NCBI GenBank assembly: GCA_001899805.1
Contig: MKWP01000014.1
Span: 558,001 to 622,000 of the forward strand
Source of the DNA: Lysobacterales bacterium 66-474
GTDB lineage: Bacteria; Pseudomonadota; Gammaproteobacteria; Xanthomonadales; Rhodanobacteraceae
Length of the DNA stretch: 64,000 nucleotides
Direction: 5' to 3'
The notes beneath the pieces are model-generated. The model was not told where the DNA came from. It did no database searches and saw only the letters and a program-made list of their open reading frames with translations. This document shows positions 1-64,000 of the stretch, in pieces. A program made the position numbers and the translations under genes. Position 1 is the stretch's first letter. Each line of letters begins with the position of its first letter.

Positions 1-296
1 ACAATGAAAAGGATCTGCTGCATCCGGGCGAGCTGGTCGAAGCGCGCCTCGCGGTCGGCGGCACCACCAAGCAACTCGCGGTACCCGCCACAGCCGTGGT
101 GCTGCTCCAGAACCAGCCGACCATCTTCCTCGCCAAAGGCAAGGGCCAGTTCGAGCCGGCGCCGGTGTTGACGGGGGACACCCGCGATGGCTGGACCGTG
201 ATCAAGCAGGGTCTGAAAGCCGGCGACACCTATGTGCGCGCCGGTGCCTTCGCCCTGAAGGCGCGCTTGCTGCGTTCGCAGTTGGGAGAAGAGTGA
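1..296 (+). CDS. RND efflux periplasmic adaptor subunit, C-terminal fragment
   Basis: The open frame enters from the left edge and ends at the TGA at 294-296, so only about 97 C-terminal residues are visible and the gene starts outside the window. The readable part (HPGELVEARL, then PATAVVLLQNQ and GDTYVRAGAFALKARL) matches the beta-barrel and membrane-proximal end of CzcB/CusB-type membrane fusion proteins. These link the inner-membrane RND pump to an outer-membrane channel in the periplasm. Its stop overlaps the start of the downstream czcA-type pump gene (TGATG), as expected for a czcCBA-like operon. The substrate cannot be deduced from this fragment alone. Confidence 0.85.
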   Translation, partial: NEKDLLHPGELVEARLAVGGTTKQLAVPATAVVLLQNQPTIFLAKGKGQFEPAPVLTGDTRDGWTVIKQGLKAGDTYVRAGAFALKARLLRSQLGEE

Positions 297-3200
297 TGCT
301 CGAACGTCTGGTCGAACTCTCGCTGCGTTTCAAGGTGCTGGTACTGATCGCCTTCGTGGTGATCGGTTTCCTGGGCTTCCAGGCCGTGCGCCAACTTCCC
401 ATCGACGCCTTTCCCGATGTCACACCGGTGCAGGTCAACGTGTACACCGAAGCGTCCGGCTTGGCGGCGGAAGACGTGGAGCAATTGTTGACCACGCCAG
501 TGGAATCGGCGCTGGCCGGCTTGCCCAAGGTGCAGGAAATCCGCTCCGTGAGTCTGTTCGGGCTGTCCTATGTGTCGGTCTATTTCGAAGATTCGATGGA
601 CATCTATTTCGCCCGGCAACTGGTCAACGAACGGCTGCAACAAGTGGGTGATCGCTTGCCGGCCGGTTACGGCAAGCCCGAGATGGGACCGAACACCTCC
701 GGTCTCGGGCAGGTGTTCTGGTACACGGTCGAGCGCGCCGATACCAAGCTCAAGGATGTCGCCCAAGCCAAGGCGCCCAGCGACATGGACCTGCGCACCC
801 TTCAGGACTGGACCATCCGCCTGATCCTGCGCACCGCGCCTGGCGTGGACGATGTCACTTCCTGGGGTGGGCAGGAAAAGCAATACCAGGTGCGCATCGA
901 TCCCTTGAAACTGATCGCGCACAAGCTCGGCTTCAAGGATGTGATCGAGGCCTTGCAGGCGAACAACGCCCAAGTCGGCGGCAACTTCATCAACGTCGGG
1001 CGTGAACAATACCTGGTACGCGGGCTCGGTCTGGTGCAGAACGCACAGGACATCGGCAACATCGTGCTGAAGAGCGAGGATGGCACCCCGGTCTACATGC
1101 GCGACGTGGCCGAGATCACCGAAGCCGGCGCACCCCGTACCGGTGCGGTCACCCGCGACGGCAAGGAAGTGGTGCTCGGCATGGCGCTCGCCCGCATTGG
1201 CGAGAACGCCAAGAGCGTGGTGGACGAGGTCAAGGCCAAACTCGATACGGTCAAGCAGGCACTGCCTCCGGGTGTCGTAGTCAAACCCGTCTACGAGCGT
1301 ACCGACCTGGTCAACGCCGCGGTGGAAACCGCCGTGCGCGCGCTGATCGAAGGTTCAATCCTGGTCGCGCTGGTGCTGTTCCTGTTTCTGGGCGAGCTGC
1401 GCAGTGCGCTGGTGGTGGTGATCGCCCTGCCACTGTCCATGCTGATCGCCTTCATTTGCATGAACCAAGTGGGCCTCTCGGCCAACCTGATGTCATTGGC
1501 GGGTCTCGCGATCGGCATCGGCATGATGGTGGACGGCGCGGTGGTGATGGTGGAGAACGCGTTTCGCATCATGGCCGAGCGCAAGGCACACGGCGAACCC
1601 GTGGACCGCACCGCGGCGGTGCTCACCGCCGCGCGGGAAGTCGCCAACCCCATTGCGTTTGCGATCCTGATCATCATCGTGGTGTTCCTGCCGCTGTTCA
1701 GCCTGCAAGGGCTCGAAGGCAAGATGTTCAAGCCAATGGCGTTCAACATCAGCTTTGCGATGGCAGGCTCGTTGATCCTGGCGTTGACCTTGATCCCGGT
1801 GCTGGCTGCGCTGGTGTTGAAGCCCAAGGAGGAGAAGGACACGCGCTTGGTGTCGTTCCTGAAGCGCCATTACGCGCGTGTGCTGGCGTGGTCGCTGGCA
1901 CGCAGGAAGATCGTACTCGCCATCGCCGGCGGCGCGTTGCTTGGCAGCCTCGCGCTGTTCCCATTCCTCGGCAAGGAGTTCATGCCGAACCTGAAGGAAG
2001 GCGCGATCATGTGGCGCATCACTTCCATTCCGTCGGCGTCGCTGGACGAATCCATCGGCATCTCCAAGGAGGTGGCCGCACTCGTCAAGCAGAAGTTCCC
2101 GGAAGTGGAAACGACACTGGCCATGATCGGCCGCGCCGAAAAGGGCGAGACGGCCGATGTCAATTACATGGAGGTGTACACCCCGCTCAAGCCCAAGGAT
2201 CAGTGGCGCGACGGGCAGACCCTGGAGAGCATCGAGGAAGCGATGCAAAAGGAACTGTCCGCGGCGTTGCCCACAGCGGTGGTGAGTTACACCCAGCCGA
2301 TCCAGATGCGCATCGAGGAACTGATCTCGGGCGTGCGCGCCACCTTGGCGTTGAAACTCTACGGCGATGACCTGGGCGAACTGGATCGTTTGAGCGCGAA
2401 GGTCAAGGATGTGCTGGCGGGCGTTCCCGGTGTGGCCGACCTGGCGCTGGAAGCAAACATCGGCAAGCCGCAAATCCGCATCCAGGTGGACCGCGATGCA
2501 CTGGCCCGCTATGGCCTCAACGCCGACGACGTGCTCACGGTGGTGAAGAACGGCATCGGGGGTGAGCCGGTATCGGTCCTGCTCGATGGCGTCAAACGTT
2601 TCGACATCACGGTGCAACTGGACAAGGCCGACAAGGCATCCATGCAGGCGATCGAGCGCATTCCGCTGCGCGCGCCGAACGGATCGCTGGTGCAACTGTC
2701 GCAAGTCGCCAAGGTCAGCGACGCGGAGGGCTACTCCTTCATTCGCCGCGAACAGCTGCAACGCTACGCAGTGGTCCAGATGGACGTGCGCGGCCGCGAC
2801 ATCAATGGCTTCGTCCAGGAAGCCAACGCGAAGATCGCGCAAGCCGTGAAGCTGCCGACCGGCTACTACACCGAATGGGGTGGCGCCTTCGAAAACCAGC
2901 AGCGCGCACTGGCGCGGCTGTCGCTGATCGTGCCGGTGACGATCTTCTTCATCTTCGTGCTGCTCTACACCGCATTCAATTCGGTGAAATACGCCGCACT
3001 GATCCTCGCCAATGTGCCGTTCGCCATCATCGGTGGCATCGTCGGCTTGGCGATCACCGGCCAATACCTGTCAGTGCCCTCGGCGATCGGCTTCATCGCC
3101 GTGTTCGGCGTGGCGATGCTGAACGGCATCGTACTGGTCAGTTTCTTGAACCAGCAGCGTGAGAAGGGATTTGCCGTACGCGACGCCGTGATCTCGGGCA

Positions 3201-3436
3201 CCGCGCTACGTCTGCGTCCGGTACTGATGACCGCGAGCGTCGCGATCCTCGGCCTCGTGCCGATGCTGCTGTCCAGCGGCGTGGGCGCGGAAACCCAGCG
3301 TCCGCTTGCGACCGTGGTGGTCGGCGGCTTGATCACTTCGACCTTGCTGACGCTGGTGTTGCTGCCGGTGCTGTACGACTGGATCGAGGAACGCGCCGCC
3401 CGGCGCCTCGCGAAATCACAGGAGGACACCCCATGA
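296..3436 (+). CDS. czcA: heavy-metal efflux RND transporter, CzcA family
   Basis: A 1046-residue inner-membrane RND pump of the heavy-metal (HME) class, which drives metal ions from periplasm or cytoplasm through a tripartite channel using the proton gradient. It starts MLERLVELSLRFK, has the usual two repeats of one TM helix, a large periplasmic loop and five or six TM helices, and ends in ERAARRLAKSQEDTP. The TM4 proton-relay segment reads GIGMMVDGAVVMVEN near residues 405-420. It keeps the second Asp and the Glu of the CzcA pattern but lacks the first Asp (DFG in CzcA), so the ion class is uncertain and need not be Zn/Co/Cd. The ATG at 296 was preferred to a GTG one codon earlier because it overlaps the upstream stop. 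The gene overlaps the next by ATGA. Confidence 0.9.
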   Translation: MLERLVELSLRFKVLVLIAFVVIGFLGFQAVRQLPIDAFPDVTPVQVNVYTEASGLAAEDVEQLLTTPVESALAGLPKVQEIRSVSLFGLSYVSVYFEDSMDIYFARQLVNERLQQVGDRLPAGYGKPEMGPNTSGLGQVFWYTVERADTKLKDVAQAKAPSDMDLRTLQDWTIRLILRTAPGVDDVTSWGGQEKQYQVRIDPLKLIAHKLGFKDVIEALQANNAQVGGNFINVGREQYLVRGLGLVQNAQDIGNIVLKSEDGTPVYMRDVAEITEAGAPRTGAVTRDGKEVVLGMALARIGENAKSVVDEVKAKLDTVKQALPPGVVVKPVYERTDLVNAAVETAVRALIEGSILVALVLFLFLGELRSALVVVIALPLSMLIAFICMNQVGLSANLMSLAGLAIGIGMMVDGAVVMVENAFRIMAERKAHGEPVDRTAAVLTAAREVANPIAFAILIIIVVFLPLFSLQGLEGKMFKPMAFNISFAMAGSLILALTLIPVLAALVLKPKEEKDTRLVSFLKRHYARVLAWSLARRKIVLAIAGGALLGSLALFPFLGKEFMPNLKEGAIMWRITSIPSASLDESIGISKEVAALVKQKFPEVETTLAMIGRAEKGETADVNYMEVYTPLKPKDQWRDGQTLESIEEAMQKELSAALPTAVVSYTQPIQMRIEELISGVRATLALKLYGDDLGELDRLSAKVKDVLAGVPGVADLALEANIGKPQIRIQVDRDALARYGLNADDVLTVVKNGIGGEPVSVLLDGVKRFDITVQLDKADKASMQAIERIPLRAPNGSLVQLSQVAKVSDAEGYSFIRREQLQRYAVVQMDVRGRDINGFVQEANAKIAQAVKLPTGYYTEWGGAFENQQRALARLSLIVPVTIFFIFVLLYTAFNSVKYAALILANVPFAIIGGIVGLAITGQYLSVPSAIGFIAVFGVAMLNGIVLVSFLNQQREKGFAVRDAVISGTALRLRPVLMTASVAILGLVPMLLSSGVGAETQRPLATVVVGGLITSTLLTLVLLPVLYDWIEERAARRLAKSQEDTP

Positions 3437-3762
3437 AAGAAGTCAAAGCGTTTATTCATCGTGGCCGTATCGTCGACATCATCCATGCGTTGGAGGACGC
3501 GGGATTTCGTTATCTGTCGGTGAGCGACGTCAAGGGCTTGCTGCAGGCGCTGAGTGCGCAGGAACAGACATATTCGATGGAACTGGGCGAACGGGTAACC
3601 AGACAGATCAAGCTCGAAGTGTTCTGCGAGGACGATCAGGCCGAACGCGCGGTGCAACTGATCCGCCTGCACGGGCGCACCGGTCAGAGCGTGGCCGGCT
3701 GGGTTTACCAGAGTACCGTCGATCGTGCGTGGCCGATCGACGGGCGTGTGGACAACGACTGA
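3433..3762 (+). CDS. PII-like signalling protein of the metal-pump-linked group
   Basis: A 109-residue GlnB/PII-fold protein, starting MKEVKAFIHRGRIVDIIHAL and carrying the ELGERVTRQIKLEVFCEDD segment that follows the T-loop in PII proteins. Its ATG overlaps the czcA stop (ATGA), so it is translated with the pump. PII proteins are trimeric cytoplasmic sensors that bind ATP/ADP/2-oxoglutarate and touch membrane transporters such as AmtB. A PII branch encoded beside HME-RND pumps (PII-NG) has been described. The T-loop region here lacks the classical uridylylation Tyr context (RGxxYxV), so control by GlnD is unlikely. A role in gating or sensing for the adjacent pump is inferred from position only. 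Confidence 0.8.
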   Translation: MKEVKAFIHRGRIVDIIHALEDAGFRYLSVSDVKGLLQALSAQEQTYSMELGERVTRQIKLEVFCEDDQAERAVQLIRLHGRTGQSVAGWVYQSTVDRAWPIDGRVDND

Positions 3763-3763
3763 T

Positions 3764-3792
3764 CGCAGCGACGGGAGCGCACCCGCGCTGCG
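3764..3792 (+). terminator. possible hairpin after the czcA-PII genes
   Basis: Seven-base arms CGCAGCG (3764-3770) and CGCTGCG (3786-3792) face each other across a 15-base loop just after the PII stop codon. There is no T-tract, so it would be at best a weak or Rho-assisted terminator. Confidence 0.25.
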
Positions 3793-3894
3793 TCGATGTC
3801 ATTTCATAACACGGCGGCGGCCGCATAGAGTGGCCGTCGTGATGAGGGATCCCAATGCTTGAACCATGCACGCAAGCTATCGGGTTACTGGCTG

Positions 3895-4515
3895 ATGACT
3901 GACACATGCTGCGCCACCACCATCGATATCGCGGCATTGCAGGCACGGCAGCGTCGAGTGTTGATGATCGTGCTGGCGATCAACCTCGCCACCTTCGTGA
4001 TGATGCTGGCCGCGGCGATCTACAGCGGCTCGTCGTCGCTGCTGTCCGGCGGATTGGACAATCTTGGCGATGCGCTCACCTACCTCTTGAGCCTTGCGGT
4101 CATTGGTGCCAGTGGTCGCGCGAAAGCCCGGGTGGCGCTGTTCAAGGGCGCGCTGATTCTCGGCGCTGCGCTCGCGGTTGCCATCCAGATTGGCTGGCGT
4201 CTCCTGCATCCGGGCGTACCGATCTTCGAGGCGATCGGTATCGCCGCTTTGCTGAACCTGGCCGCCAATGGCGTGTGTCTGCGCTTGCTGATGCCTTACC
4301 GCAAGGGCGACGTCAACATGGCCTCGGCCTGGGAATGTTCGCGCAATGACGTGTTCGAGGGTATCGCCGTACTGGCTGCGGCCGCCGGCGTCGGCATCTT
4401 CGGCGCCGGCTGGCCCGATCTGCTGGTTGCGTCGGCGTTGTTGTTGTTGTTTCTGCGCTCGGCATGGCGGGTGTTCCGCATGGCGTGGCGCAGCTACACG
4501 AACGGAGAAAAGTAA
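3895..4515 (+). CDS. cation diffusion facilitator-like transporter (short form)
   Basis: A 206-residue inner-membrane protein of the CDF superfamily, in the short form that lacks the cytoplasmic C-terminal domain. The Cys-rich start MTDTCC, followed by RQRRVLMIVLAINLATF, is typical of this group. TM2 has SLLSGGLDNLGDAL with the Asp pair expected for metal binding, and TM5 has GDVNMASAWECSRNDVFEG, the usual CDF signature. The ATG at 3895 is chosen over an upstream TTG at 3859 because homologues begin with the Cys motif. It overlaps the following czcD-like gene (TAATG), so both CDF proteins are made together. The likely substrate is Zn, Co, Cd or a similar divalent ion. Fragments of genes of this same family recur at 5460, 6597, 11520 and 14538. 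Confidence 0.8.
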   Translation: MTDTCCATTIDIAALQARQRRVLMIVLAINLATFVMMLAAAIYSGSSSLLSGGLDNLGDALTYLLSLAVIGASGRAKARVALFKGALILGAALAVAIQIGWRLLHPGVPIFEAIGIAALLNLAANGVCLRLLMPYRKGDVNMASAWECSRNDVFEGIAVLAAAAGVGIFGAGWPDLLVASALLLLFLRSAWRVFRMAWRSYTNGEK

Positions 4516-5420
4516 TGAGTACCGGCCACGATCATGTGGGTACGGAGGTCAAGCACGAGACGCCGCTGTGGTGGGCACTCGGCCTGACCAGTACGTTCCT
4601 TGTCGTTGAGATCATCGGCGGTCTGCTTACCAACAGTTTGGCTTTGTTGTCGGACGCGGCACACATGGCCACTGACGTGATCGCGCTGACGATCTCGCTG
4701 ACCGCCGTACGCCTGACTCGACGTCCGCCCGACGCGAAACGCACCTATGGTTACGCGCGCATGGAAGCCATCGGCGCACTCGTCAACGGTGGCCTGCTGT
4801 TCCTCGTCGCCGGTTACATCTTGTGGGAGGCGGCGCGGCGCTTCAGCGAACCGCCTTCGGTGGCCTCCACTGGCATGTTGGTGATCGCAGCACTCGGGTT
4901 GGGGGTCAACCTCATCTCGATGCGATTGCTCAAGGCCGGCAGCGGTGAAAGCCTCAATGTGAAGGGTGCGTATCTGGAAGTTTGGGCCGACATGCTCGGT
5001 TCGGTCGGCGTCATCGTCGCCGCCTTGATCATCAAGTTCACCGGCTTCTACCTTGCCGATCCCATCATCGCCGTGTTGATTGGTCTGTGGGTACTGCCGC
5101 GGACATGGATATTGCTGCGAGAGGCAGGAAATGTCCTGATGGAAGGGGCACCTCGTGGCGTCGATACTGAACGGGTCCGCGCGGAAATGCTGGCGACTCC
5201 AGGCGTGGCTGCACTGCACGATGTGCACATATGGGCGCTGAGCAGCACGCGTTCGGCGATGGCGGCACACGTGATCATGGATGGCGGCGCATCAGGCGCG
5301 GAGGCATTGCGGCTCCGGCTGGCGCAGATGCTGGAAGCGCGCTTTGACATCCATCATGTGACACTCCAAGTTGAAACCACGCCGTGTGGGCGTGGGTGTG
5401 AAGCGCCACAAAAGGTTTGA
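4515..5420 (+). CDS. czcD: CzcD-type cation diffusion facilitator
   Basis: A 301-residue CDF transporter expected to exchange cytoplasmic Zn/Cd/Co for protons. The N-terminus carries a short His/Asp stretch (TGHDHVG), and TM2 has LLSDAAHMATDV with the conserved Asp and His/Asp ligands. TM5 has GAYLEVWADMLGS, where Glu stands four residues before the Asp; many CDF proteins have His there. The C-terminal cytoplasmic domain (LHDVHIWALSSTRSAMAAHV) is complete and ends in a Cys-containing tail, TTPCGRGCE. The start is the ATG overlapping the previous stop. It forms a two-gene unit with the short CDF upstream. Confidence 0.9.
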   Translation: MSTGHDHVGTEVKHETPLWWALGLTSTFLVVEIIGGLLTNSLALLSDAAHMATDVIALTISLTAVRLTRRPPDAKRTYGYARMEAIGALVNGGLLFLVAGYILWEAARRFSEPPSVASTGMLVIAALGLGVNLISMRLLKAGSGESLNVKGAYLEVWADMLGSVGVIVAALIIKFTGFYLADPIIAVLIGLWVLPRTWILLREAGNVLMEGAPRGVDTERVRAEMLATPGVAALHDVHIWALSSTRSAMAAHVIMDGGASGAEALRLRLAQMLEARFDIHHVTLQVETTPCGRGCEAPQKV

Positions 5421-5459
5421 TTTCGCACACCGGCCGGTTGGTGCTGCCGACCCTCTCAG

Positions 5460-5560
5460 AGACCTTCCGACTTGATCGTGGGCATCGCCATCGATCTTCA
5501 CATGATCACGGCAGTGATCGAAATCCTGCGCGAGGCGCGGGGAGGCCGATTCCGCCGAAG
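5460..5560 (+). pseudogene. relic: 3' end of a CDF transporter gene
   Basis: In the frame of position 5469 the DNA reads DLIVGIAIDLHMITAVIEI followed by LREAR. This matches the last helix and tail of the short CDF family (compare the relics ending at 11857 and 14781). No start codon or upstream part is attached, and the frame runs on into unrelated sequence. It is a remnant about 30 codons long in the gap between czcD and the next gene. The remaining bases of this 262-base gap show nothing else recognisable. Confidence 0.6.
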
Positions 5561-5682
5561 CAATCAAATCGTAACGCGAAAGTGCGTTGCACTTGGAAAT
5601 TGAACCTGCCTTCTTCACGGGCCGATACCAAGGGAGCGGGAGAGGTTTCGCAAGAGTGCCGACACGAACGACAGGTGATCCA

Positions 5683-6531
5683 ATGATGCCATCGATCATA
5701 AAGCATCTTCATTTCGAAAAAACGAATGTCAGTTTCCGGAAGAGGCTCCGACTGTTCTTTATTGTCGGTGTGATGGTGCTGCTGCTTGGCTGCGTCAAGG
5801 CAGCGATCCACTACTATGGATTGGAGTTCCTCGAACTTAACCGATTGCTGACGAGCGGCATCGCCGGCGCCATCTTTATCATTGGCTTCCTGCTGTCGAG
5901 CGTTCTAGCAGACTATAGGGAGGCGGAGGCCATTCTGCCCACCATCCGCACTGCAATTGAGGCGATCGATGGAGACCTGGAGTCATTCGCCGTCGAGAAT
6001 CCGGACTTCAACTTCGAGGAATGTCGCGGGATTCTCATTGGAATTATCAATAAACTTCGCCGTGGTCTGGGCCCCGACAAGGGTCACAGTGATATTCCCC
6101 CCGCTTTAGATGAGGTGGCCAGATTGACGCCGATCTTCGGTCGGCTCGCGAAGATGGGCATGGCTTCGGACTGGGTCATACGGCTGCGAACCAAGCAAGA
6201 TGTCATTCGAAACGCCATGCTGCGTATCTATCAATTTCAGCGCCTCAAGTTCGTCCCTTCTGTGCATGTGCTGGTCCAGACGCTGGTGTTATGGATCGTG
6301 GCGATGCTGCTCTTCCTGAAGACGGAGGACGCTCCTGCCGCTGCGATCATGATCGGTTTTATCACCTACATGTTTATCTATGCAATGTACTTGGTGCGGC
6401 TGCTCGAACAACCTTTTGCAAAGGGCCACGATTCGCTGGACGACGTCAGCTTCTTCCTGTTGAATGAGCTTGAATCGAAACTTCGTAGCGGCGTCGGTCA
6501 GAACGCAGTTTCTCCGCATTCGGGAAATTGA
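5683..6531 (+). CDS. bestrophin-like multi-span membrane protein (tentative)
   Basis: A 282-residue inner-membrane protein with four predicted hydrophobic segments: residues about 25-45 (FFIVGVMVLLLGCVKAA), 55-75 (TSGIAGAIFIIGFLLSS), then a pair at about 205-245. A soluble, charged middle region lies between the two pairs. The pattern of two helix pairs, with YLVRLLEQPF near the end, resembles bestrophin-like anion-channel domain proteins, but I do not recognise a specific family. The ATG at 5683 follows an AGGTGA ribosome site by about seven bases. Codon use and base composition are less GC-extreme than in the metal genes around it, which suggests separate origin. It lies alone between CDF relics; no metal role can be shown. 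Confidence 0.5.
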   Translation: MMPSIIKHLHFEKTNVSFRKRLRLFFIVGVMVLLLGCVKAAIHYYGLEFLELNRLLTSGIAGAIFIIGFLLSSVLADYREAEAILPTIRTAIEAIDGDLESFAVENPDFNFEECRGILIGIINKLRRGLGPDKGHSDIPPALDEVARLTPIFGRLAKMGMASDWVIRLRTKQDVIRNAMLRIYQFQRLKFVPSVHVLVQTLVLWIVAMLLFLKTEDAPAAAIMIGFITYMFIYAMYLVRLLEQPFAKGHDSLDDVSFFLLNELESKLRSGVGQNAVSPHSGN

Positions 6532-6596
6532 TCGATGGCACTGAATAGGATCAGTGCGATGCGATGGAAGGCCGCTCATCTGTCAGAATATGGAGG

Positions 6597-6725
6597 ATGA
6601 GCGGTTGCGGATGCCAGCACGAAGCACAGGATCGCGCCCAGCGGCGCGCCTTGATGATCGCACTCGACCTGAACGCAGCGATGTTCGTGGTCGGCATGGG
6701 TCAGCGCCCGAAACAGAAAAAATGT
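6597..6725 (+). pseudogene. relic: 5' end of a CDF transporter gene
   Basis: The ATG at 6597 opens MSGCGCQHEAQDRAQRRAL, then LNAAMFVVGMG. This is the Cys-rich leader and first helix of the CDF family seen intact at 3895. After about 35 codons the similarity stops and the frame continues into sequence antisense to the end of cadR. The rest of the gene is missing. It is the N-terminal counterpart of the C-terminal relics at 5460, 11520 and 14538. Confidence 0.6.
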
Positions 6726-6728
6726 AGG

Positions 6729-7172
6729 TCAAACTTTGCAAGCCTCCGCGCCGCCCACTCGGGCGGCATGGCAAGCGCAGCCTGAAAGCCCCTGCAGAAT
6801 TCCGCACGATGCTGCGGCACGAGCCCCGGAGCACCTCTCGCGCAACACAAGCAAGTGCCGCTTCAACTGCAATAGCGTCTCCACGCGGACCTCCACCTGC
6901 TGGATATGCTTATCCAACAGCGCGTTGACCTCTCCGCAATCCTGTGTCGGCGCACCCCGGTATCTCAGCAGCGCCCGCACTTCGGCAAGTGTCATGTCGA
7001 GAGAGCGGCAGTGGCGGATGAACTGCAGGCGTTCGACATGAGCGTCGTCATACAGTCGATAGTTGCTCCCGCTACGCATCGGCAAAGGTAACAAACCTTC
7101 AGTTTCGTAGTAACGGACGGTGACGACCTGGCACCCCGTGCGTCTGGCGAGTTCGCCGATTCTGATCCTCAT
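6729..7172 (-). CDS. cadR: MerR-family Cd(II)/Pb(II)-responsive regulator
   Basis: A 147-residue MerR activator starting MRIRIGELARRTGCQVVTVR. The winged HTH (residues 1-75, with RYYETEGLLP and NYRLYDDAHVERL) is followed by the dimerisation helix and metal loop. The ligand Cys residues of CadR/PbrR proteins are present: the segment DCGEVNALLDKHI (Cys near residue 77) and Cys residues in the ERCSG to GCACHA tail. The ATG at 7172 is chosen because the family starts at MxIGELA; an upstream in-frame start would run into the promoter. It is divergent from cadA with the MerR-type promoter between, so it should repress and, with Cd/Pb, activate that promoter by DNA distortion. Confidence 0.9.
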   Translation of the reverse strand: MRIRIGELARRTGCQVVTVRYYETEGLLPLPMRSGSNYRLYDDAHVERLQFIRHCRSLDMTLAEVRALLRYRGAPTQDCGEVNALLDKHIQQVEVRVETLLQLKRHLLVLRERCSGARAAASCGILQGLSGCACHAARVGGAEACKV

Positions 7173-7195
7173 GGAATCACTTCCGAAAAATGAGC

Positions 7196-7226
7196 TTGAC
7201 TCTATAGTAGCTATAGGGATTCTAAT
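7196..7226 (+). promoter_or_regulatory. MerR-type promoter/operator of cadA
   Basis: The -35 TTGACT (7196-7201) and -10 TCTAAT (7221-7226) are separated by 19 bases instead of 17, the hallmark of MerR-family promoters. The spacer holds the dyad CTATAGTAGCTATAG. This is close to published CadR/PbrR operators, in which CTATAG-like arms flank a short centre. It lies between divergent cadR and cadA. Confidence 0.85.
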
Positions 7227-7261
7227 CAACAACTACGCTGTCGATTGATGAAGGTGCCGTC

Positions 7262-9661
7262 ATGGCCGCATGCAGTTCCAAGGGATGCGGTTGTCCTACC
7301 GCCGAGGCGAAGCCGTCCGAAGCGAAAACTTCCGGCAACAGGGCGTTGCGGACGACCCATTACCGGATCGAAAACATGGATTGTCCGACCGAAGAAGCAC
7401 TGATCCGGGACAAGCTGGCGAAGCTCCCTGGTGTGACGGACTTGGAATTCAATCTGCTGCAGCGCCTGCTGACGCTACACCATGAGATGCCATCGTTGGA
7501 GCCAGTTGAGCAAGCGTTGGCGGCCATCGGCATGCAAGCAGCTCGGGCTGATACCGAGCCAACCTCTCAAACTACAGTATTGGCGATTGCCAAGATGGAT
7601 TGCCCAACCGAAGAATCGCTGATACGGGGCAAGCTCACCGGCATGACCGGCGTGGAAGCATTGGACTTCAATCTGGTGCAGCGCACTTTGCAAGTGCACC
7701 ATCGGGCCAACGCTCTGCCGGGTGTGCTGGCTGCCCTGAAATCCCTTGGCTTCGAAGCTGAGATACCTGATGCGGCGGACACGACCGGCGTGCCTGCCGG
7801 GCCTTCTCGCCACCAATGGTGGCCGCTTGTGGTGTCGGGCTTGGCTGCCATGCTTTCCGAGGGCGTTTACTGGTTTCGAGGCGGCAATCACTGGGCCGTG
7901 GTGACCTTAGCGCTGGTCGCCATCTTCACTGGCGGTCTGCCCACCTACAAGAAAGGCTGGATCGCGCTCAGGAATCGCAATCTGAACATGAATGCCCTCA
8001 TGTCGATTGCAGTCACCGGAGCGATGCTGATCGGACACTGGCCGGAAGCGGCGATGGTGATGGTGCTGTTCGCGCTGGCCGAAGTCATCGAAGCCAAGTC
8101 ACTCGACCGAGCCCGAAACGCGATTCGCGGCCTGATGGACCTGGCCCCGGAAACGGCCACCGTGCAGCTGCCAGACGACAGTTGGGCCGAAGTGGATGCC
8201 AAGACGGTCGCCATTGATAGTCGTGTCCGCGTGAAGCCGGGCGAGCGCATCGCGCTTGATGGCGTGATTGTGCAAGGCCGATCGACGGTGAATCAGGCCT
8301 CCATCACCGGCGAGAGCCTGCCGGTCGAGAAGGCCGAAGGCGATCCGGTTTTTGCCGGCACGATCAACGAATCCGGCTCGTTCGAGTACCGGGTCACGGC
8401 GATCGCCACGCAATCCACCTTGGCGCGCATCATCCATGCCGTGGAGGCGGCTCAAGGGAGCCGTGCACCGACCCAGCGCTTCGTGGACCAATTCGCCCGC
8501 TTCTACACGCCGATCGTGTTCGCGGTCGCGCTGGCAGTAGCTATCCTGCCGCCGCTCATCCTGGCTGCGCCTTGGCTCCCCTGGGTTTACAAGGCGCTGG
8601 TCCTGCTGGTGATTGCCTGTCCCTGCGCTCTGGTCATTTCCACACCTGTGAGCATCGTCAGCGGGCTCGCCGCCGCTGCGCGGCGTGGCATTCTCATCAA
8701 GGGTGGCGTGTATCTGGAAGAGGGCCGCAAGCTGCGATGGGTCGCACTGGACAAGACCGGCACAATCACGCACGGCAAACCGGTGCAGACGGATTTCATG
8801 GCCTGGCGAGAAGCGGATGCCGCCAGCGCGCGAATCTTGGCGGCGAGCCTGTCCACCCGTTCCGACCACCCTGTGTCCCTCGCCGTGGCGCACGCCGCCC
8901 AGAACGACGGTTTGATCTTGAGTGAAGTGGACGACTTCGCAGCCTTGCCGGGGCGCGGCGTGCGGGGTCGAATCGATGGTTCCGTGTATTACTTCGGCAA
9001 TCACCGACTGATTGAGGATCTGGGCGTTTGCACGCCAAACCTTGAGGCGAGGTTGGCCGCGCTGGAAGCGCAGGGCAAGACGGTCGTCATGCTGGCCGGC
9101 AAGGAGGGTGTGCAAGCCTTGTTCGCGGTCGCCGATACGGTCAAGGACAGCAGCCGCCGTGCCATCGCCGACCTGCACGCGCTTGGCGTCAAAACCATGA
9201 TGCTGACCGGCGACAACCCGCACACCGCCGAGGCGATCGCGCGTCAGGTCGGCATCGACCGCAGTCAGGGAAATCTACTGCCCGAGGACAAGTTGCGCGA
9301 GATCGAGCGGTTGGCGGCGGACGGCAAGGTCGGCATGGTTGGAGATGGCATCAATGACGCGCCGGCGCTCGCACGGGCCGACATCGGCTTCGCCATGGGT
9401 GCGGCAGGTTCCGACACCGCCATCGAAACCGCCGACGTGGCGCTGATGGACGATGACTTGCGCAAGATGCCCGCGTTCGTGCGCCTGTCCCGTGCCACGG
9501 CCAGCGTATTGAAGCAGAACATCACTTTGGCGCTCGGCATCAAAGCGGTCTTTTTGGTACTCACCTTCACTGGACAAGCCAGCATGTGGATGGCGGTGTT
9601 CGCCGACATGGGTGCCAGCCTTCTGGTGGTCGGCAATGGCTTGCGGTTAGTGAGGAAGTGA
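7262..9661 (+). CDS. cadA: Zn/Cd/Pb-translocating P1B-type ATPase
   Basis: A 799-residue cytoplasmic-membrane ATPase exporting divalent soft metals. It begins with a Cys-rich leader (ACSSKGCGCP) and has two HMA domains whose metal motif is MDCPTEE (Cys41 and Cys114), the form typical of Pb/Cd/Zn pumps. TM6 has CPC at 453-455, phosphorylation Asp497 lies in DKTGTIT, the HP dipeptide is in SDHPVSLAV, and the hinge is [14 protein letters not shown]. The last helices have GIKAVF (Lys) and FADMGASL (Asp), the residues that set P1B-2 Zn/Cd/Pb specificity; copper pumps have YN and MxxSS instead. The ATG at 7262 is preceded by AAGGTG. Regulation is by the divergent CadR. Confidence 0.95.
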   Translation: MAACSSKGCGCPTAEAKPSEAKTSGNRALRTTHYRIENMDCPTEEALIRDKLAKLPGVTDLEFNLLQRLLTLHHEMPSLEPVEQALAAIGMQAARADTEPTSQTTVLAIAKMDCPTEESLIRGKLTGMTGVEALDFNLVQRTLQVHHRANALPGVLAALKSLGFEAEIPDAADTTGVPAGPSRHQWWPLVVSGLAAMLSEGVYWFRGGNHWAVVTLALVAIFTGGLPTYKKGWIALRNRNLNMNALMSIAVTGAMLIGHWPEAAMVMVLFALAEVIEAKSLDRARNAIRGLMDLAPETATVQLPDDSWAEVDAKTVAIDSRVRVKPGERIALDGVIVQGRSTVNQASITGESLPVEKAEGDPVFAGTINESGSFEYRVTAIATQSTLARIIHAVEAAQGSRAPTQRFVDQFARFYTPIVFAVALAVAILPPLILAAPWLPWVYKALVLLVIACPCALVISTPVSIVSGLAAAARRGILIKGGVYLEEGRKLRWVALDKTGTITHGKPVQTDFMAWREADAASARILAASLSTRSDHPVSLAVAHAAQNDGLILSEVDDFAALPGRGVRGRIDGSVYYFGNHRLIEDLGVCTPNLEARLAALEAQGKTVVMLAGKEGVQALFAVADTVKDSSRRAIADLHALGVKTMMLTGDNPHTAEAIARQVGIDRSQGNLLPEDKLREIERLAADGKVGMVGDGINDAPALARADIGFAMGAAGSDTAIETADVALMDDDLRKMPAFVRLSRATASVLKQNITLALGIKAVFLVLTFTGQASMWMAVFADMGASLLVVGNGLRLVRK

Positions 9662-9764
9662 TTCGAAGATTTTTTTCTGGCTGCGTGATCGGAACACCGC
9701 ATCGCACCGGCTGCAGGGCAACCTACAGGCCCATCGCTGTTCTGAAAACGGCAAGGAGATCATC

Positions 9765-10052
9765 ATGCAATGTCCGGTATGTAAAGAAGTGCAACTCGTC
9801 ATGGCTGAACGTCAAGCCATCGAAATCGACTACTGCCCGCAGTGCCGCGGGGTGTGGCTTGACCGGGGTGAGCTCGACAAGATCATCGAGCGATCGACCC
9901 AGGATCCGATGTCGGCGCGGCAAGCCCCTGCGCCGGCCGGCACACAGGGCGGTTACGCGGGTGGGGATTCTCACGGCCGCTCGAGTGACCACTGCGACGA
10001 CCGACGGCAACCAGGCTATCGAAAGAGTTTCTGGAAAGAGATCTTTGATTGA
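9765..10052 (+). CDS. TFIIB-type zinc-ribbon protein
   Basis: A 95-residue protein with an N-terminal zinc ribbon: CPVCKEVQLVMAERQ, then DYCPQCRGVWLDRGELDKII, giving two CxxC knuckles about 20 residues apart. The C-terminal half is low-complexity, rich in Gly/His/Asp (GGDSHGRSSDHCDD), and ends with YRKSFWKEIFD, a pattern shared by the zf-TFIIB small-protein family. It is preceded by AAGGAG and overlaps the following lspA gene by a few bases. The family's role is not established. Its place between a Cd/Pb pump and lspA suggests a metal-responsive accessory, which is inference. Confidence 0.8.
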   Translation: MQCPVCKEVQLVMAERQAIEIDYCPQCRGVWLDRGELDKIIERSTQDPMSARQAPAPAGTQGGYAGGDSHGRSSDHCDDRRQPGYRKSFWKEIFD

Positions 10053-10576
10053 GCTATGCCACTCGTGAATCACCACGGCAAGGCGGTTGGCAACGCTGGC
10101 TCTTGCTGGCGGTGCTGATCACACTCTCCGACCAGGCGATCAAGTTCGGTGTGGCATTCTTGATGCCGCTCAACACGCGTCTGGAGGTCACGTCCTTCTT
10201 CAACCTCGTGCACGTGCTGAACCCCGGCGCGGCGTTCAGTCTGCTGACCGGCGCGGGCAGCTGGTCCCGGTATGGCCTGACCGCGCTCGCACTGGGTGTA
10301 TCGGTCTGGCTGATGCTGGCACTTCGCCACCGGCTACCCCGCAACGAGGCCGTGGGCTACTGTCTGATCCTCGGCGGTGCGTTGGGTAACGTGCTGGATC
10401 GCATCCAACACGGGGCGGTGATCGATTTCCTCGACTTCCATTGGCAGGGTGCGCACTGGCCAGCCTTCAATGTGGCGGACGTGATGATCACGATCGGCGC
10501 CATCCTGTTGATTACCAGCTCCTTTTTGCCGAAGCCACCGAAAGTTTCCAGCCATGGCGGCAACGCCCTCAGGTGA
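10049..10576 (+). CDS. lspA: prolipoprotein signal peptidase II, PbrC-like accessory copy
   Basis: A 175-residue four-TM aspartic peptidase that removes signal peptides from lipoproteins. Family motifs are present: DQAIKF near residue 28, NPGAAFSLL, GGALGNVLDR with VIDFLDFH (first catalytic Asp), and FNVADVMI (second catalytic Asp). There is no ATG near the start; a TTG at 10049 overlapping the preceding TGA (TTGA) gives the full-length protein. An lspA copy beside a Cd/Pb ATPase is well known in pbr-type lead operons (PbrC). Together with uppP at 14792 and the FTR1 permease at 13042, it suggests a dispersed lead-resistance set. Confidence 0.9.
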   Translation: MSYATRESPRQGGWQRWLLLAVLITLSDQAIKFGVAFLMPLNTRLEVTSFFNLVHVLNPGAAFSLLTGAGSWSRYGLTALALGVSVWLMLALRHRLPRNEAVGYCLILGGALGNVLDRIQHGAVIDFLDFHWQGAHWPAFNVADVMITIGAILLITSSFLPKPPKVSSHGGNALR

Positions 10577-10593
10577 CCGGCGAGATCCGGACA

Positions 10594-11490
10594 ATGGATA
10601 ATCAACCAGTCAGGAAGCGTGCACTTCTATTCTTGAACCCGCGAAGCCGCGGCGGAGATGACTGCGCGGCTGATGACGCCATCCGGCAGCTCGAGGCTGG
10701 CGGATTGGTCTTGACGCGCGGATCGTGCGCTCAGATACCCGACGTGACCCGCGAAATCAACTGGCATGCGCACGAAGTTGATCTTGTGATCACCGGTGGC
10801 GGCGATGGGACTGTCAACACCGTGCTCAAGGGTGTGCTGGAAACTGGGTTGCCGCTCGGCATCCTCCCACTCGGCACGGCGAACGACCTTGCTCGGACAC
10901 TTGGCATTCCGAGCGACCCAGCAACGGCGGCCGCGGTCATCGTCGCGGGCCGGACGCGCCGGATCGATGTCGGCCAAGTCAACGACCAGTTCTTCGTCAA
11001 CGTCGCGAGCATGGGTCTGAGCGTTGAGCTCGCGCGTCGTATGACCGGCAACCTGAAACGGCATTTGGGACGGTTCAGCTACCCGCTGGCTGCTATAAAG
11101 ACGGTCCTTTACACGAGGCCGTTCACAGCCGAGGTGGTGACCGCCGATCGCACGCTCCGGCTTCGCAGCCTTCAGATCGCAGTTGGAAACGGTGTCTACT
11201 ACGGCGGCGGCATGGCCGTCTACGAGGCCGCGGCGATCGATGACCAATGCTTGGACTTCTACAGCGTTGAGCCGCGACGATTTTGGCAGTGGCCCCTGTT
11301 TCTGACGGCATTCCGGCGCGGTCGTAACCGGAATCTGGTCGGTATGCGGGCCTTCTGCAGTTCTGGTCCGATTGAGATTCGAACCGATCCGTCACTACCG
11401 ATCAATACCGATGGGGAAATCACGAGCAGGACGCCGGCCCGCTTCAAGCTCTGGCCGCGTGCACTGTCAGTCTTCGCCCCGGCAGGATGA
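10594..11490 (+). CDS. YegS/DagK-like lipid kinase
   Basis: A 298-residue member of the diacylglycerol kinase catalytic family. The nucleotide motif GGGDGTVNTVLKGVLE lies near residues 66-81, followed by LPLGTANDLARTLGIP, both diagnostic. The C-terminal beta domain (LQIAVGNGVYYGGGM) ends in the NTDGEI element. Such enzymes phosphorylate membrane lipids such as diacylglycerol or phosphatidylglycerol at the inner face of the membrane. The ATG at 10594 is 15 bases after the lspA stop, making it the third gene of the unit after the zinc-ribbon and lspA genes. A lipid kinase is not a standard part of cad or pbr operons; the link to metal defence is inferred from position. Confidence 0.85.
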   Translation: MDNQPVRKRALLFLNPRSRGGDDCAADDAIRQLEAGGLVLTRGSCAQIPDVTREINWHAHEVDLVITGGGDGTVNTVLKGVLETGLPLGILPLGTANDLARTLGIPSDPATAAAVIVAGRTRRIDVGQVNDQFFVNVASMGLSVELARRMTGNLKRHLGRFSYPLAAIKTVLYTRPFTAEVVTADRTLRLRSLQIAVGNGVYYGGGMAVYEAAAIDDQCLDFYSVEPRRFWQWPLFLTAFRRGRNRNLVGMRAFCSSGPIEIRTDPSLPINTDGEITSRTPARFKLWPRALSVFAPAG

Positions 11491-11519
11491 ACCCCGACGT
11501 ATTCGAACCGGTACGCATC

Positions 11520-11857
11520 ATGCCGCGCGCCGCTGGATCGAAGGCAGCCACCCACTCACACCGGTGATGATGGTGGTTGCCCTTGTGGCCTTGCTGGTCA
11601 ATGGATCGGTGTTGCTGCTTGTGCTGAAGCCCTTCCAGAATGGCGACGTGCACATGCGCGCTATGTGGCTGTGCACCCGCGCGGATGTGGTCGTCAATCT
11701 GGGCGTGGTCCTTTCCGGCGCGCGGGTGCTGCTGATCCACTCGTCGATTTCCGACCGGATCATCTGCATCGCGATCGGCCTCTATGTGATCAAGGAGGCG
11801 ATCGAAATCCAGCGCGAAGCGCGTGAGGCGGACTCCGCAGCACCGGCGGAATCGTAA
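11520..11857 (+). pseudogene. relic: C-terminal half of a CDF transporter gene
   Basis: The frame ending at 11857 contains RRWIEGSHPLTP, then VALVALLVNGSVLLLVLKP and NGDVHMRAMWLCTRADVVVN. It ends in a helix and EAIEIQREAREADSAA. This is TM4 through the end of the short CDF family. The N-terminal half with TM1-TM3 is missing, and the upstream part of the frame is only antisense or out-of-frame sequence of the lipid kinase gene. Residues 11858-12110, between this relic and the next gene, show nothing recognisable. Confidence 0.65.
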
Positions 11858-12110
11858 ACGCCGTATGCACCGGCGTCGTGTTGCTGAAGCCGAAACCCGC
11901 GACTGCCCGCTCGAAGGTGCTGACCGCGACATTGTGGAGCGTAAGCGCCCGTTGCGAATCATACATCCGCTTCTTCATGCGATGGCATCCGTCATGGTGG
12001 ATTGCGTGAGCGAAACCTGAGCGGCGAAAGTATGCGCGGAAGTGTCGGCGATCTTGGCGGATGTTGCGTACCGTTCGCACTGACAGTCTGCGTGCGCGCA
12101 GGACGGCCAC

Positions 12111-12899
12111 TCAGAAGAACTCGTATTCCAGTTGGAAGCGGATCGTCGTATCTGGCGTGTCGTGCGTGAGGCCACCGAGCAGTGCCACGTCGTACCTGAG
12201 CTTCCTGCCGCTGCCGAGGCGCGTGACGCCGAAAAAAGCTGGACCTACGCTCAACTCCTGCGAGTGCAGGTGACCGGGAGATCCCAGCGAGCCGAACACC
12301 TGCATACCAGGCTGGAAACGCGGGCCCAGATTGTATTTCCACTGCACCTGGTACTGGAGCTCGTTGCGACTGCCGGCTTCATCGTCGTCCGAATCGTCCC
12401 GCGGCAACGCACTGAGTCGACGCACCCAATGGATGTTCAGATTGGTCTGGGTGTGCGCGGTCTCTTTCTGGAACATCGGGCCCAGCACCAGCGTGTTCAC
12501 GTTCTCGAGCCGGTTGTGTTCGAACTCGACGAAAATGCCGGCGTCGAGCCAGTGTTCACCGTGTTCGGTCAACTGGAAGATGTTCTCGAACTCGTATTCC
12601 TCGACGTGTGCGACATTGCCCGGCGTCTGTGAATACTCGGCCTCCACCTCAATGCCCCAGCGCGGAGCAAGGCCATAGCCAAACGCTAGTTTGGCCGCGC
12701 GCTCGCCATCGTCGCCGTGCCCCCAATTGAACATGCCGCCTTTCAATTCCAGCTCCCACTCGCGGTAATCGACGATCGGCGAATAGATCACCGAGGCCGG
12801 TCCGGCGACCGCTGTCGCAGGGGCCGCGAACGTGCACACCAGACCGATCAACCCGGACAACGGCCACACAGCCAACCAACGTCGCTTGCTTTGTTTCAT
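12111..12899 (-). CDS. predicted outer-membrane beta-barrel protein
   Basis: A 262-residue secreted protein whose signal peptide (MKQSKRRWLAVWPLSGLIG and an AxA site near AVAGP) is followed by alternating hydrophobic/polar strands. It ends FQLEYEFF with the terminal aromatic typical of beta-barrel proteins. Features include ELELKGGMFNWGHGD, FVEFEHNRLENV and LSVGPAFFGVTRLG, similar to copper-resistance-linked or general transport-associated outer-membrane proteins, but I cannot assign a named family. The ATG at 12899 was chosen because it places the signal peptide at the N-terminus. It is transcribed in the same direction as the FTR1/cupredoxin pair upstream (gap 142 bases) and may be the outer-membrane part of that uptake or efflux set. 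Confidence 0.6.
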   Translation of the reverse strand: MKQSKRRWLAVWPLSGLIGLVCTFAAPATAVAGPASVIYSPIVDYREWELELKGGMFNWGHGDDGERAAKLAFGYGLAPRWGIEVEAEYSQTPGNVAHVEEYEFENIFQLTEHGEHWLDAGIFVEFEHNRLENVNTLVLGPMFQKETAHTQTNLNIHWVRRLSALPRDDSDDDEAGSRNELQYQVQWKYNLGPRFQPGMQVFGSLGSPGHLHSQELSVGPAFFGVTRLGSGRKLRYDVALLGGLTHDTPDTTIRFQLEYEFF

Positions 12900-13041
12900 C
12901 GTCTGTCTCCTGGTGAAAGTGCCAACGTCTGATGACCTGCCATGGCAAACCTTCTTTTTCGCGAAGAACCGGACCGCGGACACAAACCTCCCCCTTCACG
13001 CCTGCGTGGGCGGGCGTGTCGCAAGATGCATGTTCACTCGA

Positions 13042-13923
13042 TCAGGTCGTGTCCACTGCCCGCGTTCGAACGGATGCCGTCGCCTGCCGTGATTTCGAGC
13101 GTGCGCTCGCCGACACCATGCGTGCCGCCATCCAGCGCATGCCGGTGAACAGCACTAGCGCGGTCACCAGCCAGAACACGAGTTGCATCCCTGCCGGACG
13201 CGCCTCATAACCCACCAGCACGTGCAACGTCTGCCCGATCACCGAGCCGTTGCTGAGCAGCCACGTCGTATTCCAGAGCTGGTTGCCCCAGGCTGGCAAC
13301 CAGTTGGCCTGGATCAGGAAGCCCGCGGCGGTCGAGGACAGACCGGCCGCCAGCAGCACCAGCATCCAGTTGGTGGCGGTAAAGAAATAGCGGATCGGGA
13401 TCCGCAGCAGGCCAAAGTAAAGCGCGAACCCCACCGCGACGCCGCCGGCGAGCCCCAGCGGCACACCGGCCAGCAGATCCACGCGTCCGGCGCCGCCCGC
13501 CGCCATGCCGTACAGGAACAGCACGACCTCGGAACCCTCGCGCAATACCGCCAGCGCGACCACCGCCAGCAGCATCGCCACCGAGCTCGATCCGGCTTTC
13601 ACCGAATTGGTGACCTGCTGCATGTGCCTGACCATTTTCTTGCCGTGGCTGGACATCCACGTCACGTGCCATCCGATCATCACGACCGCCGCCAGCAACA
13701 CGCTGGCATTGAAGAGTTCCTGGCCCGCCCCGCCAACGGCTTCCTCGATCGCACCCGCAAAGATCGCAACCACGATCGCGCCGATCACGCCGAGCGCGAT
13801 ACCGCCGCCGATGAAGGTGCCGCGCCTTCCCACGCCGCGCGTGGCGGCAGCGACCACAGTCACGATCAGCGCCGCTTCCAGCACCTCACGAAACACCAGC
13901 AGTGCGACACCAGGCATGTGCAT
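13042..13923 (-). CDS. FTR1-family metal permease (PbrT/EfeU-like)
   Basis: A 293-residue inner-membrane protein of the iron/lead transporter family. It has two REXXE metal motifs, FREVLEAAL near residues 11-19 and LREGSEVVL near 127-135, and about seven hydrophobic helices. EfeU and FTR1 carry oxidised iron, and PbrT of lead-resistance operons carries Pb(II) inward. Its start codon immediately follows the stop of the upstream cupredoxin gene, so the two are co-translated. That pairing matches Efe-like systems in which a periplasmic cupredoxin feeds the permease. The presence of LspA and UppP homologues nearby favours a pbr-like role. The true ion is unknown. Confidence 0.85.
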   Translation of the reverse strand: MHMPGVALLVFREVLEAALIVTVVAAATRGVGRRGTFIGGGIALGVIGAIVVAIFAGAIEEAVGGAGQELFNASVLLAAVVMIGWHVTWMSSHGKKMVRHMQQVTNSVKAGSSSVAMLLAVVALAVLREGSEVVLFLYGMAAGGAGRVDLLAGVPLGLAGGVAVGFALYFGLLRIPIRYFFTATNWMLVLLAAGLSSTAAGFLIQANWLPAWGNQLWNTTWLLSNGSVIGQTLHVLVGYEARPAGMQLVFWLVTALVLFTGMRWMAARMVSASARSKSRQATASVRTRAVDTT

Positions 13924-14280
13924 TCACTCCACGATCAAGACACCCTGTGCGGTGTCCAGATGAAAATCGTCGAAGAACTTGTATTGCCCCTTGTCCAGCG
14001 GGCCGATGAACACGGTGACCGTGCTGTTCGGCGGCACGATCTTTTCGCGATTGAATTCATTGCTTTCGAACTCCGATGGGGTGGAGTCCTTGTTCGTCAC
14101 CAGCACCTTGAACTTGGTGTTGGCCGGCACCATCAGCGTCGCCGGTTCGAAGCGGCGGTTCTGGATCGTTAGCGAATACTCAGGCATTCCTGCGGCAGAC
14201 GCGGCAAAGGGCGCCGCGGCAGCCAGCAGGACGAGCAGCAAGTTCCTGTACACGAAAGATGGGCGGGATGTCATGGCCAT
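13924..14280 (-). CDS. periplasmic cupredoxin-domain protein (EfeO/P19-like)
   Basis: A 118-residue exported protein with a signal peptide (LLLVLLAAAAPFAASAA) and a single cupredoxin_1 domain (MPEYSLTIQNRRF to GVLIVE). Classical blue-copper ligands are not all present: where Cys and Met ligands usually lie the sequence is KFFDDFHLDTAQG, with one His and several acidic residues. This resembles the iron-system cupredoxins of EfeO rather than plastocyanin. It lies directly upstream of the FTR1 permease with no gap. It likely binds a metal ion and delivers it to the permease. Two ATG codons (14280 and 14274) are possible starts. Confidence 0.75.
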   Translation of the reverse strand: MAMTSRPSFVYRNLLLVLLAAAAPFAASAAGMPEYSLTIQNRRFEPATLMVPANTKFKVLVTNKDSTPSEFESNEFNREKIVPPNSTVTVFIGPLDKGQYKFFDDFHLDTAQGVLIVE

Positions 14281-14537
14281 AGACTTGAGGGCGGCAAGGT
14301 TAGGAGCGTCACTTGATTCCACGGCAGTTATTACGGGGATGCAGATCGTTGCGACCAAAAGGGAGGCGTGCCGAAGCGGGACGTACGCCATTTCCATTCG
14401 GGCTCGTGTGACGTTCAATCGCAGGGCGGTACTTCATGGAAGGCTTGAGATGTCGGGTCCCGATACGGTCGACAATGCTAATCATTCGCATTTACGAATG
14501 CAACTGGCCTCCTTGACTGCGCTGAGCTGGCGATGCA

Positions 14538-14781
14538 ATGCGTCGCCGGCTCGAAGGCTTTCACCCGATGGGTTTGATCATGATCCTAGTCGCCGCTGCT
14601 ACGTTGCTGGTCAACGACTCGGTGCTGTTGATCGTGTTGAAATCGTTCTGGAAGGCCGAAGTGTTTCTGCGCTCCTTCGGCTCAACATCCGCGCGGATGT
14701 TGTCGCCAACCTTGGCGTGATCCTTTCGAAATCCTGCGCGAAGCGCGTGAGGCCGGCTCTGTAGAAGCTGTCAAGCCGTAA
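14538..14781 (+). pseudogene. relic: frame-shifted C-terminal part of a CDF transporter gene
   Basis: Three pieces of the same CDF C-terminal half appear in successive frames. RRRLEGFHPMG with LVAAATLLVNDSVLLIVLK comes first, then RADVVANLGVILS near 14690-14730, then EILREAREAGSVEAVKP ending at TAA 14779-14781. At least two frameshifts and an internal deletion separate them, so no functional product is possible. It closely resembles the relic at 11520-11857. The stretch 14281-14537 upstream, between this relic and the cupredoxin gene, shows no gene I can recognise. Confidence 0.6.
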
Positions 14782-14791
14782 GCCGAACCCA

Positions 14792-15628
14792 TCACCAAAA
14801 GCTGATCGTCAGCACGAGTACGGCCGCGACAAGACAGTAATAGCCGAAGAAATGCCAGCGGCCATGCTCCAGCCAGCGCGAGAGCCAGCGCAGCGCCAGC
14901 CAGCCCGCGACAAAGCTGAAAAGCATTCCCAGCAATCCCATGCCGAACGCTTTGCCAACCACTGCACCTGTCGCAGCATCCGCTTGCACCAGCCGCCAGG
15001 CTTCGCGCAGGACCACCGGCGGGGTCAGCACCACCGCCAAGGCGAAGCTGAACTCTTCTGCACGCATCCGCTCGACACCGAGAATCAATGCGGTCGAAAT
15101 CGTTGCACCCGAGCGCGAGAACCCGCGGAACGGCAGACACAAACCTTGAATCGCACCGATCCAAGTCGAAGAGCGGCCGCTCAGAGGCTGATTGGACGCC
15201 GCTTTCCGGCTGGAGAGAAGAATGAGCGCGCCAGCAGCAGCCAATCCACCCGCGATCAGATAAGGGTTACCGAACAGTTGCTCGACTTGCGCGTGGGCGT
15301 ACCCGCGCAACACGACCCGTTCGATCACCAGCAGCAGCACGAGACCGACGACGCTGGTTGCAACGGTCGCAATGACAATCAACTTGGCTTGCTGTCTGAA
15401 TACCGCGACCGAAGCAAAGTAGCGCTCGCGCCATACCTTCCAGAAATAGCCGATCACCGCGAACATGGTGCCGGTGTGCAGCATCACCAGCAGGAAGGTC
15501 ATCGCCGGCGCAGTGGGATCAAGGCCCAGCATTTTTTCCGCCATGATCACATGGGCGGAACTGGAAACCGGCAACAACTCGGCAAAACCCTGGATGATCG
15601 CAAGCAGCACTACGTCAGGCAGGGTCAC
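14792..15628 (-). CDS. uppP: undecaprenyl-diphosphate phosphatase, PbrB/BacA-like
   Basis: A 278-residue integral-membrane phosphatase that recycles the peptidoglycan carrier lipid. Signature motifs are QGFAELLPVSSSAH near residues 13-26 (catalytic Glu and the PVSSSAH loop) and PFRGFSRSGATIS near 165-177. It has eight or more hydrophobic segments. The start is a GTG at 15628 preceded by GGAGG at the proper distance. In lead-resistance operons the BacA-like phosphatase PbrB releases phosphate that precipitates exported Pb(II). An accessory copy in this island, beside LspA- and FTR1-type genes, fits that role better than housekeeping. It is flanked downstream by a CDF relic and upstream by a copper-gene relic. 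Confidence 0.85.
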   Translation of the reverse strand: MTLPDVVLLAIIQGFAELLPVSSSAHVIMAEKMLGLDPTAPAMTFLLVMLHTGTMFAVIGYFWKVWRERYFASVAVFRQQAKLIVIATVATSVVGLVLLLVIERVVLRGYAHAQVEQLFGNPYLIAGGLAAAGALILLSSRKAASNQPLSGRSSTWIGAIQGLCLPFRGFSRSGATISTALILGVERMRAEEFSFALAVVLTPPVVLREAWRLVQADAATGAVVGKAFGMGLLGMLFSFVAGWLALRWLSRWLEHGRWHFFGYYCLVAAVLVLTISFW

Positions 15629-15873
15629 TTTCGACCTCCGGGATGTGGATTGCCAGATTCCAAACTCGACGCTACGTTCATGCTCTGCTGTTTGCTTCCA
15701 CGCACCGGCAAGAGATCTATTTTACCGGAGCGATTGCCGTGACCATGCCGTACATACAGACTGGACGAAGGGAGGAGTTCACCTTCACGCCGATTCACGC
15801 CGACTTTGATCGATTGCAGCAGGCCCGGTGGATCGGGCCTGAATGTCTGCCGCGCTCCCTGGTTGCTCGGTGA

Positions 15874-16020
15874 CTGCCCGGCGCCCTTGAGGATCAACTT
15901 GCGATCATTGGGATCGTGCACCTTGATGTCCGCGGAGTACGTCCTTAGGGAGCGATCGCGCACCATCGTCATCAACGCGAACACCGGCTTGGTGTGATGC
16001 GCGTCGGCACCGATGTTGTA
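15874..16020 (-). pseudogene. relic: N-terminal part of a copper-operon cytochrome c
   Basis: Read on the minus strand this piece gives YNIGADAHHTKPVFALMTMV and then RDRS, DIKVHDPND and LILKGAGQ. It aligns with residues about 31-79 of the intact cytochromes at 19275 and 48355. Both the membrane anchor before it and the CxxCH heme site after it are missing, so it cannot form a cytochrome. It is joined directly, out of frame, to the copB relic. The bases from here to 15629 hold the uppP ribosome site and otherwise nothing recognisable. Confidence 0.75.
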
Positions 16021-16024
16021 CGCG

Positions 16025-16231
16025 CTGGACCAGGCGCGGATCGAAGGCCGGTTCACCCGCGTTGCGTGCGAAGTCGGCCGTCCAGCCGAACTTGCGTTCG
16101 AATTCCACACCGTTGGGGGGCGCGAATTTACGAGTGAATTCGTAGCGCTACGCGGAGCCCAGCGCGCCGAACGCAGCCCAAGTGCGACTTGGGCTGGCGC
16201 CGAAATCGTGGCGCACGCCAAGCTGTGCCGG
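16025..16231 (-). pseudogene. relic: internal fragments of copB
   Basis: The minus strand reads QLGVRHDFGASPSRTWAAFG, an in-frame TAG, then RYEFTRKFAPPNGVEFERKF and ADFARNAGEPAFDPRLV. These correspond to two separated parts of the intact CopB at 20411; about 75 residues of barrel are deleted between them and the final strand is lost. The fusion to cytochrome sequence follows at once. The closeness to the intact copy shows that a further copB-cytochrome pair once stood here, downstream of the copper ATPase gene. Confidence 0.75.
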
Positions 16232-16326
16232 ATGTGAGGAAGACCACATAGGCGGCGTACTCCCGCGTTTGCGGGCGAAGGCGTCGAGTTGGACCCGCTT
16301 CGCTCCACTCGCTGGCGTTGGTCACC

Positions 16327-18675
16327 TCAGCCATGCCGCTTTCGGCCAAGCCGCAATGCGTTGGCGACCACCGACACGGAGCTCAAACTCATCGCCAAGG
16401 CGGCGATCATTGGGCTGAGCAACAGGCCAGTCACGGGGTACAGCACGCCGGCCGCAATCGGTACGCCCAGCGCGTTGTAGAGGAATGCAAAGCCCAGGTT
16501 CTGCTTCATGTTGGCGACGGTGTCGTTGGAAATCGACCGTGCCCGCACGATGCCGCGCAAGTCGCCTTTCACCAGTGTCACCTGCGCGCTCGACATCGCC
16601 ACGTCGGTACCGGTGCCCATCGCGATGCCGACATCGGCTCCGGCAAGTGCGGGCGCGTCGTTGATTCCGTCGCCGGCCATCGCCACCCGGTGCCCCTTGG
16701 CTTGCAGCTGTCGCACGAGGTCGATCTTGTCCTTCGGGCGGACCTCGCCATGGACTTCGTCGATACCCAGGGTGCGTGCGACCGCATGCGCGGTGGTAAC
16801 ACCGTCGCCGGTGGCCATCACGATTTTCAGGCCCGCATCGTGCAGCGACGTGATGGCGGCGGTGGTGCTGGCCTTGATCGGATCGGCCACTGCAAGCAGG
16901 CCAGCCAGGACGCCATCGACCGCCAGATACATCACGCTGGCACCGGTCCGGCGCAGCTCTTCGGCCGGTGTGGAAAGAACGGATGCATCGACCCCGACCT
17001 CGTGCATCAGCGCGGTATTGCCGATCGCCAGGATGGCGCCTCCCACCTTGCCGCGTACCCCGATGCCGGTGGACGACTCGAAACTCTCCGGCGTTTCCAG
17101 CGTCAGGTCGCGACGACGGGCTTCCGCGACGATCGCGTCGGCCAGCGGGTGCTCGCTGCCCTGATCGAGGCTGGCCGCCAGACGCAGCACCTCCTGCTCG
17201 GTGAACCCTTCGGCCGCGAGCGCGGTGTGGAACGCCGGACGCCCCTCGGTCAGGGTTCCGGTCTTGTCCACGATCAGGGTGTCGATCTTGCGGAGGTGCT
17301 CGATCGCCTCGGCATCGCGGAACAACACGCCTTCCCCGGCGGCACGGCCGGTCGCTACCATGATCGACATCGGTGTGGCCAGTCCCAGTGCGCAGGGGCA
17401 AGCGATGATCAGGACCGAGATCGCATTGAGAACCGCGAACGTCCACGACGGTTGCGGACCGAACAGCCCCCACACGAAGAAGGTGGCAACGGCAGTCGCC
17501 AGCACAGCCAGCACGAACCAATAAGCCACTTTGTCGGCCATACGCTGCATCGGTGCGCGCGAGCGCTGCGCCTGCGCGACCAGTTGCACGATCTGCGACA
17601 GCACCGTCGCCGAACCGACTTTTTCCGCCCGGATCACCAGGCTGCCGGTGCCGTTGAGGGTCGCGCCGATCACGCTGGAGCCGATGGTCTTATCGACCGG
17701 GATGGGCTCCCCGGTCAGCATCGACTCGTCGACATGGGAGCGCCCTTCGATCACTTCGCCGTCCACCGGCACCTTTTCACCGGGGCGTACGCGCAGGCGG
17801 TCACCGACATGGACGTGACTGAGCTCGACATCCTCCTCGCCGCCATCGTCGCGCAGGCGGCGTGCGGTCTTGGGCGCCAACCCCAGCAGGGCCTTCAGGG
17901 CAGTCGAGGTCTTCGAGCGGGCACGCAGTTCGAGTAGCTGGCCAAGCAACGTCAGCGAGACGATCACCGCAGCAGCTTCGAAGTAGACGCCCACGCGGCC
18001 GTGTTCGTGGAACGACTCGGGGAAGAGGTCCGGTGCGATGGTGGCGACGATGCTGTAGCCGAACGCGGCGCCGACACCAATGCCGATCAGGGTCCACATG
18101 TTGGGGCTGAGGTTGCGGACCGACTGCACGCATCGGACGAAGAATGGCCAGCCTGCCCACAACACTACCGGTGTGGTCAGTACCAGCTCGATCCAGGTCC
18201 GCGTAACCACCGGCAACTGCGGGAAGTAGTGGCCGAACATCGCCAGCACGAGCACCACCAGCGTCGCCGGCAAGGTCCACCAGAAGCGGCGGCTGAAATC
18301 ACGCAGTTCAGGATGATCCTCATCGTCCAGTCCCGGCATTTCCGGTTCCAGCGCCATGCCGCAGATCGGGCAGATGCCGGGGCCGTCCTGGCGCACTTGC
18401 GGATGCATCGGGCAGACATACATCGTTCCCGCCGGTGCCTGCGCGGGGGCGTCATCGGGTCGCCGGGCCAGATATTTGGCCGGATCCGCCACGAAGCGTT
18501 CCAGACAGCGCGCCGAGCAGAAATGATGCGTTACCCCATCATGTTCGGCGTGATGGTCGGTCTGATCGGGATCGACCTGCATGCCACAAACCGGATCGAC
18601 CGCGGTTGTCCCCGCGCCGGGGTGGATGCCATGTCCGTGGTTGTCGGCGCCCGTGTGGTGATGGTGGGTGTTCAT
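16327..18675 (-). CDS. Cu(I)-translocating P1B-type ATPase with YHS and metal-binding N-terminus
   Basis: A 782-residue copper exporter. The His-rich start ([16 protein letters not shown]) leads into a YHS domain ([19 protein letters not shown]) and then a heavy-metal-binding domain ([19 protein letters not shown]), replacing the usual HMA domains. The core has CPC in [29 protein letters not shown] and [15 protein letters not shown]-terminal helices carry FLYNALG (Tyr-Asn) and AMSLSSVSV (Met-Ser-Ser), the P1B-1 Cu(I) residues. It follows the DUF411 gene on the minus strand (45-base gap), so it is probably the last intact gene of the copper operon that starts at copL. Confidence 0.92.
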
Positions 18676-18720
18676 GCATCCTCCCGTGACAACGGCAATG
18701 GCTTGACGTTGATCGGCGTA

Positions 18721-19278
18721 TCAATACGCGTGGTGAGCGAAGGCGGAAGTGGTGCCGTCGTGGGCAACAAGCTCGACAACATAGGGCTGGACGCGGCCGT
18801 CAGGCAGCTCCATGCCCGGCGAGCCGGCCGGCATGCCCGGCACGACGAGGCCCTTGGCATCGGGCTTTTCAGCCAGCAGCCGCTTGATGTCCAGCGCCGG
18901 CACATGACCTTCGACGAAATAGCCGCCCACTTCGGCGGTATGGCACGAGCCCTTGCCGGCCGGAACGCCGACGCGACTTTTCACCGGATCGAGATCGTCG
19001 ACATCGCGCACGTCGACGCTGAAGCCGGCAGCACGCATATGGTCGACCCACGCGCTGCAACATCCACATGTAGCGCTTTTGTGTACCAGCATGACCGGAA
19101 GCGATGCGTCCGGTGAGCTTGCTGTTGCGGCATGGATTGTCGCGGAGGATGGCTGGCTGGGCTGCGCATCGACGGGCTGGGTGCAGGCACCAAGCGCGCT
19201 GAAGGAAACCACGGCGATTGCTGCGAACAAAACGTTTCTAGCATTCATGGCTGAGAGGCTCATTCGCTTCACGGTCAT
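18721..19278 (-). CDS. DUF411 metal-binding lipoprotein-like protein
   Basis: A 185-residue exported protein of the DUF411 family. It has a possible lipobox (SALGAC near residue 32) and the family hallmark ATCGCCSAWVDHMRAAGFSV, followed by VPAGKGSCHTAEVGGYFVEGH and ALDIKRLLAE. The CGCC and SCHTA segments are likely copper ligands in the periplasm. The ATG at 19278 overlaps the stop of the upstream cytochrome gene (ATGA); an in-frame ATG at 19263 would also work. DUF411 genes are common in copper clusters, but their exact step, probably copper handover or storage, is not settled. The second copper operon at 44.8 kb has no copy. Confidence 0.8.
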   Translation of the reverse strand: MTVKRMSLSAMNARNVLFAAIAVVSFSALGACTQPVDAQPSQPSSATIHAATASSPDASLPVMLVHKSATCGCCSAWVDHMRAAGFSVDVRDVDDLDPVKSRVGVPAGKGSCHTAEVGGYFVEGHVPALDIKRLLAEKPDAKGLVVPGMPAGSPGMELPDGRVQPYVVELVAHDGTTSAFAHHAY

Positions 19279-20396
19279 TCTCCCGATACCGGTGCAGATT
19301 GCCATCGGACGGACACGATCTTCCAATCCTTGCCGTCCTTCTTGAGGTTGAGTAACTCGGTGCTGCGCAGTGTGGCCGGCTTGCCCTTGATCGTGGTCTG
19401 AATGTCGCTCACGCTGCCGACCAGGGCGGTGTTACCCATCGGCATCGAGCCCAGCGAGACCGGCGTGATCCGCGCGGTTTTCAGGAAGGCGATGTCCTCG
19501 CCGAGGTGACCGTCCGCGTAGTCATCGCGCGACTGCGTGTGGCCGCCTTCGCTGATGGTGGCTTCGGGTGCAAGTAGCGCGAGTGCTGCCGTTCGATCGC
19601 CGTGCTGCAAAGCCGTATGGAACGCTTGTGCCACGGCCTCGGCTTCCGGTGCCGCCTTCGGCTTCATGCCATCCAGCGACAACGGGGCTTCAACTGCGGG
19701 TGCAGTGGCCGCCGCACGATCGTGGCCATCTTCCGCAGCCGCATCATGGCTGTGACCGGCTTCACCGGACATCTCCATGCCCTTCATGTCGGCGTCACCG
19801 TGGGCGTCCTTGTCGTCAGCAGCTCCCCCGTGGCTGTGACTATGGCCACCCCCGTCGTCCATATCCATGTCCTCATCTGGCGGCGCCTTGGCGACGATGG
19901 TCTTGTACTGCGCCGGCGTCATGCCGGGGAGTTTTTCGATGAACGCGACCATGCTCCAGATGGTCAGGTCGTCGTGGCTGCCATCCAGTCCCCAGGCCGG
20001 CATTGCGCTCATCTTGATGCCGTGCTTGATGACCCAGAACGCGTCCCGTGGATCAACGTGGACCTTGGAGAGATTGGGCGGTTGCGGATACATGCCCTTG
20101 CGCAGTTCCGAATTCTCCTGGCCCGGCCGCAAATGGCAGCCCGTGCACATCGCGGCGTACTGGCCGGCGCCTTTCAGGATCAATTGCGGATCATTGAGGT
20201 TCGGCACTTTGATGTCGTCCGAGCGCACGTGGATGGAGCGGTTACGCAAGGTTTGCAGGACTGCAAACACCGGCTTGGTGTGATGATCGTCGGCACCTAT
20301 GTTGTAGATGCCCGAGTAGACGAAAACGCCCAGCCCGATGGCGACCACGATCGCCACGGCAACGAGGACGAGAACGTGTTCGGTGTGTCTTTTCAT
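19275..20396 (-). CDS. membrane-anchored c-type cytochrome with C-terminal NTF2-like domain
   Basis: A 373-residue protein with an N-terminal anchor (residues 8-28), a mono-heme domain with C84-T-G-C87-H88 and a distal MSAMPAW Met, a long His/Asp/Met-rich linker (DEDMDMDDGGGHSHSH and beyond), and a C-terminal SnoaL/NTF2-like fold (AVAQAFHTALQHGDRTAAL to WKIVSVRWQ). It acts in the periplasm; the linker probably binds copper. It lies between copB (14-base gap) and the DUF411 gene (ATGA overlap) and has a close homologue at 48355. An electron-transfer role with the multicopper oxidase is plausible but inferred. The domain combination is unusual. Confidence 0.85.
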   Translation of the reverse strand: MKRHTEHVLVLVAVAIVVAIGLGVFVYSGIYNIGADDHHTKPVFAVLQTLRNRSIHVRSDDIKVPNLNDPQLILKGAGQYAAMCTGCHLRPGQENSELRKGMYPQPPNLSKVHVDPRDAFWVIKHGIKMSAMPAWGLDGSHDDLTIWSMVAFIEKLPGMTPAQYKTIVAKAPPDEDMDMDDGGGHSHSHGGAADDKDAHGDADMKGMEMSGEAGHSHDAAAEDGHDRAAATAPAVEAPLSLDGMKPKAAPEAEAVAQAFHTALQHGDRTAALALLAPEATISEGGHTQSRDDYADGHLGEDIAFLKTARITPVSLGSMPMGNTALVGSVSDIQTTIKGKPATLRSTELLNLKKDGKDWKIVSVRWQSAPVSGE

Positions 20397-20410
20397 GGCT
20401 GTTTTCTCCT

Positions 20411-21604
20411 TCAGAACCAGAAGCGAATGCCCGCGACCAGGCGCGGATCGAAAGCGGGTTCACCCGCGTTGCGTGCAAAGTCGGCTGTTTTACCGAACTT
20501 GCGTTCAAACTCCACCCCGACATAGGGCGCGAACTTGCGCGTGAACTCGTAACGTAGGCGCACGCCGACCTGGGCCTCGGACAGACCGGAACCGATGCCG
20601 CGTTGCGGGTCGTCGCGACCGTAAAGGTTCATCTCGAAGCGCGGTTGCAGGATCAGGCGCTGCGTCAGCAGCAATTCGTATTCGGACTCGAAGCGGAATG
20701 CGGTACGCCCGGTTTGCCCGACGTAAAAAGTCGCTTCGACATCGAAGAAATAAGGCGCGAGCCCCTGCACGCCGAATGCGGCCCAGGTGCGACTTGGTCC
20801 GACACCAAAATCGTGACGCACACCGAGTTGCGTATTCCAATAGATGCCGATCGGGTGGGCCCAGAGTGCCTCGGTACGCAAATCTTGCAGGCGTCCCGCG
20901 CTGCGCTCGCCTTCGGCCTTGAACCACACTTTGTTGGCATCGGTGCCATACCAGCCCTGCGCATCCAGCGCGACATCGTTGTCGTTGCGGCCATCGAAGT
21001 ATTCGAGGCGATCGATCAACAGCATTCCGAGTGCCGCGTCATCCAGCATGTGCAGGCCGGGCGTCGAGCCATAGCCAACGCCGCCGGAATAATCCGCACT
21101 GCGCGCATCCGGTGGGGCCTTGCCGCCCTGCATCTGCATGCCCTGCATGTCCATCTGCATGGTCTCGCCATTGAGCCCGCGCACGACTGGCCGGACGCCG
21201 ATTTGCGAGCCGATGTCGAGCACCTGCATTTCGCCGGTCACGTTGGGCGGTGGCTGCATCGGCATGTACGGCATGGGCGCCTTGTCCATGTCCATGCCGG
21301 ACATCGAGCCTGCGTGTTGGGTGTGGGTACCGGCCGGCACTTGTGGTTGTGGTGACAGCATGGCCATGTTCGTCATCGACGACATGTCCGTGCCCGACAT
21401 CGAATGCTCGGCAGGTTGCTGCGCCTGCTTGCTCTTGGTTGAGTGCGGGTTTTTCTTGGCGACCGGTTTTGCCGGCTCCTTTGCGGGAGGTTGCATTTGC
21501 GACATGTCCATACCTCGCATCGAGTTCTGCGCAAAGGCAGGCACGGCAATGAACGTAACGGACAGCACTGCGGCCAACCAAAAATTGCGCGCGATCGTTT
21601 TCAT
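20411..21604 (-). CDS. copB: copper resistance outer-membrane protein CopB
   Basis: A 397-residue outer-membrane beta-barrel of the CopB/PcoB family. It has a signal peptide (MKTIARNFWLAAVLSVT to AFA) and a Met-rich N-terminal half with repeated MxGMDM-type motifs and a Lys/Pro linker. The barrel begins near LIDRLEYFDGR and ends in GIRFWF with the terminal Phe. The conserved QLGVRHDFG, RTWAAFGVQGLAPYFF, IGSGLSEAQVGVRLRYEF blocks are present. The start overlaps the copA stop (ATGA). CopB is thought to bind periplasmic copper and help move it outward. The second copy at 47146 has exactly the same length. Confidence 0.92.
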   Translation of the reverse strand: MKTIARNFWLAAVLSVTFIAVPAFAQNSMRGMDMSQMQPPAKEPAKPVAKKNPHSTKSKQAQQPAEHSMSGTDMSSMTNMAMLSPQPQVPAGTHTQHAGSMSGMDMDKAPMPYMPMQPPPNVTGEMQVLDIGSQIGVRPVVRGLNGETMQMDMQGMQMQGGKAPPDARSADYSGGVGYGSTPGLHMLDDAALGMLLIDRLEYFDGRNDNDVALDAQGWYGTDANKVWFKAEGERSAGRLQDLRTEALWAHPIGIYWNTQLGVRHDFGVGPSRTWAAFGVQGLAPYFFDVEATFYVGQTGRTAFRFESEYELLLTQRLILQPRFEMNLYGRDDPQRGIGSGLSEAQVGVRLRYEFTRKFAPYVGVEFERKFGKTADFARNAGEPAFDPRLVAGIRFWF

Positions 21605-23406
21605 GACACCACCATCTCGCGGAACATGCCCGCTTCCATGTGGTAGAGCAGATGGCAGTGATAAGCCCAGCGGCCCAGCGCGTCGGCCTTCACGCGATAG
21701 GTGACGCGTTGCGCCGGTTGCACGCTGATGGTGTGCTTGCGCACCTGGAAGTTCTGCTCCGGCGATTCCAGCTCGCTCCACATGCCGTGCAGGTGGATCG
21801 GGTGCGTCATCATGGTGTCGTTGCACAGGATCAGGCGCAGGTGCTTGCCATAAGGGAAGTGCACCGGTTTGGCCTGCGAGAACTTCAGGCCGTCGAAGCC
21901 CCAGACAAAGCGGTTCATGTTGCCGGTCAGGTGCAATTCAATTTCGTCTGTCACCGGTTGCTGCGGGTACAGGGAGCCACCGAGGGTGTGCAGATCGGCA
22001 TAGGTCAGCACCCGGCGGCCGTTGTCGCGCAGGCCGACACCGGGATCGTCGAGATTGGTGCGCGGCATGTCCACGTGCATGTCGACGTTCGGGTTGTCGT
22101 ACTCGGTACGCGCGTGATGTGCTTTCTTCATGCCGGCGGGGTCAAGGGCACCGCCCATGGCCATGCCTGGCATCGACCCGTGATCCGAGCCGTGACCCAT
22201 GCCGTTCATGCCGGCCATGTCGCCCCCCGCCATCGCGCCCATCATGTCCGCCATCGACAGCGTGGGCAGTGGGTCGAGACTTGGCACTTCCGCCTGCATA
22301 CCGGCACGCGGAGCCAGCGTGCCGCGTGCATAGCCGTCGCGAGTCATCGACTCGGCGAAGATGGTATAGGCGCGGTCTTCCTGCGGCTCGACGAGCACGT
22401 CATAAACTTCGGCGGTGCCGATCCGGAACTCGTCCACCGCAACCGGTTCGACGTCCTGCCCGTCGGCCGCGACCACGGACAGCTTCAAACCGGGAATGCG
22501 TACGTCGAAGTAGCTGTTGGCCGAGCCGTTGATGAAACGCAGCCGCACCCGCTCGCCGGGCCTGAACAGGCCCGTCCAGTTGCCGGCCGGCGTCACGCCG
22601 TTCATCAGATAGGTGTAGGTGGCGCCGGTGATGTCCATCAGATCGCGCGGGCTCATCCGCATCTCGTTCCACATCTTGCGTTCGGCCAGCGCGGCCTTCA
22701 GTCCCATTCGCGACACGTCCGCAACGAAATCGCGCACAGTCGGCTCACCGTAGTTGTAGTAGTCGCCCATCTTCTTGAGATTCGCGAAGACCGTCATCGG
22801 GTCCTCGTCGGTCCAGTCATTGAGCATCACCACGTAATCGCGATCGGCCTGGACGCGATCAGGACCGGCCGGATCGATCACCAGCGCGCCATAGAGGCCG
22901 GTCTGCTCCTGGAAACCGGAGTGCGAGTGGTACCAGTAGGTGCCGCTCTGCTTGACCGGGAAGTGATACACGAAGGTTTCACCCGGTGCGATGCCGGGAT
23001 AACTGATGCCCGGCACGCCGTCCATGTCGAACGGCAACAGAATGCCGTGCCAGTGGATCGAGGTCGGCACGCGCAGGTGATTGGTGACCCGCAACGTGAC
23101 CGTGGTGCCCTCACGCCAACGCAGTAGTGGCCCTGGCAGCAAGCCATTGACGGCCGTTGCGAGACGCGACTTGCCAGTGAAGTTCACTGGGGTCTCGGCG
23201 ATGTCCAACGCAAACTCGGTGCCTGACAGGACACCGGGTTCACCCAGGCTCTGCGTGTTGGGGTTGCCCAGACTTTGCAGGCCCCATGCCGGTTTCAAGA
23301 AGCCACCGAGCATCGCGGCGGTGCCGCCCAAAGCGAGCCCTTGCACGAAACGACGGCGCGAAGGCATCGGGACGGTCAGTCCCGTGTGAAAAGGGTTCTG
23401 TTTCAT
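21601..23406 (-). CDS. copA: periplasmic multicopper oxidase CopA/PcoA
   Basis: A 601-residue Tat-exported laccase-like oxidase. The twin-arginine signal is SRRRFVQGLALGG. Cupredoxin copper ligands appear in order: HWHG near residue 105, HSHSGF near 145, then HPIHLHG and the terminal HCHLLYHMEAGMF. A Met-rich insertion near residues 380-410 (MADMMGAMAGGDMAGMNG) is typical of copper-binding CopA. It oxidises Cu(I) to the less toxic Cu(II) in the periplasm. It is followed by copB with an ATGA overlap and preceded by copL (113-base gap). It should not be confused with the Cu-ATPase often also called CopA. Confidence 0.95.
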   Translation of the reverse strand: MKQNPFHTGLTVPMPSRRRFVQGLALGGTAAMLGGFLKPAWGLQSLGNPNTQSLGEPGVLSGTEFALDIAETPVNFTGKSRLATAVNGLLPGPLLRWREGTTVTLRVTNHLRVPTSIHWHGILLPFDMDGVPGISYPGIAPGETFVYHFPVKQSGTYWYHSHSGFQEQTGLYGALVIDPAGPDRVQADRDYVVMLNDWTDEDPMTVFANLKKMGDYYNYGEPTVRDFVADVSRMGLKAALAERKMWNEMRMSPRDLMDITGATYTYLMNGVTPAGNWTGLFRPGERVRLRFINGSANSYFDVRIPGLKLSVVAADGQDVEPVAVDEFRIGTAEVYDVLVEPQEDRAYTIFAESMTRDGYARGTLAPRAGMQAEVPSLDPLPTLSMADMMGAMAGGDMAGMNGMGHGSDHGSMPGMAMGGALDPAGMKKAHHARTEYDNPNVDMHVDMPRTNLDDPGVGLRDNGRRVLTYADLHTLGGSLYPQQPVTDEIELHLTGNMNRFVWGFDGLKFSQAKPVHFPYGKHLRLILCNDTMMTHPIHLHGMWSELESPEQNFQVRKHTISVQPAQRVTYRVKADALGRWAYHCHLLYHMEAGMFREMVVS

Positions 23407-23519
23407 TTCTGATTCCCGCTGGCGTGCGCGGCACGCCGGTTACGAACAGACGCCCATTCGCCACATGGTGCGTGACAAACAGGGATCAGGTTGCGGCGCT
23501 TGGCGCGCCGCGTCGGGAA

Positions 23520-23933
23520 TCAGGCGATCGGGGGTCGCAGTGGCGGCGCGGAGTGCACCGGCACAGGGTCGGAGTGGATCAGCGGCACTGCCAAGTCACG
23601 GTCTGGCTGCAAGGCGACGCCAAGGTAGGGAACGCCGACGATGCCGCTGCACAGCGAAGCGCAATAGCAGCCGCCGTTGTGGCAGCAGCCGTGACCGTTG
23701 CCGGCCGGTTGCGAAGGCGCAGGATGATGCAAGCTTTGCGGCGTGCCCATCATGGGCATGCCTTCGCAATGCGACGCAGCTTTGGCCGTAGCTGTGGAAG
23801 CCGCAGTCATGGACCCGCCAGACATGACAAGCGGATGCGCGAATGCATCAAAGGCGAACGCCGTCCACGCCAGCAATGCCAGTATCGACAGGCTGCGAAA
23901 AAGGCGCGAACGGGGTTTCAGCCAATAATGCAT
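23520..23933 (-). CDS. copL: CopL-family metal-binding regulatory protein
   Basis: A 137-residue exported protein with a signal anchor (LFRSLSILALLAWTAFAF), a Met/His segment (HCEGMPMMGTP) and the Cys cluster GHGCCHNGGCYCASLC. It ends in a Pro-rich tail, PPLRPPIA. In Xanthomonas, copL is the first gene of the copLAB operon and is needed for its copper induction. The ATG at 23933 gives the same N-terminal length as the copy at 44811. Position directly before copA supports the call. The molecular action of CopL is not established; copper sensing or storage has been proposed. Confidence 0.8.
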   Translation of the reverse strand: MHYWLKPRSRLFRSLSILALLAWTAFAFDAFAHPLVMSGGSMTAASTATAKAASHCEGMPMMGTPQSLHHPAPSQPAGNGHGCCHNGGCYCASLCSGIVGVPYLGVALQPDRDLAVPLIHSDPVPVHSAPPLRPPIA

Positions 23934-23940
23934 GTTTACT

Positions 23941-23969
23941 ACCCTAAGCCGCCTTTGAGTGATCGTCAA
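23941..23969 (-). promoter_or_regulatory. candidate promoter of copLAB
   Basis: On the minus strand TTGACG (23969-23964) and TAGGGT (23946-23941) are 17 bases apart. The predicted transcript start would fall within a base or two of the copL ATG, and no ribosome site precedes that ATG, so copL may be leaderless. The -10 match is weak. Confidence 0.35.
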
Positions 23970-24113
23970 CTTCGATGGTTCATCGACATTGCGTGTTCAG
24001 TCGACACGCAAGTGATCGAAAAAAAGCGATGGTACTCGTCGCACGTGCGCGGCCCTGCTCCGGCAGCCCTAAGGCCACCCGGAAGGCAGGGCCAACGCGA
24101 TCACTCGCCCAGC

Positions 24114-24608
24114 TCAATGCCCGGTACTTGTGGCGGGCGTCATCGCTGTCACGGTGCTGTCCTTGCCGTCCGGATGCAGGGTGAAGTTCACCTTCTCGCC
24201 GACTTTGACGTCTTTCAACAGACTTGGCGGATCGGCCTTGAAGGTCATCGTCATCGCCGGCCAATGAATCGACGCGATCGCCTGATGCTTGATCGTGACG
24301 GTGCCCTTGGCCGTGTCCACCGCTTCGACCACGCCCGTTCCCTGCGCCGTCTGATTCGCACATGGCATGTTTTTGCCCATCTGCATGTCCTGCATGCCTT
24401 GGCCGCTCTTCATGTTCTTGTCCTGCATGCCTTTGCCCATTTGCATGCAGTTCATCATCATCTTCGTGTGAGAGCCGCTCTCCTTCATCGGCATGGCCTG
24501 CTTGTCGTGATTCATCTTCGTGCCCTGGGTGCCCGCAGTCGCTTGTGCGAAGGCGGGTGTGATGGCTGCCATCAGGATGGCGCCCAGCAAAATCGAACGT
24601 GTTTTCAT
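24114..24608 (-). CDS. CusF-domain periplasmic copper chaperone with Met-rich extension
   Basis: A 164-residue secreted protein with signal peptide MKTRSILLGAILMAAITPAF. About 60 Met/Lys/Gly-rich residues follow (repeats such as MQMGKGMQDKNMKSGQGMQD), then a C-terminal CusF domain. The Cu(I) ligands of CusF are visible in IHWPAMTMTF (His, Trp, Met, Met) near residue 120. CusF carries Cu(I)/Ag(I) to the CusCBA pump. Here it is the last gene after cusA, overlapping its stop by ATGA. The Met-rich extension is longer than in E. coli CusF and in the copy at 49481. Confidence 0.9.
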   Translation of the reverse strand: MKTRSILLGAILMAAITPAFAQATAGTQGTKMNHDKQAMPMKESGSHTKMMMNCMQMGKGMQDKNMKSGQGMQDMQMGKNMPCANQTAQGTGVVEAVDTAKGTVTIKHQAIASIHWPAMTMTFKADPPSLLKDVKVGEKVNFTLHPDGKDSTVTAMTPATSTGH

Positions 24609-27600
24609 GATTGGTTCTCCTCGGGTTGCAATGAAGGTTGCTCGTTGCGTTGGCGCAGCCGCCGGCGTTCGAGCAACCGGAACGCCGCCGGAATGAACAA
24701 CATCGAAAGAATGGGCGAGGTGACCATGCCGCCGACCATGGGGGCGGTCACGCTGCGTGCAAGCAGCGAACCCGTACCACCGAAGACCATGATCGGCAGC
24801 AACCCGAGCAGGATCACCACCACGGTCATCGCGATCGGACGCACGCGCATCAACGCGCCTTCATGGACCGCCTCATCGAGCGCCGCGTAATTCAGTTCAC
24901 CCGCGTCCATCCGGCGTTGCCAAGCTTGTCGCAGGTACAGCACCAGCACGATACCGAACTCACAGGTGATGCCGGCGAGGCCGATGAAGCCGACCACGGT
25001 TGCGACCGACACGGCGTAGCCGAGCAGCCACACCAGCCACAGCCCACCGACCAGGCCCAGCGGCACGGTCGCGAGGATGATCAAGGCTTGCGCGGTATCG
25101 CGGAAGACCAGATAGACCAACAGGAACACGATGATGATCGTCACAGGCACCACGAGGTTCATGCGTGCCTTGGCGTGCTGCAGGGCCTGGAACTGTCCGG
25201 CCCAGTCGAGCGTGTAGCCGGCCGGCAACGTCACCTGCTGCGCCACCGCGTGCTGGAGTTTGGCGACCGTGCCGCCGAGATCGTTGCTGGACGTATCGAC
25301 AAACACGAAGGTCGTCGGGACGCCTTCCTCGCTCTGCACCATCGGCGGCCCATCGGTCACATGGATGTCCGCTACCTGCCCGAGGGTTACCTGTGCTCCG
25401 CCGGGTGCCACGATCGGCAGCGTGCGGAGTGCCGCGACCGAGTCGCGTGTAGTGCGCGGGTAACGCAGCACGATCGGGAATCGCTGCAAGCCCTGGATGG
25501 TCTGGCCGACGGGTTCACCACCGACCGCTGTGGCAATCAGCGACTGGATGTCCTGCTGGGAGAGCCCGTAGCGGCCAGCGGCGTCCGGACGAACCTTGAT
25601 CCGCACATAGCGCCCGCCATTGGCGCGCTCGGCGACGGCCGAGGTGATGCCCGGTACGCCCTGCGCCACGCTGGCGATGTGGGTTGCGAGACGCTGCAGT
25701 TCGCCAAGGTCAGGCCCCAGTACCTTGATGCCGATCGGTGACTTGATGCCGGTGATCAGCATTTCGGTACGGGTGCGGATCGGGTACACGAACAGGTTGG
25801 AAAGGCCCGGCACGTGCACCGCCTGATCCAGTTCCGCCTTGATCTTGTCCATGGTCATGCCCGGACGCCACTGATCCTCCGGCTTGAAGGTGATCGTGGA
25901 ATCGAACATCTCCAGCGGTGCGTTGTCGGTGGCGGTGTCGGCCCGGCCGGCCACGCCAAACACGTGCGCGACTTCCGGTACCGTCTTCAACATCCGGTCG
26001 GTTTGCTGCAGCAACTGCGCAGCCTTGCCCGCCGAGAGGCCCGGCAGCGCGGTTGGCATGTACAGCAAGGTGCCTTCATCGAGCGGCGGCATGAACTCGG
26101 TGCCGAGTCGCGCCAGGGGCAACAGCGCTGTCGCCAGTGCCAACACGGCGACGGCGACGACCGTCCATGGCATCCGCATGGCCCAAGCCAGCATGGGCTC
26201 GTAGATCCAACGCACCAGCCGGTTGACCGGATTGGCTTGCTCGTGCCGGATACGCCCGCGCACCAGATAACCCATCAGCACCGGAACCAGCGTGACCGAC
26301 AAGGCGGCTGCAGCCGCGACCGAGTAGGTCTTGGTGAAGGCCAGTGGGTCGAACAGCTTGCCTTCCTCGCCGCCCAGGGCGAACACGGGCACAAACGACA
26401 AGGTAATCACCAACAGACTGACAAAACACGCCGGCCCAACCTCGGTCACGGCGTCACGCACCAGCTTCCAGCGTTCGGGTGCGCCCGGTTCGCGCTGGTC
26501 CGGATGCGCGTCACGCCAGGCTTCCAGGTGCTTGTGGGTGTTCTCGATCATCACCACCGCGGCGTCCACCATTTCGCCGACGGCAAGCGCGATCCCGGCC
26601 AGCGACATCAGATTGGCCGAAACCCCTTGCGCATCCATGACGAGGAATGCGGTGAGAATGCCGAGCGGCAAGGTGATGATCGCGACCAGCGAGGAGCGCA
26701 GGTGGGCAAGGAACAGCAGGCACACCAGCGCAACGATGATGAATTCTTCGATCAGTTTCTCGCCGATGTTCGTCACCGCCCGGTGGATCAACTTGGAACG
26801 GTCGTAGGTGGTGACGATCTTGACGCCCGGCGGCAGGCTCTTTTGCAACTCGGCGAGGCGGGCCTTGACGGCATTGATCGTATCCAGCGCATTCTTGCCG
26901 TGGCGCATGATCACGATGCCGCCGACCACTTCGCCCTGGCCATCCAACTCGGCGATACCGCGGCGCTCGGTGGGTCCGCGCCGGATCCGCGCGACGTCCT
27001 GCAGCAGTACCGGAGTGCCGTCTTTGCCGGTGGCGACCGGAATCCGGGCGAACTCCGCACGCGTTTGCAGGTACCCGACGCTGGTGACCATGAGTTCGGC
27101 CTCGCCCTGTTCGATCACCGAACCGCCCCTGGCACCGTTGGCCGCCTTGACCGCATTCTCGACCTGCTGCACCGTCAGACCGCGCGCGGCCAGCGCCTGG
27201 GGATCAAGCACGATTTGCCACGCATTCGTCATGCCGCCAACCGTGGCCACTTCCGCCACATTCGGCACGGTTTTGAGGCGATAGCGCAGGAACCAGTTCT
27301 GGAGCGCGGTCAATTGGCCGAGATCGTATTGGCCACTGGGATCCGTGAGCGCGTACTCGTAGATCCAGCCAGCACCGGTCGCGTCCGGGCCAAGCACCGG
27401 ATTGACATCAGGCGGCAGCTTGCTGCGCGCTTCGTTGAGGTAGGCGAGCACGCGCGTGCGTGCCCAGTACAGGTCGGTGCCATCGGCGAACACGACGTAC
27501 ACAAAGGAATCACTGAAGTTCGAGACACCGCGCACCGCGGTCGCGCCCGGCACCGCCAACATCGTGGTCGTCAACGGATAGGTCACCTGGTCCTCGACAA

Positions 27601-27778
27601 TTTGCGGCGGCTGCCCAGGCCATGACGTCTTGATGATCACTTCGGTCGGCGACAGGTCGGGGATCGCATCGAGCGGGATACGCAGCAGCGAGATCGTCCC
27701 GGCGATGGCCAGCGCGACCGCGGCCAATAGCACGAGGCCGCGATTGGCGATGGACCAGTGGATGAGTTTGGCGATCAT
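24605..27778 (-). CDS. cusA: Cu(I)/Ag(I) efflux RND pump CusA
   Basis: A 1057-residue RND pump of the monovalent-metal (HME4) class. The TM4 segment is GIALAVGEMVDAAVVMIEN near residues 392-410, which matches CusA and differs from CzcA. Other features are TSWPGQPPQIVEDQVTYPL in the porter region, VFGVAGRADTATDNAPLEMF, and a Met-containing cleft (QWRPGMTMDKIK). It works with CusB and CusC to expel periplasmic Cu(I)/Ag(I). It overlaps cusB upstream and cusF downstream by four bases each, forming a cusC-B-A-F operon on the minus strand. Confidence 0.95.
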   Translation of the reverse strand: MIAKLIHWSIANRGLVLLAAVALAIAGTISLLRIPLDAIPDLSPTEVIIKTSWPGQPPQIVEDQVTYPLTTTMLAVPGATAVRGVSNFSDSFVYVVFADGTDLYWARTRVLAYLNEARSKLPPDVNPVLGPDATGAGWIYEYALTDPSGQYDLGQLTALQNWFLRYRLKTVPNVAEVATVGGMTNAWQIVLDPQALAARGLTVQQVENAVKAANGARGGSVIEQGEAELMVTSVGYLQTRAEFARIPVATGKDGTPVLLQDVARIRRGPTERRGIAELDGQGEVVGGIVIMRHGKNALDTINAVKARLAELQKSLPPGVKIVTTYDRSKLIHRAVTNIGEKLIEEFIIVALVCLLFLAHLRSSLVAIITLPLGILTAFLVMDAQGVSANLMSLAGIALAVGEMVDAAVVMIENTHKHLEAWRDAHPDQREPGAPERWKLVRDAVTEVGPACFVSLLVITLSFVPVFALGGEEGKLFDPLAFTKTYSVAAAAALSVTLVPVLMGYLVRGRIRHEQANPVNRLVRWIYEPMLAWAMRMPWTVVAVAVLALATALLPLARLGTEFMPPLDEGTLLYMPTALPGLSAGKAAQLLQQTDRMLKTVPEVAHVFGVAGRADTATDNAPLEMFDSTITFKPEDQWRPGMTMDKIKAELDQAVHVPGLSNLFVYPIRTRTEMLITGIKSPIGIKVLGPDLGELQRLATHIASVAQGVPGITSAVAERANGGRYVRIKVRPDAAGRYGLSQQDIQSLIATAVGGEPVGQTIQGLQRFPIVLRYPRTTRDSVAALRTLPIVAPGGAQVTLGQVADIHVTDGPPMVQSEEGVPTTFVFVDTSSNDLGGTVAKLQHAVAQQVTLPAGYTLDWAGQFQALQHAKARMNLVVPVTIIIVFLLVYLVFRDTAQALIILATVPLGLVGGLWLVWLLGYAVSVATVVGFIGLAGITCEFGIVLVLYLRQAWQRRMDAGELNYAALDEAVHEGALMRVRPIAMTVVVILLGLLPIMVFGGTGSLLARSVTAPMVGGMVTSPILSMLFIPAAFRLLERRRLRQRNEQPSLQPEENQS

Positions 27779-29169
27779 GGCTGGTCACCCGCGCTGCTCG
27801 ATGACCCCGGCATCTTCATGCCGGGCATCGTTTTGTCGTTTCCTTCCTTCGACGCTGACGGGGCCGGCATGGGCATGCCGGGCATGGCGTTGGGTTTCGC
27901 GCTGCTGGATTCCGCAGCAGGCGCGCCCGTGTTGCCCGCTTCCATGCGTGTCAACGCGCCCGACAAGCTCGCTTCGGAGTCGATCAGGAATTGTCCCGAG
28001 GTCACGATGCGTTCGCCGCCTTGCAAGCCCGCGACGATGGCGGTCATGCCGTCGGCCGAGCGGCCGGTCTTCACCAATACCGGTTTGAACTGACCGTCGC
28101 CCAAGGCCTCGATCACACGGGTGTGGACACCATCGGCGATGACCGCTTCCGTTGGCACCAGCGGATGCGGTGCACTCGGCGTGCCCTGGATGAGAAGGTC
28201 AGTGAACATGCCGGGCGCAAGGTCGTGGTTGGGGTTGTTGAGCACGATCCGCGCACGTTGGGTGCGTGTCGCCGCATCCACGTTGGGCAACAGGGCTTCC
28301 ACTTCGCCGTGGAAGGTTTCGTCTGGCAGTGCGGTCACCGTCGCGGTGATCAGCGTGCCGGCGGTAATGCCTCCAGCTTGCGCTTGCGGAATCGCCGCAT
28401 CGACCCAGACCTTGTCTAGCCCGTTGAGGCTCATGATCGGCATGCCTGCGCCAACCTGCTGGCCTTCCTGCACATCGAGTTGGCCGACCACGCCGTCGAT
28501 CGGCGCGCGCAAGGTGATCGTGCCGCTGCCCGCGCGCAGACCCCGGATCGTGGCGTCGTCCATGCCCAACACATGCAGCCGTTCCCGTGCGGCCGCGCGC
28601 AACGCACGTCCTTCGACGGACTTGGCGTTGGCCAGCGCGAAGTATTCCGCCGCCGCCGCGCTCCACTCGGGCGCGAGCACCTCGGCCAACGGCTGACCGG
28701 CCTTCACTTCGGTGAACGGCGCGCGCGCATAGAGCTTTTCGAGCGTGACATTGGTGCGCGCGCTCACCGTTACGGCGAGTTGCTGGTCCCAAGCGACGGT
28801 GCCGGGCACGTGAACGGTGTCGGACAGGCGGCCGACTTTCACTTCTGCGGTGCGCATGCCGAGGTTTTGCACCTCGGCCGACGAGACGCGCACGACATTC
28901 TGATCCGCGGCACCGCCCTCGTCGGCGTACTTCGGCACCATCTGCATGCCCATCGGCGATGTGCCTGGATGGTCGAAGTGCTGTTGCGGTGTCATCGGGT
29001 CGTACCAGTACAAGACTTTCTTGCCCGACGATGGCGACGTCGCGGCGGTACTGCTCGACGCAGCTGGCGTGGACTGTTGTGCAATCAAGTAGCCAATGCC
29101 GCCGGCCACGACCAGCAGGACCAACGCGGCAACCGCCGCCACAACACGTTTTGCGATGGTTCGATTCAT
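27775..29169 (-). CDS. cusB: Cu(I)/Ag(I) efflux periplasmic adaptor CusB
   Basis: A 464-residue membrane fusion protein with an N-terminal anchor (VVAAVAALVLLVVAGGIGYL) and the CusB-type metal segment VLYWYDPMTPQQHFDHPG followed by SPMGMQMVPKYAD. The barrel-sandwich (LRAPIDGVVGQLDVQEGQQV) and beta-barrel domains follow. The C-terminal tail is Met/Pro-rich and low in complexity (MPGMPMPAPSAS, MPGMKMPGSS), probably extra copper binding. The ATG at 29169 overlaps the cusC stop (ATGA). It bridges CusA to the outer-membrane channel. Confidence 0.93.
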   Translation of the reverse strand: MNRTIAKRVVAAVAALVLLVVAGGIGYLIAQQSTPAASSSTAATSPSSGKKVLYWYDPMTPQQHFDHPGTSPMGMQMVPKYADEGGAADQNVVRVSSAEVQNLGMRTAEVKVGRLSDTVHVPGTVAWDQQLAVTVSARTNVTLEKLYARAPFTEVKAGQPLAEVLAPEWSAAAAEYFALANAKSVEGRALRAAARERLHVLGMDDATIRGLRAGSGTITLRAPIDGVVGQLDVQEGQQVGAGMPIMSLNGLDKVWVDAAIPQAQAGGITAGTLITATVTALPDETFHGEVEALLPNVDAATRTQRARIVLNNPNHDLAPGMFTDLLIQGTPSAPHPLVPTEAVIADGVHTRVIEALGDGQFKPVLVKTGRSADGMTAIVAGLQGGERIVTSGQFLIDSEASLSGALTRMEAGNTGAPAAESSSAKPNAMPGMPMPAPSASKEGNDKTMPGMKMPGSSSSAGDQP

Positions 29170-30476
29170 GGCAGTTGCTCCGGCGGCCTGCTTGTGAGTG
29201 GTGCGTCCTGGTTTGGAATCAGATAGGCCAGTTGCGCCCAGGCTGTGCCCCAAGCTGCGAGCGCCTTCGCATACGCCACGCGCGTGTCGATTTCGTCACG
29301 GCGCGCCTCCAGCCATGGCTGCAACGAGCCGCCGCCCCGATACGCCGCGAGCGCGGTGCGTGAACGGTCCGTGGCCAACGGCAGCAGCTGGTCGCGATAG
29401 GTGTTGACCTGCTTGTCGTCGCCCTGCCACGCGGCAAGGCCCGCGGCGACCGCCTCGCGCTGCGCGCGGCGTGCATCCTCGTGGTCGTCTTTCACCGCAT
29501 CCCGCTCTGCGTAGCGCGCGCTGATGTCCTGATCCTGTCGGTTGCCGGGAAACAGCGGCAGGCTGACGCCGACTTCGATGCCGATCATGTCCGGAACATG
29601 GATACGACTGCCGTACACCAGGCCAACGCTCCAGTTCGGACGTTTGCCGGCCTTGGCCAAGTCGAGCTTCGCCTGCGCCTGGTCCTCGCGTGCTTCCCAC
29701 CCCAACAACGGGCCCTGTCGATCCAGGTCGTGCAGCAGTTGTGCCGGCGGTGTTGGCAGCATCGAAAAATCCGGTGCCTCGGCCAGCGCGCCATCGGCGC
29801 TATGGCCAAGCCATCGCTGCAGCGCGGCACGCGCGGCGGCAATCTCGGCGTCCACCGCGGTGATCCGGTTGTCGAGTTCGACGACAGCGGCACGTGCCGC
29901 CAGCACATCGGTCGCGTTACCGGTGCCACCTCGAAGCTTTGCCTTGGCGAGCTGGACCGCAAGGGCGAACTGCTCGTGCAAATCCTGGAGCTGCTCCCGC
30001 TCGATTTGCGCGGCCCACAGATGTACCCACGCCCCGGCGGTCGCCTGCTTGACGGCGAGCCGCACCGTGACGACATCGGCGGCCGAAAGCTGCACATCGG
30101 AATTGGCGACCGCTTTCTCGGCCGCACGTTTGGCGCCCGAGGGAATTTCCTGCATCAGACCGACGGTGCGCATGGTCATGCTGTCGGCTGCGGCATTGAA
30201 AGCCTGCCGGCCGGTCGCGGTGAGGTTGCTGATGCCCGCCGTCAGTTGCGGATCGGGCAAGCGCCCGGCGCGCACGGCGTCGTGCTGGGCAGCTTGTGCG
30301 CGCAGCAACTGTGCCTGCACCTGCGGTGCGCGCCCGGCTGCGAGTTGCGTCGCGGCGTCGAGACTCAACGTGGCGTCGTCACTTGTCGCGTGCAACGGCA
30401 ATGCGATCAGCGCGAACGGAAGGACAGCCAAAAGACGCGACACGCGCACGTGTCGCCACAGCAATAAGGAATACAT
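29166..30476 (-). CDS. cusC: outer-membrane efflux channel CusC (TolC family)
   Basis: A 436-residue TolC-type protein with a signal peptide (LLAVLPFALIALPLHA) and two repeats of long alpha-helical hairpins. Typical pieces are LSLDAATQLAAGRAPQVQAQ, PDPQLTAGISNL and QEIPSGAKRAAEKAVANSDV. It forms the outer-membrane exit of the Cus system. The ATG at 30476 was chosen because GGAG stands about nine bases upstream; an in-frame GTG four codons earlier would overlap that ribosome site. It is the first gene of the cusCBA-cusF unit, 64 bases after a small Cys/His-rich gene in the same direction. Confidence 0.9.
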   Translation of the reverse strand: MYSLLLWRHVRVSRLLAVLPFALIALPLHATSDDATLSLDAATQLAAGRAPQVQAQLLRAQAAQHDAVRAGRLPDPQLTAGISNLTATGRQAFNAAADSMTMRTVGLMQEIPSGAKRAAEKAVANSDVQLSAADVVTVRLAVKQATAGAWVHLWAAQIEREQLQDLHEQFALAVQLAKAKLRGGTGNATDVLAARAAVVELDNRITAVDAEIAAARAALQRWLGHSADGALAEAPDFSMLPTPPAQLLHDLDRQGPLLGWEAREDQAQAKLDLAKAGKRPNWSVGLVYGSRIHVPDMIGIEVGVSLPLFPGNRQDQDISARYAERDAVKDDHEDARRAQREAVAAGLAAWQGDDKQVNTYRDQLLPLATDRSRTALAAYRGGGSLQPWLEARRDEIDTRVAYAKALAAWGTAWAQLAYLIPNQDAPLTSRPPEQLP

Positions 30477-30540
30477 AAAGATCTCCACACACGACAGGCG
30501 CGGCCATGGGTATGGCCACGGTGGATGAACGTGGGGAGGT

Positions 30541-30939
30541 CTAGATCAGCAGGACGCGGAAACGCAGCGCGGGCGGAATGCCCGATAGTCGCCACTCCGC
30601 GGTGTGCTCACGAGCTGCGTATGTGGTCGGCGATGTCGCAAGCACGATCGGTGCCGGCAGCAATGCAGGCAGGGACACCGGTGGCACTGTCGGGGCGTGC
30701 GCGTCTTGGGTTGTCAACGCCTGATGCGCACAGTGCGCCGGACACAACGCCGAATTCTGCCGGCCATGCGTCATCGGCATGCCGTCGCAATGCGTGGTCA
30801 TGCCCACATTCGAGACCGGCATGTCAACGGTCGAGCAGGCATACGACGCCAAGGCGACCTGCTGGAACAGCAGCGACAGCACCGCCAGCAGCACAAGCCG
30901 CAAGCGGGTGCGTCGATTGGGGCGAAAGCCACGCGTCAT
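30541..30939 (-). CDS. small exported Cys/His/Met-containing protein before cusC
   Basis: A 132-residue protein with a signal peptide (RLRLVLLAVLSLLFQQVALA), then YACSTVDMPVSNVG, HCDGMPMTHG and CPAHCAHQAL. It ends in a Pro/Ala-rich region. I do not recognise a named family, but the layout, with a leader, CDGMPM, two Cys/His clusters and a Pro-rich tail, resembles CopL (23520 and 44811), and it holds the matching place at the head of the cus operon. It probably binds copper in the periplasm; a regulatory role like that of CopL is inference. Confidence 0.65.
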   Translation of the reverse strand: MTRGFRPNRRTRLRLVLLAVLSLLFQQVALASYACSTVDMPVSNVGMTTHCDGMPMTHGRQNSALCPAHCAHQALTTQDAHAPTVPPVSLPALLPAPIVLATSPTTYAAREHTAEWRLSGIPPALRFRVLLI

Positions 30940-31032
30940 GTGCTTACTCTAGCGCAAACCAGCGTTTTGGGTAGACGACAGCCTTGATGGGTACAGCTTC
31001 GATTCGGTTGTGGCAATGAAGTTCCGATGTGA

Positions 31033-31347
31033 CTATCCACAGCCAATGCGTCCCGTCTGTACCGGCGGGCAAGGTACATCGCCCCAAGAACAGAACACGC
31101 AGCAGTCGCCGCGCTTGGGCTTCAGCAGCGCACCGCCGTCCGGACATTCCCAGAAGAACTGGCAGGCATCGGTCGGCATGCGTAAGCGTGTTGCCGTCCC
31201 GCACTTCGGACAGGTGATCGTGCTGTCGAGCTGCAAGGTTGGTGCTGCCTTGCCCGTTTCCGGTGTTCCATGTGCGCGGGGCATACAGCCATCGCAGGCG
31301 GCGTCAGCGGCTTCTGATGCGGGGGCTTGCTTCTGGTGTCTGGTCAT
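31033..31347 (-). CDS. GDCCVFCSYG-family Cys-rich protein
   Basis: A 104-residue soluble protein with a C-terminal block ITCPKCGTATRLRMPTDACQ, FFWECPDGGALLKPKRGDCC and VFCSWGDVPCPP. This is the small conserved family usually labelled by its GDCCVFCSYG motif and often found beside merC or merT genes. The usual CPxCG zinc knuckle before GALLKP reads CPDGG here, with Gly for Cys. The N-terminal 35 residues are variable (AACDGCMPRAHG). It lies six bases after merC, so it is probably co-transcribed. A metal-chaperone role is likely but undefined. Confidence 0.75.
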   Translation of the reverse strand: MTRHQKQAPASEAADAACDGCMPRAHGTPETGKAAPTLQLDSTITCPKCGTATRLRMPTDACQFFWECPDGGALLKPKRGDCCVFCSWGDVPCPPVQTGRIGCG

Positions 31348-31353
31348 CGGGTT

Positions 31354-31806
31354 TCAACTTCGCCGGGCCGGCGTTTCGATGCCGCGGATTCGGCAACTGC
31401 GGCTGCCAGAGCCGACCAGATCCCATACCGCAACGAGGATCATGACAATCAGTCCGGCATAGAACGTTCCCCGTGCAACATTCGCAGGCAAGAAGCCGTG
31501 CGTCATCCCGAACACGCCCATCAGGCCGAATGCGCCGATCAGCGCCAGGACAGGGCCGATGGACCCGGTCAAGGCTCGCTGCCACTGGCGGTGTGAAAAC
31601 CATCCGGCCAAGTTCGCGAGTAAAGCCACGATGGCGAAAATGGGAATCAGGATGCGTACGAACAAACCCTCCCACTGGCCGAGGAAGCCCAGGCCGATGG
31701 CGGCACCGATGCTGGCGGCAGCCGGGAAGCAAGCGGCGCAGCCGAAACTGCCCACGACGGTGCCGATGACACCGGCTTTGTCTGCTACGCGCGTGGTGAT
31801 GGACAT
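31354..31806 (-). CDS. merC: mercury transport protein MerC
   Basis: A 150-residue four-TM inner-membrane protein. The start MSITTRVADKAGVIGTVVGS leads into GCAACFPAAASIGAAIGLGF, the TM1 Cys pair of MerC. GLFVRILIPIFA, NLAGWFSHRQWQRAL and a final helix then follow. MerC binds Hg(II) and moves it into the cell for reduction by MerA. No merA, merT or merP is visible in the window, so this unit alone cannot detoxify mercury here. It is divergent from merR with the mer operator between them. Confidence 0.88.
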   Translation of the reverse strand: MSITTRVADKAGVIGTVVGSFGCAACFPAAASIGAAIGLGFLGQWEGLFVRILIPIFAIVALLANLAGWFSHRQWQRALTGSIGPVLALIGAFGLMGVFGMTHGFLPANVARGTFYAGLIVMILVAVWDLVGSGSRSCRIRGIETPARRS

Positions 31807-31863
31807 GGCCTAGCTCTCCAGAATGACTTCGTTCGGCTCGTGATGCCGGAACGCGCACGGGTA

Positions 31864-31894
31864 AGCTTATGACCGTACCCAAGTACGGAGTCAA
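31864..31894 (-). promoter_or_regulatory. mer operator/promoter for merC
   Basis: Minus-strand -35 TTGACT (31894-31889) and -10 TAAGCT (31869-31864) are spaced by 19 bases. The spacer contains the dyad CCGTAC...GTACGG (31873-31888), almost the same as the classic mer operator. It overlaps the divergent merR promoter region. Confidence 0.88.
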
Positions 31895-31899
31895 CCAGC

Positions 31900-32361
31900 A
31901 TGCCGCTTCACGAAAGCGTCCTGACGATTGGAGGGGTGGCCGTGGAGGCAGGCGTGAACGTGGAAACGATCCGCTTCTATCAGCGCAAGGGCCTGATACG
32001 AGAACCGGAGCGGCCGCTCGGCGGCATTCGTCGCTACGGATCCGCTGATGTCGACCGGGTGAGGTTCATCAAGTCAGCACAGCGGCTAGGGTTTAGCCTG
32101 GAAGAAATCGGGCAGCTGCTGCGCCTCGACGGCGGGATGCAGTGCAGCGCAGCCGCACAACTCGCGTCCCGACATTTGGTCAATGTATATGCGCGGCTCC
32201 AGGATTTGAACCGAATCGAAGCGGCGCTCACGAGACTACTCAAACAGTGCGCCCGTCATCGTGGGGAAGTGGCGTGTCCGCTCATCTCAGCACTCCATGC
32301 CAACACGAATGAAACCCGGCGTTTGCGCCAAAAGCGTGACGGGACGCATTCTTCGGTCTGA
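31900..32361 (+). CDS. merR: mercury-responsive regulator MerR
   Basis: A 153-residue MerR protein. HTH sequence LTIGGVAVEAGVNVETIRFY is followed by RKGLIREP, IRRYGSADVDRVRFIKSAQR and LGFSLEEIGQLL. The three Hg(II)-binding Cys residues of MerR are recognisable: GGMQCSAAA, LLKQCARHRGE and VACPLISALH. It represses merC without Hg and activates it with Hg, through the 19-base-spaced promoter on its 5' side. The C-terminal tail (RRLRQKRDGTHSSV) is a little longer than in Tn21/Tn501 MerR. No mercuric reductase is nearby. Confidence 0.92.
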   Translation: MPLHESVLTIGGVAVEAGVNVETIRFYQRKGLIREPERPLGGIRRYGSADVDRVRFIKSAQRLGFSLEEIGQLLRLDGGMQCSAAAQLASRHLVNVYARLQDLNRIEAALTRLLKQCARHRGEVACPLISALHANTNETRRLRQKRDGTHSSV

Positions 32362-32457
32362 GCGTTGCAGCGTCGTCAGAAGGTGACGTTCCCGGTTGAC
32401 CGCCAAAACGTGGTCGCCGTAGCTGGGTTCGCGCTTCACGCTACCAGCAGGTCGATC

Positions 32458-32495
32458 TTGATTCGGCGCGAATTAGTTTTATAATTACAAAACTA
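32458..32495 (+). promoter_or_regulatory. arsR promoter with operator abutting the start codon
   Basis: TTGATT (32458-32463), 16 bases, then a perfect TATAAT (32480-32485). Inverted arms TAGTTTT (32474-32480) and AAAACTA (32489-32495) enclose the -10; the last A is the first base of the arsR ATG. The predicted transcript start is within about three bases of the ATG, so the mRNA should be leaderless. The dyad is the likely ArsR binding site. Confidence 0.75.
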
Positions 32496-32854
32496 TGAAA
32501 GAGCGTGAAGCCGTACGAGCACTGAACGCCTTGGCCCAGGACAGCCGGCTCGCAGCCTACCGGCTGTTGGTGCAGGCCGGTGATGCCGGTCTGGCTGTGG
32601 GCGAGATCGGCGACCGGCTGAAGGTGCCCGCTCCCACCTTGACGGCGCACCTCAACGTGTTGCGCCACGCCGGGCTGGTGCGCGACCAGCGCGAAGGCCG
32701 CGTGATCCGCTGCCGCGCCGACTACGCCCAGATGAACGCGCTGCTGGCGTTTCTCACCGAGAACTGTTGCGCGGGTGATGCCCGCACATGCGCACCGGTT
32801 GCGGCCTGTGCGCCTTCCGTCCGCAAGAAGCCTACGAGGAGTACCCAGCGATGA
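32495..32854 (+). CDS. arsR: ArsR/SmtB-family arsenic-responsive repressor
   Basis: A 119-residue winged-helix repressor: AVRALNALAQDSRLAAYRLL, LAVGEIGDRLKVPAPTLTAH and LNVLRHAGLVRDQREGRVIR. It lacks the ELCVC motif of the E. coli type. Instead the C-terminus has ENCCAGDARTC and further Cys residues, the arsenite site of the AfArsR type, where adjacent Cys near residue 95 pair with a third Cys. The ATG has no ribosome site because the -10 box is only about ten bases upstream. It overlaps arsI by ATGA and heads arsR-arsI-arsC-arsB. Confidence 0.92.
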   Translation: MKEREAVRALNALAQDSRLAAYRLLVQAGDAGLAVGEIGDRLKVPAPTLTAHLNVLRHAGLVRDQREGRVIRCRADYAQMNALLAFLTENCCAGDARTCAPVAACAPSVRKKPTRSTQR

Positions 32855-33321
32855 AGCGTTTCCATGTACACGTCCGTGTCACCGATCTCAACACCAGCAT
32901 CGGTTTCTACTCAACCCTGTTCGGCAGCGCGCCCACGGTGCGCAAGCCGGACTACGCGAAGTGGATGCTGGACGACCCGCGCATCAACTTCGCGATTTCC
33001 CAACGTGGCGGCACGGCAGGCGTCGACCACCTTGGTCTGCAGGCCGATGAACCCCAAGAACTCGACGAAATCGGCAAGCGCCTGAGCGCGGCAGACGCGG
33101 TGGTGCTGGCCGAGAAGGGGACGACCTGCTGCTATGCGCACTCCGACAAGTATTGGGCCGAAGATCCCCAAGGTGTACGTTGGGAAACGTTCCACACGCA
33201 TGGCGAGGCGACCACATATTCGTCGCCGGCGCACGCGAAGCCTGACGCCGCCTGTTGCGGTGCTGCAGCGGTGGTTGAGGCGAAACAAGGTGCTTGTTGC
33301 GGCGGCGGGACGTGCGGATGA
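32851..33321 (+). CDS. arsI: ArsI/CadI-family metal(loid) resistance protein (VOC fold)
   Basis: A 156-residue vicinal-oxygen-chelate protein: MKRFHVHVRVTDLNTSIGFY, KPDYAKWMLDDPRINFAISQ and GVDHLGLQADEP. The substrate Cys pair lies in GTTCCYAHSDKYW, and the metal-ligand Glu is in VRWETFHTHGE. ArsI proteins cleave the C-As bond of trivalent organoarsenicals; CadI relatives bind Cd. The tail is Cys-rich (ACCGAAA, GACCGGGTCG), likely an extra metal site. It overlaps arsR and arsC by four bases each. Family members with this Cys pair are usually ArsI, but the substrate is unproven here. Confidence 0.85.
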   Translation: MKRFHVHVRVTDLNTSIGFYSTLFGSAPTVRKPDYAKWMLDDPRINFAISQRGGTAGVDHLGLQADEPQELDEIGKRLSAADAVVLAEKGTTCCYAHSDKYWAEDPQGVRWETFHTHGEATTYSSPAHAKPDAACCGAAAVVEAKQGACCGGGTCG

Positions 33322-33725
33322 GCGCCGTGCCACGCGTGTTGTTCGTCTGCATCGAGAACGCCTGCCGCAGCCAGATGGCGGCAGGCTTCGCGCGCATGCA
33401 CGGCGCGGGTCATGTTGAAGCGTTCTCCGCAGGTTCCCGACCGGCTGCGTCCATCAATCCGCGTGCGGTCGCCTTCATGGCTGAACGCGGTTGCGATATT
33501 TCCGCGCAGGTTCCGCAGGCATTGGACGCGTTCACCGGGCAGGACTTCGATACGGTGGTGACAATGGGTTGCGGCGATGCCTGTCCATGGGTGCCGGCAC
33601 GCCATCGAGTGGATTGGTCGTTGCCCGACCCGAAATCCCTCCCGGACGACGAATTCCGTAGCGTGCGCGATGACATTGAACGGCGCGTGCGGCAATTGCT
33701 GGCCCAGTGGGGCGTACCCGCATGA
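33318..33725 (+). CDS. arsC: arsenate reductase ArsC (LMW-phosphatase type)
   Basis: A 135-residue enzyme with the P-loop VLFVCIENACRSQMAAGFAR (nucleophile Cys, CX5R). HVEAFSAGSRPAASINPRAV and the second Cys region TMGCGDACPWVPARHRVDW follow, then LPDPKSLPDD with the general-acid Asp. The Cys pair in GCGDAC fits thioredoxin-coupled disulfide relay. It reduces As(V) to As(III) for export by ArsB. The ATG overlaps the arsI stop (ATGA). It differs clearly from the second island copy at 54252, which has CTGNSARS in the loop. Confidence 0.9.
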   Translation: MSAVPRVLFVCIENACRSQMAAGFARMHGAGHVEAFSAGSRPAASINPRAVAFMAERGCDISAQVPQALDAFTGQDFDTVVTMGCGDACPWVPARHRVDWSLPDPKSLPDDEFRSVRDDIERRVRQLLAQWGVPA

Positions 33726-33841
33726 AAGCCGTCGTCGGTGTAGGGGTGTCCAGCCACCGGCCAGGCTGCGAATATGGCATGAGGGCGGCTCCCCGCCCGC
33801 ATTGCAACCGTTTGCCGCTGCGCTGAACAAGGGATCATCGT

Positions 33842-35161
33842 ATGTGGCTGGCACTGGCCATTTTCGTGGTCACTTTGACCTTGGTGATCTGGCAGCCCAA
33901 GGGGCTCGGCATCGGCTGGAGTGCGCTCGGTGGCGCTGTGGTCGCGCTGCTGCTGGGTGTCGTGAGTTGGGCCGATGTCGGCGTGGTGTGGCACATCGTG
34001 TGGGATGCCACGTTCACCTTCGTCGCCCTCATCGTCATTTCCCTCATTCTGGATGAAGCCGGATTCTTCGCCTGGGCCGCATTGCACGTCGCACGTTGGG
34101 GGAACGGTCGCGGACGCGTGCTCTTCCCGCTGATTGTGGTCTTGGGCGCGGTGATTGCTGCGCTTTTTGCCAACGATGGCGCGGCGCTGCTGCTGACGCC
34201 GATCGTGATCGCCATCCTGGTGCGGCTCGACTTCACTGCCGGCGCTACATTTGCCTTCATCATCGCGACCGGTTTCGTGGCCGATACAACCAGTCTGCCG
34301 CTCATCACGTCCAACCTCGTCAACATCGTCACCGCGAATTATTTCCAGATTGGCTTCGGCCAGTACGCGGCCGTGATGGTGCCGGTCGACATGGTCTCGC
34401 TGGCGGCCGTTCTCATGGTGCTCTGGATGGCGTTCCGGCACCGCATCCCAAAGTCCTATTCCATTGCAAAACTGGAGCCACCCCGATCCGCCATCAAGGA
34501 CTTGTTGGTCTTTCGCGCGGCCTTCCCGCTGCTCGCGGTGCTGCTCGTTGCGTATTTCGTCACGGCGCCGTTCGGCGTTCCGGTGTCCTTCGTCACCGGT
34601 GCGGCGGCGCTGATACTGGTGGCGATTGCCGGCCGCTGGTGGCGAAGTGGCCGCGGTGCGGTAGTGTCGGTAGGTTCGGTACTGCGGCACGCGCCGTGGC
34701 AAATCGTGCTGTTCTCACTCGGCATGTATGTGGTCGTCTACGGGCTGGGCAACGCCGGCCTGACCGCGCTGGGAGCTGGCGCGCTGCAGTGGTTAGCCGA
34801 GCGAGGCAATTTTGTTGCCACGATCGGCACGGGTTTTCTCTCTGCCGCAGTCGCCTCGGTGATGAACAACATGCCGTCCACCCTTGTCGGGGCACTAGCC
34901 ATCGACCACGCGCAGGTACCTGCGGTGACCCGCGCGTTGATGATCCACGCCAGCGTGATTGGCAACGACCTCGGTCCGAAGTTCACCCCGATCGGCAGCC
35001 TGGCCACATTGCTGTGGTTGCACGTCTTGGCCCGCAAGGGCCACAAGATCGGCTGGGGGCAGTACATGAAAATCGGTCTCTTGATCACCCCGCCGGTGTT
35101 ACTGGCGGCGCTCGTCGCACTGTTTTTTTGGTTGCCACTCGTTCCCACTTCTGGCGTTTAG
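33842..35161 (+). CDS. arsB: arsenite efflux transporter ArsB
   Basis: A 439-residue inner-membrane transporter of the ArsB/NhaD type with about 12 TM helices. Motifs include [68 protein letters not shown] and [20 protein letters not shown], all diagnostic of ArsB. It exports As(III)/Sb(III) by exchange with protons, or with ArsA elsewhere; no arsA is present here. AAGGGATC precedes the ATG at a normal distance. The 116 bases between arsC and arsB hold no gene. Its 3' end overlaps the convergent tnpS-type gene by four bases. Confidence 0.93.
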
Positions 35162-36351
35162 TGCTGTGACGCCTCACTGAAGGCGTGCGTTGTGCTTTCA
35201 TGCCGCGCATCTTCTTCCGCATGCAAGTAGATCGATGTGGTAGCGATTGAGCTATGCCGTAGATTGTGTTGGATGTGATGCAGTGGATTGCCGGCCTCGG
35301 CCTGGTGCGTCGCTGCGGTATGGCGTAACCAATGGGTCGACACCCGTCGCAACCGCGCAGCACGCGTCGAATCCGTCGGCGCCAAGACGTCCGCCACACG
35401 CCCCAAGGTGTCCTTGACCACCAGATAAACCCCTGTCGCGGTCAGCGGGGTGGTGTGGCCGGCGATGCCGAGGATCAACGGTCGCTCGCTGTCGCTGACC
35501 GGTGCAGCCGGCAAGCCATGAAACGTTCGATACCGTGCAAACTCCGCCATCAAGGCGTCGCTGACCGGCACGTCACCTTCCACGCCGCCTTTACCGGTCA
35601 CGTGCAGCCACCACCGGCCGCGTCGATGCAAGAAGTCGCGTTCGCAGGCCTGCGCCGCTTCCGAGGCGCGCAAGGCGGTTTCGTAGAGAAAGCGCAGCAC
35701 CCACCGCGCACGTTCGTAGCGCTGCTGCTCACGCGAATGAGTTCGCGGCCACTGCTCCACCAAGGCAAGCACGTCCTGCCACAGTGCGCGATCCAAGTAA
35801 CGCTCGATGACCCGGTGGGCGCGACGAGCACCACGTCCGTGGGGGTGTAGCGCGAACGGCGAACCGGCTAGATAGCCGGCACGCACGAGGTAATTGAACA
35901 GGCCGGCCAAGATGCCCAACGCTTGTCGCCGGCTGCGTTCCGACAACGGTCCCGCGAAAAGTCGCCGATGCGCACCATGCCGAGCCGCGGCTTCATCACA
36001 CCACATCGGCAGTGGCGCAGCTAAGAAGGCCTCGTAAGCCAAGACATCCTCGCGCGTCAGACTGGAGACCGCTTTGCCGCGGACCTGGGTCGCCCAGAGC
36101 AGGAGTCGTTCGGCTTCCTTACGGTAGCTGCGGAAGGTGTTCGGCGAGTCGCGGTATTCGGCCAGCCACAAGCCAATGGCGGCAACATCGTCGTCCGCAG
36201 CGATCTGCCGGGTGACGCCGGCGACAGCGCGATTGGTACCCGACGTCCCCGACAGTGCTGCGGGAAGGGTCTTGGGCACGACGGCCGTCAGGGCTTGGGC
36301 GTCCACGAGCTCTCCAGTGTTGCGGCTGCGCAAAACCGGAGCGTACACCAA
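35158..36351 (-). CDS. tnpS: tyrosine recombinase, TnpS-type cointegrate resolvase (copy A)
   Basis: A 397-residue tyrosine recombinase. The SAM-like N-terminal domain ([20 protein letters not shown]) is followed by the catalytic domain. There the Arg lies in [14 protein letters not shown], a Lys in [12 protein letters not shown], the His-x-x-Arg in [12 protein letters not shown], and the nucleophile Tyr in [19 protein letters not shown]. It is divergent from a coiled-coil partner gene (tnpT) across a 120-base AT-rich gap. This is the arrangement of TnpS/TnpT resolution modules in Tn4651/TnXax1-like Tn3-family transposons. Its 3' end meets arsB, so the ars operon looks like transposon cargo. 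Confidence 0.8.
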
Positions 36352-36471
36352 AATTACTTTTGATTATGGGAGTTATCGTAAGTTTTCAAGATAAATAATT
36401 ATACATATAACGTAATACAGTGATATATTCTAGTTGTACCCGCCGAAATCGACCTTCCCAGCGACTGGAAT
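36352..36471. promoter_or_regulatory. putative rst/res recombination region between tnpS and tnpT (A)
   Basis: The gap is strongly AT-rich (for example ATAAATAATTATACATATAA) in contrast to the GC-rich surroundings, and it carries both divergent promoters. In TnpS/TnpT transposons this is the cointegrate-resolution site. Imperfect GTTATCGTAA-like and TATAACGTAA-like repeats are visible, but no clean inverted repeat like that of copy B. Confidence 0.5.
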
Positions 36472-36477
36472 TTGCCC

Positions 36478-37467
36478 ATGAGCCGCGTTAGCGACACCCG
36501 CCAGCGTACTCGCGAAGCCGCCGCGGCCCTGGTGGCCGAGGGCAAACGACCGCACGAACTCACCGTCGATCTGATCTACGCCGCCATCCGACAGGGCAGC
36601 CGAACCACCATCAACGACGAACTGAAGCTGTGGAAAGACGAGCGGACCAAAGCCGATGCGCTCGGCACTGATCTACCGCCGGCGATCGCCGACGCGATGC
36701 GTTCGCTGTGGGTGGCGGCGGTGGAACAAGGTGAGCAGGTCTTCGGCGAGCAACGACAAGCACTGGAATCCGATTTGGCGACGCTACAACGCACACACGA
36801 TGTCGTCGTCGTCGAACGAGATGCAGCGCTGTCCACTGTCCAGCAACTGCAACAGGAGATCGAGCGGCTCAGGGAGCAAAACGCCCAAGTGCAATTGCAA
36901 CTCAGCCAAGAATCCGAGGCCAAGCGTAATGCACTGGGCCAGATCCAGGCCCTGCAACGCGAAATCGCCACGGTTCGTGCCGACATGACGCAACAGTTGG
37001 AGGAGGCGCGAGACGTTCAGCAGCGGCTGACTTCGGAGTTCCAGTCCACAATCGCGGCCCGGGATACGGCCTTTCAATCCGAGCGAGATAAGGCGAACGA
37101 ACGTGTGGAAGTGGCCCAAACTCGCATGCTGCAAGAAACCGATGCGGCACGCGAAGGGCTGCGACAGGCCGAACAGCAGCTTGCCAAGGCCCGGAAACGC
37201 AATGAAGAGCAGCAAGCGAACCTCACGGAACTCCGCCTCGAAGTTGCGCACCATCAACGCGAACTGGCCAAAAGCGAGACTCAAGTGAAATCCTTGGCCG
37301 ACGTCAAAATTGAACGCGATAAATTGACGCTTGAACTCGCCACGTTGCACGGACAGTTGGCAGGAATGACCAAGGCCGTCCAGTCCGCCGAAGCCAGGGC
37401 GATAGCCGCTGAGTCTCGGCTGGCTGCAGCGCAAACGCCCGCTCGGAAACGGCGACGTACCGGTTGA
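36478..37467 (+). CDS. tnpT: TnpT-like coiled-coil DNA-binding protein (copy A)
   Basis: A 329-residue protein. The first about 110 residues form a KfrA-type DNA-binding domain (RVSDTRQRTREAAAALVAEG, TINDELKLWKDER), and the rest is an almost uninterrupted Gln/Glu/Ala-rich coiled coil up to a basic tail, ARKRRRTG. TnpT of Tn4651-type transposons binds the resolution site and helps TnpS. The ATG at 36478 was preferred to a TTG at 36472. It is divergent from tnpS, and its stop is only a few bases from the inner edge of a transposon terminus (37471-37581). Confidence 0.75.
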   Translation: MSRVSDTRQRTREAAAALVAEGKRPHELTVDLIYAAIRQGSRTTINDELKLWKDERTKADALGTDLPPAIADAMRSLWVAAVEQGEQVFGEQRQALESDLATLQRTHDVVVVERDAALSTVQQLQQEIERLREQNAQVQLQLSQESEAKRNALGQIQALQREIATVRADMTQQLEEARDVQQRLTSEFQSTIAARDTAFQSERDKANERVEVAQTRMLQETDAAREGLRQAEQQLAKARKRNEEQQANLTELRLEVAHHQRELAKSETQVKSLADVKIERDKLTLELATLHGQLAGMTKAVQSAEARAIAAESRLAAAQTPARKRRRTG

Positions 37468-37470
37468 GGT

Positions 37471-37581
37471 ATGCCCAAATTTTGCCTGTATCCGGGGCCG
37501 TTTTTATCCGCCAAGCCGTTGATGCAACGAACAAATTCAACTTCTATAGGGCATTTTTACATGTATCTCGGCTGCACCCCC
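37471..37581 (-). repeat. terminal region of a Tn3-family transposon (end A)
   Basis: Read inward on the minus strand from 37581, the sequence begins GGGGGTGCAGCCGAGATACA, a Tn3-type tip, and ends with GGATACAGGCAAAATTTGGG near the tnpT stop. The same inner motif, with small changes, occurs at 50358-50383 beside the other tnpT. Outside 37581 the DNA turns abruptly into a TonB-receptor gene. The full length of the inverted repeat is unknown; long repeats of about 90 bases occur in TnXax1-like elements. Confidence 0.6.
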
Positions 37582-37916
37582 AGTACGCCGGGCGAACGCG
37601 CGAACAGTTGCGTCAGGTTGTTGCCGACGATCGTGGGCTGCAGGTCGAGGTGCGTGACCGTGGTTTTCCTGGTCACGGTGATCTCGGTGCCCGACACCTC
37701 GGACATCTGGTGCTTCAGCTTGGCCGCGACGTACTTGCGCCAGTCGTAAGGCTTCTTTTCCTTGACGTCGATGGTCGGAAGCGTTTGCGTGGATTGGCCG
37801 GTCTGTTGCGATGCCGGCTGCGCCGCAGGAACGTCGGGTTGCCCGGCGGCTGCGAACGGTGCACACAGGACGATGGACACGGCAAACGGCAACGTGGCTG
37901 GGTGCAGCAATCGCAT
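37582..37916 (-). pseudogene. TonB-dependent receptor, N-terminal fragment cut by a transposon end
   Basis: The ATG at 37916 begins a signal peptide (MRLLHPATLPFAVSIVLCAP with FAAAGQ), an Ala/Gln/Pro linker, TLPTIDVKEKKPYDWRKYVA and then ITVTRKTTVTHLDLQPTIVG with NNLTQLFARSPGVL. This is the start of a TonB-receptor plug. At 37581 the frame enters the GGGGG transposon tip and stops a few codons later. About 110 residues remain of a family usually 700 or more long. The missing part is not in the window. Confidence 0.7.
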
Positions 37917-38060
37917 CGGGACTCCATGGGTTGTGTTGATTGAGACAAGAGGGGTACGGCGCGGCGAGGGAGGTCTGGCCAAACCCGCATCGGGCTTGGC
38001 CAGCATTGCCCTTGATTGATGCAAATGCCTATTGTGTAAAATTGTGGATTCACACCCCAA

Positions 38061-38099
38061 GGGCTCACGTGAGCCCCAGCCCAGTGCATCGCGGGCTGG
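38061..38099. repeat. two adjacent inverted repeats upstream of tnpA
   Basis: GGGCTCACGTGAGCCC (38061-38076) is a perfect 16-base palindrome with no loop. It shares its last base with a second repeat, CCAGCCC (38076-38082) and GGGCTGG (38093-38099), with a ten-base loop. Neither is followed by a T-run. The 340 bases between the TonB fragment and tnpA (37917-38258) hold no gene I can recognise, so these may be a resolution or regulatory site. Confidence 0.55.
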
Positions 38100-38258
38100 T
38101 CATTGCTCTTCCTGATCCCGATTGGTGGTAATCGAGGTAGTGACAGGGAAGCTACGGTGAGCCGCCATGTAGTATGTAACACCTTGGCTACAATGGTATT
38201 TTAGAATCAGTTACCGCTAACATGCGCTTTCCGGTCGATCCACCCGAAAGGATCATCC

Positions 38259-41219
38259 ATGAAGCGAAATTGGAGCGAGCCAGAGCTCGACGAGACATGG
38301 CTGCTGTCGCCCTCGGAGCTGGCGACGCTGACGAAGAAAACCGCTGCGAACCGCCTCGGGTTTGCACTCCAGCTCAAAACGCTTCCCTTCGAAGGCCGAT
38401 TTTTTAGCACGGCCGGTGAACTATCACCAATTGTTGTCCGTTTTGTCGCCGAGCAAATCGGCGTGCCCGCCAGAATGCTTAGCGACTATGCAACTGACGG
38501 GCGCAGCGCGGAGCGCGACCGAGCGGACATCCGCAAGCATTTGGGGTGGCGTCAGGCGACGGAAAAAGATAACGCGGACATGTCGTCGTGGCTGCGTAGT
38601 GAGGTCCTTTCGGGTGCGCCAGAACCCAAGCACCTGAACGATATTGCGATCAATTGGTACCGCGAGCGCCGCATCGAAACCCCTGCCCGTATCAATTGCG
38701 ACCGCTTCATCCGTGCAGCCGTGAGCGCGTTCGACAACGAGCTGTACGCATCGATAGCGACACATCTCTCTCCGGATACACGTCAGTCGATCGACGCGCT
38801 GCTGACCTTGTCAGAAAAAGGCGATGACGACAATGCAGGGAGCGATGATGCTCTGTCGCTCTCGACGCTCAAAGCGGACCCCGGGCGCCCGGGTGTCGAT
38901 AGCATTGCGAAGGAGATTCAGAAACTTCAGGGCATCGATCGGCTGCGCCTGCCGCCTGGACTTTTGGATCACGTCACACCGAAGATCATCGACCGGTTTT
39001 GTCGGCGGGTGGCGACGGAGCCGCCGAGCGAGCTGCGACTGCGTGTCGAGCCTGTGCGGTACACCTTGGCGGCGGCTTATTGTTGGCAACGCCGCCGCCA
39101 GGTAATCGATGGCTTGGTGGATCTGTTTATTCAGACCGTACACCACATCGGCGTCCGAGCAGAGAACAAAGTCGAACGACAACTGCTCAATGACTTCCGG
39201 CGCGTACGAGGCAAGGCAACCGTCCTCTTCAAACTTGCTGAGGCTGCCGTAGAACACCCGCAAGGTGTAATCCGGGACGTTTTGTTTCCTGTAGTCGGTG
39301 AACAGACATTGCGCGATTTGGTCAAGGAGTACAAGTCCAACGGGCCGCTGTTCAACACGGTCGTACACACCATCATGCGAGCGTCTTACAGCAACCACTA
39401 CCGGCGCGCCCTGCCCGAATTACTCGACGCCCTTACGTTTCGCTGCAACAACGAAGCGTATCGCCCTGTGATGCGCGCTTTGGAGGTGGTACAGGCAACC
39501 CGCCATCAGCGATCGCAATATCACGCGCTGACTAACGATATTCCAGTCGACGGGGTGATCAAACCGAAGTGGCTCGACATCGTGATCGAAGCGGACGCGA
39601 AGGGCCACCGCCGCATCAACCGTATCAACTACGAAATCTGTGTCCTGCAGGCCTTGCGTGAAGGCCTGCGCAGCAAGGAAATCTGGGTCGAAGGCGCCGA
39701 TCGCTATCGCAACCCAGACGAAGACTTGCCTGGGGATTTCCGGGAGCAACGTGCGGCGTATTACGCCGCATTGAATCTCACTGACGATCCGAAGCCCTAC
39801 ATCGAGAAATTAAAAAAAGCGATGTTCGATGGCTTGCGTGCCTTGGATGCAGGGATGCCTAGCAACGCCAGGGTTCGCGTGTTGCAACGTGGTCCGCACC
39901 GACTCAGCGTTAGCCCACTTGATGAGCAGCCCGAGCCGACAAACCTGGCCGCGCTCAAGGCAGAGATCCTCGATCGATGGGCCGGGACGGGTTTGTTGGA
40001 CGTCTTCAAAGAAGCCGAGTTGCGGATTGGCTTCACGGCGGCCTTTCCGACGACAGCTTCACGCGCTGCCATTGACCCCGATGAGCTTCGCCGAAGGTTG
40101 TTGCTGTGTTTGTATGGTCTCGGAACCAATGCGGGCCTTCGCCGGATTCTGACGAGCGACATGGGCGCTACGTACAAGGAGCTGTTGTACACCAAGCGCC
40201 GTTTCGTTCTCAAAGCATCATTGCGCAATGCCATTGCGCAGGTCGTCAATGCCACCTTCGAAGCCCGCCAATCTGACGTGTGGGGCGAAGGCACGACAGC
40301 ATGCGCATCCGACTCCAAGAAATTCGGGGCTTGGGATCAGAACCTCATGACCGAGTGGCACATTCGTTACGGTGGTCGTGGCGTGATGATCTATTGGCAC
40401 GTGGAAAAGCGGTCAACCTGCATCCACTCGCAACTGAAGCGGTGCTCGTCATCGGAAGTCGCAGCCATGATTGAGGGCGTGCTTCGCCACTGTACGGACA
40501 TGACGGTGGAGAAGAACTACGTCGATACGCATGGTCAAAGCGAGGTAGCGTTCGCGTTCTGCAGCCTACTTGGATTTCAACTGATGCCACGGCTCAAGGG
40601 GATTCATAGGCAGAAATTGTACCTGCCCGAAACCGGTTGCGGCGATCAATTTCTGAACTTGGGGCCAATCCTGACCAAGCCGATCAACTGGAGTTTGATC
40701 GAGCAGCAGTACGACGAGATGGTGAAGTTCGCGACGGCGCTTCGATTAGGTACGGCCGATTCCGAGTCGATTCTGCGCCGGTTTACTCGCAATGTTCCGC
40801 AGCATCCAACCTACGCGGCGCTCGCGGAACTGGGGCGTGCCGTGAAAACCATCTTCTTGTGCGATTACCTTCGCGACGAAGCGGTGCGTCGGGAAATCCA
40901 TGAGGGATTGAACGTCGTGGAAAACTGGAACTCTGCCAACGGATTCATCTTCTACGGCAAAGGCGGCGAAGTCGCTACGAACCGCTTGGAGGACCAGGAG
41001 CTTTCCGTGCTGTCGCTACACTTGCTGCAGCAGTGCTTGGTCTATGTCAATACGCTCATGATCCAGAACGTTCTGGCGGACAAACGTTGGCAACATCGCA
41101 TGACCGCGGTGGATCTCCGGGCGCTGTGCCCTTTGATTTACGCGCATATCAACCCCTATGGGCGATTCGACTTGGACATGAACACCCGGTTGGATATTGA
41201 CGAGGCGCAAGCGGCCTGA
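38259..41219 (+). CDS. tnpA: Tn3-family transposase TnpA
   Basis: A 986-residue DDE transposase, full length for the family. It starts [20 protein letters not shown] and has DUF4158-type N-terminal sequence. Catalytic residues are recognisable: Asp685 in [11 protein letters not shown], Asp756 in [13 protein letters not shown] and Glu888 in [26 protein letters not shown] follows, as usual. It cuts and joins the terminal inverted repeats to give cointegrates, which TnpS/TnpT would resolve. Base composition is visibly less GC-rich than in the metal genes. No clear 38-base inverted repeat with a GGGG tip is seen just after the stop codon, so the element may be truncated on that side. Confidence 0.93.
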
Positions 41220-41281
41220 ACAAATGGTTTGGCACCAAGGGGATCCATATGCAGGAAATGCTTCTATCCGTCTATACGTGC

Positions 41282-41821
41282 TCATCGCGCGGCGGAATCT
41301 TTTCCGAAAACTTTGGACTGTGCTCGCCAAAGTTCCGGCGTGATATTCGAAGCCGCCAAGTAAAGCGGTAGCCGATGATCTCCGAACATCCTGCGGAGAC
41401 GCTTGAGATCCCGTCCCATGAACAGCCACAAGTGCTCTCGGTCAAACTGAAACCTCGATCGGAACGGAAACGTCGGTGCGTCGTTTTTGCTGCCTTCCAG
41501 CAAATCGAAGCCGTCGAGAATCAGGAGCGTCGGCCAAGGATGCTTGTCGTCGTTCGTGCGGTCGTTGATGTCTCGCAACCGCGCCGTAATGCTATCGAGT
41601 CGCGCCGCGGGAGCTGGCCTTAGATCGACGACCTCCGTCTTTACCCGCCGCTTGCTTGCGGCTCTTGCAATCGCGAAGCGACAACGGTCTGCGCATTCAT
41701 CGTTTGGGCCCGCCAAGTACGCCGGCGAGCGTAGGCTTGGAAAGAGCCTGTGCACGAATGCTGCAGCAACTTGATCTGCGAGTTCCCGGACCGATGGAGC
41801 ATCATCTCCCATAGCTCGCAC
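41282..41821 (-). CDS. hypothetical protein downstream of tnpA
   Basis: A 179-residue cytoplasmic protein without signal or membrane segments. Residues about 85-110 read HPWPTLLILDGFDLLEGS, which looks like a Walker-B-like beta strand (hydrophobics then Asp), and the C-terminal part is basic (GRDLKRLRRMFGDHR). I recognise no family. It is convergent with tnpA (62-base gap) and lies in the same direction as the SseB-like gene. It could be a truncated ATPase-like protein or an orphan cargo gene. The 147 bases upstream, to 41969, show nothing clear. Confidence 0.4.
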   Translation of the reverse strand: MRAMGDDAPSVRELADQVAAAFVHRLFPSLRSPAYLAGPNDECADRCRFAIARAASKRRVKTEVVDLRPAPAARLDSITARLRDINDRTNDDKHPWPTLLILDGFDLLEGSKNDAPTFPFRSRFQFDREHLWLFMGRDLKRLRRMFGDHRLPLYLAASNITPELWRAQSKVFGKDSAAR

Positions 41822-41968
41822 ACTCTGTATACGTTATCGATAAGGCGCTGGTACTGAATCACTACCCCGCAACATTGCGCGCACGCGCCGTCTCGTCACT
41901 TTGGCGGTACGCTTGCGGTTGCCAGTTTGCGCATCGCTGCTGCGACTGAGCAATGACCAAGTCTGGCG

Positions 41969-42724
41969 TCAGTTGAATTTGGATATTGGCATCGGTGGGC
42001 CCGGGCGCCGCCGGTACACCGGCTTTAGCCCAAGATTGCGAATCCACTTAGGCTTGGCGCCATTGCAATCAAAATGAACCAGGTCCACGGGTTGGTTGAG
42101 CGCGTCGATTGTTCGATGGAGTGCAGTGGCAACGGCACGGGCCTCGCGCTCCGCGCTTTCAGGATGGCCACCTAGTGCGATGACTACGCTGTCCGGCAAA
42201 TTAGGCTCTCGCCACTTCAGTCCGGCGATATAGGCAATCTCGATTCCCCGAATTTCCGGCAGCGACTTCTTCAGGGCCTTCGTCAGCGGTTGCGGTAGCT
42301 TTTTCAGCTTGTAGCACCGCGTCCCGTTTTCCACAAACTGATCTTTCGAAACCGGTGCGACGGTACCGCTAGCGAGCAGCTCGTTGATTTCTTCCGGATA
42401 CAGTGTGCATCGCGCATCGTTCGGGTTGAGCATCAAGATTGCGCCGCGGGTGATTTCGAACAAAGTTCGGCCGATCAGCGGGACAATGCGGACATTGCCT
42501 CGTGCTGCGAACTCGGCTTTCGCCGCATCGGTGAACACAGGTACCACCAGCTCGCCATCGTCCGGACTCTTGAACATCACCAAGCGCAATCGCTCTGATA
42601 CGTCATTGAGCGGCGCGTGCGCGTAAACGGTGGCATCCAGCAACGCTCGAAAGAATTCAGGCTCCTTCCGAAAATCTTGGATGGATTGCTCCATCAATTC
42701 ATCAAATGAGTCGGGCGCATTCAT
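41969..42724 (-). CDS. SseB-family protein
   Basis: A 251-residue cytoplasmic protein. DELMEQSIQDFRKEPEFFRA, LLDATVYAHAPL, ELVVPVFTDAAKAEF, RTLFEITRGAILMLNPNDAR and the YPEEINELLASG segment align with the N-terminal domain of SseB (enhanced serine sensitivity protein). The C-terminal half (VVIALGGHPESAEREARA) matches the SseB C-terminal domain. The ATG at 42724 is preferred to an upstream TTG. SseB-type proteins are found in type VI secretion and mobile defence contexts, but their function is unclear. Here it sits between transposon genes with no secretion genes. Confidence 0.75.
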   Translation of the reverse strand: MNAPDSFDELMEQSIQDFRKEPEFFRALLDATVYAHAPLNDVSERLRLVMFKSPDDGELVVPVFTDAAKAEFAARGNVRIVPLIGRTLFEITRGAILMLNPNDARCTLYPEEINELLASGTVAPVSKDQFVENGTRCYKLKKLPQPLTKALKKSLPEIRGIEIAYIAGLKWREPNLPDSVVIALGGHPESAEREARAVATALHRTIDALNQPVDLVHFDCNGAKPKWIRNLGLKPVYRRRPGPPMPISKFN

Positions 42725-42796
42725 TGCCAACCTCGTGGCCGCTCGGCTTGCGTCGGCATCTGCTTTGCTCGCTCAGTACGTCGCGCAACGCGTTGG

Positions 42797-43138
42797 TCAG
42801 GTGTGCCGGCGAAATGACGGGTACCGGGAATCCAGCATCGGCTGGTAACGCTCCAAGAATTCGTCCATGCAGCCTCGATAGCGCAGTACCTCTCCTGGCA
42901 GCGAGATATTCAAGGTCTTGGCCAGCAGAGTCGCAATCGTCATCTGCTGCGGGGATGGTGGCTGAAGATCGGTGTCCAGCATGTTGGTGATTTCCCCGAC
43001 CAGCCGCCATGCGAAGCCGGAGGCGCCGCCTTGGATCAGGCACCGCTCGATCTGCATCCCGATCGCCTCCGTGATGGCGGGTATGCCGGGCAGATCGAGG
43101 GATAAATCCAGATCGTCATAGACAAGGCGCACGCCCAT
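42797..43138 (-). CDS. hypothetical protein upstream of the SseB-like gene
   Basis: A 113-residue soluble protein (MGVRLVYDDLDLSLDLPGIP start, DEFLERYQPMLDSRYPSF near the end) with no family I recognise. It is 72 bases upstream of the SseB-like gene in the same direction, so the two probably form an operon. The start region is preceded by an AT-rich stretch at 43150-43180 shared with the divergent XRE gene. Confidence 0.5.
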   Translation of the reverse strand: MGVRLVYDDLDLSLDLPGIPAITEAIGMQIERCLIQGGASGFAWRLVGEITNMLDTDLQPPSPQQMTIATLLAKTLNISLPGEVLRYRGCMDEFLERYQPMLDSRYPSFRRHT

Positions 43139-43221
43139 GATTCCGCCACCGTATTACCCATATATATAGACTACATCTAAGGGCGTGGCTGTAAAAGTGG
43201 CGGCTGCGTACGGTCACTGCC

Positions 43222-43446
43222 ATGAATACGGTGACCTTGCAAGCCAAACTCGGAGCCGCCATGCGGCGCCGACGCCTCGCCTCCCAGTACAGCCAGGATT
43301 CGTTTGCCGATGCGATCGGCATGCACCGTGCGTACTACTCGTCGATCGAACGCGGGGAGCGGAACCTGACGCTTGCGACGGTCAAGCGTGTAGCGGACGG
43401 CCTTGACTGCAAGATTTCCGATCTCATGCAGGACGCCGGGCTTTGA
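43222..43446 (+). CDS. XRE-family helix-turn-helix regulator
   Basis: A 74-residue protein consisting of one HTH_3 domain: LQAKLGAAMRRRRLASQYSQ, DSFADAIGMHRAYYSSIERG and ERNLTLATVKRVADGLDCKI. This is the usual 434-repressor-like five-helix pattern with the recognition helix near residues 35-45. It is divergent from the hypothetical/SseB pair across a short AT-rich gap (ATATATAGACTACATC), so it may control that pair and itself. Phage- or island-type regulators look like this. Confidence 0.85.
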   Translation: MNTVTLQAKLGAAMRRRRLASQYSQDSFADAIGMHRAYYSSIERGERNLTLATVKRVADGLDCKISDLMQDAGL

Positions 43447-43547
43447 TGGTTGGCAGGCCGAGTGCGCACGACCGGCAAAGTTCGAAGCTATTCCGGGATC
43501 TCTCGCTTAAAGTCGATGGGAACGATCTCGCAATCGAGGTCGAGGGT

Positions 43548-44534
43548 TTAGTCGCCGGATTGAGGCGCAGGCAGTCGCGGTACAGGTGCCGCCGGGGCTT
43601 CCGTCAGGCCCCGCTCGATGCGCTGCTGCGCAAAGGGATCGTCGGCGTCGAGGTACCGCATCGCCGATTTCACGTCGCGCCAGCCCACGTATTCCATCAG
43701 CGCCTTGATGTCCCAGCCATTCGCGTTGGCCCAGTTGGCAAAGCCGCGCCGAAGGGAATGGCTACTGTAGGCTTGCGCATCGGCAACGCCCGCCGACCGA
43801 AACAGCCGGCGCAACAGCGGGACCAGACTGTTCGCGTGCAAGGGCCCCTCGGCGACGTGCCCCCAGTGGTCGATTCGGCGGAACAGCGGGCCTTGAGTCA
43901 ACTTCGCAGCCTCGAGCCACTGTGCCGTTGCGGTGACCGGACACCAGCGCGAGAGCGCAGGCACCTTGTAGGTCGTACCGATGTTCTGACGATCGCCTTT
44001 GCTCTGCGGCAGGAAACAGGTCATGCCTTGGGCGGGGACCAGCCGCAAGTTTTCGACATGCAGGTGGACCAATTCGTCACCACGGAACCCACGCCAGAAC
44101 CCCAACAGCACCAGGGCCCGGTCACGCAAGCAGCGTAGTTCTCTGCCGCGGTCGGCGCGGGTTCGGGCTGCGGCCAATGCGCCATCCAGCCAATCCGCGA
44201 TCTGCGCCAATACAACGAGCTGCAGTGGCTTGGCTTGCTTTTCGATCGCGCGGTGCAGGGTTTGAATGCCCTTCAGCACCTTGCGCACGTGAGCGCTTCG
44301 GGTCGGATCCACGAAGCCATGTTCATGATGCCAATGTGCCAGCGCTGCCAAACGTTGCTTCAGTGTATTGATGGCGTAGTCATTGGCATTCTCGGCCAGA
44401 TAACGCGCCACGCCATCCGGAGTGGCCGGCAAATGGCCACCCCATTCGACCTCAAAGTGACGCAGTGCCGCGTCGTAACTGCGACGAGTGTTCTTGCGCT
44501 CCGACGCTTCAAGGTAGTGTTCGACCGTGGCCAT
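43548..44534 (-). CDS. tyrosine recombinase/integrase
   Basis: A 328-residue integrase. The N-terminal SAM-like domain (KNTRRSYDAALRHFEVEWGG) leads to the catalytic Arg in LGFWRGFRGDELVHL, a central segment, SSHSLRRGFANWAN (His-x-x-Arg) and GWRDVKSAMRYLDADDPF with the Tyr. It is distinct from both TnpS copies and resembles integrases carried by transposons and genomic islands. It ends 101 bases from the XRE gene and faces it. Upstream (44535-44798) I see only a short open frame with no recognisable family. It may mobilise the 41-44.5 kb segment. Confidence 0.85.
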   Translation of the reverse strand: MATVEHYLEASERKNTRRSYDAALRHFEVEWGGHLPATPDGVARYLAENANDYAINTLKQRLAALAHWHHEHGFVDPTRSAHVRKVLKGIQTLHRAIEKQAKPLQLVVLAQIADWLDGALAAARTRADRGRELRCLRDRALVLLGFWRGFRGDELVHLHVENLRLVPAQGMTCFLPQSKGDRQNIGTTYKVPALSRWCPVTATAQWLEAAKLTQGPLFRRIDHWGHVAEGPLHANSLVPLLRRLFRSAGVADAQAYSSHSLRRGFANWANANGWDIKALMEYVGWRDVKSAMRYLDADDPFAQQRIERGLTEAPAAPVPRLPAPQSGD

Positions 44535-44810
44535 GAATGTTCAGATGAACGCAGGTGCGGTCACGCTCCTACCAGGACAGGTTATTCGGTGTCGTTTTCA
44601 TCAACCGCTTTATCCGTGCTCGTTTGCAAAAGGCATGGTCGCAGCGAAGTATCGTACCAAGTGCTCCTCGGTCGTACCATCGAGCAGGATTAAATCGACG
44701 ATAGCCGCAAGCACATCATGGTGGGCTGCACCGCCTAAGACACGGATTCGATGAACACCAGCCTTGATCCCAAGTTGTAGATCGGGCGGGGCGAGACTAT
44801 GCTGTTTGTC

Positions 44811-45230
44811 ATGCGCCGTTCGCTTCACCCCCGCTCACGCATTTTCCGCAGCCTGCTGGTGCTGGCGTTGCTCGCGTGGACGGCGCTGGCGTTCAATGCG
44901 TTTGGCCAGCCTCTCGCCATGATTGATAGCGGCGCGACTACTACGCAGGCGGCCACGGCGATGGATGGGGCCGCCGGAACGCACTGCGACGGCATGCCGA
45001 TGGGGCACGTGTCGCCGTCTTCGCATCCCGCGCCCGCGCATCCGGCCGGCGATGGCCATGGCTGCTGCCAGCACGGCAGTTGCAACTGCGCGTCGCTGTG
45101 CACCAGCATCGTCGACGTGCCCTATCTCGATATGGCTTGGGCACCGCTGCACGCGCCGGTGCTGGTACCCGTCCACGTGGCACCGGCGCTGACGCAAGCC
45201 GCGCCGCCCCTCCGACCACCCATCGTCTGA
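44811..45230 (+). CDS. copL: CopL-family metal-binding regulatory protein (second copy)
   Basis: A 139-residue exported protein: RRSLHPRSRIFRSLLVLALL signal anchor, HCDGMPMGHV, GHGCCQHGSCNCASLC cluster and PPLRPPIV end. It aligns along its length with the copy at 23520, which fixes the ATG at 44811 rather than the in-frame ATG at 44799. It is first in the second copper operon, 113 bases before copA. The function is as for CopL: needed for copper induction of copAB in Xanthomonas, mechanism unknown. Confidence 0.8.
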   Translation: MRRSLHPRSRIFRSLLVLALLAWTALAFNAFGQPLAMIDSGATTTQAATAMDGAAGTHCDGMPMGHVSPSSHPAPAHPAGDGHGCCQHGSCNCASLCTSIVDVPYLDMAWAPLHAPVLVPVHVAPALTQAAPPLRPPIV

Positions 45231-45343
45231 CTCCCGATCGCGGCGCTTGGCGCCGCTCGTCGCGTTTGCCTGTGAGCGCTGCTCGCATCAAACGCGCATC
45301 TTGATCGCATGCGGCGCGCCATCGCGCCGTTCGGGAGTTCAAC

Positions 45344-47149
45344 ATGGAAGATCGCAAACCCTTACCGGGCCTGACGCTGCCCGGATTTTCGCGCCGCCGC
45401 TTCGTGCAGGGGCTGGCGCTTGGAGGCGCCGCTGCCGCCTTGGGCGCGTGGCCGAAGCTGTCGTGGGCATCGACCGCTCCAGGTCAACCCAACGTCTTGT
45501 CCGGCACCGAATTCAATCTCGACATCGCACCCACGCCGGCCAACTTTACCGGCCATCCCACTGTCGCGCACACCATCAACGGCCAGTTGCCCGGGCCGAT
45601 TCTGCGCTGGCGCGAAGGCACGACTGTCACGTTGCGCGTCACCAATCGTCTGCCTGTGCAGAGTTCGATCCACTGGCACGGCATCATCGTGCCGGCCGAC
45701 ATGGACGGCGTGCCTGGCATCAGCTTCCCCGGTATCGCGCCGGGTGAAACGTTCGTCTACCGCTTTCCGGTGAAGCAAAGCGGTACCTACTGGTACCACA
45801 GTCATTCGCATTTTCAGGAGCAGAACGGACCGTATGGTCCCTTGGTGATCGAGCCGGCCGGTCCCGAGCGCAACCCGACCGAACGGGATTACGTGGTGAT
45901 GCTGAACGACTGGACCGATGTCGATCCAGCGCGCATCTTCGCGATCCTCAAGAAGCAAAGCGATTACTTCAACTTCAACGAACTCACGCTGCCCGATTTC
46001 CTGCGCGACACCTCAATGCTGGGCCTGCGCGGTGCGCTGCAGGTTCGCGCAATGTGGAACCAGATGCGCATGAGCCCGCGCGATGCGATCGATGTCAGTG
46101 GCTTCACCTATACCTATCTGATGAACGGCGCGACGCCCGCCGGCAACTGGACGGGTCTATTCAAGCCGGGCGAGCGGGTGCGGCTGCGTTTCATCAACGG
46201 CTCGGCCAACAGCTACTTCGATGTGCGCATTCCCGGCCTGAAGATGATCGTGATCTCGGCCGACGGCCAGGACGTGCATCCCGTGACGGTGGACGAGTTC
46301 CGGATTGCGGTCGCCGAAACGTACGACGTGATCGTGCAACCGCAGGAAGACCACGCCTACACGATCTTCGCGCAATCGATCGACCGGAGCGGCTACGCAC
46401 GCGGCACCCTCGCCACACGCACCGGCATGGAAGCCGAGGTGCCGATCATGGATGCGGTGCCCACGCTGACGATGGTGGACATGATGGGCGCGATGGCGCA
46501 GGGACATGGCATGTCGAACATGCAAGGCATGGATCACGGTTCCATGTCCGGAATGGATATGTCGACCATGCAAGGCAAGCATCAGGGTGCCATGCCCGGC
46601 ATGAGCCTTGATCCCGCTGGCATGAAGAAGGCGCACCACGCCCGCACCGAATACAACAATCCGGGCGTGGACATGCACGTGGATTGGCCGCGTACAGACC
46701 TCAACGATCCAGGTGTGGGATTGCGCGACAACGGCCGCCGCGTGCTGACCTACGCCGATCTGCATTCCGTGGAGGGTCCGCTCGATCCGCGCGAACCGGA
46801 TCGCGAGATCGAGATGCACCTGACAGGCAACATGCAGCGTTTCGTGTGGTCGTTCGATGGCGTGGTGTTCTCCGATGCCAAACCGGTGCACTTCAAGTTC
46901 AACGAGCGGCTGCGTATCGTGCTGTGCAACGACACCATGATGAATCACCCCATTCACCTGCACGGAATCTTCAGCGAACTGGAGAATCCTCAAGGAAAGG
47001 TGATCGCGCGCAAGCACACCATCAACGTGCAACCCGCGCAGCGCGTGACCTATGCCGTGACCGCCGACAACCCCGGCCGCTGGGCCTACCACTGTCATCT
47101 GCTCTACCACATGGAAGCGGGCATGTTCCGCGAGGTGGTGACGGCATGA
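45344..47149 (+). CDS. copA: periplasmic multicopper oxidase CopA/PcoA (second copy)
   Basis: A 601-residue Tat substrate (SRRRFVQGLALGGAAAALG) of exactly the length of the first copy. Copper-ligand blocks HWHGIIVPAD, HSHSHFQEQNG, HPIHLHGIF and HCHLLYHMEAGMF are intact. The Met-rich insertion is longer and different (GMSNMQGMDHGSMSGMDM and following). The ATG follows a GAGTTC stretch without a strong ribosome site. It overlaps copB by ATGA. The two CopA proteins are clearly diverged paralogues, so this is not a recent duplication. Confidence 0.95.
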   Translation: MEDRKPLPGLTLPGFSRRRFVQGLALGGAAAALGAWPKLSWASTAPGQPNVLSGTEFNLDIAPTPANFTGHPTVAHTINGQLPGPILRWREGTTVTLRVTNRLPVQSSIHWHGIIVPADMDGVPGISFPGIAPGETFVYRFPVKQSGTYWYHSHSHFQEQNGPYGPLVIEPAGPERNPTERDYVVMLNDWTDVDPARIFAILKKQSDYFNFNELTLPDFLRDTSMLGLRGALQVRAMWNQMRMSPRDAIDVSGFTYTYLMNGATPAGNWTGLFKPGERVRLRFINGSANSYFDVRIPGLKMIVISADGQDVHPVTVDEFRIAVAETYDVIVQPQEDHAYTIFAQSIDRSGYARGTLATRTGMEAEVPIMDAVPTLTMVDMMGAMAQGHGMSNMQGMDHGSMSGMDMSTMQGKHQGAMPGMSLDPAGMKKAHHARTEYNNPGVDMHVDWPRTDLNDPGVGLRDNGRRVLTYADLHSVEGPLDPREPDREIEMHLTGNMQRFVWSFDGVVFSDAKPVHFKFNERLRIVLCNDTMMNHPIHLHGIFSELENPQGKVIARKHTINVQPAQRVTYAVTADNPGRWAYHCHLLYHMEAGMFREVVTA

Positions 47150-48339
47150 ACACGAAAACGATTCTCGGAGTGAACCTTCTCGCATTTGCGGTCAGCGCCA
47201 TGATGGCGCTGCCGGCCGCGGCCCAGCAGGACGCGATGCAGGGCATGCAGATGCCCGCACCAGCATCGAGCACCGCTCCGCCGGCCTCCGCTTCCAGCAG
47301 TGGCGCCATGCGAGACATGGGGATGCACGGAATGGACATGCCCTCCATGCACGACATGCAAATGCCCCAGCAGAAGCCCGCGACGAAACCAGCCGAGCAC
47401 TCGCAGCACGGCGCGCACGCTCCGTCCCCGGCGCCTGCGACATCGACGCAAGCCATGCCCGGTATGCAGATGCCGATGCGGCCCTCGCAGCCGGCTGAAA
47501 TGCAGCACCTGCACTTCGGCAACATGATCGGCGTGCGACCGAAACCCGGCGGCCTTGCCGAAGGGATGCAGGGCATGAACATTTCCTCGATGGAAGGCAT
47601 GGACATGTCTTCGATGCAGGGCGGCAACGCACCGCCAGATGCGCGCAGCCCGGACTATTCGGACGGCTACCGCTACACCGACATGCCCGGCATGGCGATG
47701 TCCGACCACGCCAAGCTCGCCATGCTGATGATCGACCAGCTCGAATATGGCCACGACAACCACGGCAACAACGCCGTGTTTCTCGACGGGCAATTCTGGT
47801 ACGGCGAGGACTTCAACAAGCTCTGGCTGAAGTTCGAGGGTGAACAGATGCACGGCAAGCTCGAAGACCTGCGTACCGAGGCACTGTGGAACCACGCCAT
47901 CAGCACCTACTGGGGCACGCAACTCGGGGTACGCCACGATTTCGGCGAAGGACCGGGCCGCACTTGGGCCGCCTTCGGTGTCGAGGGGCTGGCGCCTTAC
48001 TGGTTCGAGACGGAAGCGACGGTGTACGTCGGCCAGAACGGCCGTACCGCGGCGCGTGTGCAGCTCGAATACGAGGAACTGCTGACCCAGCGCCTGGTGC
48101 TGCAACCGAAGTTCGAAGTGAACCTGTACGGCAAGGACGATCCCGCGCGCGGCATCGGCTCGGGACTCTCGGATGCGGAACTGGGTTTGCGCCTGCGTTA
48201 CGAGTTCAAGCGCGAATTCGCGCCTTACGTCGGCGTGGTCTGGCGGCAACGCTTCGGCCCCACCGCCGATCTCTATCGCGCACAAGGCGAACCCGCGAGC
48301 GACCTGCAATTCGTCGCCGGCTTCCATTTCTGGTTCTGA
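47146..48339 (+). CDS. copB: copper resistance outer-membrane protein CopB (second copy)
   Basis: A 397-residue beta-barrel with signal peptide (LLAFAVSAMMALPAAA). Its Met-rich periplasmic half has repeats such as MGMHGMDMPSMHDMQMP and ISSMEGMDMSSMQGG. The barrel runs from LMIDQLEYGHDN to AGFHFWF. Conserved blocks QLGVRHDFGEGPGRTWAAFG and IGSGLSDAELGLRLRYEF match the other copy. It probably buffers copper in the periplasm and at the outer membrane. It lies 15 bases before the cytochrome gene. Confidence 0.92.
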   Translation: MNTKTILGVNLLAFAVSAMMALPAAAQQDAMQGMQMPAPASSTAPPASASSSGAMRDMGMHGMDMPSMHDMQMPQQKPATKPAEHSQHGAHAPSPAPATSTQAMPGMQMPMRPSQPAEMQHLHFGNMIGVRPKPGGLAEGMQGMNISSMEGMDMSSMQGGNAPPDARSPDYSDGYRYTDMPGMAMSDHAKLAMLMIDQLEYGHDNHGNNAVFLDGQFWYGEDFNKLWLKFEGEQMHGKLEDLRTEALWNHAISTYWGTQLGVRHDFGEGPGRTWAAFGVEGLAPYWFETEATVYVGQNGRTAARVQLEYEELLTQRLVLQPKFEVNLYGKDDPARGIGSGLSDAELGLRLRYEFKREFAPYVGVVWRQRFGPTADLYRAQGEPASDLQFVAGFHFWF

Positions 48340-48354
48340 AGGGGAACCCTCCAC

Positions 48355-49443
48355 ATGAAAAAGACCACCGAGTACCTCATCGTCATCGTCGTGTTGGCGG
48401 TGGTGATTGCGATTGGCGCTGCCATCTGGGCCTGGTCGGGCCTCTACAACATCGGCGCCGACGATCACCACTGGAAAGTCACCTACAACGCGCTGCAAAC
48501 GGTGCGTGACCGCTCCATCCACGTACGCTCGAAAGACATCAAGATTCCGAGTCTGGACGATCCGCAACTGATCCTGAAAGGCGCGGGCCAGTACGCCGCC
48601 ATGTGCACGGGCTGCCACTTGCGGCCCGGCATGGAGGATTCGGAACTGCGCAAGGGCATGTATCCGCAGCCACCCGATCTTTCGAAGGTGCACGTCGATC
48701 CGCAGGATGCCTTCTGGGTGATCAAGCATGGCATCAAGATGAGCGCGATGCCGGCTTGGGGCCTTGATGGCAGCCATGACGATCAGACCATCTGGAGCAT
48801 GGTCGCATTCCTGGAAAAACTGCCGGGTATGACACCAGAGCAGTACAAGGCAATCGTTGCCAAGGCGCCGCCGGATGAAGACATGGACATGGACGAAGAC
48901 GGCGGACACAGCCATTCACATGGCAGCGAAGCGGCGCACCAGGACCAGCACGAAGGCAGCGCAACGCCGGGTATGGCGATGTCTGCGTCGATGTCCGGCA
49001 TGGACATGCCTGGCGCCGCGCCATCCGACCTCGAATTGAAGGCTGGCGGCTCGCCGCAAGCCGAAGCCACAGCGCAGGCTTTCCAGGCTGCGCTCGACAA
49101 CGGCAATCGCGATGCGGCATTGGCGTTGTTGGCCGACAACGCAAGCATCAGTGAGGGCGGATCGACCCAGAGCCGTGCCGACTATGCCTCGCACCACCTG
49201 GGCGAAGACATCGCCTTTCTCAAGAATGCGCAAGTCAAACGGTTGTCGCGTGTGTCCGCGGCATCGGGCGATCGCGCGCAGGTGGTCACCGAAAGCGAGA
49301 TCCGGCCCACTTCCAAAGGCAGGCCCGTCACGCTGCGCAGCCACGAAATGATGCAGCTCCAACGCACGAACGGTGCCTGGAAGATCGTTTCGATCGACTG
49401 GAGCTCAAAAGCGAACCCGCCAAGCCGTGACGGCAGCCAGTGA
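48355..49443 (+). CDS. membrane-anchored c-type cytochrome with NTF2-like domain (second copy)
   Basis: A 362-residue homologue of the protein at 19275: N-terminal anchor (IVIVVLAVVIAIGAAIW), heme site C84-T-G-C87-H88, distal Met in MSAMPAWGLDG, and an Asp/Met/His linker (DEDMDMDEDGGHSHSHG, MSASMSGMDMPG). The C-terminal NTF2-like domain runs from EATAQAFQAALDNGNRDAAL to AWKIVSIDW. Retention of the pair copB-cytochrome in both operons, and in the relic at 15.9 kb, suggests a fixed functional partnership. AGGGGA precedes the ATG. Confidence 0.85.
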   Translation: MKKTTEYLIVIVVLAVVIAIGAAIWAWSGLYNIGADDHHWKVTYNALQTVRDRSIHVRSKDIKIPSLDDPQLILKGAGQYAAMCTGCHLRPGMEDSELRKGMYPQPPDLSKVHVDPQDAFWVIKHGIKMSAMPAWGLDGSHDDQTIWSMVAFLEKLPGMTPEQYKAIVAKAPPDEDMDMDEDGGHSHSHGSEAAHQDQHEGSATPGMAMSASMSGMDMPGAAPSDLELKAGGSPQAEATAQAFQAALDNGNRDAALALLADNASISEGGSTQSRADYASHHLGEDIAFLKNAQVKRLSRVSAASGDRAQVVTESEIRPTSKGRPVTLRSHEMMQLQRTNGAWKIVSIDWSSKANPPSRDGSQ

Positions 49444-49480
49444 TCACGCACCCTTCAAACGCAAAGAGGAGAAGCCCATC

Positions 49481-49861
49481 ATGAAACATCGCAATTCCAT
49501 TCTGGTCGCCACCCTTGTCGTCGCCGCTACGGCCCTGCCTTCGATGGCGCAACAATCGTCGGGCATGCAAGACATGCCCATGCAGAACATGCCGATGCAC
49601 AACATGCCCATGAAAGACATGATGCAGTCGGCCAATGCCGAAGGGGTTGGTGTCGTGCAGGCCGTTAACCCGGATCAGGGAACCATCACGGTCAAGCATC
49701 AGGCGATCGAATCGATACACTGGCCCGCGATGACCATGACCTTCAAGGCCGCCAAACCGGAGCTGCTGAAAGGCGTGGAAGTCGGCGAACACATTCGCTT
49801 TGGACTGCATACCCAAGGCATGCACGGCACGGTGACCTGGATCAAGCCGGTTTCGCCGTGA
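49481..49861 (+). CDS. CusF-domain copper chaperone (second copy)
   Basis: A 126-residue secreted protein: signal peptide (ILVATLVVAATALPSMAQ), a short Met-rich repeat (MPMQNMPMHNMPMKDMMQ) and a CusF domain with IHWPAMTMTF ligands. It is shorter than the copy at 24114 because the Met/Lys-rich linker is reduced. No cusCBA genes follow it here, so it may serve the cop proteins or the Cus pump in trans. AGAGGAG lies upstream of the ATG. Confidence 0.88.
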   Translation: MKHRNSILVATLVVAATALPSMAQQSSGMQDMPMQNMPMHNMPMKDMMQSANAEGVGVVQAVNPDQGTITVKHQAIESIHWPAMTMTFKAAKPELLKGVEVGEHIRFGLHTQGMHGTVTWIKPVSP

Positions 49862-49946
49862 CCGCCGCTACGTCCATTCCGTTCGATAAGGGGCGGCGAT
49901 GCAGGCGCGCCGCGTTTCGCCTGCTTCAAGGAAGAGGAAAACAGCC

Positions 49947-50300
49947 ATGACTCACCATACAGCGGAGCACCGCTCGCAAGCGATGAATCAGTGCATCGAG
50001 GACTGCATCCAATGCGAGCGCGTTTGCCTCGAAACTACCAACTACTGCCTCGGTGAAGGCGGAGACCACGCCGACGCCGCTCACATCGCGTTGCTGACCG
50101 CGTGTGCAGACATTTGCGGGACCAGTGCGCGCACGATGCTGCGGGGCGCTGCGGTCCATACCGCGGTCTGCAGGGCCTGTGCAGAGGTCTGCCGCGAATG
50201 CGCGGCATCGTGCGATGGATTCGATGATGCCGAGATGGAACGCTGCGTCCAGGCGTGCCGGCGTTGTGCCGAAAGCTGCGACGCGATGTCAGCCCGATAG
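49947..50300 (+). CDS. four-helix-bundle copper storage protein (Csp/DUF326)
   Basis: A 117-residue Cys-rich helical protein without a signal peptide. Cys residues recur along helices: CIEDCIQCERVCLETTNYCL, LLTACADICGTSARTML, AVCRACAEVCRECAASC and CVQACRRCAESCD. This is the pattern of the Csp family, which stores many Cu(I) ions inside a four-helix bundle. The lack of a signal suggests a cytoplasmic Csp3-like store. It ends the second copper operon and has a relative at 63322. Confidence 0.88.
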   Translation: MTHHTAEHRSQAMNQCIEDCIQCERVCLETTNYCLGEGGDHADAAHIALLTACADICGTSARTMLRGAAVHTAVCRACAEVCRECAASCDGFDDAEMERCVQACRRCAESCDAMSAR

Positions 50301-50334
50301 TCTGCTCTGGAGGTGCTCGGCGTCTCTTGGCGCC

Positions 50335-50383
50335 GGGCAGCCGATGTAGAGGGTAAACCCGGATTCGGCAAAAATTTGGACAT
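50335..50383 (+). repeat. candidate terminal repeat of a Tn3-family transposon (end B)
   Basis: Reading inward on the plus strand: GGGCAGCCGATGTAGAGGGT and then CCCGGATTCGGCAAAAATTT. It shares GCAGCCGA at the tip and the inner motif with end A at 37471-37581, in opposite orientation. It lies 35 bases after the Csp stop and 86 bases before the tnpT stop, mirroring end A. The exact outer base is unsure. Confidence 0.5.
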
Positions 50384-50468
50384 TTGAATCGTAAGTATCT
50401 GTAATGCATAAACTTACAGTCTGCGGCTCAGCGCATCACTTGTTTCCACGGACGCAATCCAAGAACGT

Positions 50469-51395
50469 TCAATTCTGGCGCCGTTTGGCATGATCCGTGT
50501 GCGCGTCGGAATCTTCCGGTAATCGTAAGCGCGTCTTGCCGGCGCGCCCGACCCGCCGTGCGGCGGACTTGCCGCGTCCGGCGCTCGGCAGTTTGAGCTT
50601 CAGGGCTTCGGCCACGCCCCGTTGATGGGCGGCTTCCCGTTCCGCCGCACGCAAGGAACGCGTGAGTTCCGTGATCGTCCGCTGCAGCGTTTGGGTTTCT
50701 TGCTGGTGGCGCTTCCGGGCGTCGGCCAGCTCGGCGCGAGCGGCCTTGAGGTCCGTGCGTGCCCGATCGACGTGAGCGTGGGCACGGTCCTCAACGATCC
50801 GGATGTGTTCCTCGCGTGCACTTCGCTCCTTCGCCGACTTCTCCTCAATTGTCCGGATTTCGTCGCGAAGTTTGGTGCAGGCGGTTTCCAGCGCCTGATT
50901 TTGGGCGACGAGACGGGGGCGTTCCTCGGCGTGCTCCTTGCCTTCGTCCTCCAGCCGGTCCACCAAGCGGCGCAGCGTGGCCACCTCTACCGCAGCGCGG
51001 CGAGCGGCTTCTTCGGCCTGTTGCGTGGCTGCCTGCGCCGTCGCTAGCAGGGCCCCTTGTTCGGCCTCGCGCGCATCGAGGGCCGTCCGGCTTTGCTGAA
51101 GCGCTTCGCGCTCCGCATGGATTTCCTGTTGCATATGCTCGCGGGCGTGCTGCAGCGCTTGGCCCCACAGGTTGGTCATGGCGTGGCCAACGTCGTCCGG
51201 AAGATCAGGGAGCGTATTCAGTTCCTGCAGCCGAGTGGCCAGCCCCTGCCGCCAGACATCCAACATGCGGGTGACCGTGTTGGGTGAGCCGGTCCCGAGC
51301 TTGGCGCGAACCTTTTCCACCGTCACGCGCTCACCGGCCGCAGTGATCGCATCGGCGGTGGTGTCCACTTGCTCTTGAGTGATTCCATGCGGCAT
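50469..51395 (-). CDS. tnpT: TnpT-like coiled-coil DNA-binding protein (copy B)
   Basis: A 308-residue protein with an N-terminal KfrA-type DNA-binding domain (GITQEQVDTTADAITAAGER, SPNTVTRMLDVWRQGLAT). A long Arg/Glu/Ala/Gln coiled coil follows (residues about 80-265), then a basic tail (GKSAARRVGRAGKTRLRLP). Its organisation is the same as copy A at 36478 but the sequence is quite different. It is divergent from tnpS copy B and presumably binds the site between them. The stop codon side faces transposon end B. Confidence 0.75.
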   Translation of the reverse strand: MPHGITQEQVDTTADAITAAGERVTVEKVRAKLGTGSPNTVTRMLDVWRQGLATRLQELNTLPDLPDDVGHAMTNLWGQALQHAREHMQQEIHAEREALQQSRTALDAREAEQGALLATAQAATQQAEEAARRAAVEVATLRRLVDRLEDEGKEHAEERPRLVAQNQALETACTKLRDEIRTIEEKSAKERSAREEHIRIVEDRAHAHVDRARTDLKAARAELADARKRHQQETQTLQRTITELTRSLRAAEREAAHQRGVAEALKLKLPSAGRGKSAARRVGRAGKTRLRLPEDSDAHTDHAKRRQN

Positions 51396-51502
51396 TTTGG
51401 GTCTCCGCTTTCGTTACCCTGCCCTGTTGTATTCGTACCGACGATAATGGATAGTTATCGTCGATACAATCGATTTATCATTATATATATTACATTATAC
51501 AT
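51396..51502. promoter_or_regulatory. putative rst/res recombination site between tnpT and tnpS (B)
   Basis: A perfect nine-base inverted repeat CGACGATAA (51439-51447) and TTATCGTCG (51455-51463) flanks a seven-base spacer, TGGATAG. This is the layout of a tyrosine-recombinase core site. It is followed by a very AT-rich run up to the tnpS ATG. Position and structure fit the TnpS crossover site. Confidence 0.7.
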
Positions 51503-52606
51503 ATGAAGAAAAATACGCTGATCGTGACCCAGGAAGCTTTGGCCCGGTTGCGGCCCGAGGATCTGGCCGCGTCGGCGGCGGAAGCGGTACGTGAAATCCT
51601 GGCTGAAGCGGCCTCGGCGAATACCGCCCGCAGCTACGCCAGTGCACTGCGCTACTGGGCCGCCTGGTACCAGGGCCGTTACGGCACCCCGATCACGGTG
51701 CCGGTGTCCGAGGCCGCGGTGATGCAGTTCATCGTGGACCATGTGGCGCGGCGTTCGAAAGCCGGTCTGAAATGGGAACTGCCACAGCAGCTCGACGCGC
51801 TGCTGGTCGTCACCAAGATCAAGCACAAACCGGGGCCCCTGAAGCTCAGCACGGTGGTCCACCGCGTTGCCGTCTTGTCCGAAGCCCATCAGCTGAAAAA
51901 GCTTGCAAATCCGTGCGAGCAACCGGCGGTGCGGCACCTGCTGGCGCGGGCCCGGCGCGCCGCGATCAAGCGCGGCGAACGACCGGCGAAGAAGACCGCC
52001 ATCACCAAGCCGGAACTCGAGGCCATGATCGCGACCTGCGATGCCTCCCTCGAGGGCTTGCGCGACCGCGCCCTGCTGTATTTTGCGTTCGCCAGTGGCG
52101 GCCGGCGACGCAGCGAAGTCGCGGCCGCCGATCTGCATGACTTGCACGCGTTGCCGGAAGGCGGCTACGTCTATCGGCTCGAACACAGCAAGACCCAACA
52201 GGCTGGCGTGACCGCACATTCCACGCCAGACAAGCCGGTATTGGGCGTGGCGGCCGAGGCGCTGGCCGCTTGGCTGACGGTCAGCGGTCTCAAAGAGGGG
52301 GCAATGTTCAGGCGGATATGGAAGACTCGCGTCGGTCCGGCGCTCTCCCCCGCTGCCATCGGCGCGATCGTGCAACGCAGAGCGATCATGGCGAAACTCG
52401 AGGGAAACTTCGGCGGCCACAGCCTGCGCTCAGGATTTGTTACAGAGGGGGCGCGGCAAGGTATCGCGCTGCCCGCGTTGATGGCGATGACGGAGCACCA
52501 CTCGGTCAGCAGCGTGATCGGGTACTTCCAAGCCGGGGGTGCGGCCAAGAACCCGGCGGCGCACTTGCTGGACACCCGAGATCTTCACGAGCCGCCTGAA
52601 AACTGA
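51503..52606 (+). CDS. tnpS: tyrosine recombinase, TnpS-type cointegrate resolvase (copy B)
   Basis: A 367-residue tyrosine recombinase. N-terminal domain: ASANTARSYASALRYWAAWY. Catalytic pieces: Arg in FASGGRRRSEVAAADL, Lys in RLEHSKTQQAGV, His-x-x-Arg in GGHSLRSGFVTEG, and SVSSVIGYFQAGGA with the Tyr. It is closer to the Tn4651 TnpS type than copy A. Together with tnpT and the inverted repeat between them it forms a resolution module. The ars operon to its right points toward it, mirroring copy A. Confidence 0.82.
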   Translation: MKKNTLIVTQEALARLRPEDLAASAAEAVREILAEAASANTARSYASALRYWAAWYQGRYGTPITVPVSEAAVMQFIVDHVARRSKAGLKWELPQQLDALLVVTKIKHKPGPLKLSTVVHRVAVLSEAHQLKKLANPCEQPAVRHLLARARRAAIKRGERPAKKTAITKPELEAMIATCDASLEGLRDRALLYFAFASGGRRRSEVAAADLHDLHALPEGGYVYRLEHSKTQQAGVTAHSTPDKPVLGVAAEALAAWLTVSGLKEGAMFRRIWKTRVGPALSPAAIGAIVQRRAIMAKLEGNFGGHSLRSGFVTEGARQGIALPALMAMTEHHSVSSVIGYFQAGGAAKNPAAHLLDTRDLHEPPEN

Positions 52607-52689
52607 TCCGGCCCGAACACCAGCGGACCACCCAAAGTGGGCCCGACACCCAGGTTCTTCTGCGCGGCCCGGCAATGCCGTGCCGATCG

Positions 52690-52900
52690 CCGCGCGAATG
52701 AACGCGGTTGGCCAGATCCCGCTGGCTGCTACGGCCGCGCTGCTGTTGAACCTCGAGGCGGTGCTGACCGCACTGTTGGCATGGAGTATCGCGAGACTGC
52801 GAACCGCTGGATCGTGTTTGGCTTCGCGCTGATCGTAGTCGGCGCAGTACCACCTGCGTGGAGTAGTTTCGGCGCGTACCGGTGCGTACTTTCGTACCCG
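52690..52900 (+). pseudogene. relic: EamA/DMT-family transporter C-terminal fragment
   Basis: In one frame the DNA gives IPLAATAALLLNLEAVLTAL with LAW, and in the next frame EYRETANRWIVFGFALIVVG. Together these are the last two helices of an EamA-type drug/metabolite exporter, broken by a frameshift near 52785 and lacking the rest. The whole 314-base gap 52607-52920 holds nothing else. Confidence 0.6.
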
Positions 52901-52920
52901 TGATGATTGAACTGCATGGC

Positions 52921-54231
52921 TCACAACCGGGTTACGATCGGCAGCCACGCGGCCAGCGCGAGCAGAGTGACCAATAGCACCGGCGGCGTCAGTACCAAGC
53001 CGACCTTCATGTACTGGCCCCAGCCGATACGATGACCCTTGGCCGCCAGGACATGCAGCCACAGCAGCGTCGCGAGGCTGCCAATGGGGGTGAACTTGGG
53101 CCCCAGGTCATTGCCCACGACGTTCGCGAACACCATCAAGTGATGGGTCAGGGGCGGAACGTTCGCATGGCTGATTGCCAATGCACCGACCAGCGTCGAG
53201 GGCATGTTGTTCATGACGGCTGCGACGCAGGCTGCGAGAAAGCCGGTGCCCACGGTTGCGACTGCCACATTCTGACGGCCGAGCGCCTCCAACAGCGTTG
53301 CGCCGTAGCGGGTGAGCCCGGCTTCGCCCAACCCATAAACCACCACGTACATGCCGAGTGAGAACAGCACGATCTGCCAGGGCGCATGTCGGATGACTCT
53401 GGCAACGGACACGACGGCGCCGTGTCCGCGATGCCACCAGCGCCCCGCGATGGCCATGAGGACCAATGCCGCCGCGCCGGTGATGAAGGAGACGGGTACG
53501 TGCAAGGGCGCCAGCACGAAATACGCCACAAGCAGGATGACCAGCAGCGGCAACGCCGCGCGGAACACCTGATGATCGACGATGGCGCTGGCTGGCGCGT
53601 CCAGTTCGGCCACGTCGTAGCGCGTCGGAATCTTCCGGCCGAACGCGAACCACAATACCGCCAGCGTGGCCGCGATCGACACTAGGTCGACCGGCACCAT
53701 GATGGCGGCGTAATGGTCGAACGATACTTCGAAATAGTTGGCGCTGACGATGTTGACGAGGTTCGAGATCACCAGCGGCAGGCTGGCCGTGTCGGCGATG
53801 AAGCCCGTGGCCAATACGAACGCGAGTGCCGCCGAGGGGGGGAACTTCAATCGCAGCAGAATGGCGATCACGATCGGAGTAAGCAGCAATGCCGCGCCAT
53901 CATTGGCGAAGAACGCGGCAATGGCGGCCCCAAGCAGGACCACCAGCGGGAACAATCGCCGGCCCCGTCCGCCACCCCAGCGTGCGACGTGCAGCGCAGC
54001 CCACGCGAAAAAGCCGGCCTCGTCCAGGATCAACGAAATGATGATAAGTGCGACGAAGGTAAAGGTGGCGTCCCATACGATGTGCCACACCAATGCGACA
54101 TCGGCGAACGTGACAACGCCGAAGATCAGTGCCACGGCGGCACCGCCCAAGGCGCTCCAGCCAATGCCGAGTTTCTTCGGCTGCCAAATCACGAGCGCAA
54201 GCGTGACGATGAAGATCGTGAGTGCGAGCAT
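52921..54231 (-). CDS. arsB: arsenite efflux transporter ArsB (second copy)
   Basis: A 436-residue ArsB with the same motifs as the copy at 33842: [72 protein letters not shown] and [20 protein letters not shown]. The ATG at 54231 places the first helix at the N-terminus. It is 20 bases after arsC in the operon arsR-arsI-arsC-arsB on the minus strand. Its 3' end faces the EamA relic and tnpS B. Confidence 0.93.
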   Translation of the reverse strand: MLALTIFIVTLALVIWQPKKLGIGWSALGGAAVALIFGVVTFADVALVWHIVWDATFTFVALIIISLILDEAGFFAWAALHVARWGGGRGRRLFPLVVLLGAAIAAFFANDGAALLLTPIVIAILLRLKFPPSAALAFVLATGFIADTASLPLVISNLVNIVSANYFEVSFDHYAAIMVPVDLVSIAATLAVLWFAFGRKIPTRYDVAELDAPASAIVDHQVFRAALPLLVILLVAYFVLAPLHVPVSFITGAAALVLMAIAGRWWHRGHGAVVSVARVIRHAPWQIVLFSLGMYVVVYGLGEAGLTRYGATLLEALGRQNVAVATVGTGFLAACVAAVMNNMPSTLVGALAISHANVPPLTHHLMVFANVVGNDLGPKFTPIGSLATLLWLHVLAAKGHRIGWGQYMKVGLVLTPPVLLVTLLALAAWLPIVTRL

Positions 54232-54251
54232 GAATGCGAACAGACGCTGGA

Positions 54252-54782
54252 TCAGTCGGGCTGGACCAGCGTGGGCGCTGACTCGGCGCCAATCCGCGCA
54301 ATTGCCTGCAACGCACGGCACGCTTCTGGACCAACAAGCTGGTCGGCCGGAAGCGCCACCATCGCCTCGACGCGCTCGCGCAGGAGTTCCCATGCATCGC
54401 GGTACGCCGCACGTTGGGTTGCTTCATCCCCAACCACGTGCGCCGGGTCGGGCACGCCCCAGTGCGCCGTGACGGGCGAGCCAAACCAAACCGGACACGT
54501 TTCTCCCGCGGCGTTGTCGCAGACAGTGATTACGAAGTTCATGGTCGGCGCGCCTTTCTTGGCAAATTCATCCCAGGATTTGCTGTACAGGCGGTCAGCA
54601 GGATAGCCCAGGCTCGTTGCAAGCTCCGCAGCCAGCGGCTGGACCCGTCCCGCAGGGTGGCTGCCCGCACTGAAGGCCTCGAAGTGGCCATGGCCGAGCA
54701 CGTTCAGCAGCGCTTCGGCCATGATGCTGCGTGCCGAATTGCCAGTGCACAGGAACAGCACGCGATAGGGTTTCGGGTTCAT
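54252..54782 (-). CDS. arsC: arsenate reductase ArsC (LMW-phosphatase type, second form)
   Basis: A 176-residue enzyme with P-loop VLFLCTGNSARSIMAEALLN, FEAFSAGSHPAGRVQPLAAE and the second Cys block VITVCDNAAGETCPVWFG. PVTAHWGVPDPAHVVGDEAT carries the Asp. It belongs to the CTGNSARS subfamily, about 40 residues longer at the C-terminus than ArsC at 33318, and is therefore not a recent copy of it. It reduces As(V) to As(III). It overlaps arsI by TGATG. Confidence 0.9.
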   Translation of the reverse strand: MNPKPYRVLFLCTGNSARSIMAEALLNVLGHGHFEAFSAGSHPAGRVQPLAAELATSLGYPADRLYSKSWDEFAKKGAPTMNFVITVCDNAAGETCPVWFGSPVTAHWGVPDPAHVVGDEATQRAAYRDAWELLRERVEAMVALPADQLVGPEACRALQAIARIGAESAPTLVQPD

Positions 54783-55255
54783 CACGCGCCCGTCCCCGCT
54801 GCCCGCGCTTTCGGCCCGCAGCAGGAGGATTGCGGGCCACAACACGCGTCGGACTTGGCGGCTTCCGCGTGTGGCGCAGGCGCCGAATAGATCGTGGCCT
54901 CGCCGTGGGTGTGGAAGGTTTCCCACCGCACGCCTTGAGGATCTTCGGCCCAATACTTGTCCGAGTGCGCGTAGCAGCAGGTGGTGCCCTGTTCGGCCAG
55001 GGCGACCGCATCGGCCGCCATCAGCCGTTCACCGAAGGCTTTCAGTTCGGCGCCGTCCTCCGCCTGCAAGCCGAGATGATCCACACCCGGAGCGCGATCG
55101 CGTTGCGAAATCGCGAAGTTGACGCGGGGGTCTTCCAGCATCCACTTGGCGTAATCAGACTTGTGCACGGTCGGCGTACTGCCGAACAGGGTGGAATAGA
55201 AGCGGATGCTGGCATCCAGGTCATTCACGTTGACGTGTACATGAAAGCGCTTCAT
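54782..55255 (-). CDS. arsI: ArsI/CadI-family metal(loid) resistance protein (second copy)
   Basis: A 157-residue VOC protein highly similar to the one at 32851: MKRFHVHVNVNDLDASIRFY, HKSDYAKWMLEDPRVNFAIS, GVDHLGLQAEDG, GTTCCYAHSDKYWAEDPQG and VRWETFHTHGEATIYS. The Cys-rich tail (ACCGPQSSCCGPKA) is kept. The Cys pair and Glu support organoarsenical C-As lyase (ArsI) activity; Cd binding is the alternative. It overlaps arsR by ATGA. Confidence 0.85.
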   Translation of the reverse strand: MKRFHVHVNVNDLDASIRFYSTLFGSTPTVHKSDYAKWMLEDPRVNFAISQRDRAPGVDHLGLQAEDGAELKAFGERLMAADAVALAEQGTTCCYAHSDKYWAEDPQGVRWETFHTHGEATIYSAPAPHAEAAKSDACCGPQSSCCGPKARAAGTGA

Positions 55256-55593
55256 CGCGAGGTTCTCTGTTTGGGTTGGGGTGTGCACACGGGTGCGCAG
55301 GAAGAGGTGTCGTTGCCGCAACAGTTCTCGGTCAGGAAGCCAAGCAACATGTTCATGCGCGCGTAATCGGCGCGGCAGCGGATCGAGCGGCCTTCGCGCA
55401 CATCGCGTACGAGGCCGGCGTGTCGCAGCACGTTGAGATGGCTGGTGAGCGTGGGCGCCGGTAGCTTGAGGCGGTCGCTAATTTCGCCCACCGCCAGCCC
55501 TTCGGGTCCGGCCTGCACCAGCAGGCGGTACGCCGCCAGGCGGCTGTCATGGGCAAGCGCCTTCAGGACTTCAACAGCAGTTATGTGTTTCAT
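55252..55593 (-). CDS. arsR: ArsR/SmtB-family repressor (second copy)
   Basis: A 113-residue repressor: TAVEVLKALAHDSRLAAYRL, LAVGEISDRLKLPAPTLTSH, LNVLRHAGLVRDVREGRSIR and the C-terminal ENCCGNDTSSCAPVC arsenite site. It closely matches the copy at 32495. It starts directly at the edge of its operator with no ribosome site, so a leaderless mRNA is expected. It heads the second ars operon. Confidence 0.92.
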   Translation of the reverse strand: MKHITAVEVLKALAHDSRLAAYRLLVQAGPEGLAVGEISDRLKLPAPTLTSHLNVLRHAGLVRDVREGRSIRCRADYARMNMLLGFLTENCCGNDTSSCAPVCTPQPKQRTSR

Positions 55594-55630
55594 AGTTCAT
55601 GAACTATAAAAGTAAATTTCTCACTGTCAA
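55592..55630 (-). promoter_or_regulatory. second arsR promoter with palindromic operator at the start codon
   Basis: Minus strand: TTGACA (55630-55625), 16 bases, TATAGT (55608-55603). A perfect palindrome ATAGTTCATGAACTAT (55592-55607) covers the space from the -10 box to the first bases of the ATG. It is the same layout as at 32458-32495. Confidence 0.75.
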
Positions 55631-55711
55631 GTGCCGCCCCACGTCCGTGGGCCATACACAACAAGGTGTTCATGAGGATCCGTGAAGCGCAAGGCTGAAG
55701 ATGTCGAGACG

Positions 55712-56199
55712 CTAATCTGGCCGACCGTGCTTGCGCGGCATAGCACTGGGGAAAGCTTCCGTGTGTGCACTGCCGACAAGATGGGGCGGCGCTTCGAGGT
55801 GAGATTCCAGTGCTGCGAGGATGGGGCAATCGTCGGTGGAACGGTCTTCCATGGTGCAGACGGTGCGGGTCCCGATGAGTGCGGACAACGCCTGCGGCAT
55901 CGCCATCATCGACTGTACCTTCTCTTCGAGTTGTAGTTGCTTCAGCTTGGCGAAAGATCGGGTGTCGCCACAGCAGGAACGATCAGCGTCTTCAAGTCGA
56001 GCAAACTGACGGATGTTTGAGAGCGTCATGCCGCAACGCTGCGCGTGCCGGATGAAGTTCAGCCGCCGCATGGTGTCGTTTGCCGTACAGCCGACAGCCG
56101 GCGTCCGTCTTTTCCGCAGGAGCAGGATGCACTCGTCTTCGTAGAAGCGGATATGTCTGTAGTGACCCCGCCGCGTTTCGTGAGCTTTCCGATGGTCAT
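55712..56199 (-). pseudogene. frame-shifted merR-family regulator gene
   Basis: The ATG at 56199 reads MTIGKLTKRGGVTTD, then shifts frame before IRFYEDECILLLRKRRTPA, and shifts again before DTMRRLNFIRHAQRCGMTLS. From there a clean C-terminal half follows (EDADRSCCGDTRSFAKLKQL, SALIGTRTVCTMEDRSTDDC, PILAALESHLE). The metal Cys residues of Zn/Pb-type MerR regulators are present, but the winged helix is broken at two points. It is the last gene of the minus-strand block that begins with the P-type ATPase, whose promoter is of MerR type. Confidence 0.75.
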
Positions 56200-56208
56200 G
56201 CCGATTTT

Positions 56209-57393
56209 TCATTGCGCCACCACCGTGCCCGAATACATGTTGCCGCCGCAATGAAAGACGTAGCGTCCGGCACGGGGCGCGTAAAGCTGGACGGTCCGCG
56301 TGTCTCCCACCGGCACCGTAATCTCTGCCGCGTTGCCGCCAGGGCCGAGCCCCTCGAATACGGTGCTCAGCAGACAGCCGCCGATATGGTCCGTCACGGC
56401 AAGCTGGATGGCTTGCCGTGCGGGAATAACGAGCTTGCGCGGCTGGTACGGGTAGCCGGTCGCGTCCGCACCTTCGATCAAGTGGTAACGGTGAACTGCG
56501 GGCACCGCCGCGAGGGGTGCGGCCGATGCGGGGGTGACGTACGTCCCGTAATTCTGGCCGAAGTAATAGAACAGGAATCCGCCGGTGCCAAGGAACAGCA
56601 GCGCCGTGATCCGCATCAGCCACGGTCCCATCCGGCGCAGACCAGCAAAAACGCGCTGACCCAGCAGCATCATCACGACGACCAGCAGGGCGATGGCGAG
56701 GCCGTAGGCGAACACGGACAGCGCCGCGAGCGGGTAATTGCCTGCTACCAGCGGCAACAGCAGGATGCCGAGAAAAATCGGCAACGAGCAAGTATGCGAC
56801 GCCGCGCCGTACGCGAACCCGAATGAAACGAGCGTGCGCTTCCTTGGTGACCGAGCCACGACTGGTCCAGCCTCCTGACGGGCATAGCGTCGGTTCATCG
56901 GATTCCAGCGCTCCACGAACGCCAGTGCGCCGGTGCGGTTCAGCAGGATCAGCACGCCCAGTACCACGAAGACTGCAGCAACGATCGGGATAAGGTAGAT
57001 CAGGTAGTTGTAGGCAACGCTCCCGATCACGCCGACGATGGCGCCGGCAATGCCGTAGAAGACGATGATGCCGAGCGCGACCAGCCCGGCCGCCAAGGCC
57101 AGCGAAGGCGCCGAGGCACGAGCCTTCCCGGATGGCGTTGTCCCGGCCGCAAGGTACGCCACGAACGCTGGCGTAATGGCGATGCTGCAGGGCGAAAAGA
57201 ACGAAGCCGCGCCGCCCACCAAGGCTAAGCCTAGAATCAGCGCAGGCGGTAAGGTCCGCCCGTGCTGGAGCAGCGCGCCGGCGTGCAGGTACAGGACGTA
57301 GCCTCCGGCTCCCATGAGCAAAAGAACAAGGCCCGCGCCCACCGCGCCGGCCCAGCCGCTGCGCGACGCCTTGGACAGGGTGGCTTCGGGCAT
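56209..57393 (-). CDS. CcdA/DsbD-type thiol transporter fused to a cupredoxin domain
   Basis: A 394-residue membrane protein. Residues about 1-290 form a CcdA-like core with the two Cys-containing helices, ASFFSPCSIAITPAFVAYLA and GAASHTCSLPIFLGILLLPL, which pass reducing power across the inner membrane. The last about 100 residues are an exposed cupredoxin domain with likely copper ligands in TDHIGGCLLS and YVFHCGGNMYSG. The ATG overlaps the HMA gene stop (TGATG). The fusion suggests delivery of electrons to, or copper reduction at, the periplasmic face. The function of this architecture is not established. Confidence 0.75.
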   Translation of the reverse strand: MPEATLSKASRSGWAGAVGAGLVLLLMGAGGYVLYLHAGALLQHGRTLPPALILGLALVGGAASFFSPCSIAITPAFVAYLAAGTTPSGKARASAPSLALAAGLVALGIIVFYGIAGAIVGVIGSVAYNYLIYLIPIVAAVFVVLGVLILLNRTGALAFVERWNPMNRRYARQEAGPVVARSPRKRTLVSFGFAYGAASHTCSLPIFLGILLLPLVAGNYPLAALSVFAYGLAIALLVVVMMLLGQRVFAGLRRMGPWLMRITALLFLGTGGFLFYYFGQNYGTYVTPASAAPLAAVPAVHRYHLIEGADATGYPYQPRKLVIPARQAIQLAVTDHIGGCLLSTVFEGLGPGGNAAEITVPVGDTRTVQLYAPRAGRYVFHCGGNMYSGTVVAQ

Positions 57394-57665
57394 CACCGTC
57401 GTTGGCCCTGTACGACCTGTTCGCCGGCCGCTGCCGTTGGTTCTGCCGGTTCGGTCTTGTAGCCGAGCAGGGCAAGCCGTTCGACGATCGCGGCAGGTGC
57501 GAGCTCGCCCGGATCGAACAGGACCTCGATCTGCTGGGATGCCGCGTCCGCACTGACTCGCTGGACGCCTTGCAGGGTGGTCAACACACGCGTAACCCGC
57601 TGCTCACAGCTTTCGCAATGCAGCTTCGGGTCACCGATCACTTTGAATGCGGCCGATTTGAGCAT
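57393..57665 (-). CDS. small HMA-domain metal-binding protein
   Basis: A 90-residue protein with one ferredoxin-like HMA fold. Starting MLKSAAFKVIGDPKLHCESC, the CxxC motif (HCESC, Cys17 and Cys20) is followed by EQRVTRVLTTLQGVQRVSAD. The final strand has LALLGYKTE. It would bind a soft metal (Cu(I), Hg, Zn or Cd) in the cytoplasm and pass it to a transporter. It overlaps the CcdA-fusion gene and has GGAGG upstream of its ATG. Confidence 0.85.
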   Translation of the reverse strand: MLKSAAFKVIGDPKLHCESCEQRVTRVLTTLQGVQRVSADAASQQIEVLFDPGELAPAAIVERLALLGYKTEPAEPTAAAGEQVVQGQRR

Positions 57666-57722
57666 GATGTAGTACCTCCAGTAGTAACCCGTAATGATCG
57701 GAGCGGTTCACCGTTTCAGCGG

Positions 57723-59126
57723 TCACCGATATGACTTGCCTGAAGCCGACGGGAGTCTGTTAATTCTGACCCGCATGCCCAAAGAGACGATGGCACCGAT
57801 CACAGCAATCATCGCAGCCCAAAGAAACATAGTGTTGTAGGACTCTACCGAGCCGACAACCAGAATTGAGCCGAGTACACCTACGCCGGTCGGTCTGCCC
57901 ATATTATGAAACGCATTGAGAATCCCCGCGGCATCAGTAGTCTGGTCTTTCGATAGAGCCCGGAAAGCCGCGACAGTTGTTGGAGCCAGCGGCAGACTCA
58001 TTCCCACCCCGGTCAGTACGAGCGCGCCGAGAATTTGCATGTAGGACGTTTCTGGCGAAAGACGGGTGAGGAGCAGGAAACCGACAGCAACCAAGAGGAA
58101 GCCGAGCACGGACGGAATGACCATACCCCATTTGTTGGCCAAGTACCCGCCGACATACGAGAACGCAATCGCCGTGAGTGCTGCCGGGATCACCGCGATG
58201 CTTGCCTGGATGACCTGATACTTCTGAATGTAAAGCATAAAGAAAGGGATGAACATCATGACGGCGAACATCCCAACGCACACGATCCATGTGGCAATGC
58301 TGGCGGCCATGTACGGCAAGTTTCGGAACAGCGAGAGGTTTAAGACGGGAGCGCGCGTCCGCACCTCAACCAAAACCAATAGGATCGAAATCGCCGCAAA
58401 GCCTCCATAAAGGAAGAGCGTGTTCGGTGAGGTCGCGCCAAAGATCCGCGTCCCGGCTATAGCGATGGCCAGTAGGGAGAAGCTTGCGACGGTGAGAGCG
58501 GCGCCGGCCCAGTCAAAAGACGGAGGGCGTGACGTCCGCTCATCCTGCTTCAGCCAGATCAGACCCAGGAGCCAGATGAGGATCGAAACCGGCACGAGGC
58601 CCCAGGAGACCCATCGCCAGCCCAACCAGACGGTCAGCGGCCCCCCGACCGCCGGCGCCAAAACAGCGGCCCCAACAACGAATCCTCTCCACACGCCCAG
58701 CGCGGTCGCTGATTGTGGTGAATCGCTCGGAAATACGTCCCCCAGCAACTGCATGGAAACGACGAACACGATGCCGCCGCCGATGCCCTGCAGGAACCTG
58801 AAGAGGAGAAGACTGTCAATACTCCACGCCGACCCGCTCAGAATTGCAAACACGGTGAAGATGACAAGACCCAACGAGAAGAAAAACTTGTGTCCATAGA
58901 TATCGGCGAGCTTGGCGGCGGGCACGAGGACCGCCGCAAAAGTGATCATGTAGGCGATGAGCGTCCACACTATCGTTGGCACGGTGCCGAGCGCGGCCGT
59001 GTCAGCCGGAAACGCGCGCATGATCGAGGGGAGCGCCAGCGGCATGATGCCGCCGCTTAAATGGACCAGGGCACTCCCGGCCGAAGTCAGTCCCAATAAC
59101 GCGGCACGGTTGGAGCGAGCCTTCAT
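57723..59126 (-). CDS. MFS transporter, DHA2-type (14 TM)
   Basis: A 467-residue major-facilitator protein. TM1-TM4 contain GGIMPLALPSIMRAFPADTA and the motif-A loop LADIYGHKFFFSLGL. Motif-C-like Gly-rich RFLQGIGGGIVFVV and GWRWVSWGLVPVSILIWLLG follow. Fourteen hydrophobic stretches fit the DHA2 drug:H+ antiporters. GAGGAGAAG precedes the ATG. No family within DHA2 is identifiable, and metal export by it is unproven. Just upstream (59156-59175) lies a six-base hairpin CTCGGC/GCCGAG. Confidence 0.85.
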   Translation of the reverse strand: MKARSNRAALLGLTSAGSALVHLSGGIMPLALPSIMRAFPADTAALGTVPTIVWTLIAYMITFAAVLVPAAKLADIYGHKFFFSLGLVIFTVFAILSGSAWSIDSLLLFRFLQGIGGGIVFVVSMQLLGDVFPSDSPQSATALGVWRGFVVGAAVLAPAVGGPLTVWLGWRWVSWGLVPVSILIWLLGLIWLKQDERTSRPPSFDWAGAALTVASFSLLAIAIAGTRIFGATSPNTLFLYGGFAAISILLVLVEVRTRAPVLNLSLFRNLPYMAASIATWIVCVGMFAVMMFIPFFMLYIQKYQVIQASIAVIPAALTAIAFSYVGGYLANKWGMVIPSVLGFLLVAVGFLLLTRLSPETSYMQILGALVLTGVGMSLPLAPTTVAAFRALSKDQTTDAAGILNAFHNMGRPTGVGVLGSILVVGSVESYNTMFLWAAMIAVIGAIVSLGMRVRINRLPSASGKSYR

Positions 59127-59214
59127 TTTTCTTCTCCTCTTCGAACAAAGATAATCTCGGCGGACTCACGCCGAGCCCGAAACTGCACCTCGTTCTTCGG
59201 GGGCGTCCTCCAGA

Positions 59215-60462
59215 TCAACCCCGACCGGCGTCTGCCGGCTGGATCCCGGGCGCTGGCTTGGGGACCTCTGCCCGGAACAAACCGAGCGACAGCAGGGCGA
59301 GGCCAAACTCCACCGCCGCAAAGATTCCCAGGGTGAATTCGAACCCGACCCGCAGGAGCGCACCAAAGGCGAGGCTTCCGAGTCCGAACCCGATGAACAA
59401 AGTGAACACGTTCAACCCCATCGCCTGCCCAGCGCGTTTTCCGCCGAGGGCGGTGACGATCCCCCCAAAGAGCGGCTGGGTCATGTCGTAACCCAAGGAC
59501 AGGGTCATCGCGATCACAGGTGCCAGAACGACAGGAAACTTGAGGATCAGCGAGGTGGCGGCTATGGCACCGAGCGCGAGACCGATCGGGATCAAACGTG
59601 CGCGGCCCCAGCGATCCGCCGCGCGACCGATGAGGGGGCCGAGAAGGAAGCCCGGCACGCCATAACCGAGGAGCGCGACGCCGATGCCGACCGGTCCAAG
59701 GTCATAGCGGTGCGCCAAAAAAACACCGAGCCACGTAAAAACCCCAGACTGGAACATCGAGTTGACGAGCACGTAGCCATAGGTGCGCTGCCCGCGCGCC
59801 GTGCTCAAGAGGCCCTTGTAGCTGCGGACGATATCGGACAGCGTGCCAGTGACCTGCTGCACGACGCTGGCGATCACTCCTCGATAACCCGCAAGGACGA
59901 GCAAAAGCGCAGCTCCAGCCAAACCCACGATCACGAAGAGCCCGCGCCAGCCAACCACCGACACCAGGATCGTGCCCAACGGCGAGCCAAACGCCATGCC
60001 TCCGGCCATTGCTCCGAACAGCCAGCCCAAAGGCCGGCCCCGCTGTTCGTATGGAAAGAGGCGGCCGACCAAGGTCAAGGCGAGTGGCACCACGCCGCTC
60101 GCGCCCACCCCCGTCAGGACACGCCAGACGATGAGCTGTTCGACGGAATGCGCGGTGGTCGTCAGAAGCGAGAGCGCTGAAAATAGCGCCAACGACAAGA
60201 ACAGCACACGGTGAATGCCCACGCGATCGGCAATGAGGCCGTAAAGGAGTGTCGCCACACCGTACGGGATGAGATAGGCCGGAACCAGAAGGCCGACGGT
60301 TTGCACGGGCACGCCAAAATCTGTTGACAACGCCGGAATGATCGGTGCGACCATGTAGGCCTGAAAGAAGATGGCGAAGGTCGCGAGCGCAAGCATCCAC
60401 AGAAGATGCCTGCGCTTGTCACCATCGATCCCGACCTCCTCTTGTTGTTGCGCGCGATCCAC
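59215..60462 (-). CDS. MFS transporter, 12-TM type
   Basis: A 415-residue MFS protein with motif A in GLIADRVGIHRVLFLS, motif C-like GAMAGGMAFGSPLGTIL, and a second-half motif A, IGRAADRWGRARLIPIG. The start is set at a GTG (60462) because AAGGAGGGAG stands just upstream; an earlier ATG at 60489 would overlap the ATPase gene and lack a ribosome site. It follows the ATPase gene by 16 bases, so it belongs to the same operon. The substrate is unknown. Confidence 0.85.
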   Translation of the reverse strand: MDRAQQQEEVGIDGDKRRHLLWMLALATFAIFFQAYMVAPIIPALSTDFGVPVQTVGLLVPAYLIPYGVATLLYGLIADRVGIHRVLFLSLALFSALSLLTTTAHSVEQLIVWRVLTGVGASGVVPLALTLVGRLFPYEQRGRPLGWLFGAMAGGMAFGSPLGTILVSVVGWRGLFVIVGLAGAALLLVLAGYRGVIASVVQQVTGTLSDIVRSYKGLLSTARGQRTYGYVLVNSMFQSGVFTWLGVFLAHRYDLGPVGIGVALLGYGVPGFLLGPLIGRAADRWGRARLIPIGLALGAIAATSLILKFPVVLAPVIAMTLSLGYDMTQPLFGGIVTALGGKRAGQAMGLNVFTLFIGFGLGSLAFGALLRVGFEFTLGIFAAVEFGLALLSLGLFRAEVPKPAPGIQPADAGRG

Positions 60463-60478
60463 TGCACTCCCTCCTTGG

Positions 60479-62920
60479 CTATGCCGCACTCGGGGTGGCC
60501 TTCGTGACGGGGTGTCCGACGCTTTCGACCGCGCCGAAGAACAGTTGCGGCTGGCCCCACAGCGAGTTGATGAAAATCGCCGTGACGCTGCCGGCCATGG
60601 CGATCATCGCCCATACCGGATGGATGATGCCGAGCGCTGCGACCGGCACGCCGATGCCGTTGAACAGAAATGCCAGCGTGATGTTCTGCACCATCTTGCG
60701 ATAGCCGCGGCGGCTGATGGCGTAGGCATCGAGCACACCCGTGAGCCGCGTGTTGAGGATGATCACGTCGGCCGAATCGATGGCGATGTCGGTGCCCGTG
60801 CCCATCGCGATGCCGACATCGGCCTGCATCAGCGCCGGTGCGTCGTTGATGCCGTCGCCGACCATCGCGACACGCGCATGCTCCTGGAGCTTGCGGATCG
60901 TCTCGGCTTTGCGCTCCGGCAACACACCGGCATGGACCTCGTCGATGCCAGCCTGTTCAGCCATGCGGCGGGCGGCACGCTCGTTGTCGCCGGTCAGCAG
61001 TGCAACCCGCACGCCGCTGGCTTTGAGTTGCCGCACAGCAGACACGGCGTCCGCGCGTAATGCATCGCCGAGCGCCAGAATACCCAGCAGTTGGTCTCGC
61101 CGACCCACGGCAATCACCGTGCGACCAGCCTGCTCCAGCTCGCGCACCCGATCAGCAAACGGTGCGAGGTCGATACCGCGTTCAGCGAGGAACGCCGGGC
61201 TGCCGGCGAGGATTTCCTGATCCCGCAGCCTCGCGATGACGCCCTTGCCGGCGATGGCCTCGAAATCGGCGACCGTGGGGATATCCAGGTGGGCGTCGAA
61301 CGCGGCCTGCACGATGGCTTGGGCCAAGGGATGCTCGGACGCGGTTTCGACTGCGGCGGCGATACGCAACAAACCATTCCGGTCGATGCCGTGCGGCTCG
61401 ATCTCGCGGACCTTTGGCTTGCCTTCGGTCAAGGTGCCGGTCTTGTCGAATACGACCGTGGTCACACGACGCAGGCCTTCGAAGGCTTCGCCGGTGCGCA
61501 TCAAGACGCCGCGATCGGCCGCCTCCGCAGCACCCCGCACGATCGACAATGGTGCTGAGATGCCGACCGCACAGGGATAACCCATGACTAGTGCCGACAA
61601 ACCCGCGTACACCGCCCGCTGGATGTCCAGCGGGTAGCCCAGCAACACCGGCCCGACCAGCCAGGCGACAAATGCAACCGCGGCAATGAGCAGCACCGTC
61701 GGTGTGTACACGCGCAGCACCCGGTCCACCACGTGCAGCAATCCCGGTTTGAGCGCCCGAGCGTCCTCGACGCTGCGAATCACCTGCTGCAGAAAGCTTT
61801 CCTCGCCGACGGCCGTCACCCGCACAAGCAGTGCGCCGGTGCCGTTGATCGCGCCGCCGGCGATGGAGTCACCTACCGACTTTTCGACCGGCAAGGGCTC
61901 GCCGGTGATTAGCGACTCGTCGACTGCCGAACGCCCGTCGACAATCTTGCCGTCCACCGGAATCCGTTCGCCCGGACGAATCCGGACTTCATCACCCGTA
62001 TGGACGTCTTCAATGCGCAGCGTCTCTTCATGCCCATCGCGCAGCACATGGGCGGTGTCCGGCTGCAGGTCCAACAGTTTCTTGACGGCCTGCGAACCAC
62101 GCGTCTTCACGATCAGCGACAGCCACTCCGAGAAGATATGGTAGGTCAGCACCAGTACCGCGACCGCGAAGAAAGGCGCGGTCGGGTAGCCCGGCAAGCG
62201 GGTAGCGAGCCCGATCACGCCGCCGGCGAGCCCCGCGAACGCGCCGACTTCAACCAGCACGTGCTGGTTCAGGATGCCGCGGCGCAAGGCCTGAAACCCC
62301 ATGCGCAGGATGTGCCCGCCGAGGCCGAAGATCAGTGCCACGGCGAGGATGCCAGTGAGCCACGGCGTGGCAGAGCCCAATAGTCCATTTACCCGCAGGA
62401 AGAACAGCACCAAGCCTGGCACGGCAAGCGTCAGCGCGCCCACGGTCGCAAGCAGCGGCCCGCGGTTCTTCAACACCGCGACCGAAAAAGCGATCAGGCT
62501 GGCGAACACGAAGCCGGACAGGCCCAGCGTCCAGCCGCTGGCGGGATTGGCGATCAGGCCGATCGCGGCGAGGCTCGCCGCCAGTGCGATCAGGAACCGG
62601 TTGCGCTCGCGCGCGAGCGCCCGTTCCTGTTGCTCGAACGGCTCGACCTTGCGCGGATCCGAGATCGTGTAACCGATAGCGGTCAGGGTCCCCATCAGCT
62701 CCGCCGCGGCTACCACCTTGGGGTCGAACTCGATCAGGGTCTGTTCGTGGGTCAGGCTGACCGCGACCTTGTGCACGCCCGGCCGTCGGCCCAGCGCCTT
62801 CTCGATGGTGCCGGTACACAGCGAACAGTGCAGGCCGCCGATGTGGGCGCGTACGCGCCGCAGTCCGCTCTCGCGTGAGGGCTCTTCGCTCCACGGCATG
62901 GATGATGCGATCATGTTCAT
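60479..62920 (-). CDS. P1B-type heavy-metal ATPase with YPC in place of CPC
   Basis: An 813-residue P-type ATPase. The HMA domain has [20 protein letters not shown] (CxxC). The core has [55 protein letters not shown]. The TM6 metal site, always Cys/Ser/Thr/Ala-Pro-Cys/His in well-known P1B pumps, reads [12 protein letters not shown], with Tyr at residue 448 (codon TAT at 61579-61577). TM7/TM8 carry [10 protein letters not shown] and [12 protein letters not shown], near but not equal to the Cu(I) residues YN and MxxSS. Ion choice is therefore open. The ATG at 62920 has GGAG at the right distance. It is first in the minus-strand operon. Confidence 0.88.
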
Positions 62921-63108
62921 TTGCAAATCTCCTTTATGTCTTGAAATGCGCGAACAACCCCAGCGCGATCGATCACACGCCGAGCAGCGCCAGGAACAGG
63001 CCGCGCGTCAGTGCGTAGGACGCCATCGAAACCTCCTGCGCGCTCTGGATGGGTTTGGGCGCACCCGTCGCAGTGCATGCCCTGAATCTTGAGATTCGCC
63101 GTTTTCAT
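62917..63108 (-). pseudogene. relic of a small HMA-domain protein
   Basis: The ATG at 63108 opens MKTANLKIQGMHCDGCAQ, a perfect HMA start with its CxxC, but the frame then turns into unrelated Arg/Ala-rich sequence and never completes the fold. A tiny frame, [17 protein letters not shown], in the same stretch could be what remains of a small membrane peptide. It occupies the leader between the MerR-type promoter and the ATPase gene. It is probably a deletion or fusion product. Confidence 0.55.
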
Positions 63109-63168
63109 GAGAGGTCCTCCTGCATTTCGGGAGGCGGCGTTCGCCTCCGCTGATGCAGCATTTGCGCT

Positions 63169-63199
63169 ACTGTAGAACTTGGAGCTAACTCCATGTCAA
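63169..63199 (-). promoter_or_regulatory. MerR-type promoter for the YPC-ATPase operon
   Basis: Minus strand: TTGACA (63199-63194), a 19-base spacer TGGAGTTAGCTCCAAGTTC, then TACAGT (63174-63169). The spacer dyad TGGAG-TTAG-CTCCA resembles ZntR-type operators. It is paired with a near-identical plus-strand site at 63241-63271. Confidence 0.8.
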
Positions 63200-63240
63200 G
63201 GGGGTATTGGAATAATTCCTGAATTGCCGGATGCTCACGC

Positions 63241-63271
63241 TTGACATGGAGTGCAGTCCAAGTCGTAACCT
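63241..63271 (+). promoter_or_regulatory. MerR-type promoter for the Csp-like gene
   Basis: Plus strand: TTGACA (63241-63246), a 19-base spacer TGGAGTGCAGTCCAAGTCG, then TAACCT (63266-63271). The spacer shares most bases with the opposite-strand site 41 bases away, so both are likely read by one regulator. Confidence 0.75.
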
Positions 63272-63321
63272 CCGCGCAGTGGGAGCGGCCCACGTTTATT
63301 TCTCGATGAAGGAGTATCGAC

Positions 63322-63636
63322 ATGACGGACACCCAAAAAGCCTGCCTTGATGCTTGTTTGGAATGTTTCAGGGCTTGCGAAGTCTGCACGGATTGCTGTA
63401 TTGGCGCGGCCGAACGCAGCGATTGCCTGCGCTTGTGCCTCGACTGCGCGGACGTCTGCGCACTGTGCGTGCGGCTGCTTGGCCGGAACTCGCGGTTCGC
63501 CGCGCAAAGCTGCGCAATGTGCGCGGAAATTTGCGAGGCCTGCGCCGCGGAATGCGAAAAGCACAAACCGCAAGCCTGCCAAGACTGCGCACAAGCCTGC
63601 CGCCGCTGCGCGGAGGCTTGTCGCCAGATGGGCTAA
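63322..63636 (+). CDS. four-helix-bundle copper storage protein (Csp/DUF326), second type
   Basis: A 104-residue Cys-rich helical protein: ACLDACLECFRACEVCTDCC, SDCLRLCLDCADVCALCVRL, SCAMCAEICEACAAECEKHK and ACQDCAQACRRCAEACRQ. About twenty Cys residues face one side of four helices, as in Csp proteins that store Cu(I). There is no signal peptide. AAGGAG precedes the ATG. It has its own MerR-type promoter and is divergent from the ATPase operon, which suggests that storage and export respond to the same signal. Confidence 0.9.
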   Translation: MTDTQKACLDACLECFRACEVCTDCCIGAAERSDCLRLCLDCADVCALCVRLLGRNSRFAAQSCAMCAEICEACAAECEKHKPQACQDCAQACRRCAEACRQMG

Positions 63637-63650
63637 GGCGCCTGATAGCC

Positions 63651-63678
63651 GGCCCGGTGCCGCTGATGGCGCCGGGCC
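63651..63678 (+). terminator. strong hairpin after the Csp-like gene
   Basis: Arms GGCCCGGTGCC (63651-63661) and GGCGCCGGGCC (63668-63678) pair over 11 bases with one mismatch around a six-base loop, 15 bases after the stop codon. There is no T-run behind it. Confidence 0.5.
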
Positions 63679-63734
63679 CTTGAGAGCGCTCATGGCCAAT
63701 GAACGCGGCAGTTGTGGCCGCATGGATCAAGTCA

Positions 63735-64000
63735 ATGAAAAGAGCGGAGAAAGCTGGCGAAATCGGCGCCCGGCTGGGCGGCGCGGTTTCGCGCGGCCGG
63801 CAAATCGAGATGATCGTCGATGGCCGGCCCATTCATGCGTTTGAGGGTGAGAGCGTCGCGGCGGCATTGCTCGCCGCCGGCGTTCGCGCCTTGCGCGTGA
63901 CGGCTCGGCGCGGTGAGCCCCGCGGCATGTTTTGCGGCATCGGAATCTGCTTCGACTGCGTGATGAGTATCGATGGGCTGCCTAATACCCGCGCCTGCCA
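63735..64000 (+). CDS. (2Fe-2S)-binding protein, HcnA/hydroxyproline-oxidase gamma-like, partial
   Basis: The frame is open to the right edge, showing about 88 residues. IEMIVDGRPIHAFEGESVAA is followed by MFCGIGICFDCVMSIDG, with the Cys pattern CxxxxCxxC, and then NTRAC with the last Cys. This is the small ferredoxin-type subunit of amine/imino-acid oxidases such as hydrogen cyanide synthase HcnA or D-hydroxyproline dehydrogenase. The start may instead be a GTG at 63714. It looks unrelated to metal defence and may mark the right edge of the island. Confidence 0.75.
   Translation, partial: MKRAEKAGEIGARLGGAVSRGRQIEMIVDGRPIHAFEGESVAAALLAAGVRALRVTARRGEPRGMFCGIGICFDCVMSIDGLPNTRAC

What the first reader, a model, noticed from the sequence alone, without database searches (positions are those of the whole stretch)
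32458..55630. Mirror-image ars plus tnpS/tnpT modules flank tnpA and a copper operon
From the left: arsR-arsI-arsC-arsB, tnpS, tnpT, transposon end A. From the right, in opposite orientation: arsR-arsI-arsC-arsB, tnpS, tnpT, transposon end B. The pairing and order are the same, yet both ArsC and both TnpS/TnpT copies belong to different sequence types, so this is not a recent inverted duplication. Either two related but separate transposons landed tail to tail, or this cargo order is conserved in a family of ars transposons. The segment between them (tnpA, SseB-like genes, copper operon) could move as a composite.
Basis: partly seen in the sequence, partly recalled or inferred. Interest (0 to 1): 0.8.

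Follow-up and report, generated by a model that had tools for sequence, protein, structure and literature searches.

The report
Three stacked metal-resistance transposons
The two mirror-image arsenic arms are the facing ends of two different complete jumping elements, with a third big one (carrying the copper genes) between them, so the symmetry looks like stacking and convergence rather than a duplication or one composite element; this is ordinary in kind but unusually clean.

Summary
The gene order is real, but its boundaries are wrong. The window lies in a 112-kb chromosomal island of three complete Tn3-family transposons, each with terminal repeats and a 5-bp target duplication. TnA (47.4 kb, CAGTA) runs off the left and ends at 37580. 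TnC (64.1 kb, TAATC) starts at 38134 and owns the middle tnpA and the copper operon. TnB (21.4 kb, ATGTA) starts at 50349, nested in TnC. Gapless empty sites exist for TnA (2 relatives) and TnC (4). So two separate transposons lie tail to tail. ars beside tnpS is not a family trait: 0 of 45 near-complete tnpS relatives have it within the 10 kb or less held, though two degraded loci in the genus pair tnpS/tnpT fragments with ars. arsR, arsI, arsB of the arms have dS near 1.47; arsC was swapped. TnA and TnB pair Tn4651-like transposases with foreign resolvases; TnC pairs a Tn4651-like resolvase with a foreign transposase. TnC's cargo separates tnpS from tnpT, as already published for TnXocp1. 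New members of known kinds.

The parts
1..37580 (.). TnA, in-window part of a 47,368-bp transposon (C14:548213-595580; window = C14:558001-622000). Its tnpA lies outside, C14:548317-551277, minus strand
   Evidence: Repeats 33 of 39 identical, duplication CAGTA on both sides, empty site in two relatives
32495..35161 (+). Arm A arsR (32495-32854), arsI (32851-33321), arsC (33318-33725; best but sub-cut-off match to the glutaredoxin type), arsB (33842-35161)
35158..36351 (-). tnpS type A, tyrosine recombinase
   Evidence: Phage_integrase 6e-19; 69-79% relatives in the family and 70-74% on Rhodanobacter plasmids
36352..36471 (.). rst-like region A; GATTAT, TTATC and TAACGTAAT blocks kept
   Evidence: 10 aligned intergenic regions, read by eye
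36472..37467 (+). tnpT type A, KfrA_N DNA-binding helper
37468..37510 (-).
   Evidence: comparable repeat 75 nt behind tnpT in L115
37542..37580 (-). True right terminal repeat of TnA
   Evidence: similar repeat 114 nt behind tnpT in a relative, L118
37581..38133 (.). Host DNA: TSD CAGTA at 37581-37585, 5' part of a TonB-dependent receptor gene split by TnA, TSD TAATC at 38129-38133
   Evidence: Receptor remainder at L005:8342-10132; gapless empty sites. Receptor named by eye from the translation
38134..64000 (.). TnC, in-window part of a 64,129-bp transposon (C14:596134-660262), TSD TAATC, with TnB nested inside
   Evidence: Repeats 36 of 46 identical; empty site in G014, G015, G006, G012
38259..41219 (+). 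tnpA of TnC, 986 aa, 24% to Tn4651 TnpA
43548..44534 (-). tnpS of TnC, 53% to Tn4651 TnpS; its tnpT partner is 56.5 kb away at C14:659003-660049
44799..50300 (+). Copper cargo of TnC: copL-like, copA, copB, cytochrome c plus DUF4440, CusF-like, and a weak (sub-cut-off) Csp1-like protein
50344..50348 (.). Target duplication ATGTA of TnB, left copy
50349..64000 (.). TnB, in-window part of a 21,414-bp transposon (C14:608349-629762); its tnpA lies outside, C14:626565-629645, minus strand
   Evidence: Repeats 28 of 38 identical to each other, 28 and 30 of 38 to Tn4651; TSD ATGTA both sides
50469..51395 (-). tnpT type B, KfrA_N helper
51396..51502 (.). rst-like region B with palindrome CGACGATAA-N7-TTATCGTCG
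   Evidence: GATAA and TTATC kept in 11 aligned regions, read by eye
51503..52606 (+). tnpS type B, tyrosine recombinase
52921..55593 (-). Arm B arsB (52921 to about 54231-54252), arsC (54252-54782; best but sub-cut-off match to the thioredoxin type), arsI (54782-55255), arsR (55252-55593)
   Evidence: 87% identical operon at C14:183382-186037

Best explanation
Three independent replicative (Tn3-family) transpositions built the island. TnA jumped into a TonB-receptor gene. TnC jumped into host DNA that is now 553 bp from TnA's right end, and TnB jumped into TnC's cargo. TnA and TnB share the Tn4651 plan (tnpT, resolution site and tnpS at one end, cargo next, tnpA at the far end), so when two of them land facing each other their tnpS/tnpT ends look mirrored. 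The ars operon that abuts tnpS in both was acquired separately, most likely from the arsenic-resistance operons common in this genus. Shown: boundaries, duplications, empty sites (TnA, TnC), divergence, lack of ars beside the tnpS relatives examined. Inferred: the transposition mechanism, the source of the ars operons, and that the resolvases work.
For: Repeats with 5-bp duplications CAGTA, TAATC, ATGTA. Gapless empty sites for TnA in 2 of 2 and TnC in 4 of 4 relatives examined. The genome has three Tn3-family transposases by a TnpA_C search at E 0.001: TnpA_C itself and two at 23-25%; TnpA_A and TnpA_B are 46% identical. Tn4651 TnpA is 57% to TnpA_B and 45.5% to TnpA_A, and TnB has Tn4651's order of tnpT, tnpS, cargo and tnpA. 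ars divergence: dS 1.46-1.48 for arsR, arsI, arsB; arsC 36.7%. ArsB of arm B is 94% to another copy in the same genome; ArsB of arm A is 84% to G001:C22 and 76-86% in two pieces to G001:C12; the arms are 73.7% to each other. 0 of 45 tnpS relatives near ars.
Against: TnB's empty site could not be tested: I found no relative with the same copper cargo without TnB. TnB's two repeats match at only 28 of 38 positions. Two degraded loci in the genus join ars to this kind of transposon: G002:C57, a tnpS type-A fragment and an arsB fragment convergent and 6.7 kb apart; and C14:178467-186078, a tnpT type-B fragment in the same locus as an ars operon. So the ars link may be a little older than these two copies. 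TnC's left flank matches relatives for only about 34 bp before the gene order differs.
Confidence: 0.93

Rival explanations
1. The ars-tnpS-tnpT order is the conserved cargo order of a family of ars transposons, of which both arms are diverged members.
For: Same order and orientation in both arms; equal divergence of arsR, arsI, arsB; two degraded loci in the genus pair tnpS or tnpT fragments with ars genes. On five Xanthomonas plasmids an arsB lies about 5 kb from a type-C tnpT relative (coordinates), and arsenic genes on tnpS/tnpT transposons are in print (passages of PMC4619425 and PMC10667641).
Against: 0 of 45 tnpS relatives (15 type A, 30 type B; 44 with at least 8.2 kb of cargo side held) have ArsB/R/I/C there; 6 of 15 type-A copies have copA within 4.3 kb instead. 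0 of 2725 and 0 of 2688 matching plasmid records keep the junction. tnpS, tnpT and tnpA are far more diverged than arsRIB.
Confidence: 0.04
2. A composite transposon: the two arms mobilise everything between them.
For: Two related elements flank the copper operon in opposite orientation.
Against: The arms' repeats and target duplications differ; each element and TnC has its own duplication, and TnA and TnC have separate empty sites.
Confidence: 0.01
3. One ancestral element duplicated and inverted long ago in place.
For: Mirror symmetry.
Against: Different transposases, repeats, tnpS, tnpT and arsC types with unequal divergence; arm B's closest ars relative found is another locus in the genome, not arm A.
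Confidence: 0.01

Closest known systems
Tn4651 of plasmid pWW0 (Tn3 family, Tn4651 subgroup)
   Same: TnB has the same layout and related transposase (57%) and repeats (28 and 30 of 38); TnA's transposase is 45.5% and its repeats 21-22 of 38; TnC has related TnpS (53%) and TnpT (44%). The element was located in pWW0 by its annotation and repeats; its name there is recalled and from papers
   Different: Resolvases of TnA and TnB are not detectably or only weakly related to Tn4651's (TnpS_B 28%); TnC's transposase is only 24%. Cargo here is metal resistance
TnXocp1 / TnXop1 / TnPsd1 / TnSml1 (Niu et al. 2015, PMC4619425; section 19 and passages read)
   Same: tnpA near tnpS, passenger genes between tnpS and tnpT, rst palindromes kept, metal (some arsenic) cargo; TnC fits this plan
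   Different: TnC is 64 kb against 18.8 kb for TnXocp1 and carries a nested TnB; no sequence comparison with TnXocp1 itself was made
Rhodanobacter denitrificans plasmid transposons (NZ_CP088981, NZ_CP088926)
   Same: Type A and type B tnpS/tnpT ends also face each other, about 4.4 and 2.6 kb apart
   Different: Cargo there is mer and RND efflux, no ars seen in the listed features; their transposases are 20-26% to those here

Membership tests
Tn4651 subgroup (TnA and TnB) | Transposase closer to Tn4651 than to other subgroups | tested here: met
   57.2% and 45.5% to Tn4651 against 26% to Tn21; only these two reference subgroups were compared
Tn4651 subgroup (TnA and TnB) | Terminal repeats like Tn4651's and a 5-bp duplication | tested here: met
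   28-30 of 38 for TnB, 21-22 of 38 for TnA (weaker); CAGTA and ATGTA
Tn4651 subgroup (TnA and TnB) | Divergent adjacent tnpS and tnpT with a palindromic site between | tested here: met
   definition from PMC7157771 passages. No exact palindrome of 7 bp or more in the type-A region
Tn4651 subgroup (TnA and TnB) | TnpS and TnpT homologous to Tn4651's | tested here: not met
   TnpS_A, TnpT_A, TnpT_B no BLASTP hit at 1e-3; TnpS_B 28%
Tn4651 subgroup (TnA and TnB) | Transposition and cointegrate resolution activity | not testable with these tools
   Bench test
TnXocp1-like (TnC) | tnpS near tnpA, cargo between tnpS and tnpT | tested here: met
   tnpA 596259-599216, tnpS 601551-602534, tnpT 659003; tnpS and tnpA converge here
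TnXocp1-like (TnC) | rst palindromes retained | tested here: met
   Beside tnpT in TnC; in the 17 contigs compared the accessory palindrome pattern is in 16 and the core motif in 17
TnXocp1-like (TnC) | Companion genes for a DNA recombination protein and helicase II | not tested
   Named in PMC4619425; not looked for
Conserved ars-tnpS-tnpT family | ars beside tnpS in other members | tested here: not met
   0 of 45; 0 of 2725 and 0 of 2688; two degraded loci are the nearest approach
Composite transposon | Like flanking elements and one duplication round the whole | tested here: not met
   CAGTA at TnA's outer end, ATGTA at TnB's; different repeats

The most novel reading that the evidence does not exclude
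The resolution module (tnpT, rst, tnpS) is a swappable tail: rst-by-rst recombination between unrelated Tn3-family elements keeps re-pairing transposases with resolvases. This island shows the reciprocal swap in one place, and types A and B are two uncharacterised two-part resolvase classes. The relic of a TnB-type end just inside TnA's true end would be the scar of such a tail exchange.
Probability: 0.3. Interest if true: 0.6.

Novelty: new member of a known kind. Interest (0 to 1): 0.36.

Why it matters
It gives a 112-kb chromosomal record, with duplications and (for two of three) empty sites, of how large metal-resistance transposons stack in one place, and shows that a striking mirror symmetry can arise from shared architecture plus convergent cargo. 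The re-pairing of transposases and resolvases makes the modular-exchange idea for Tn3-family elements testable with a defined set of parts.

Tried and rejected
Conserved ars transposon family, composite transposon and ancient inverted duplication were rejected for the reasons given under rivals. A preference for tail-to-tail landing was considered: among five chromosomal contigs where I saw both a type-A and a type-B tnpS hit of high similarity or as fragments (G000, G054, G067, G048, G078), two are tail to tail, two face the other way and one is direct (read by eye from the capped listings), plus the R. denitrificans plasmid arrangement tail to tail. That is not distinguishable from chance. 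The split tnpS/tnpT architecture looked new until PMC4619425 was found to describe it. A scan for GGGG..TAAG-type termini hit none of the true ends. An exact palindrome search in the type-A intergenic region found nothing of 7 bp or more. Megablast of the whole region against plasmids gave only short 60-80% matches in 8 records.
Full report
What is there. The window is C14:558001-622000 of a 3.73-Mb genome in 16 contigs. The family is taken to be Rhodanobacteraceae, because a same-genus genome (G002) has a contig of the same length and content as one of Rhodanobacteraceae bacterium FW021_bin.3, and two family members match Dyella lipolytica and Oleiagrimonas sp. C23AA contigs by length; the genus was not named.

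Left element. A DNA search of the tnpT-downstream stretch in 16 genomes of the genus (own included) showed chromosomal sequence beginning near window 37580 and a 39-base match at C14:548213-548251 in the same genome. These are the two terminal repeats of TnA, 33 of 39 identical, flanked by CAGTA on both sides. TnA is 47,368 bp and splits a TonB-receptor gene whose remainder lies beyond its left end (the receptor is named by eye). In the two relatives examined, G014 and G015, the flanks meet without a gap. Its transposase is at C14:548317-551277, outside the window.

It is not the terminus. One related tail (L115) carries such a repeat 75 nt behind tnpT, while a closer relative with a 79% identical transposase (L118) has the TnA-type repeat 114 nt behind tnpT, and no inner one was seen there by eye. 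I read it as a relic of an older end; how it came there is open.

Right element. TnB runs from C14:608349 to 629762 (21,414 bp), with repeats 28 of 38 identical and ATGTA on both sides. Its plan (tnpT, tnpS, cargo, tnpA read inwards from the far end) is that of the element in pWW0, and its transposase is 57% identical to that one.

The middle. The tnpA at 38259-41219 belongs to a third transposon, TnC: repeats 36 of 46 identical at C14:596134 and 660262, duplication TAATC, 64,129 bp. Empty sites are gapless over 84 positions in the four relatives examined, G014, G015, G006 and G012. TnC carries the copper genes and TnB. Its resolvase is the closest relative here of Tn4651's: TnpS 53% (window 43548-44534) and TnpT 44% (C14:659003-660049), 56.5 kb apart.

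Split tnpS and tnpT. A KfrA_N scan was run on 18 chosen genomes (own included) with a type-C tnpS match. In 16 of them, on 17 contigs, both type-C genes lie on one contig; in two (G029, G070) they do not. The genes are divergent in 17 of 17, adjacent in one (G084:C34, 224 bp) and 2.7 to 78 kb apart in 16. Upstream of tnpT the accessory palindrome pattern is found in 16 of 17 (G151's is imperfect by eye) and the core motif in 17; none of the 16 split tnpS genes has that palindrome within 260 nt. Of these 17 elements tested for ends, matching terminal repeats came out clearly in 9 (G000, G156, G084:C13, G222, G048, G078, G063, G053, G203). Equal 5-bp duplications, read from the printed flanks, are seen in five (G000, G156, G222, G063, G053); I see none for G084:C13, G048 and G078, and G203 lies at a contig edge. 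The other eight gave no convincing repeat in the stretches searched. G161 differs from the plan: its TnC-type repeats enclose tnpA, tnpT and tnpS in another order and show no equal duplication. So large distances in elements without paired repeats (for example G151, G031) may include unrelated DNA. The architecture was described by Niu et al. 2015 as TnXocp1, so it is known; PMC7157771 gives the adjacent form (passages).

Module exchange. TnpA_A-type transposases (79-81%) with TnA-type repeats occur with type-A resolvase (TnA; L118, repeat seen at the tnpT end) and with split type-C resolvase (G156, G084:C13, G222); type-C resolvase occurs with several unrelated transposase types. In this island TnA and TnB join Tn4651-like transposases to resolvases with little or no detectable likeness to Tn4651's, and TnC does the reverse. 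That resolution-site recombination can build hybrid Tn3-family elements is proposed in PMC7157771 (passages).

Why both arms carry ars. The scan was given 62 loci, drawn from the better matches and other stretches fetched so far (weaker or partial tnpS matches of those calls were not all fetched); three were dropped as duplicates. Of these, 45 tnpS copies passed 50% identity and 60% coverage (some with inner stops, and some nearly identical to each other), and none had ArsB/R/I/C within up to 10 kb on the cargo side (44 of 45 with at least 8.2 kb held; one with 1 kb). Six of 15 type-A copies had copA within 4.3 kb. Other arsenic genes such as acr3 were not sought. In plasmids 0 of 2725 and 0 of 2688 matching records covered 80% of the junction. 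arsR, arsI and arsB of the arms are 73.5-74.7% identical with dS 1.46-1.48, near saturation; arsC is 36.7% and best fits another reductase type, though below the curated cut-offs. Arm B's operon is 87% identical to another at C14:183382-186037 (its ArsB 94%); arm A's nearest full operon found is in G001, 76%, with ArsB copies there at 84% and, in two pieces, 76-86%. A further partial operon lies on C4. So ars operons are common in this genus and each arm has closer kin elsewhere than its mirror image.

Results against. Fragments that fell below the coverage limit do join ars to such tails: G002:C57 (also seen as L162) has a type-A tnpS fragment and an arsB fragment convergent 6.7 kb apart, with metal-transport-like cargo between; the own-genome locus L210 has a type-B tnpT fragment and rearranged TnB-like cargo with the 87% ars operon. 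On type-C elements ars is not rare: on five Xanthomonas plasmids (NZ_CP116673, NZ_CP103843, NZ_CP018732, NZ_CP018726, NZ_CP059994) an arsB lies about 5 kb from a type-C tnpT relative (coordinates), and papers report arsenic genes on tnpS/tnpT transposons (passages of PMC4619425 and PMC10667641). An ars-carrying lineage of type-A or type-B transposons in this genus may therefore be somewhat older than the two arms, though the larger relatives examined lack it.

Literature. Searches for tnpS/tnpT with arsenic, Tn4651, Rhodanobacter with metal resistance, TnXocp1 and arsB listed no paper that, from its title or the passages I read, describes this island or a mirrored pair of ars-tnpS junctions. 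Most listed papers were seen only as listings, and only open-licence PubMed Central papers were searched.

Noticed in passing
C14:654745-658634 (L007:12745-16634), beyond the window: TnC carries a type II CBASS-like defence set (patatin-type phospholipase, DncV-like cyclase, E1-E2 protein) beside its tnpT end; a CBASS-type phospholipase also follows tnpS in two R. denitrificans plasmids.
   Followed up: partly
C14:177188-186078 (L210:1188-10078): Second, rearranged copy of TnB-like cargo: an MFS-like gene, tnpT type-B fragment, metal ATPase, and an ars operon 87% identical to arm B.
   Followed up: partly
L005:13320-14453, L006:16942-18000, window 52539-52832: EamA-type transporter genes lie in TnA and TnC, and a similar-looking fragment lies next to arsB in TnB (by eye).
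   Followed up: no
window 41969-42730: SseB-domain gene beside the TnC transposase; SseB-like matches also lie near Tn3-family genes in G002, G161, G063 and G031.
   Followed up: no
window 37581-38133 against G014 and G015: The TonB-receptor gene lies about 11 and 16 kb away from the TnC target in these relatives, so host gene order was rearranged here as well.
   Followed up: no
L056:12986-15049 (R. thiooxydans plasmid NZ_CP088924): Two different type-A tnpT genes (58% identical) in tandem before one tnpS, a likely hybrid or nested tail.
   Followed up: no
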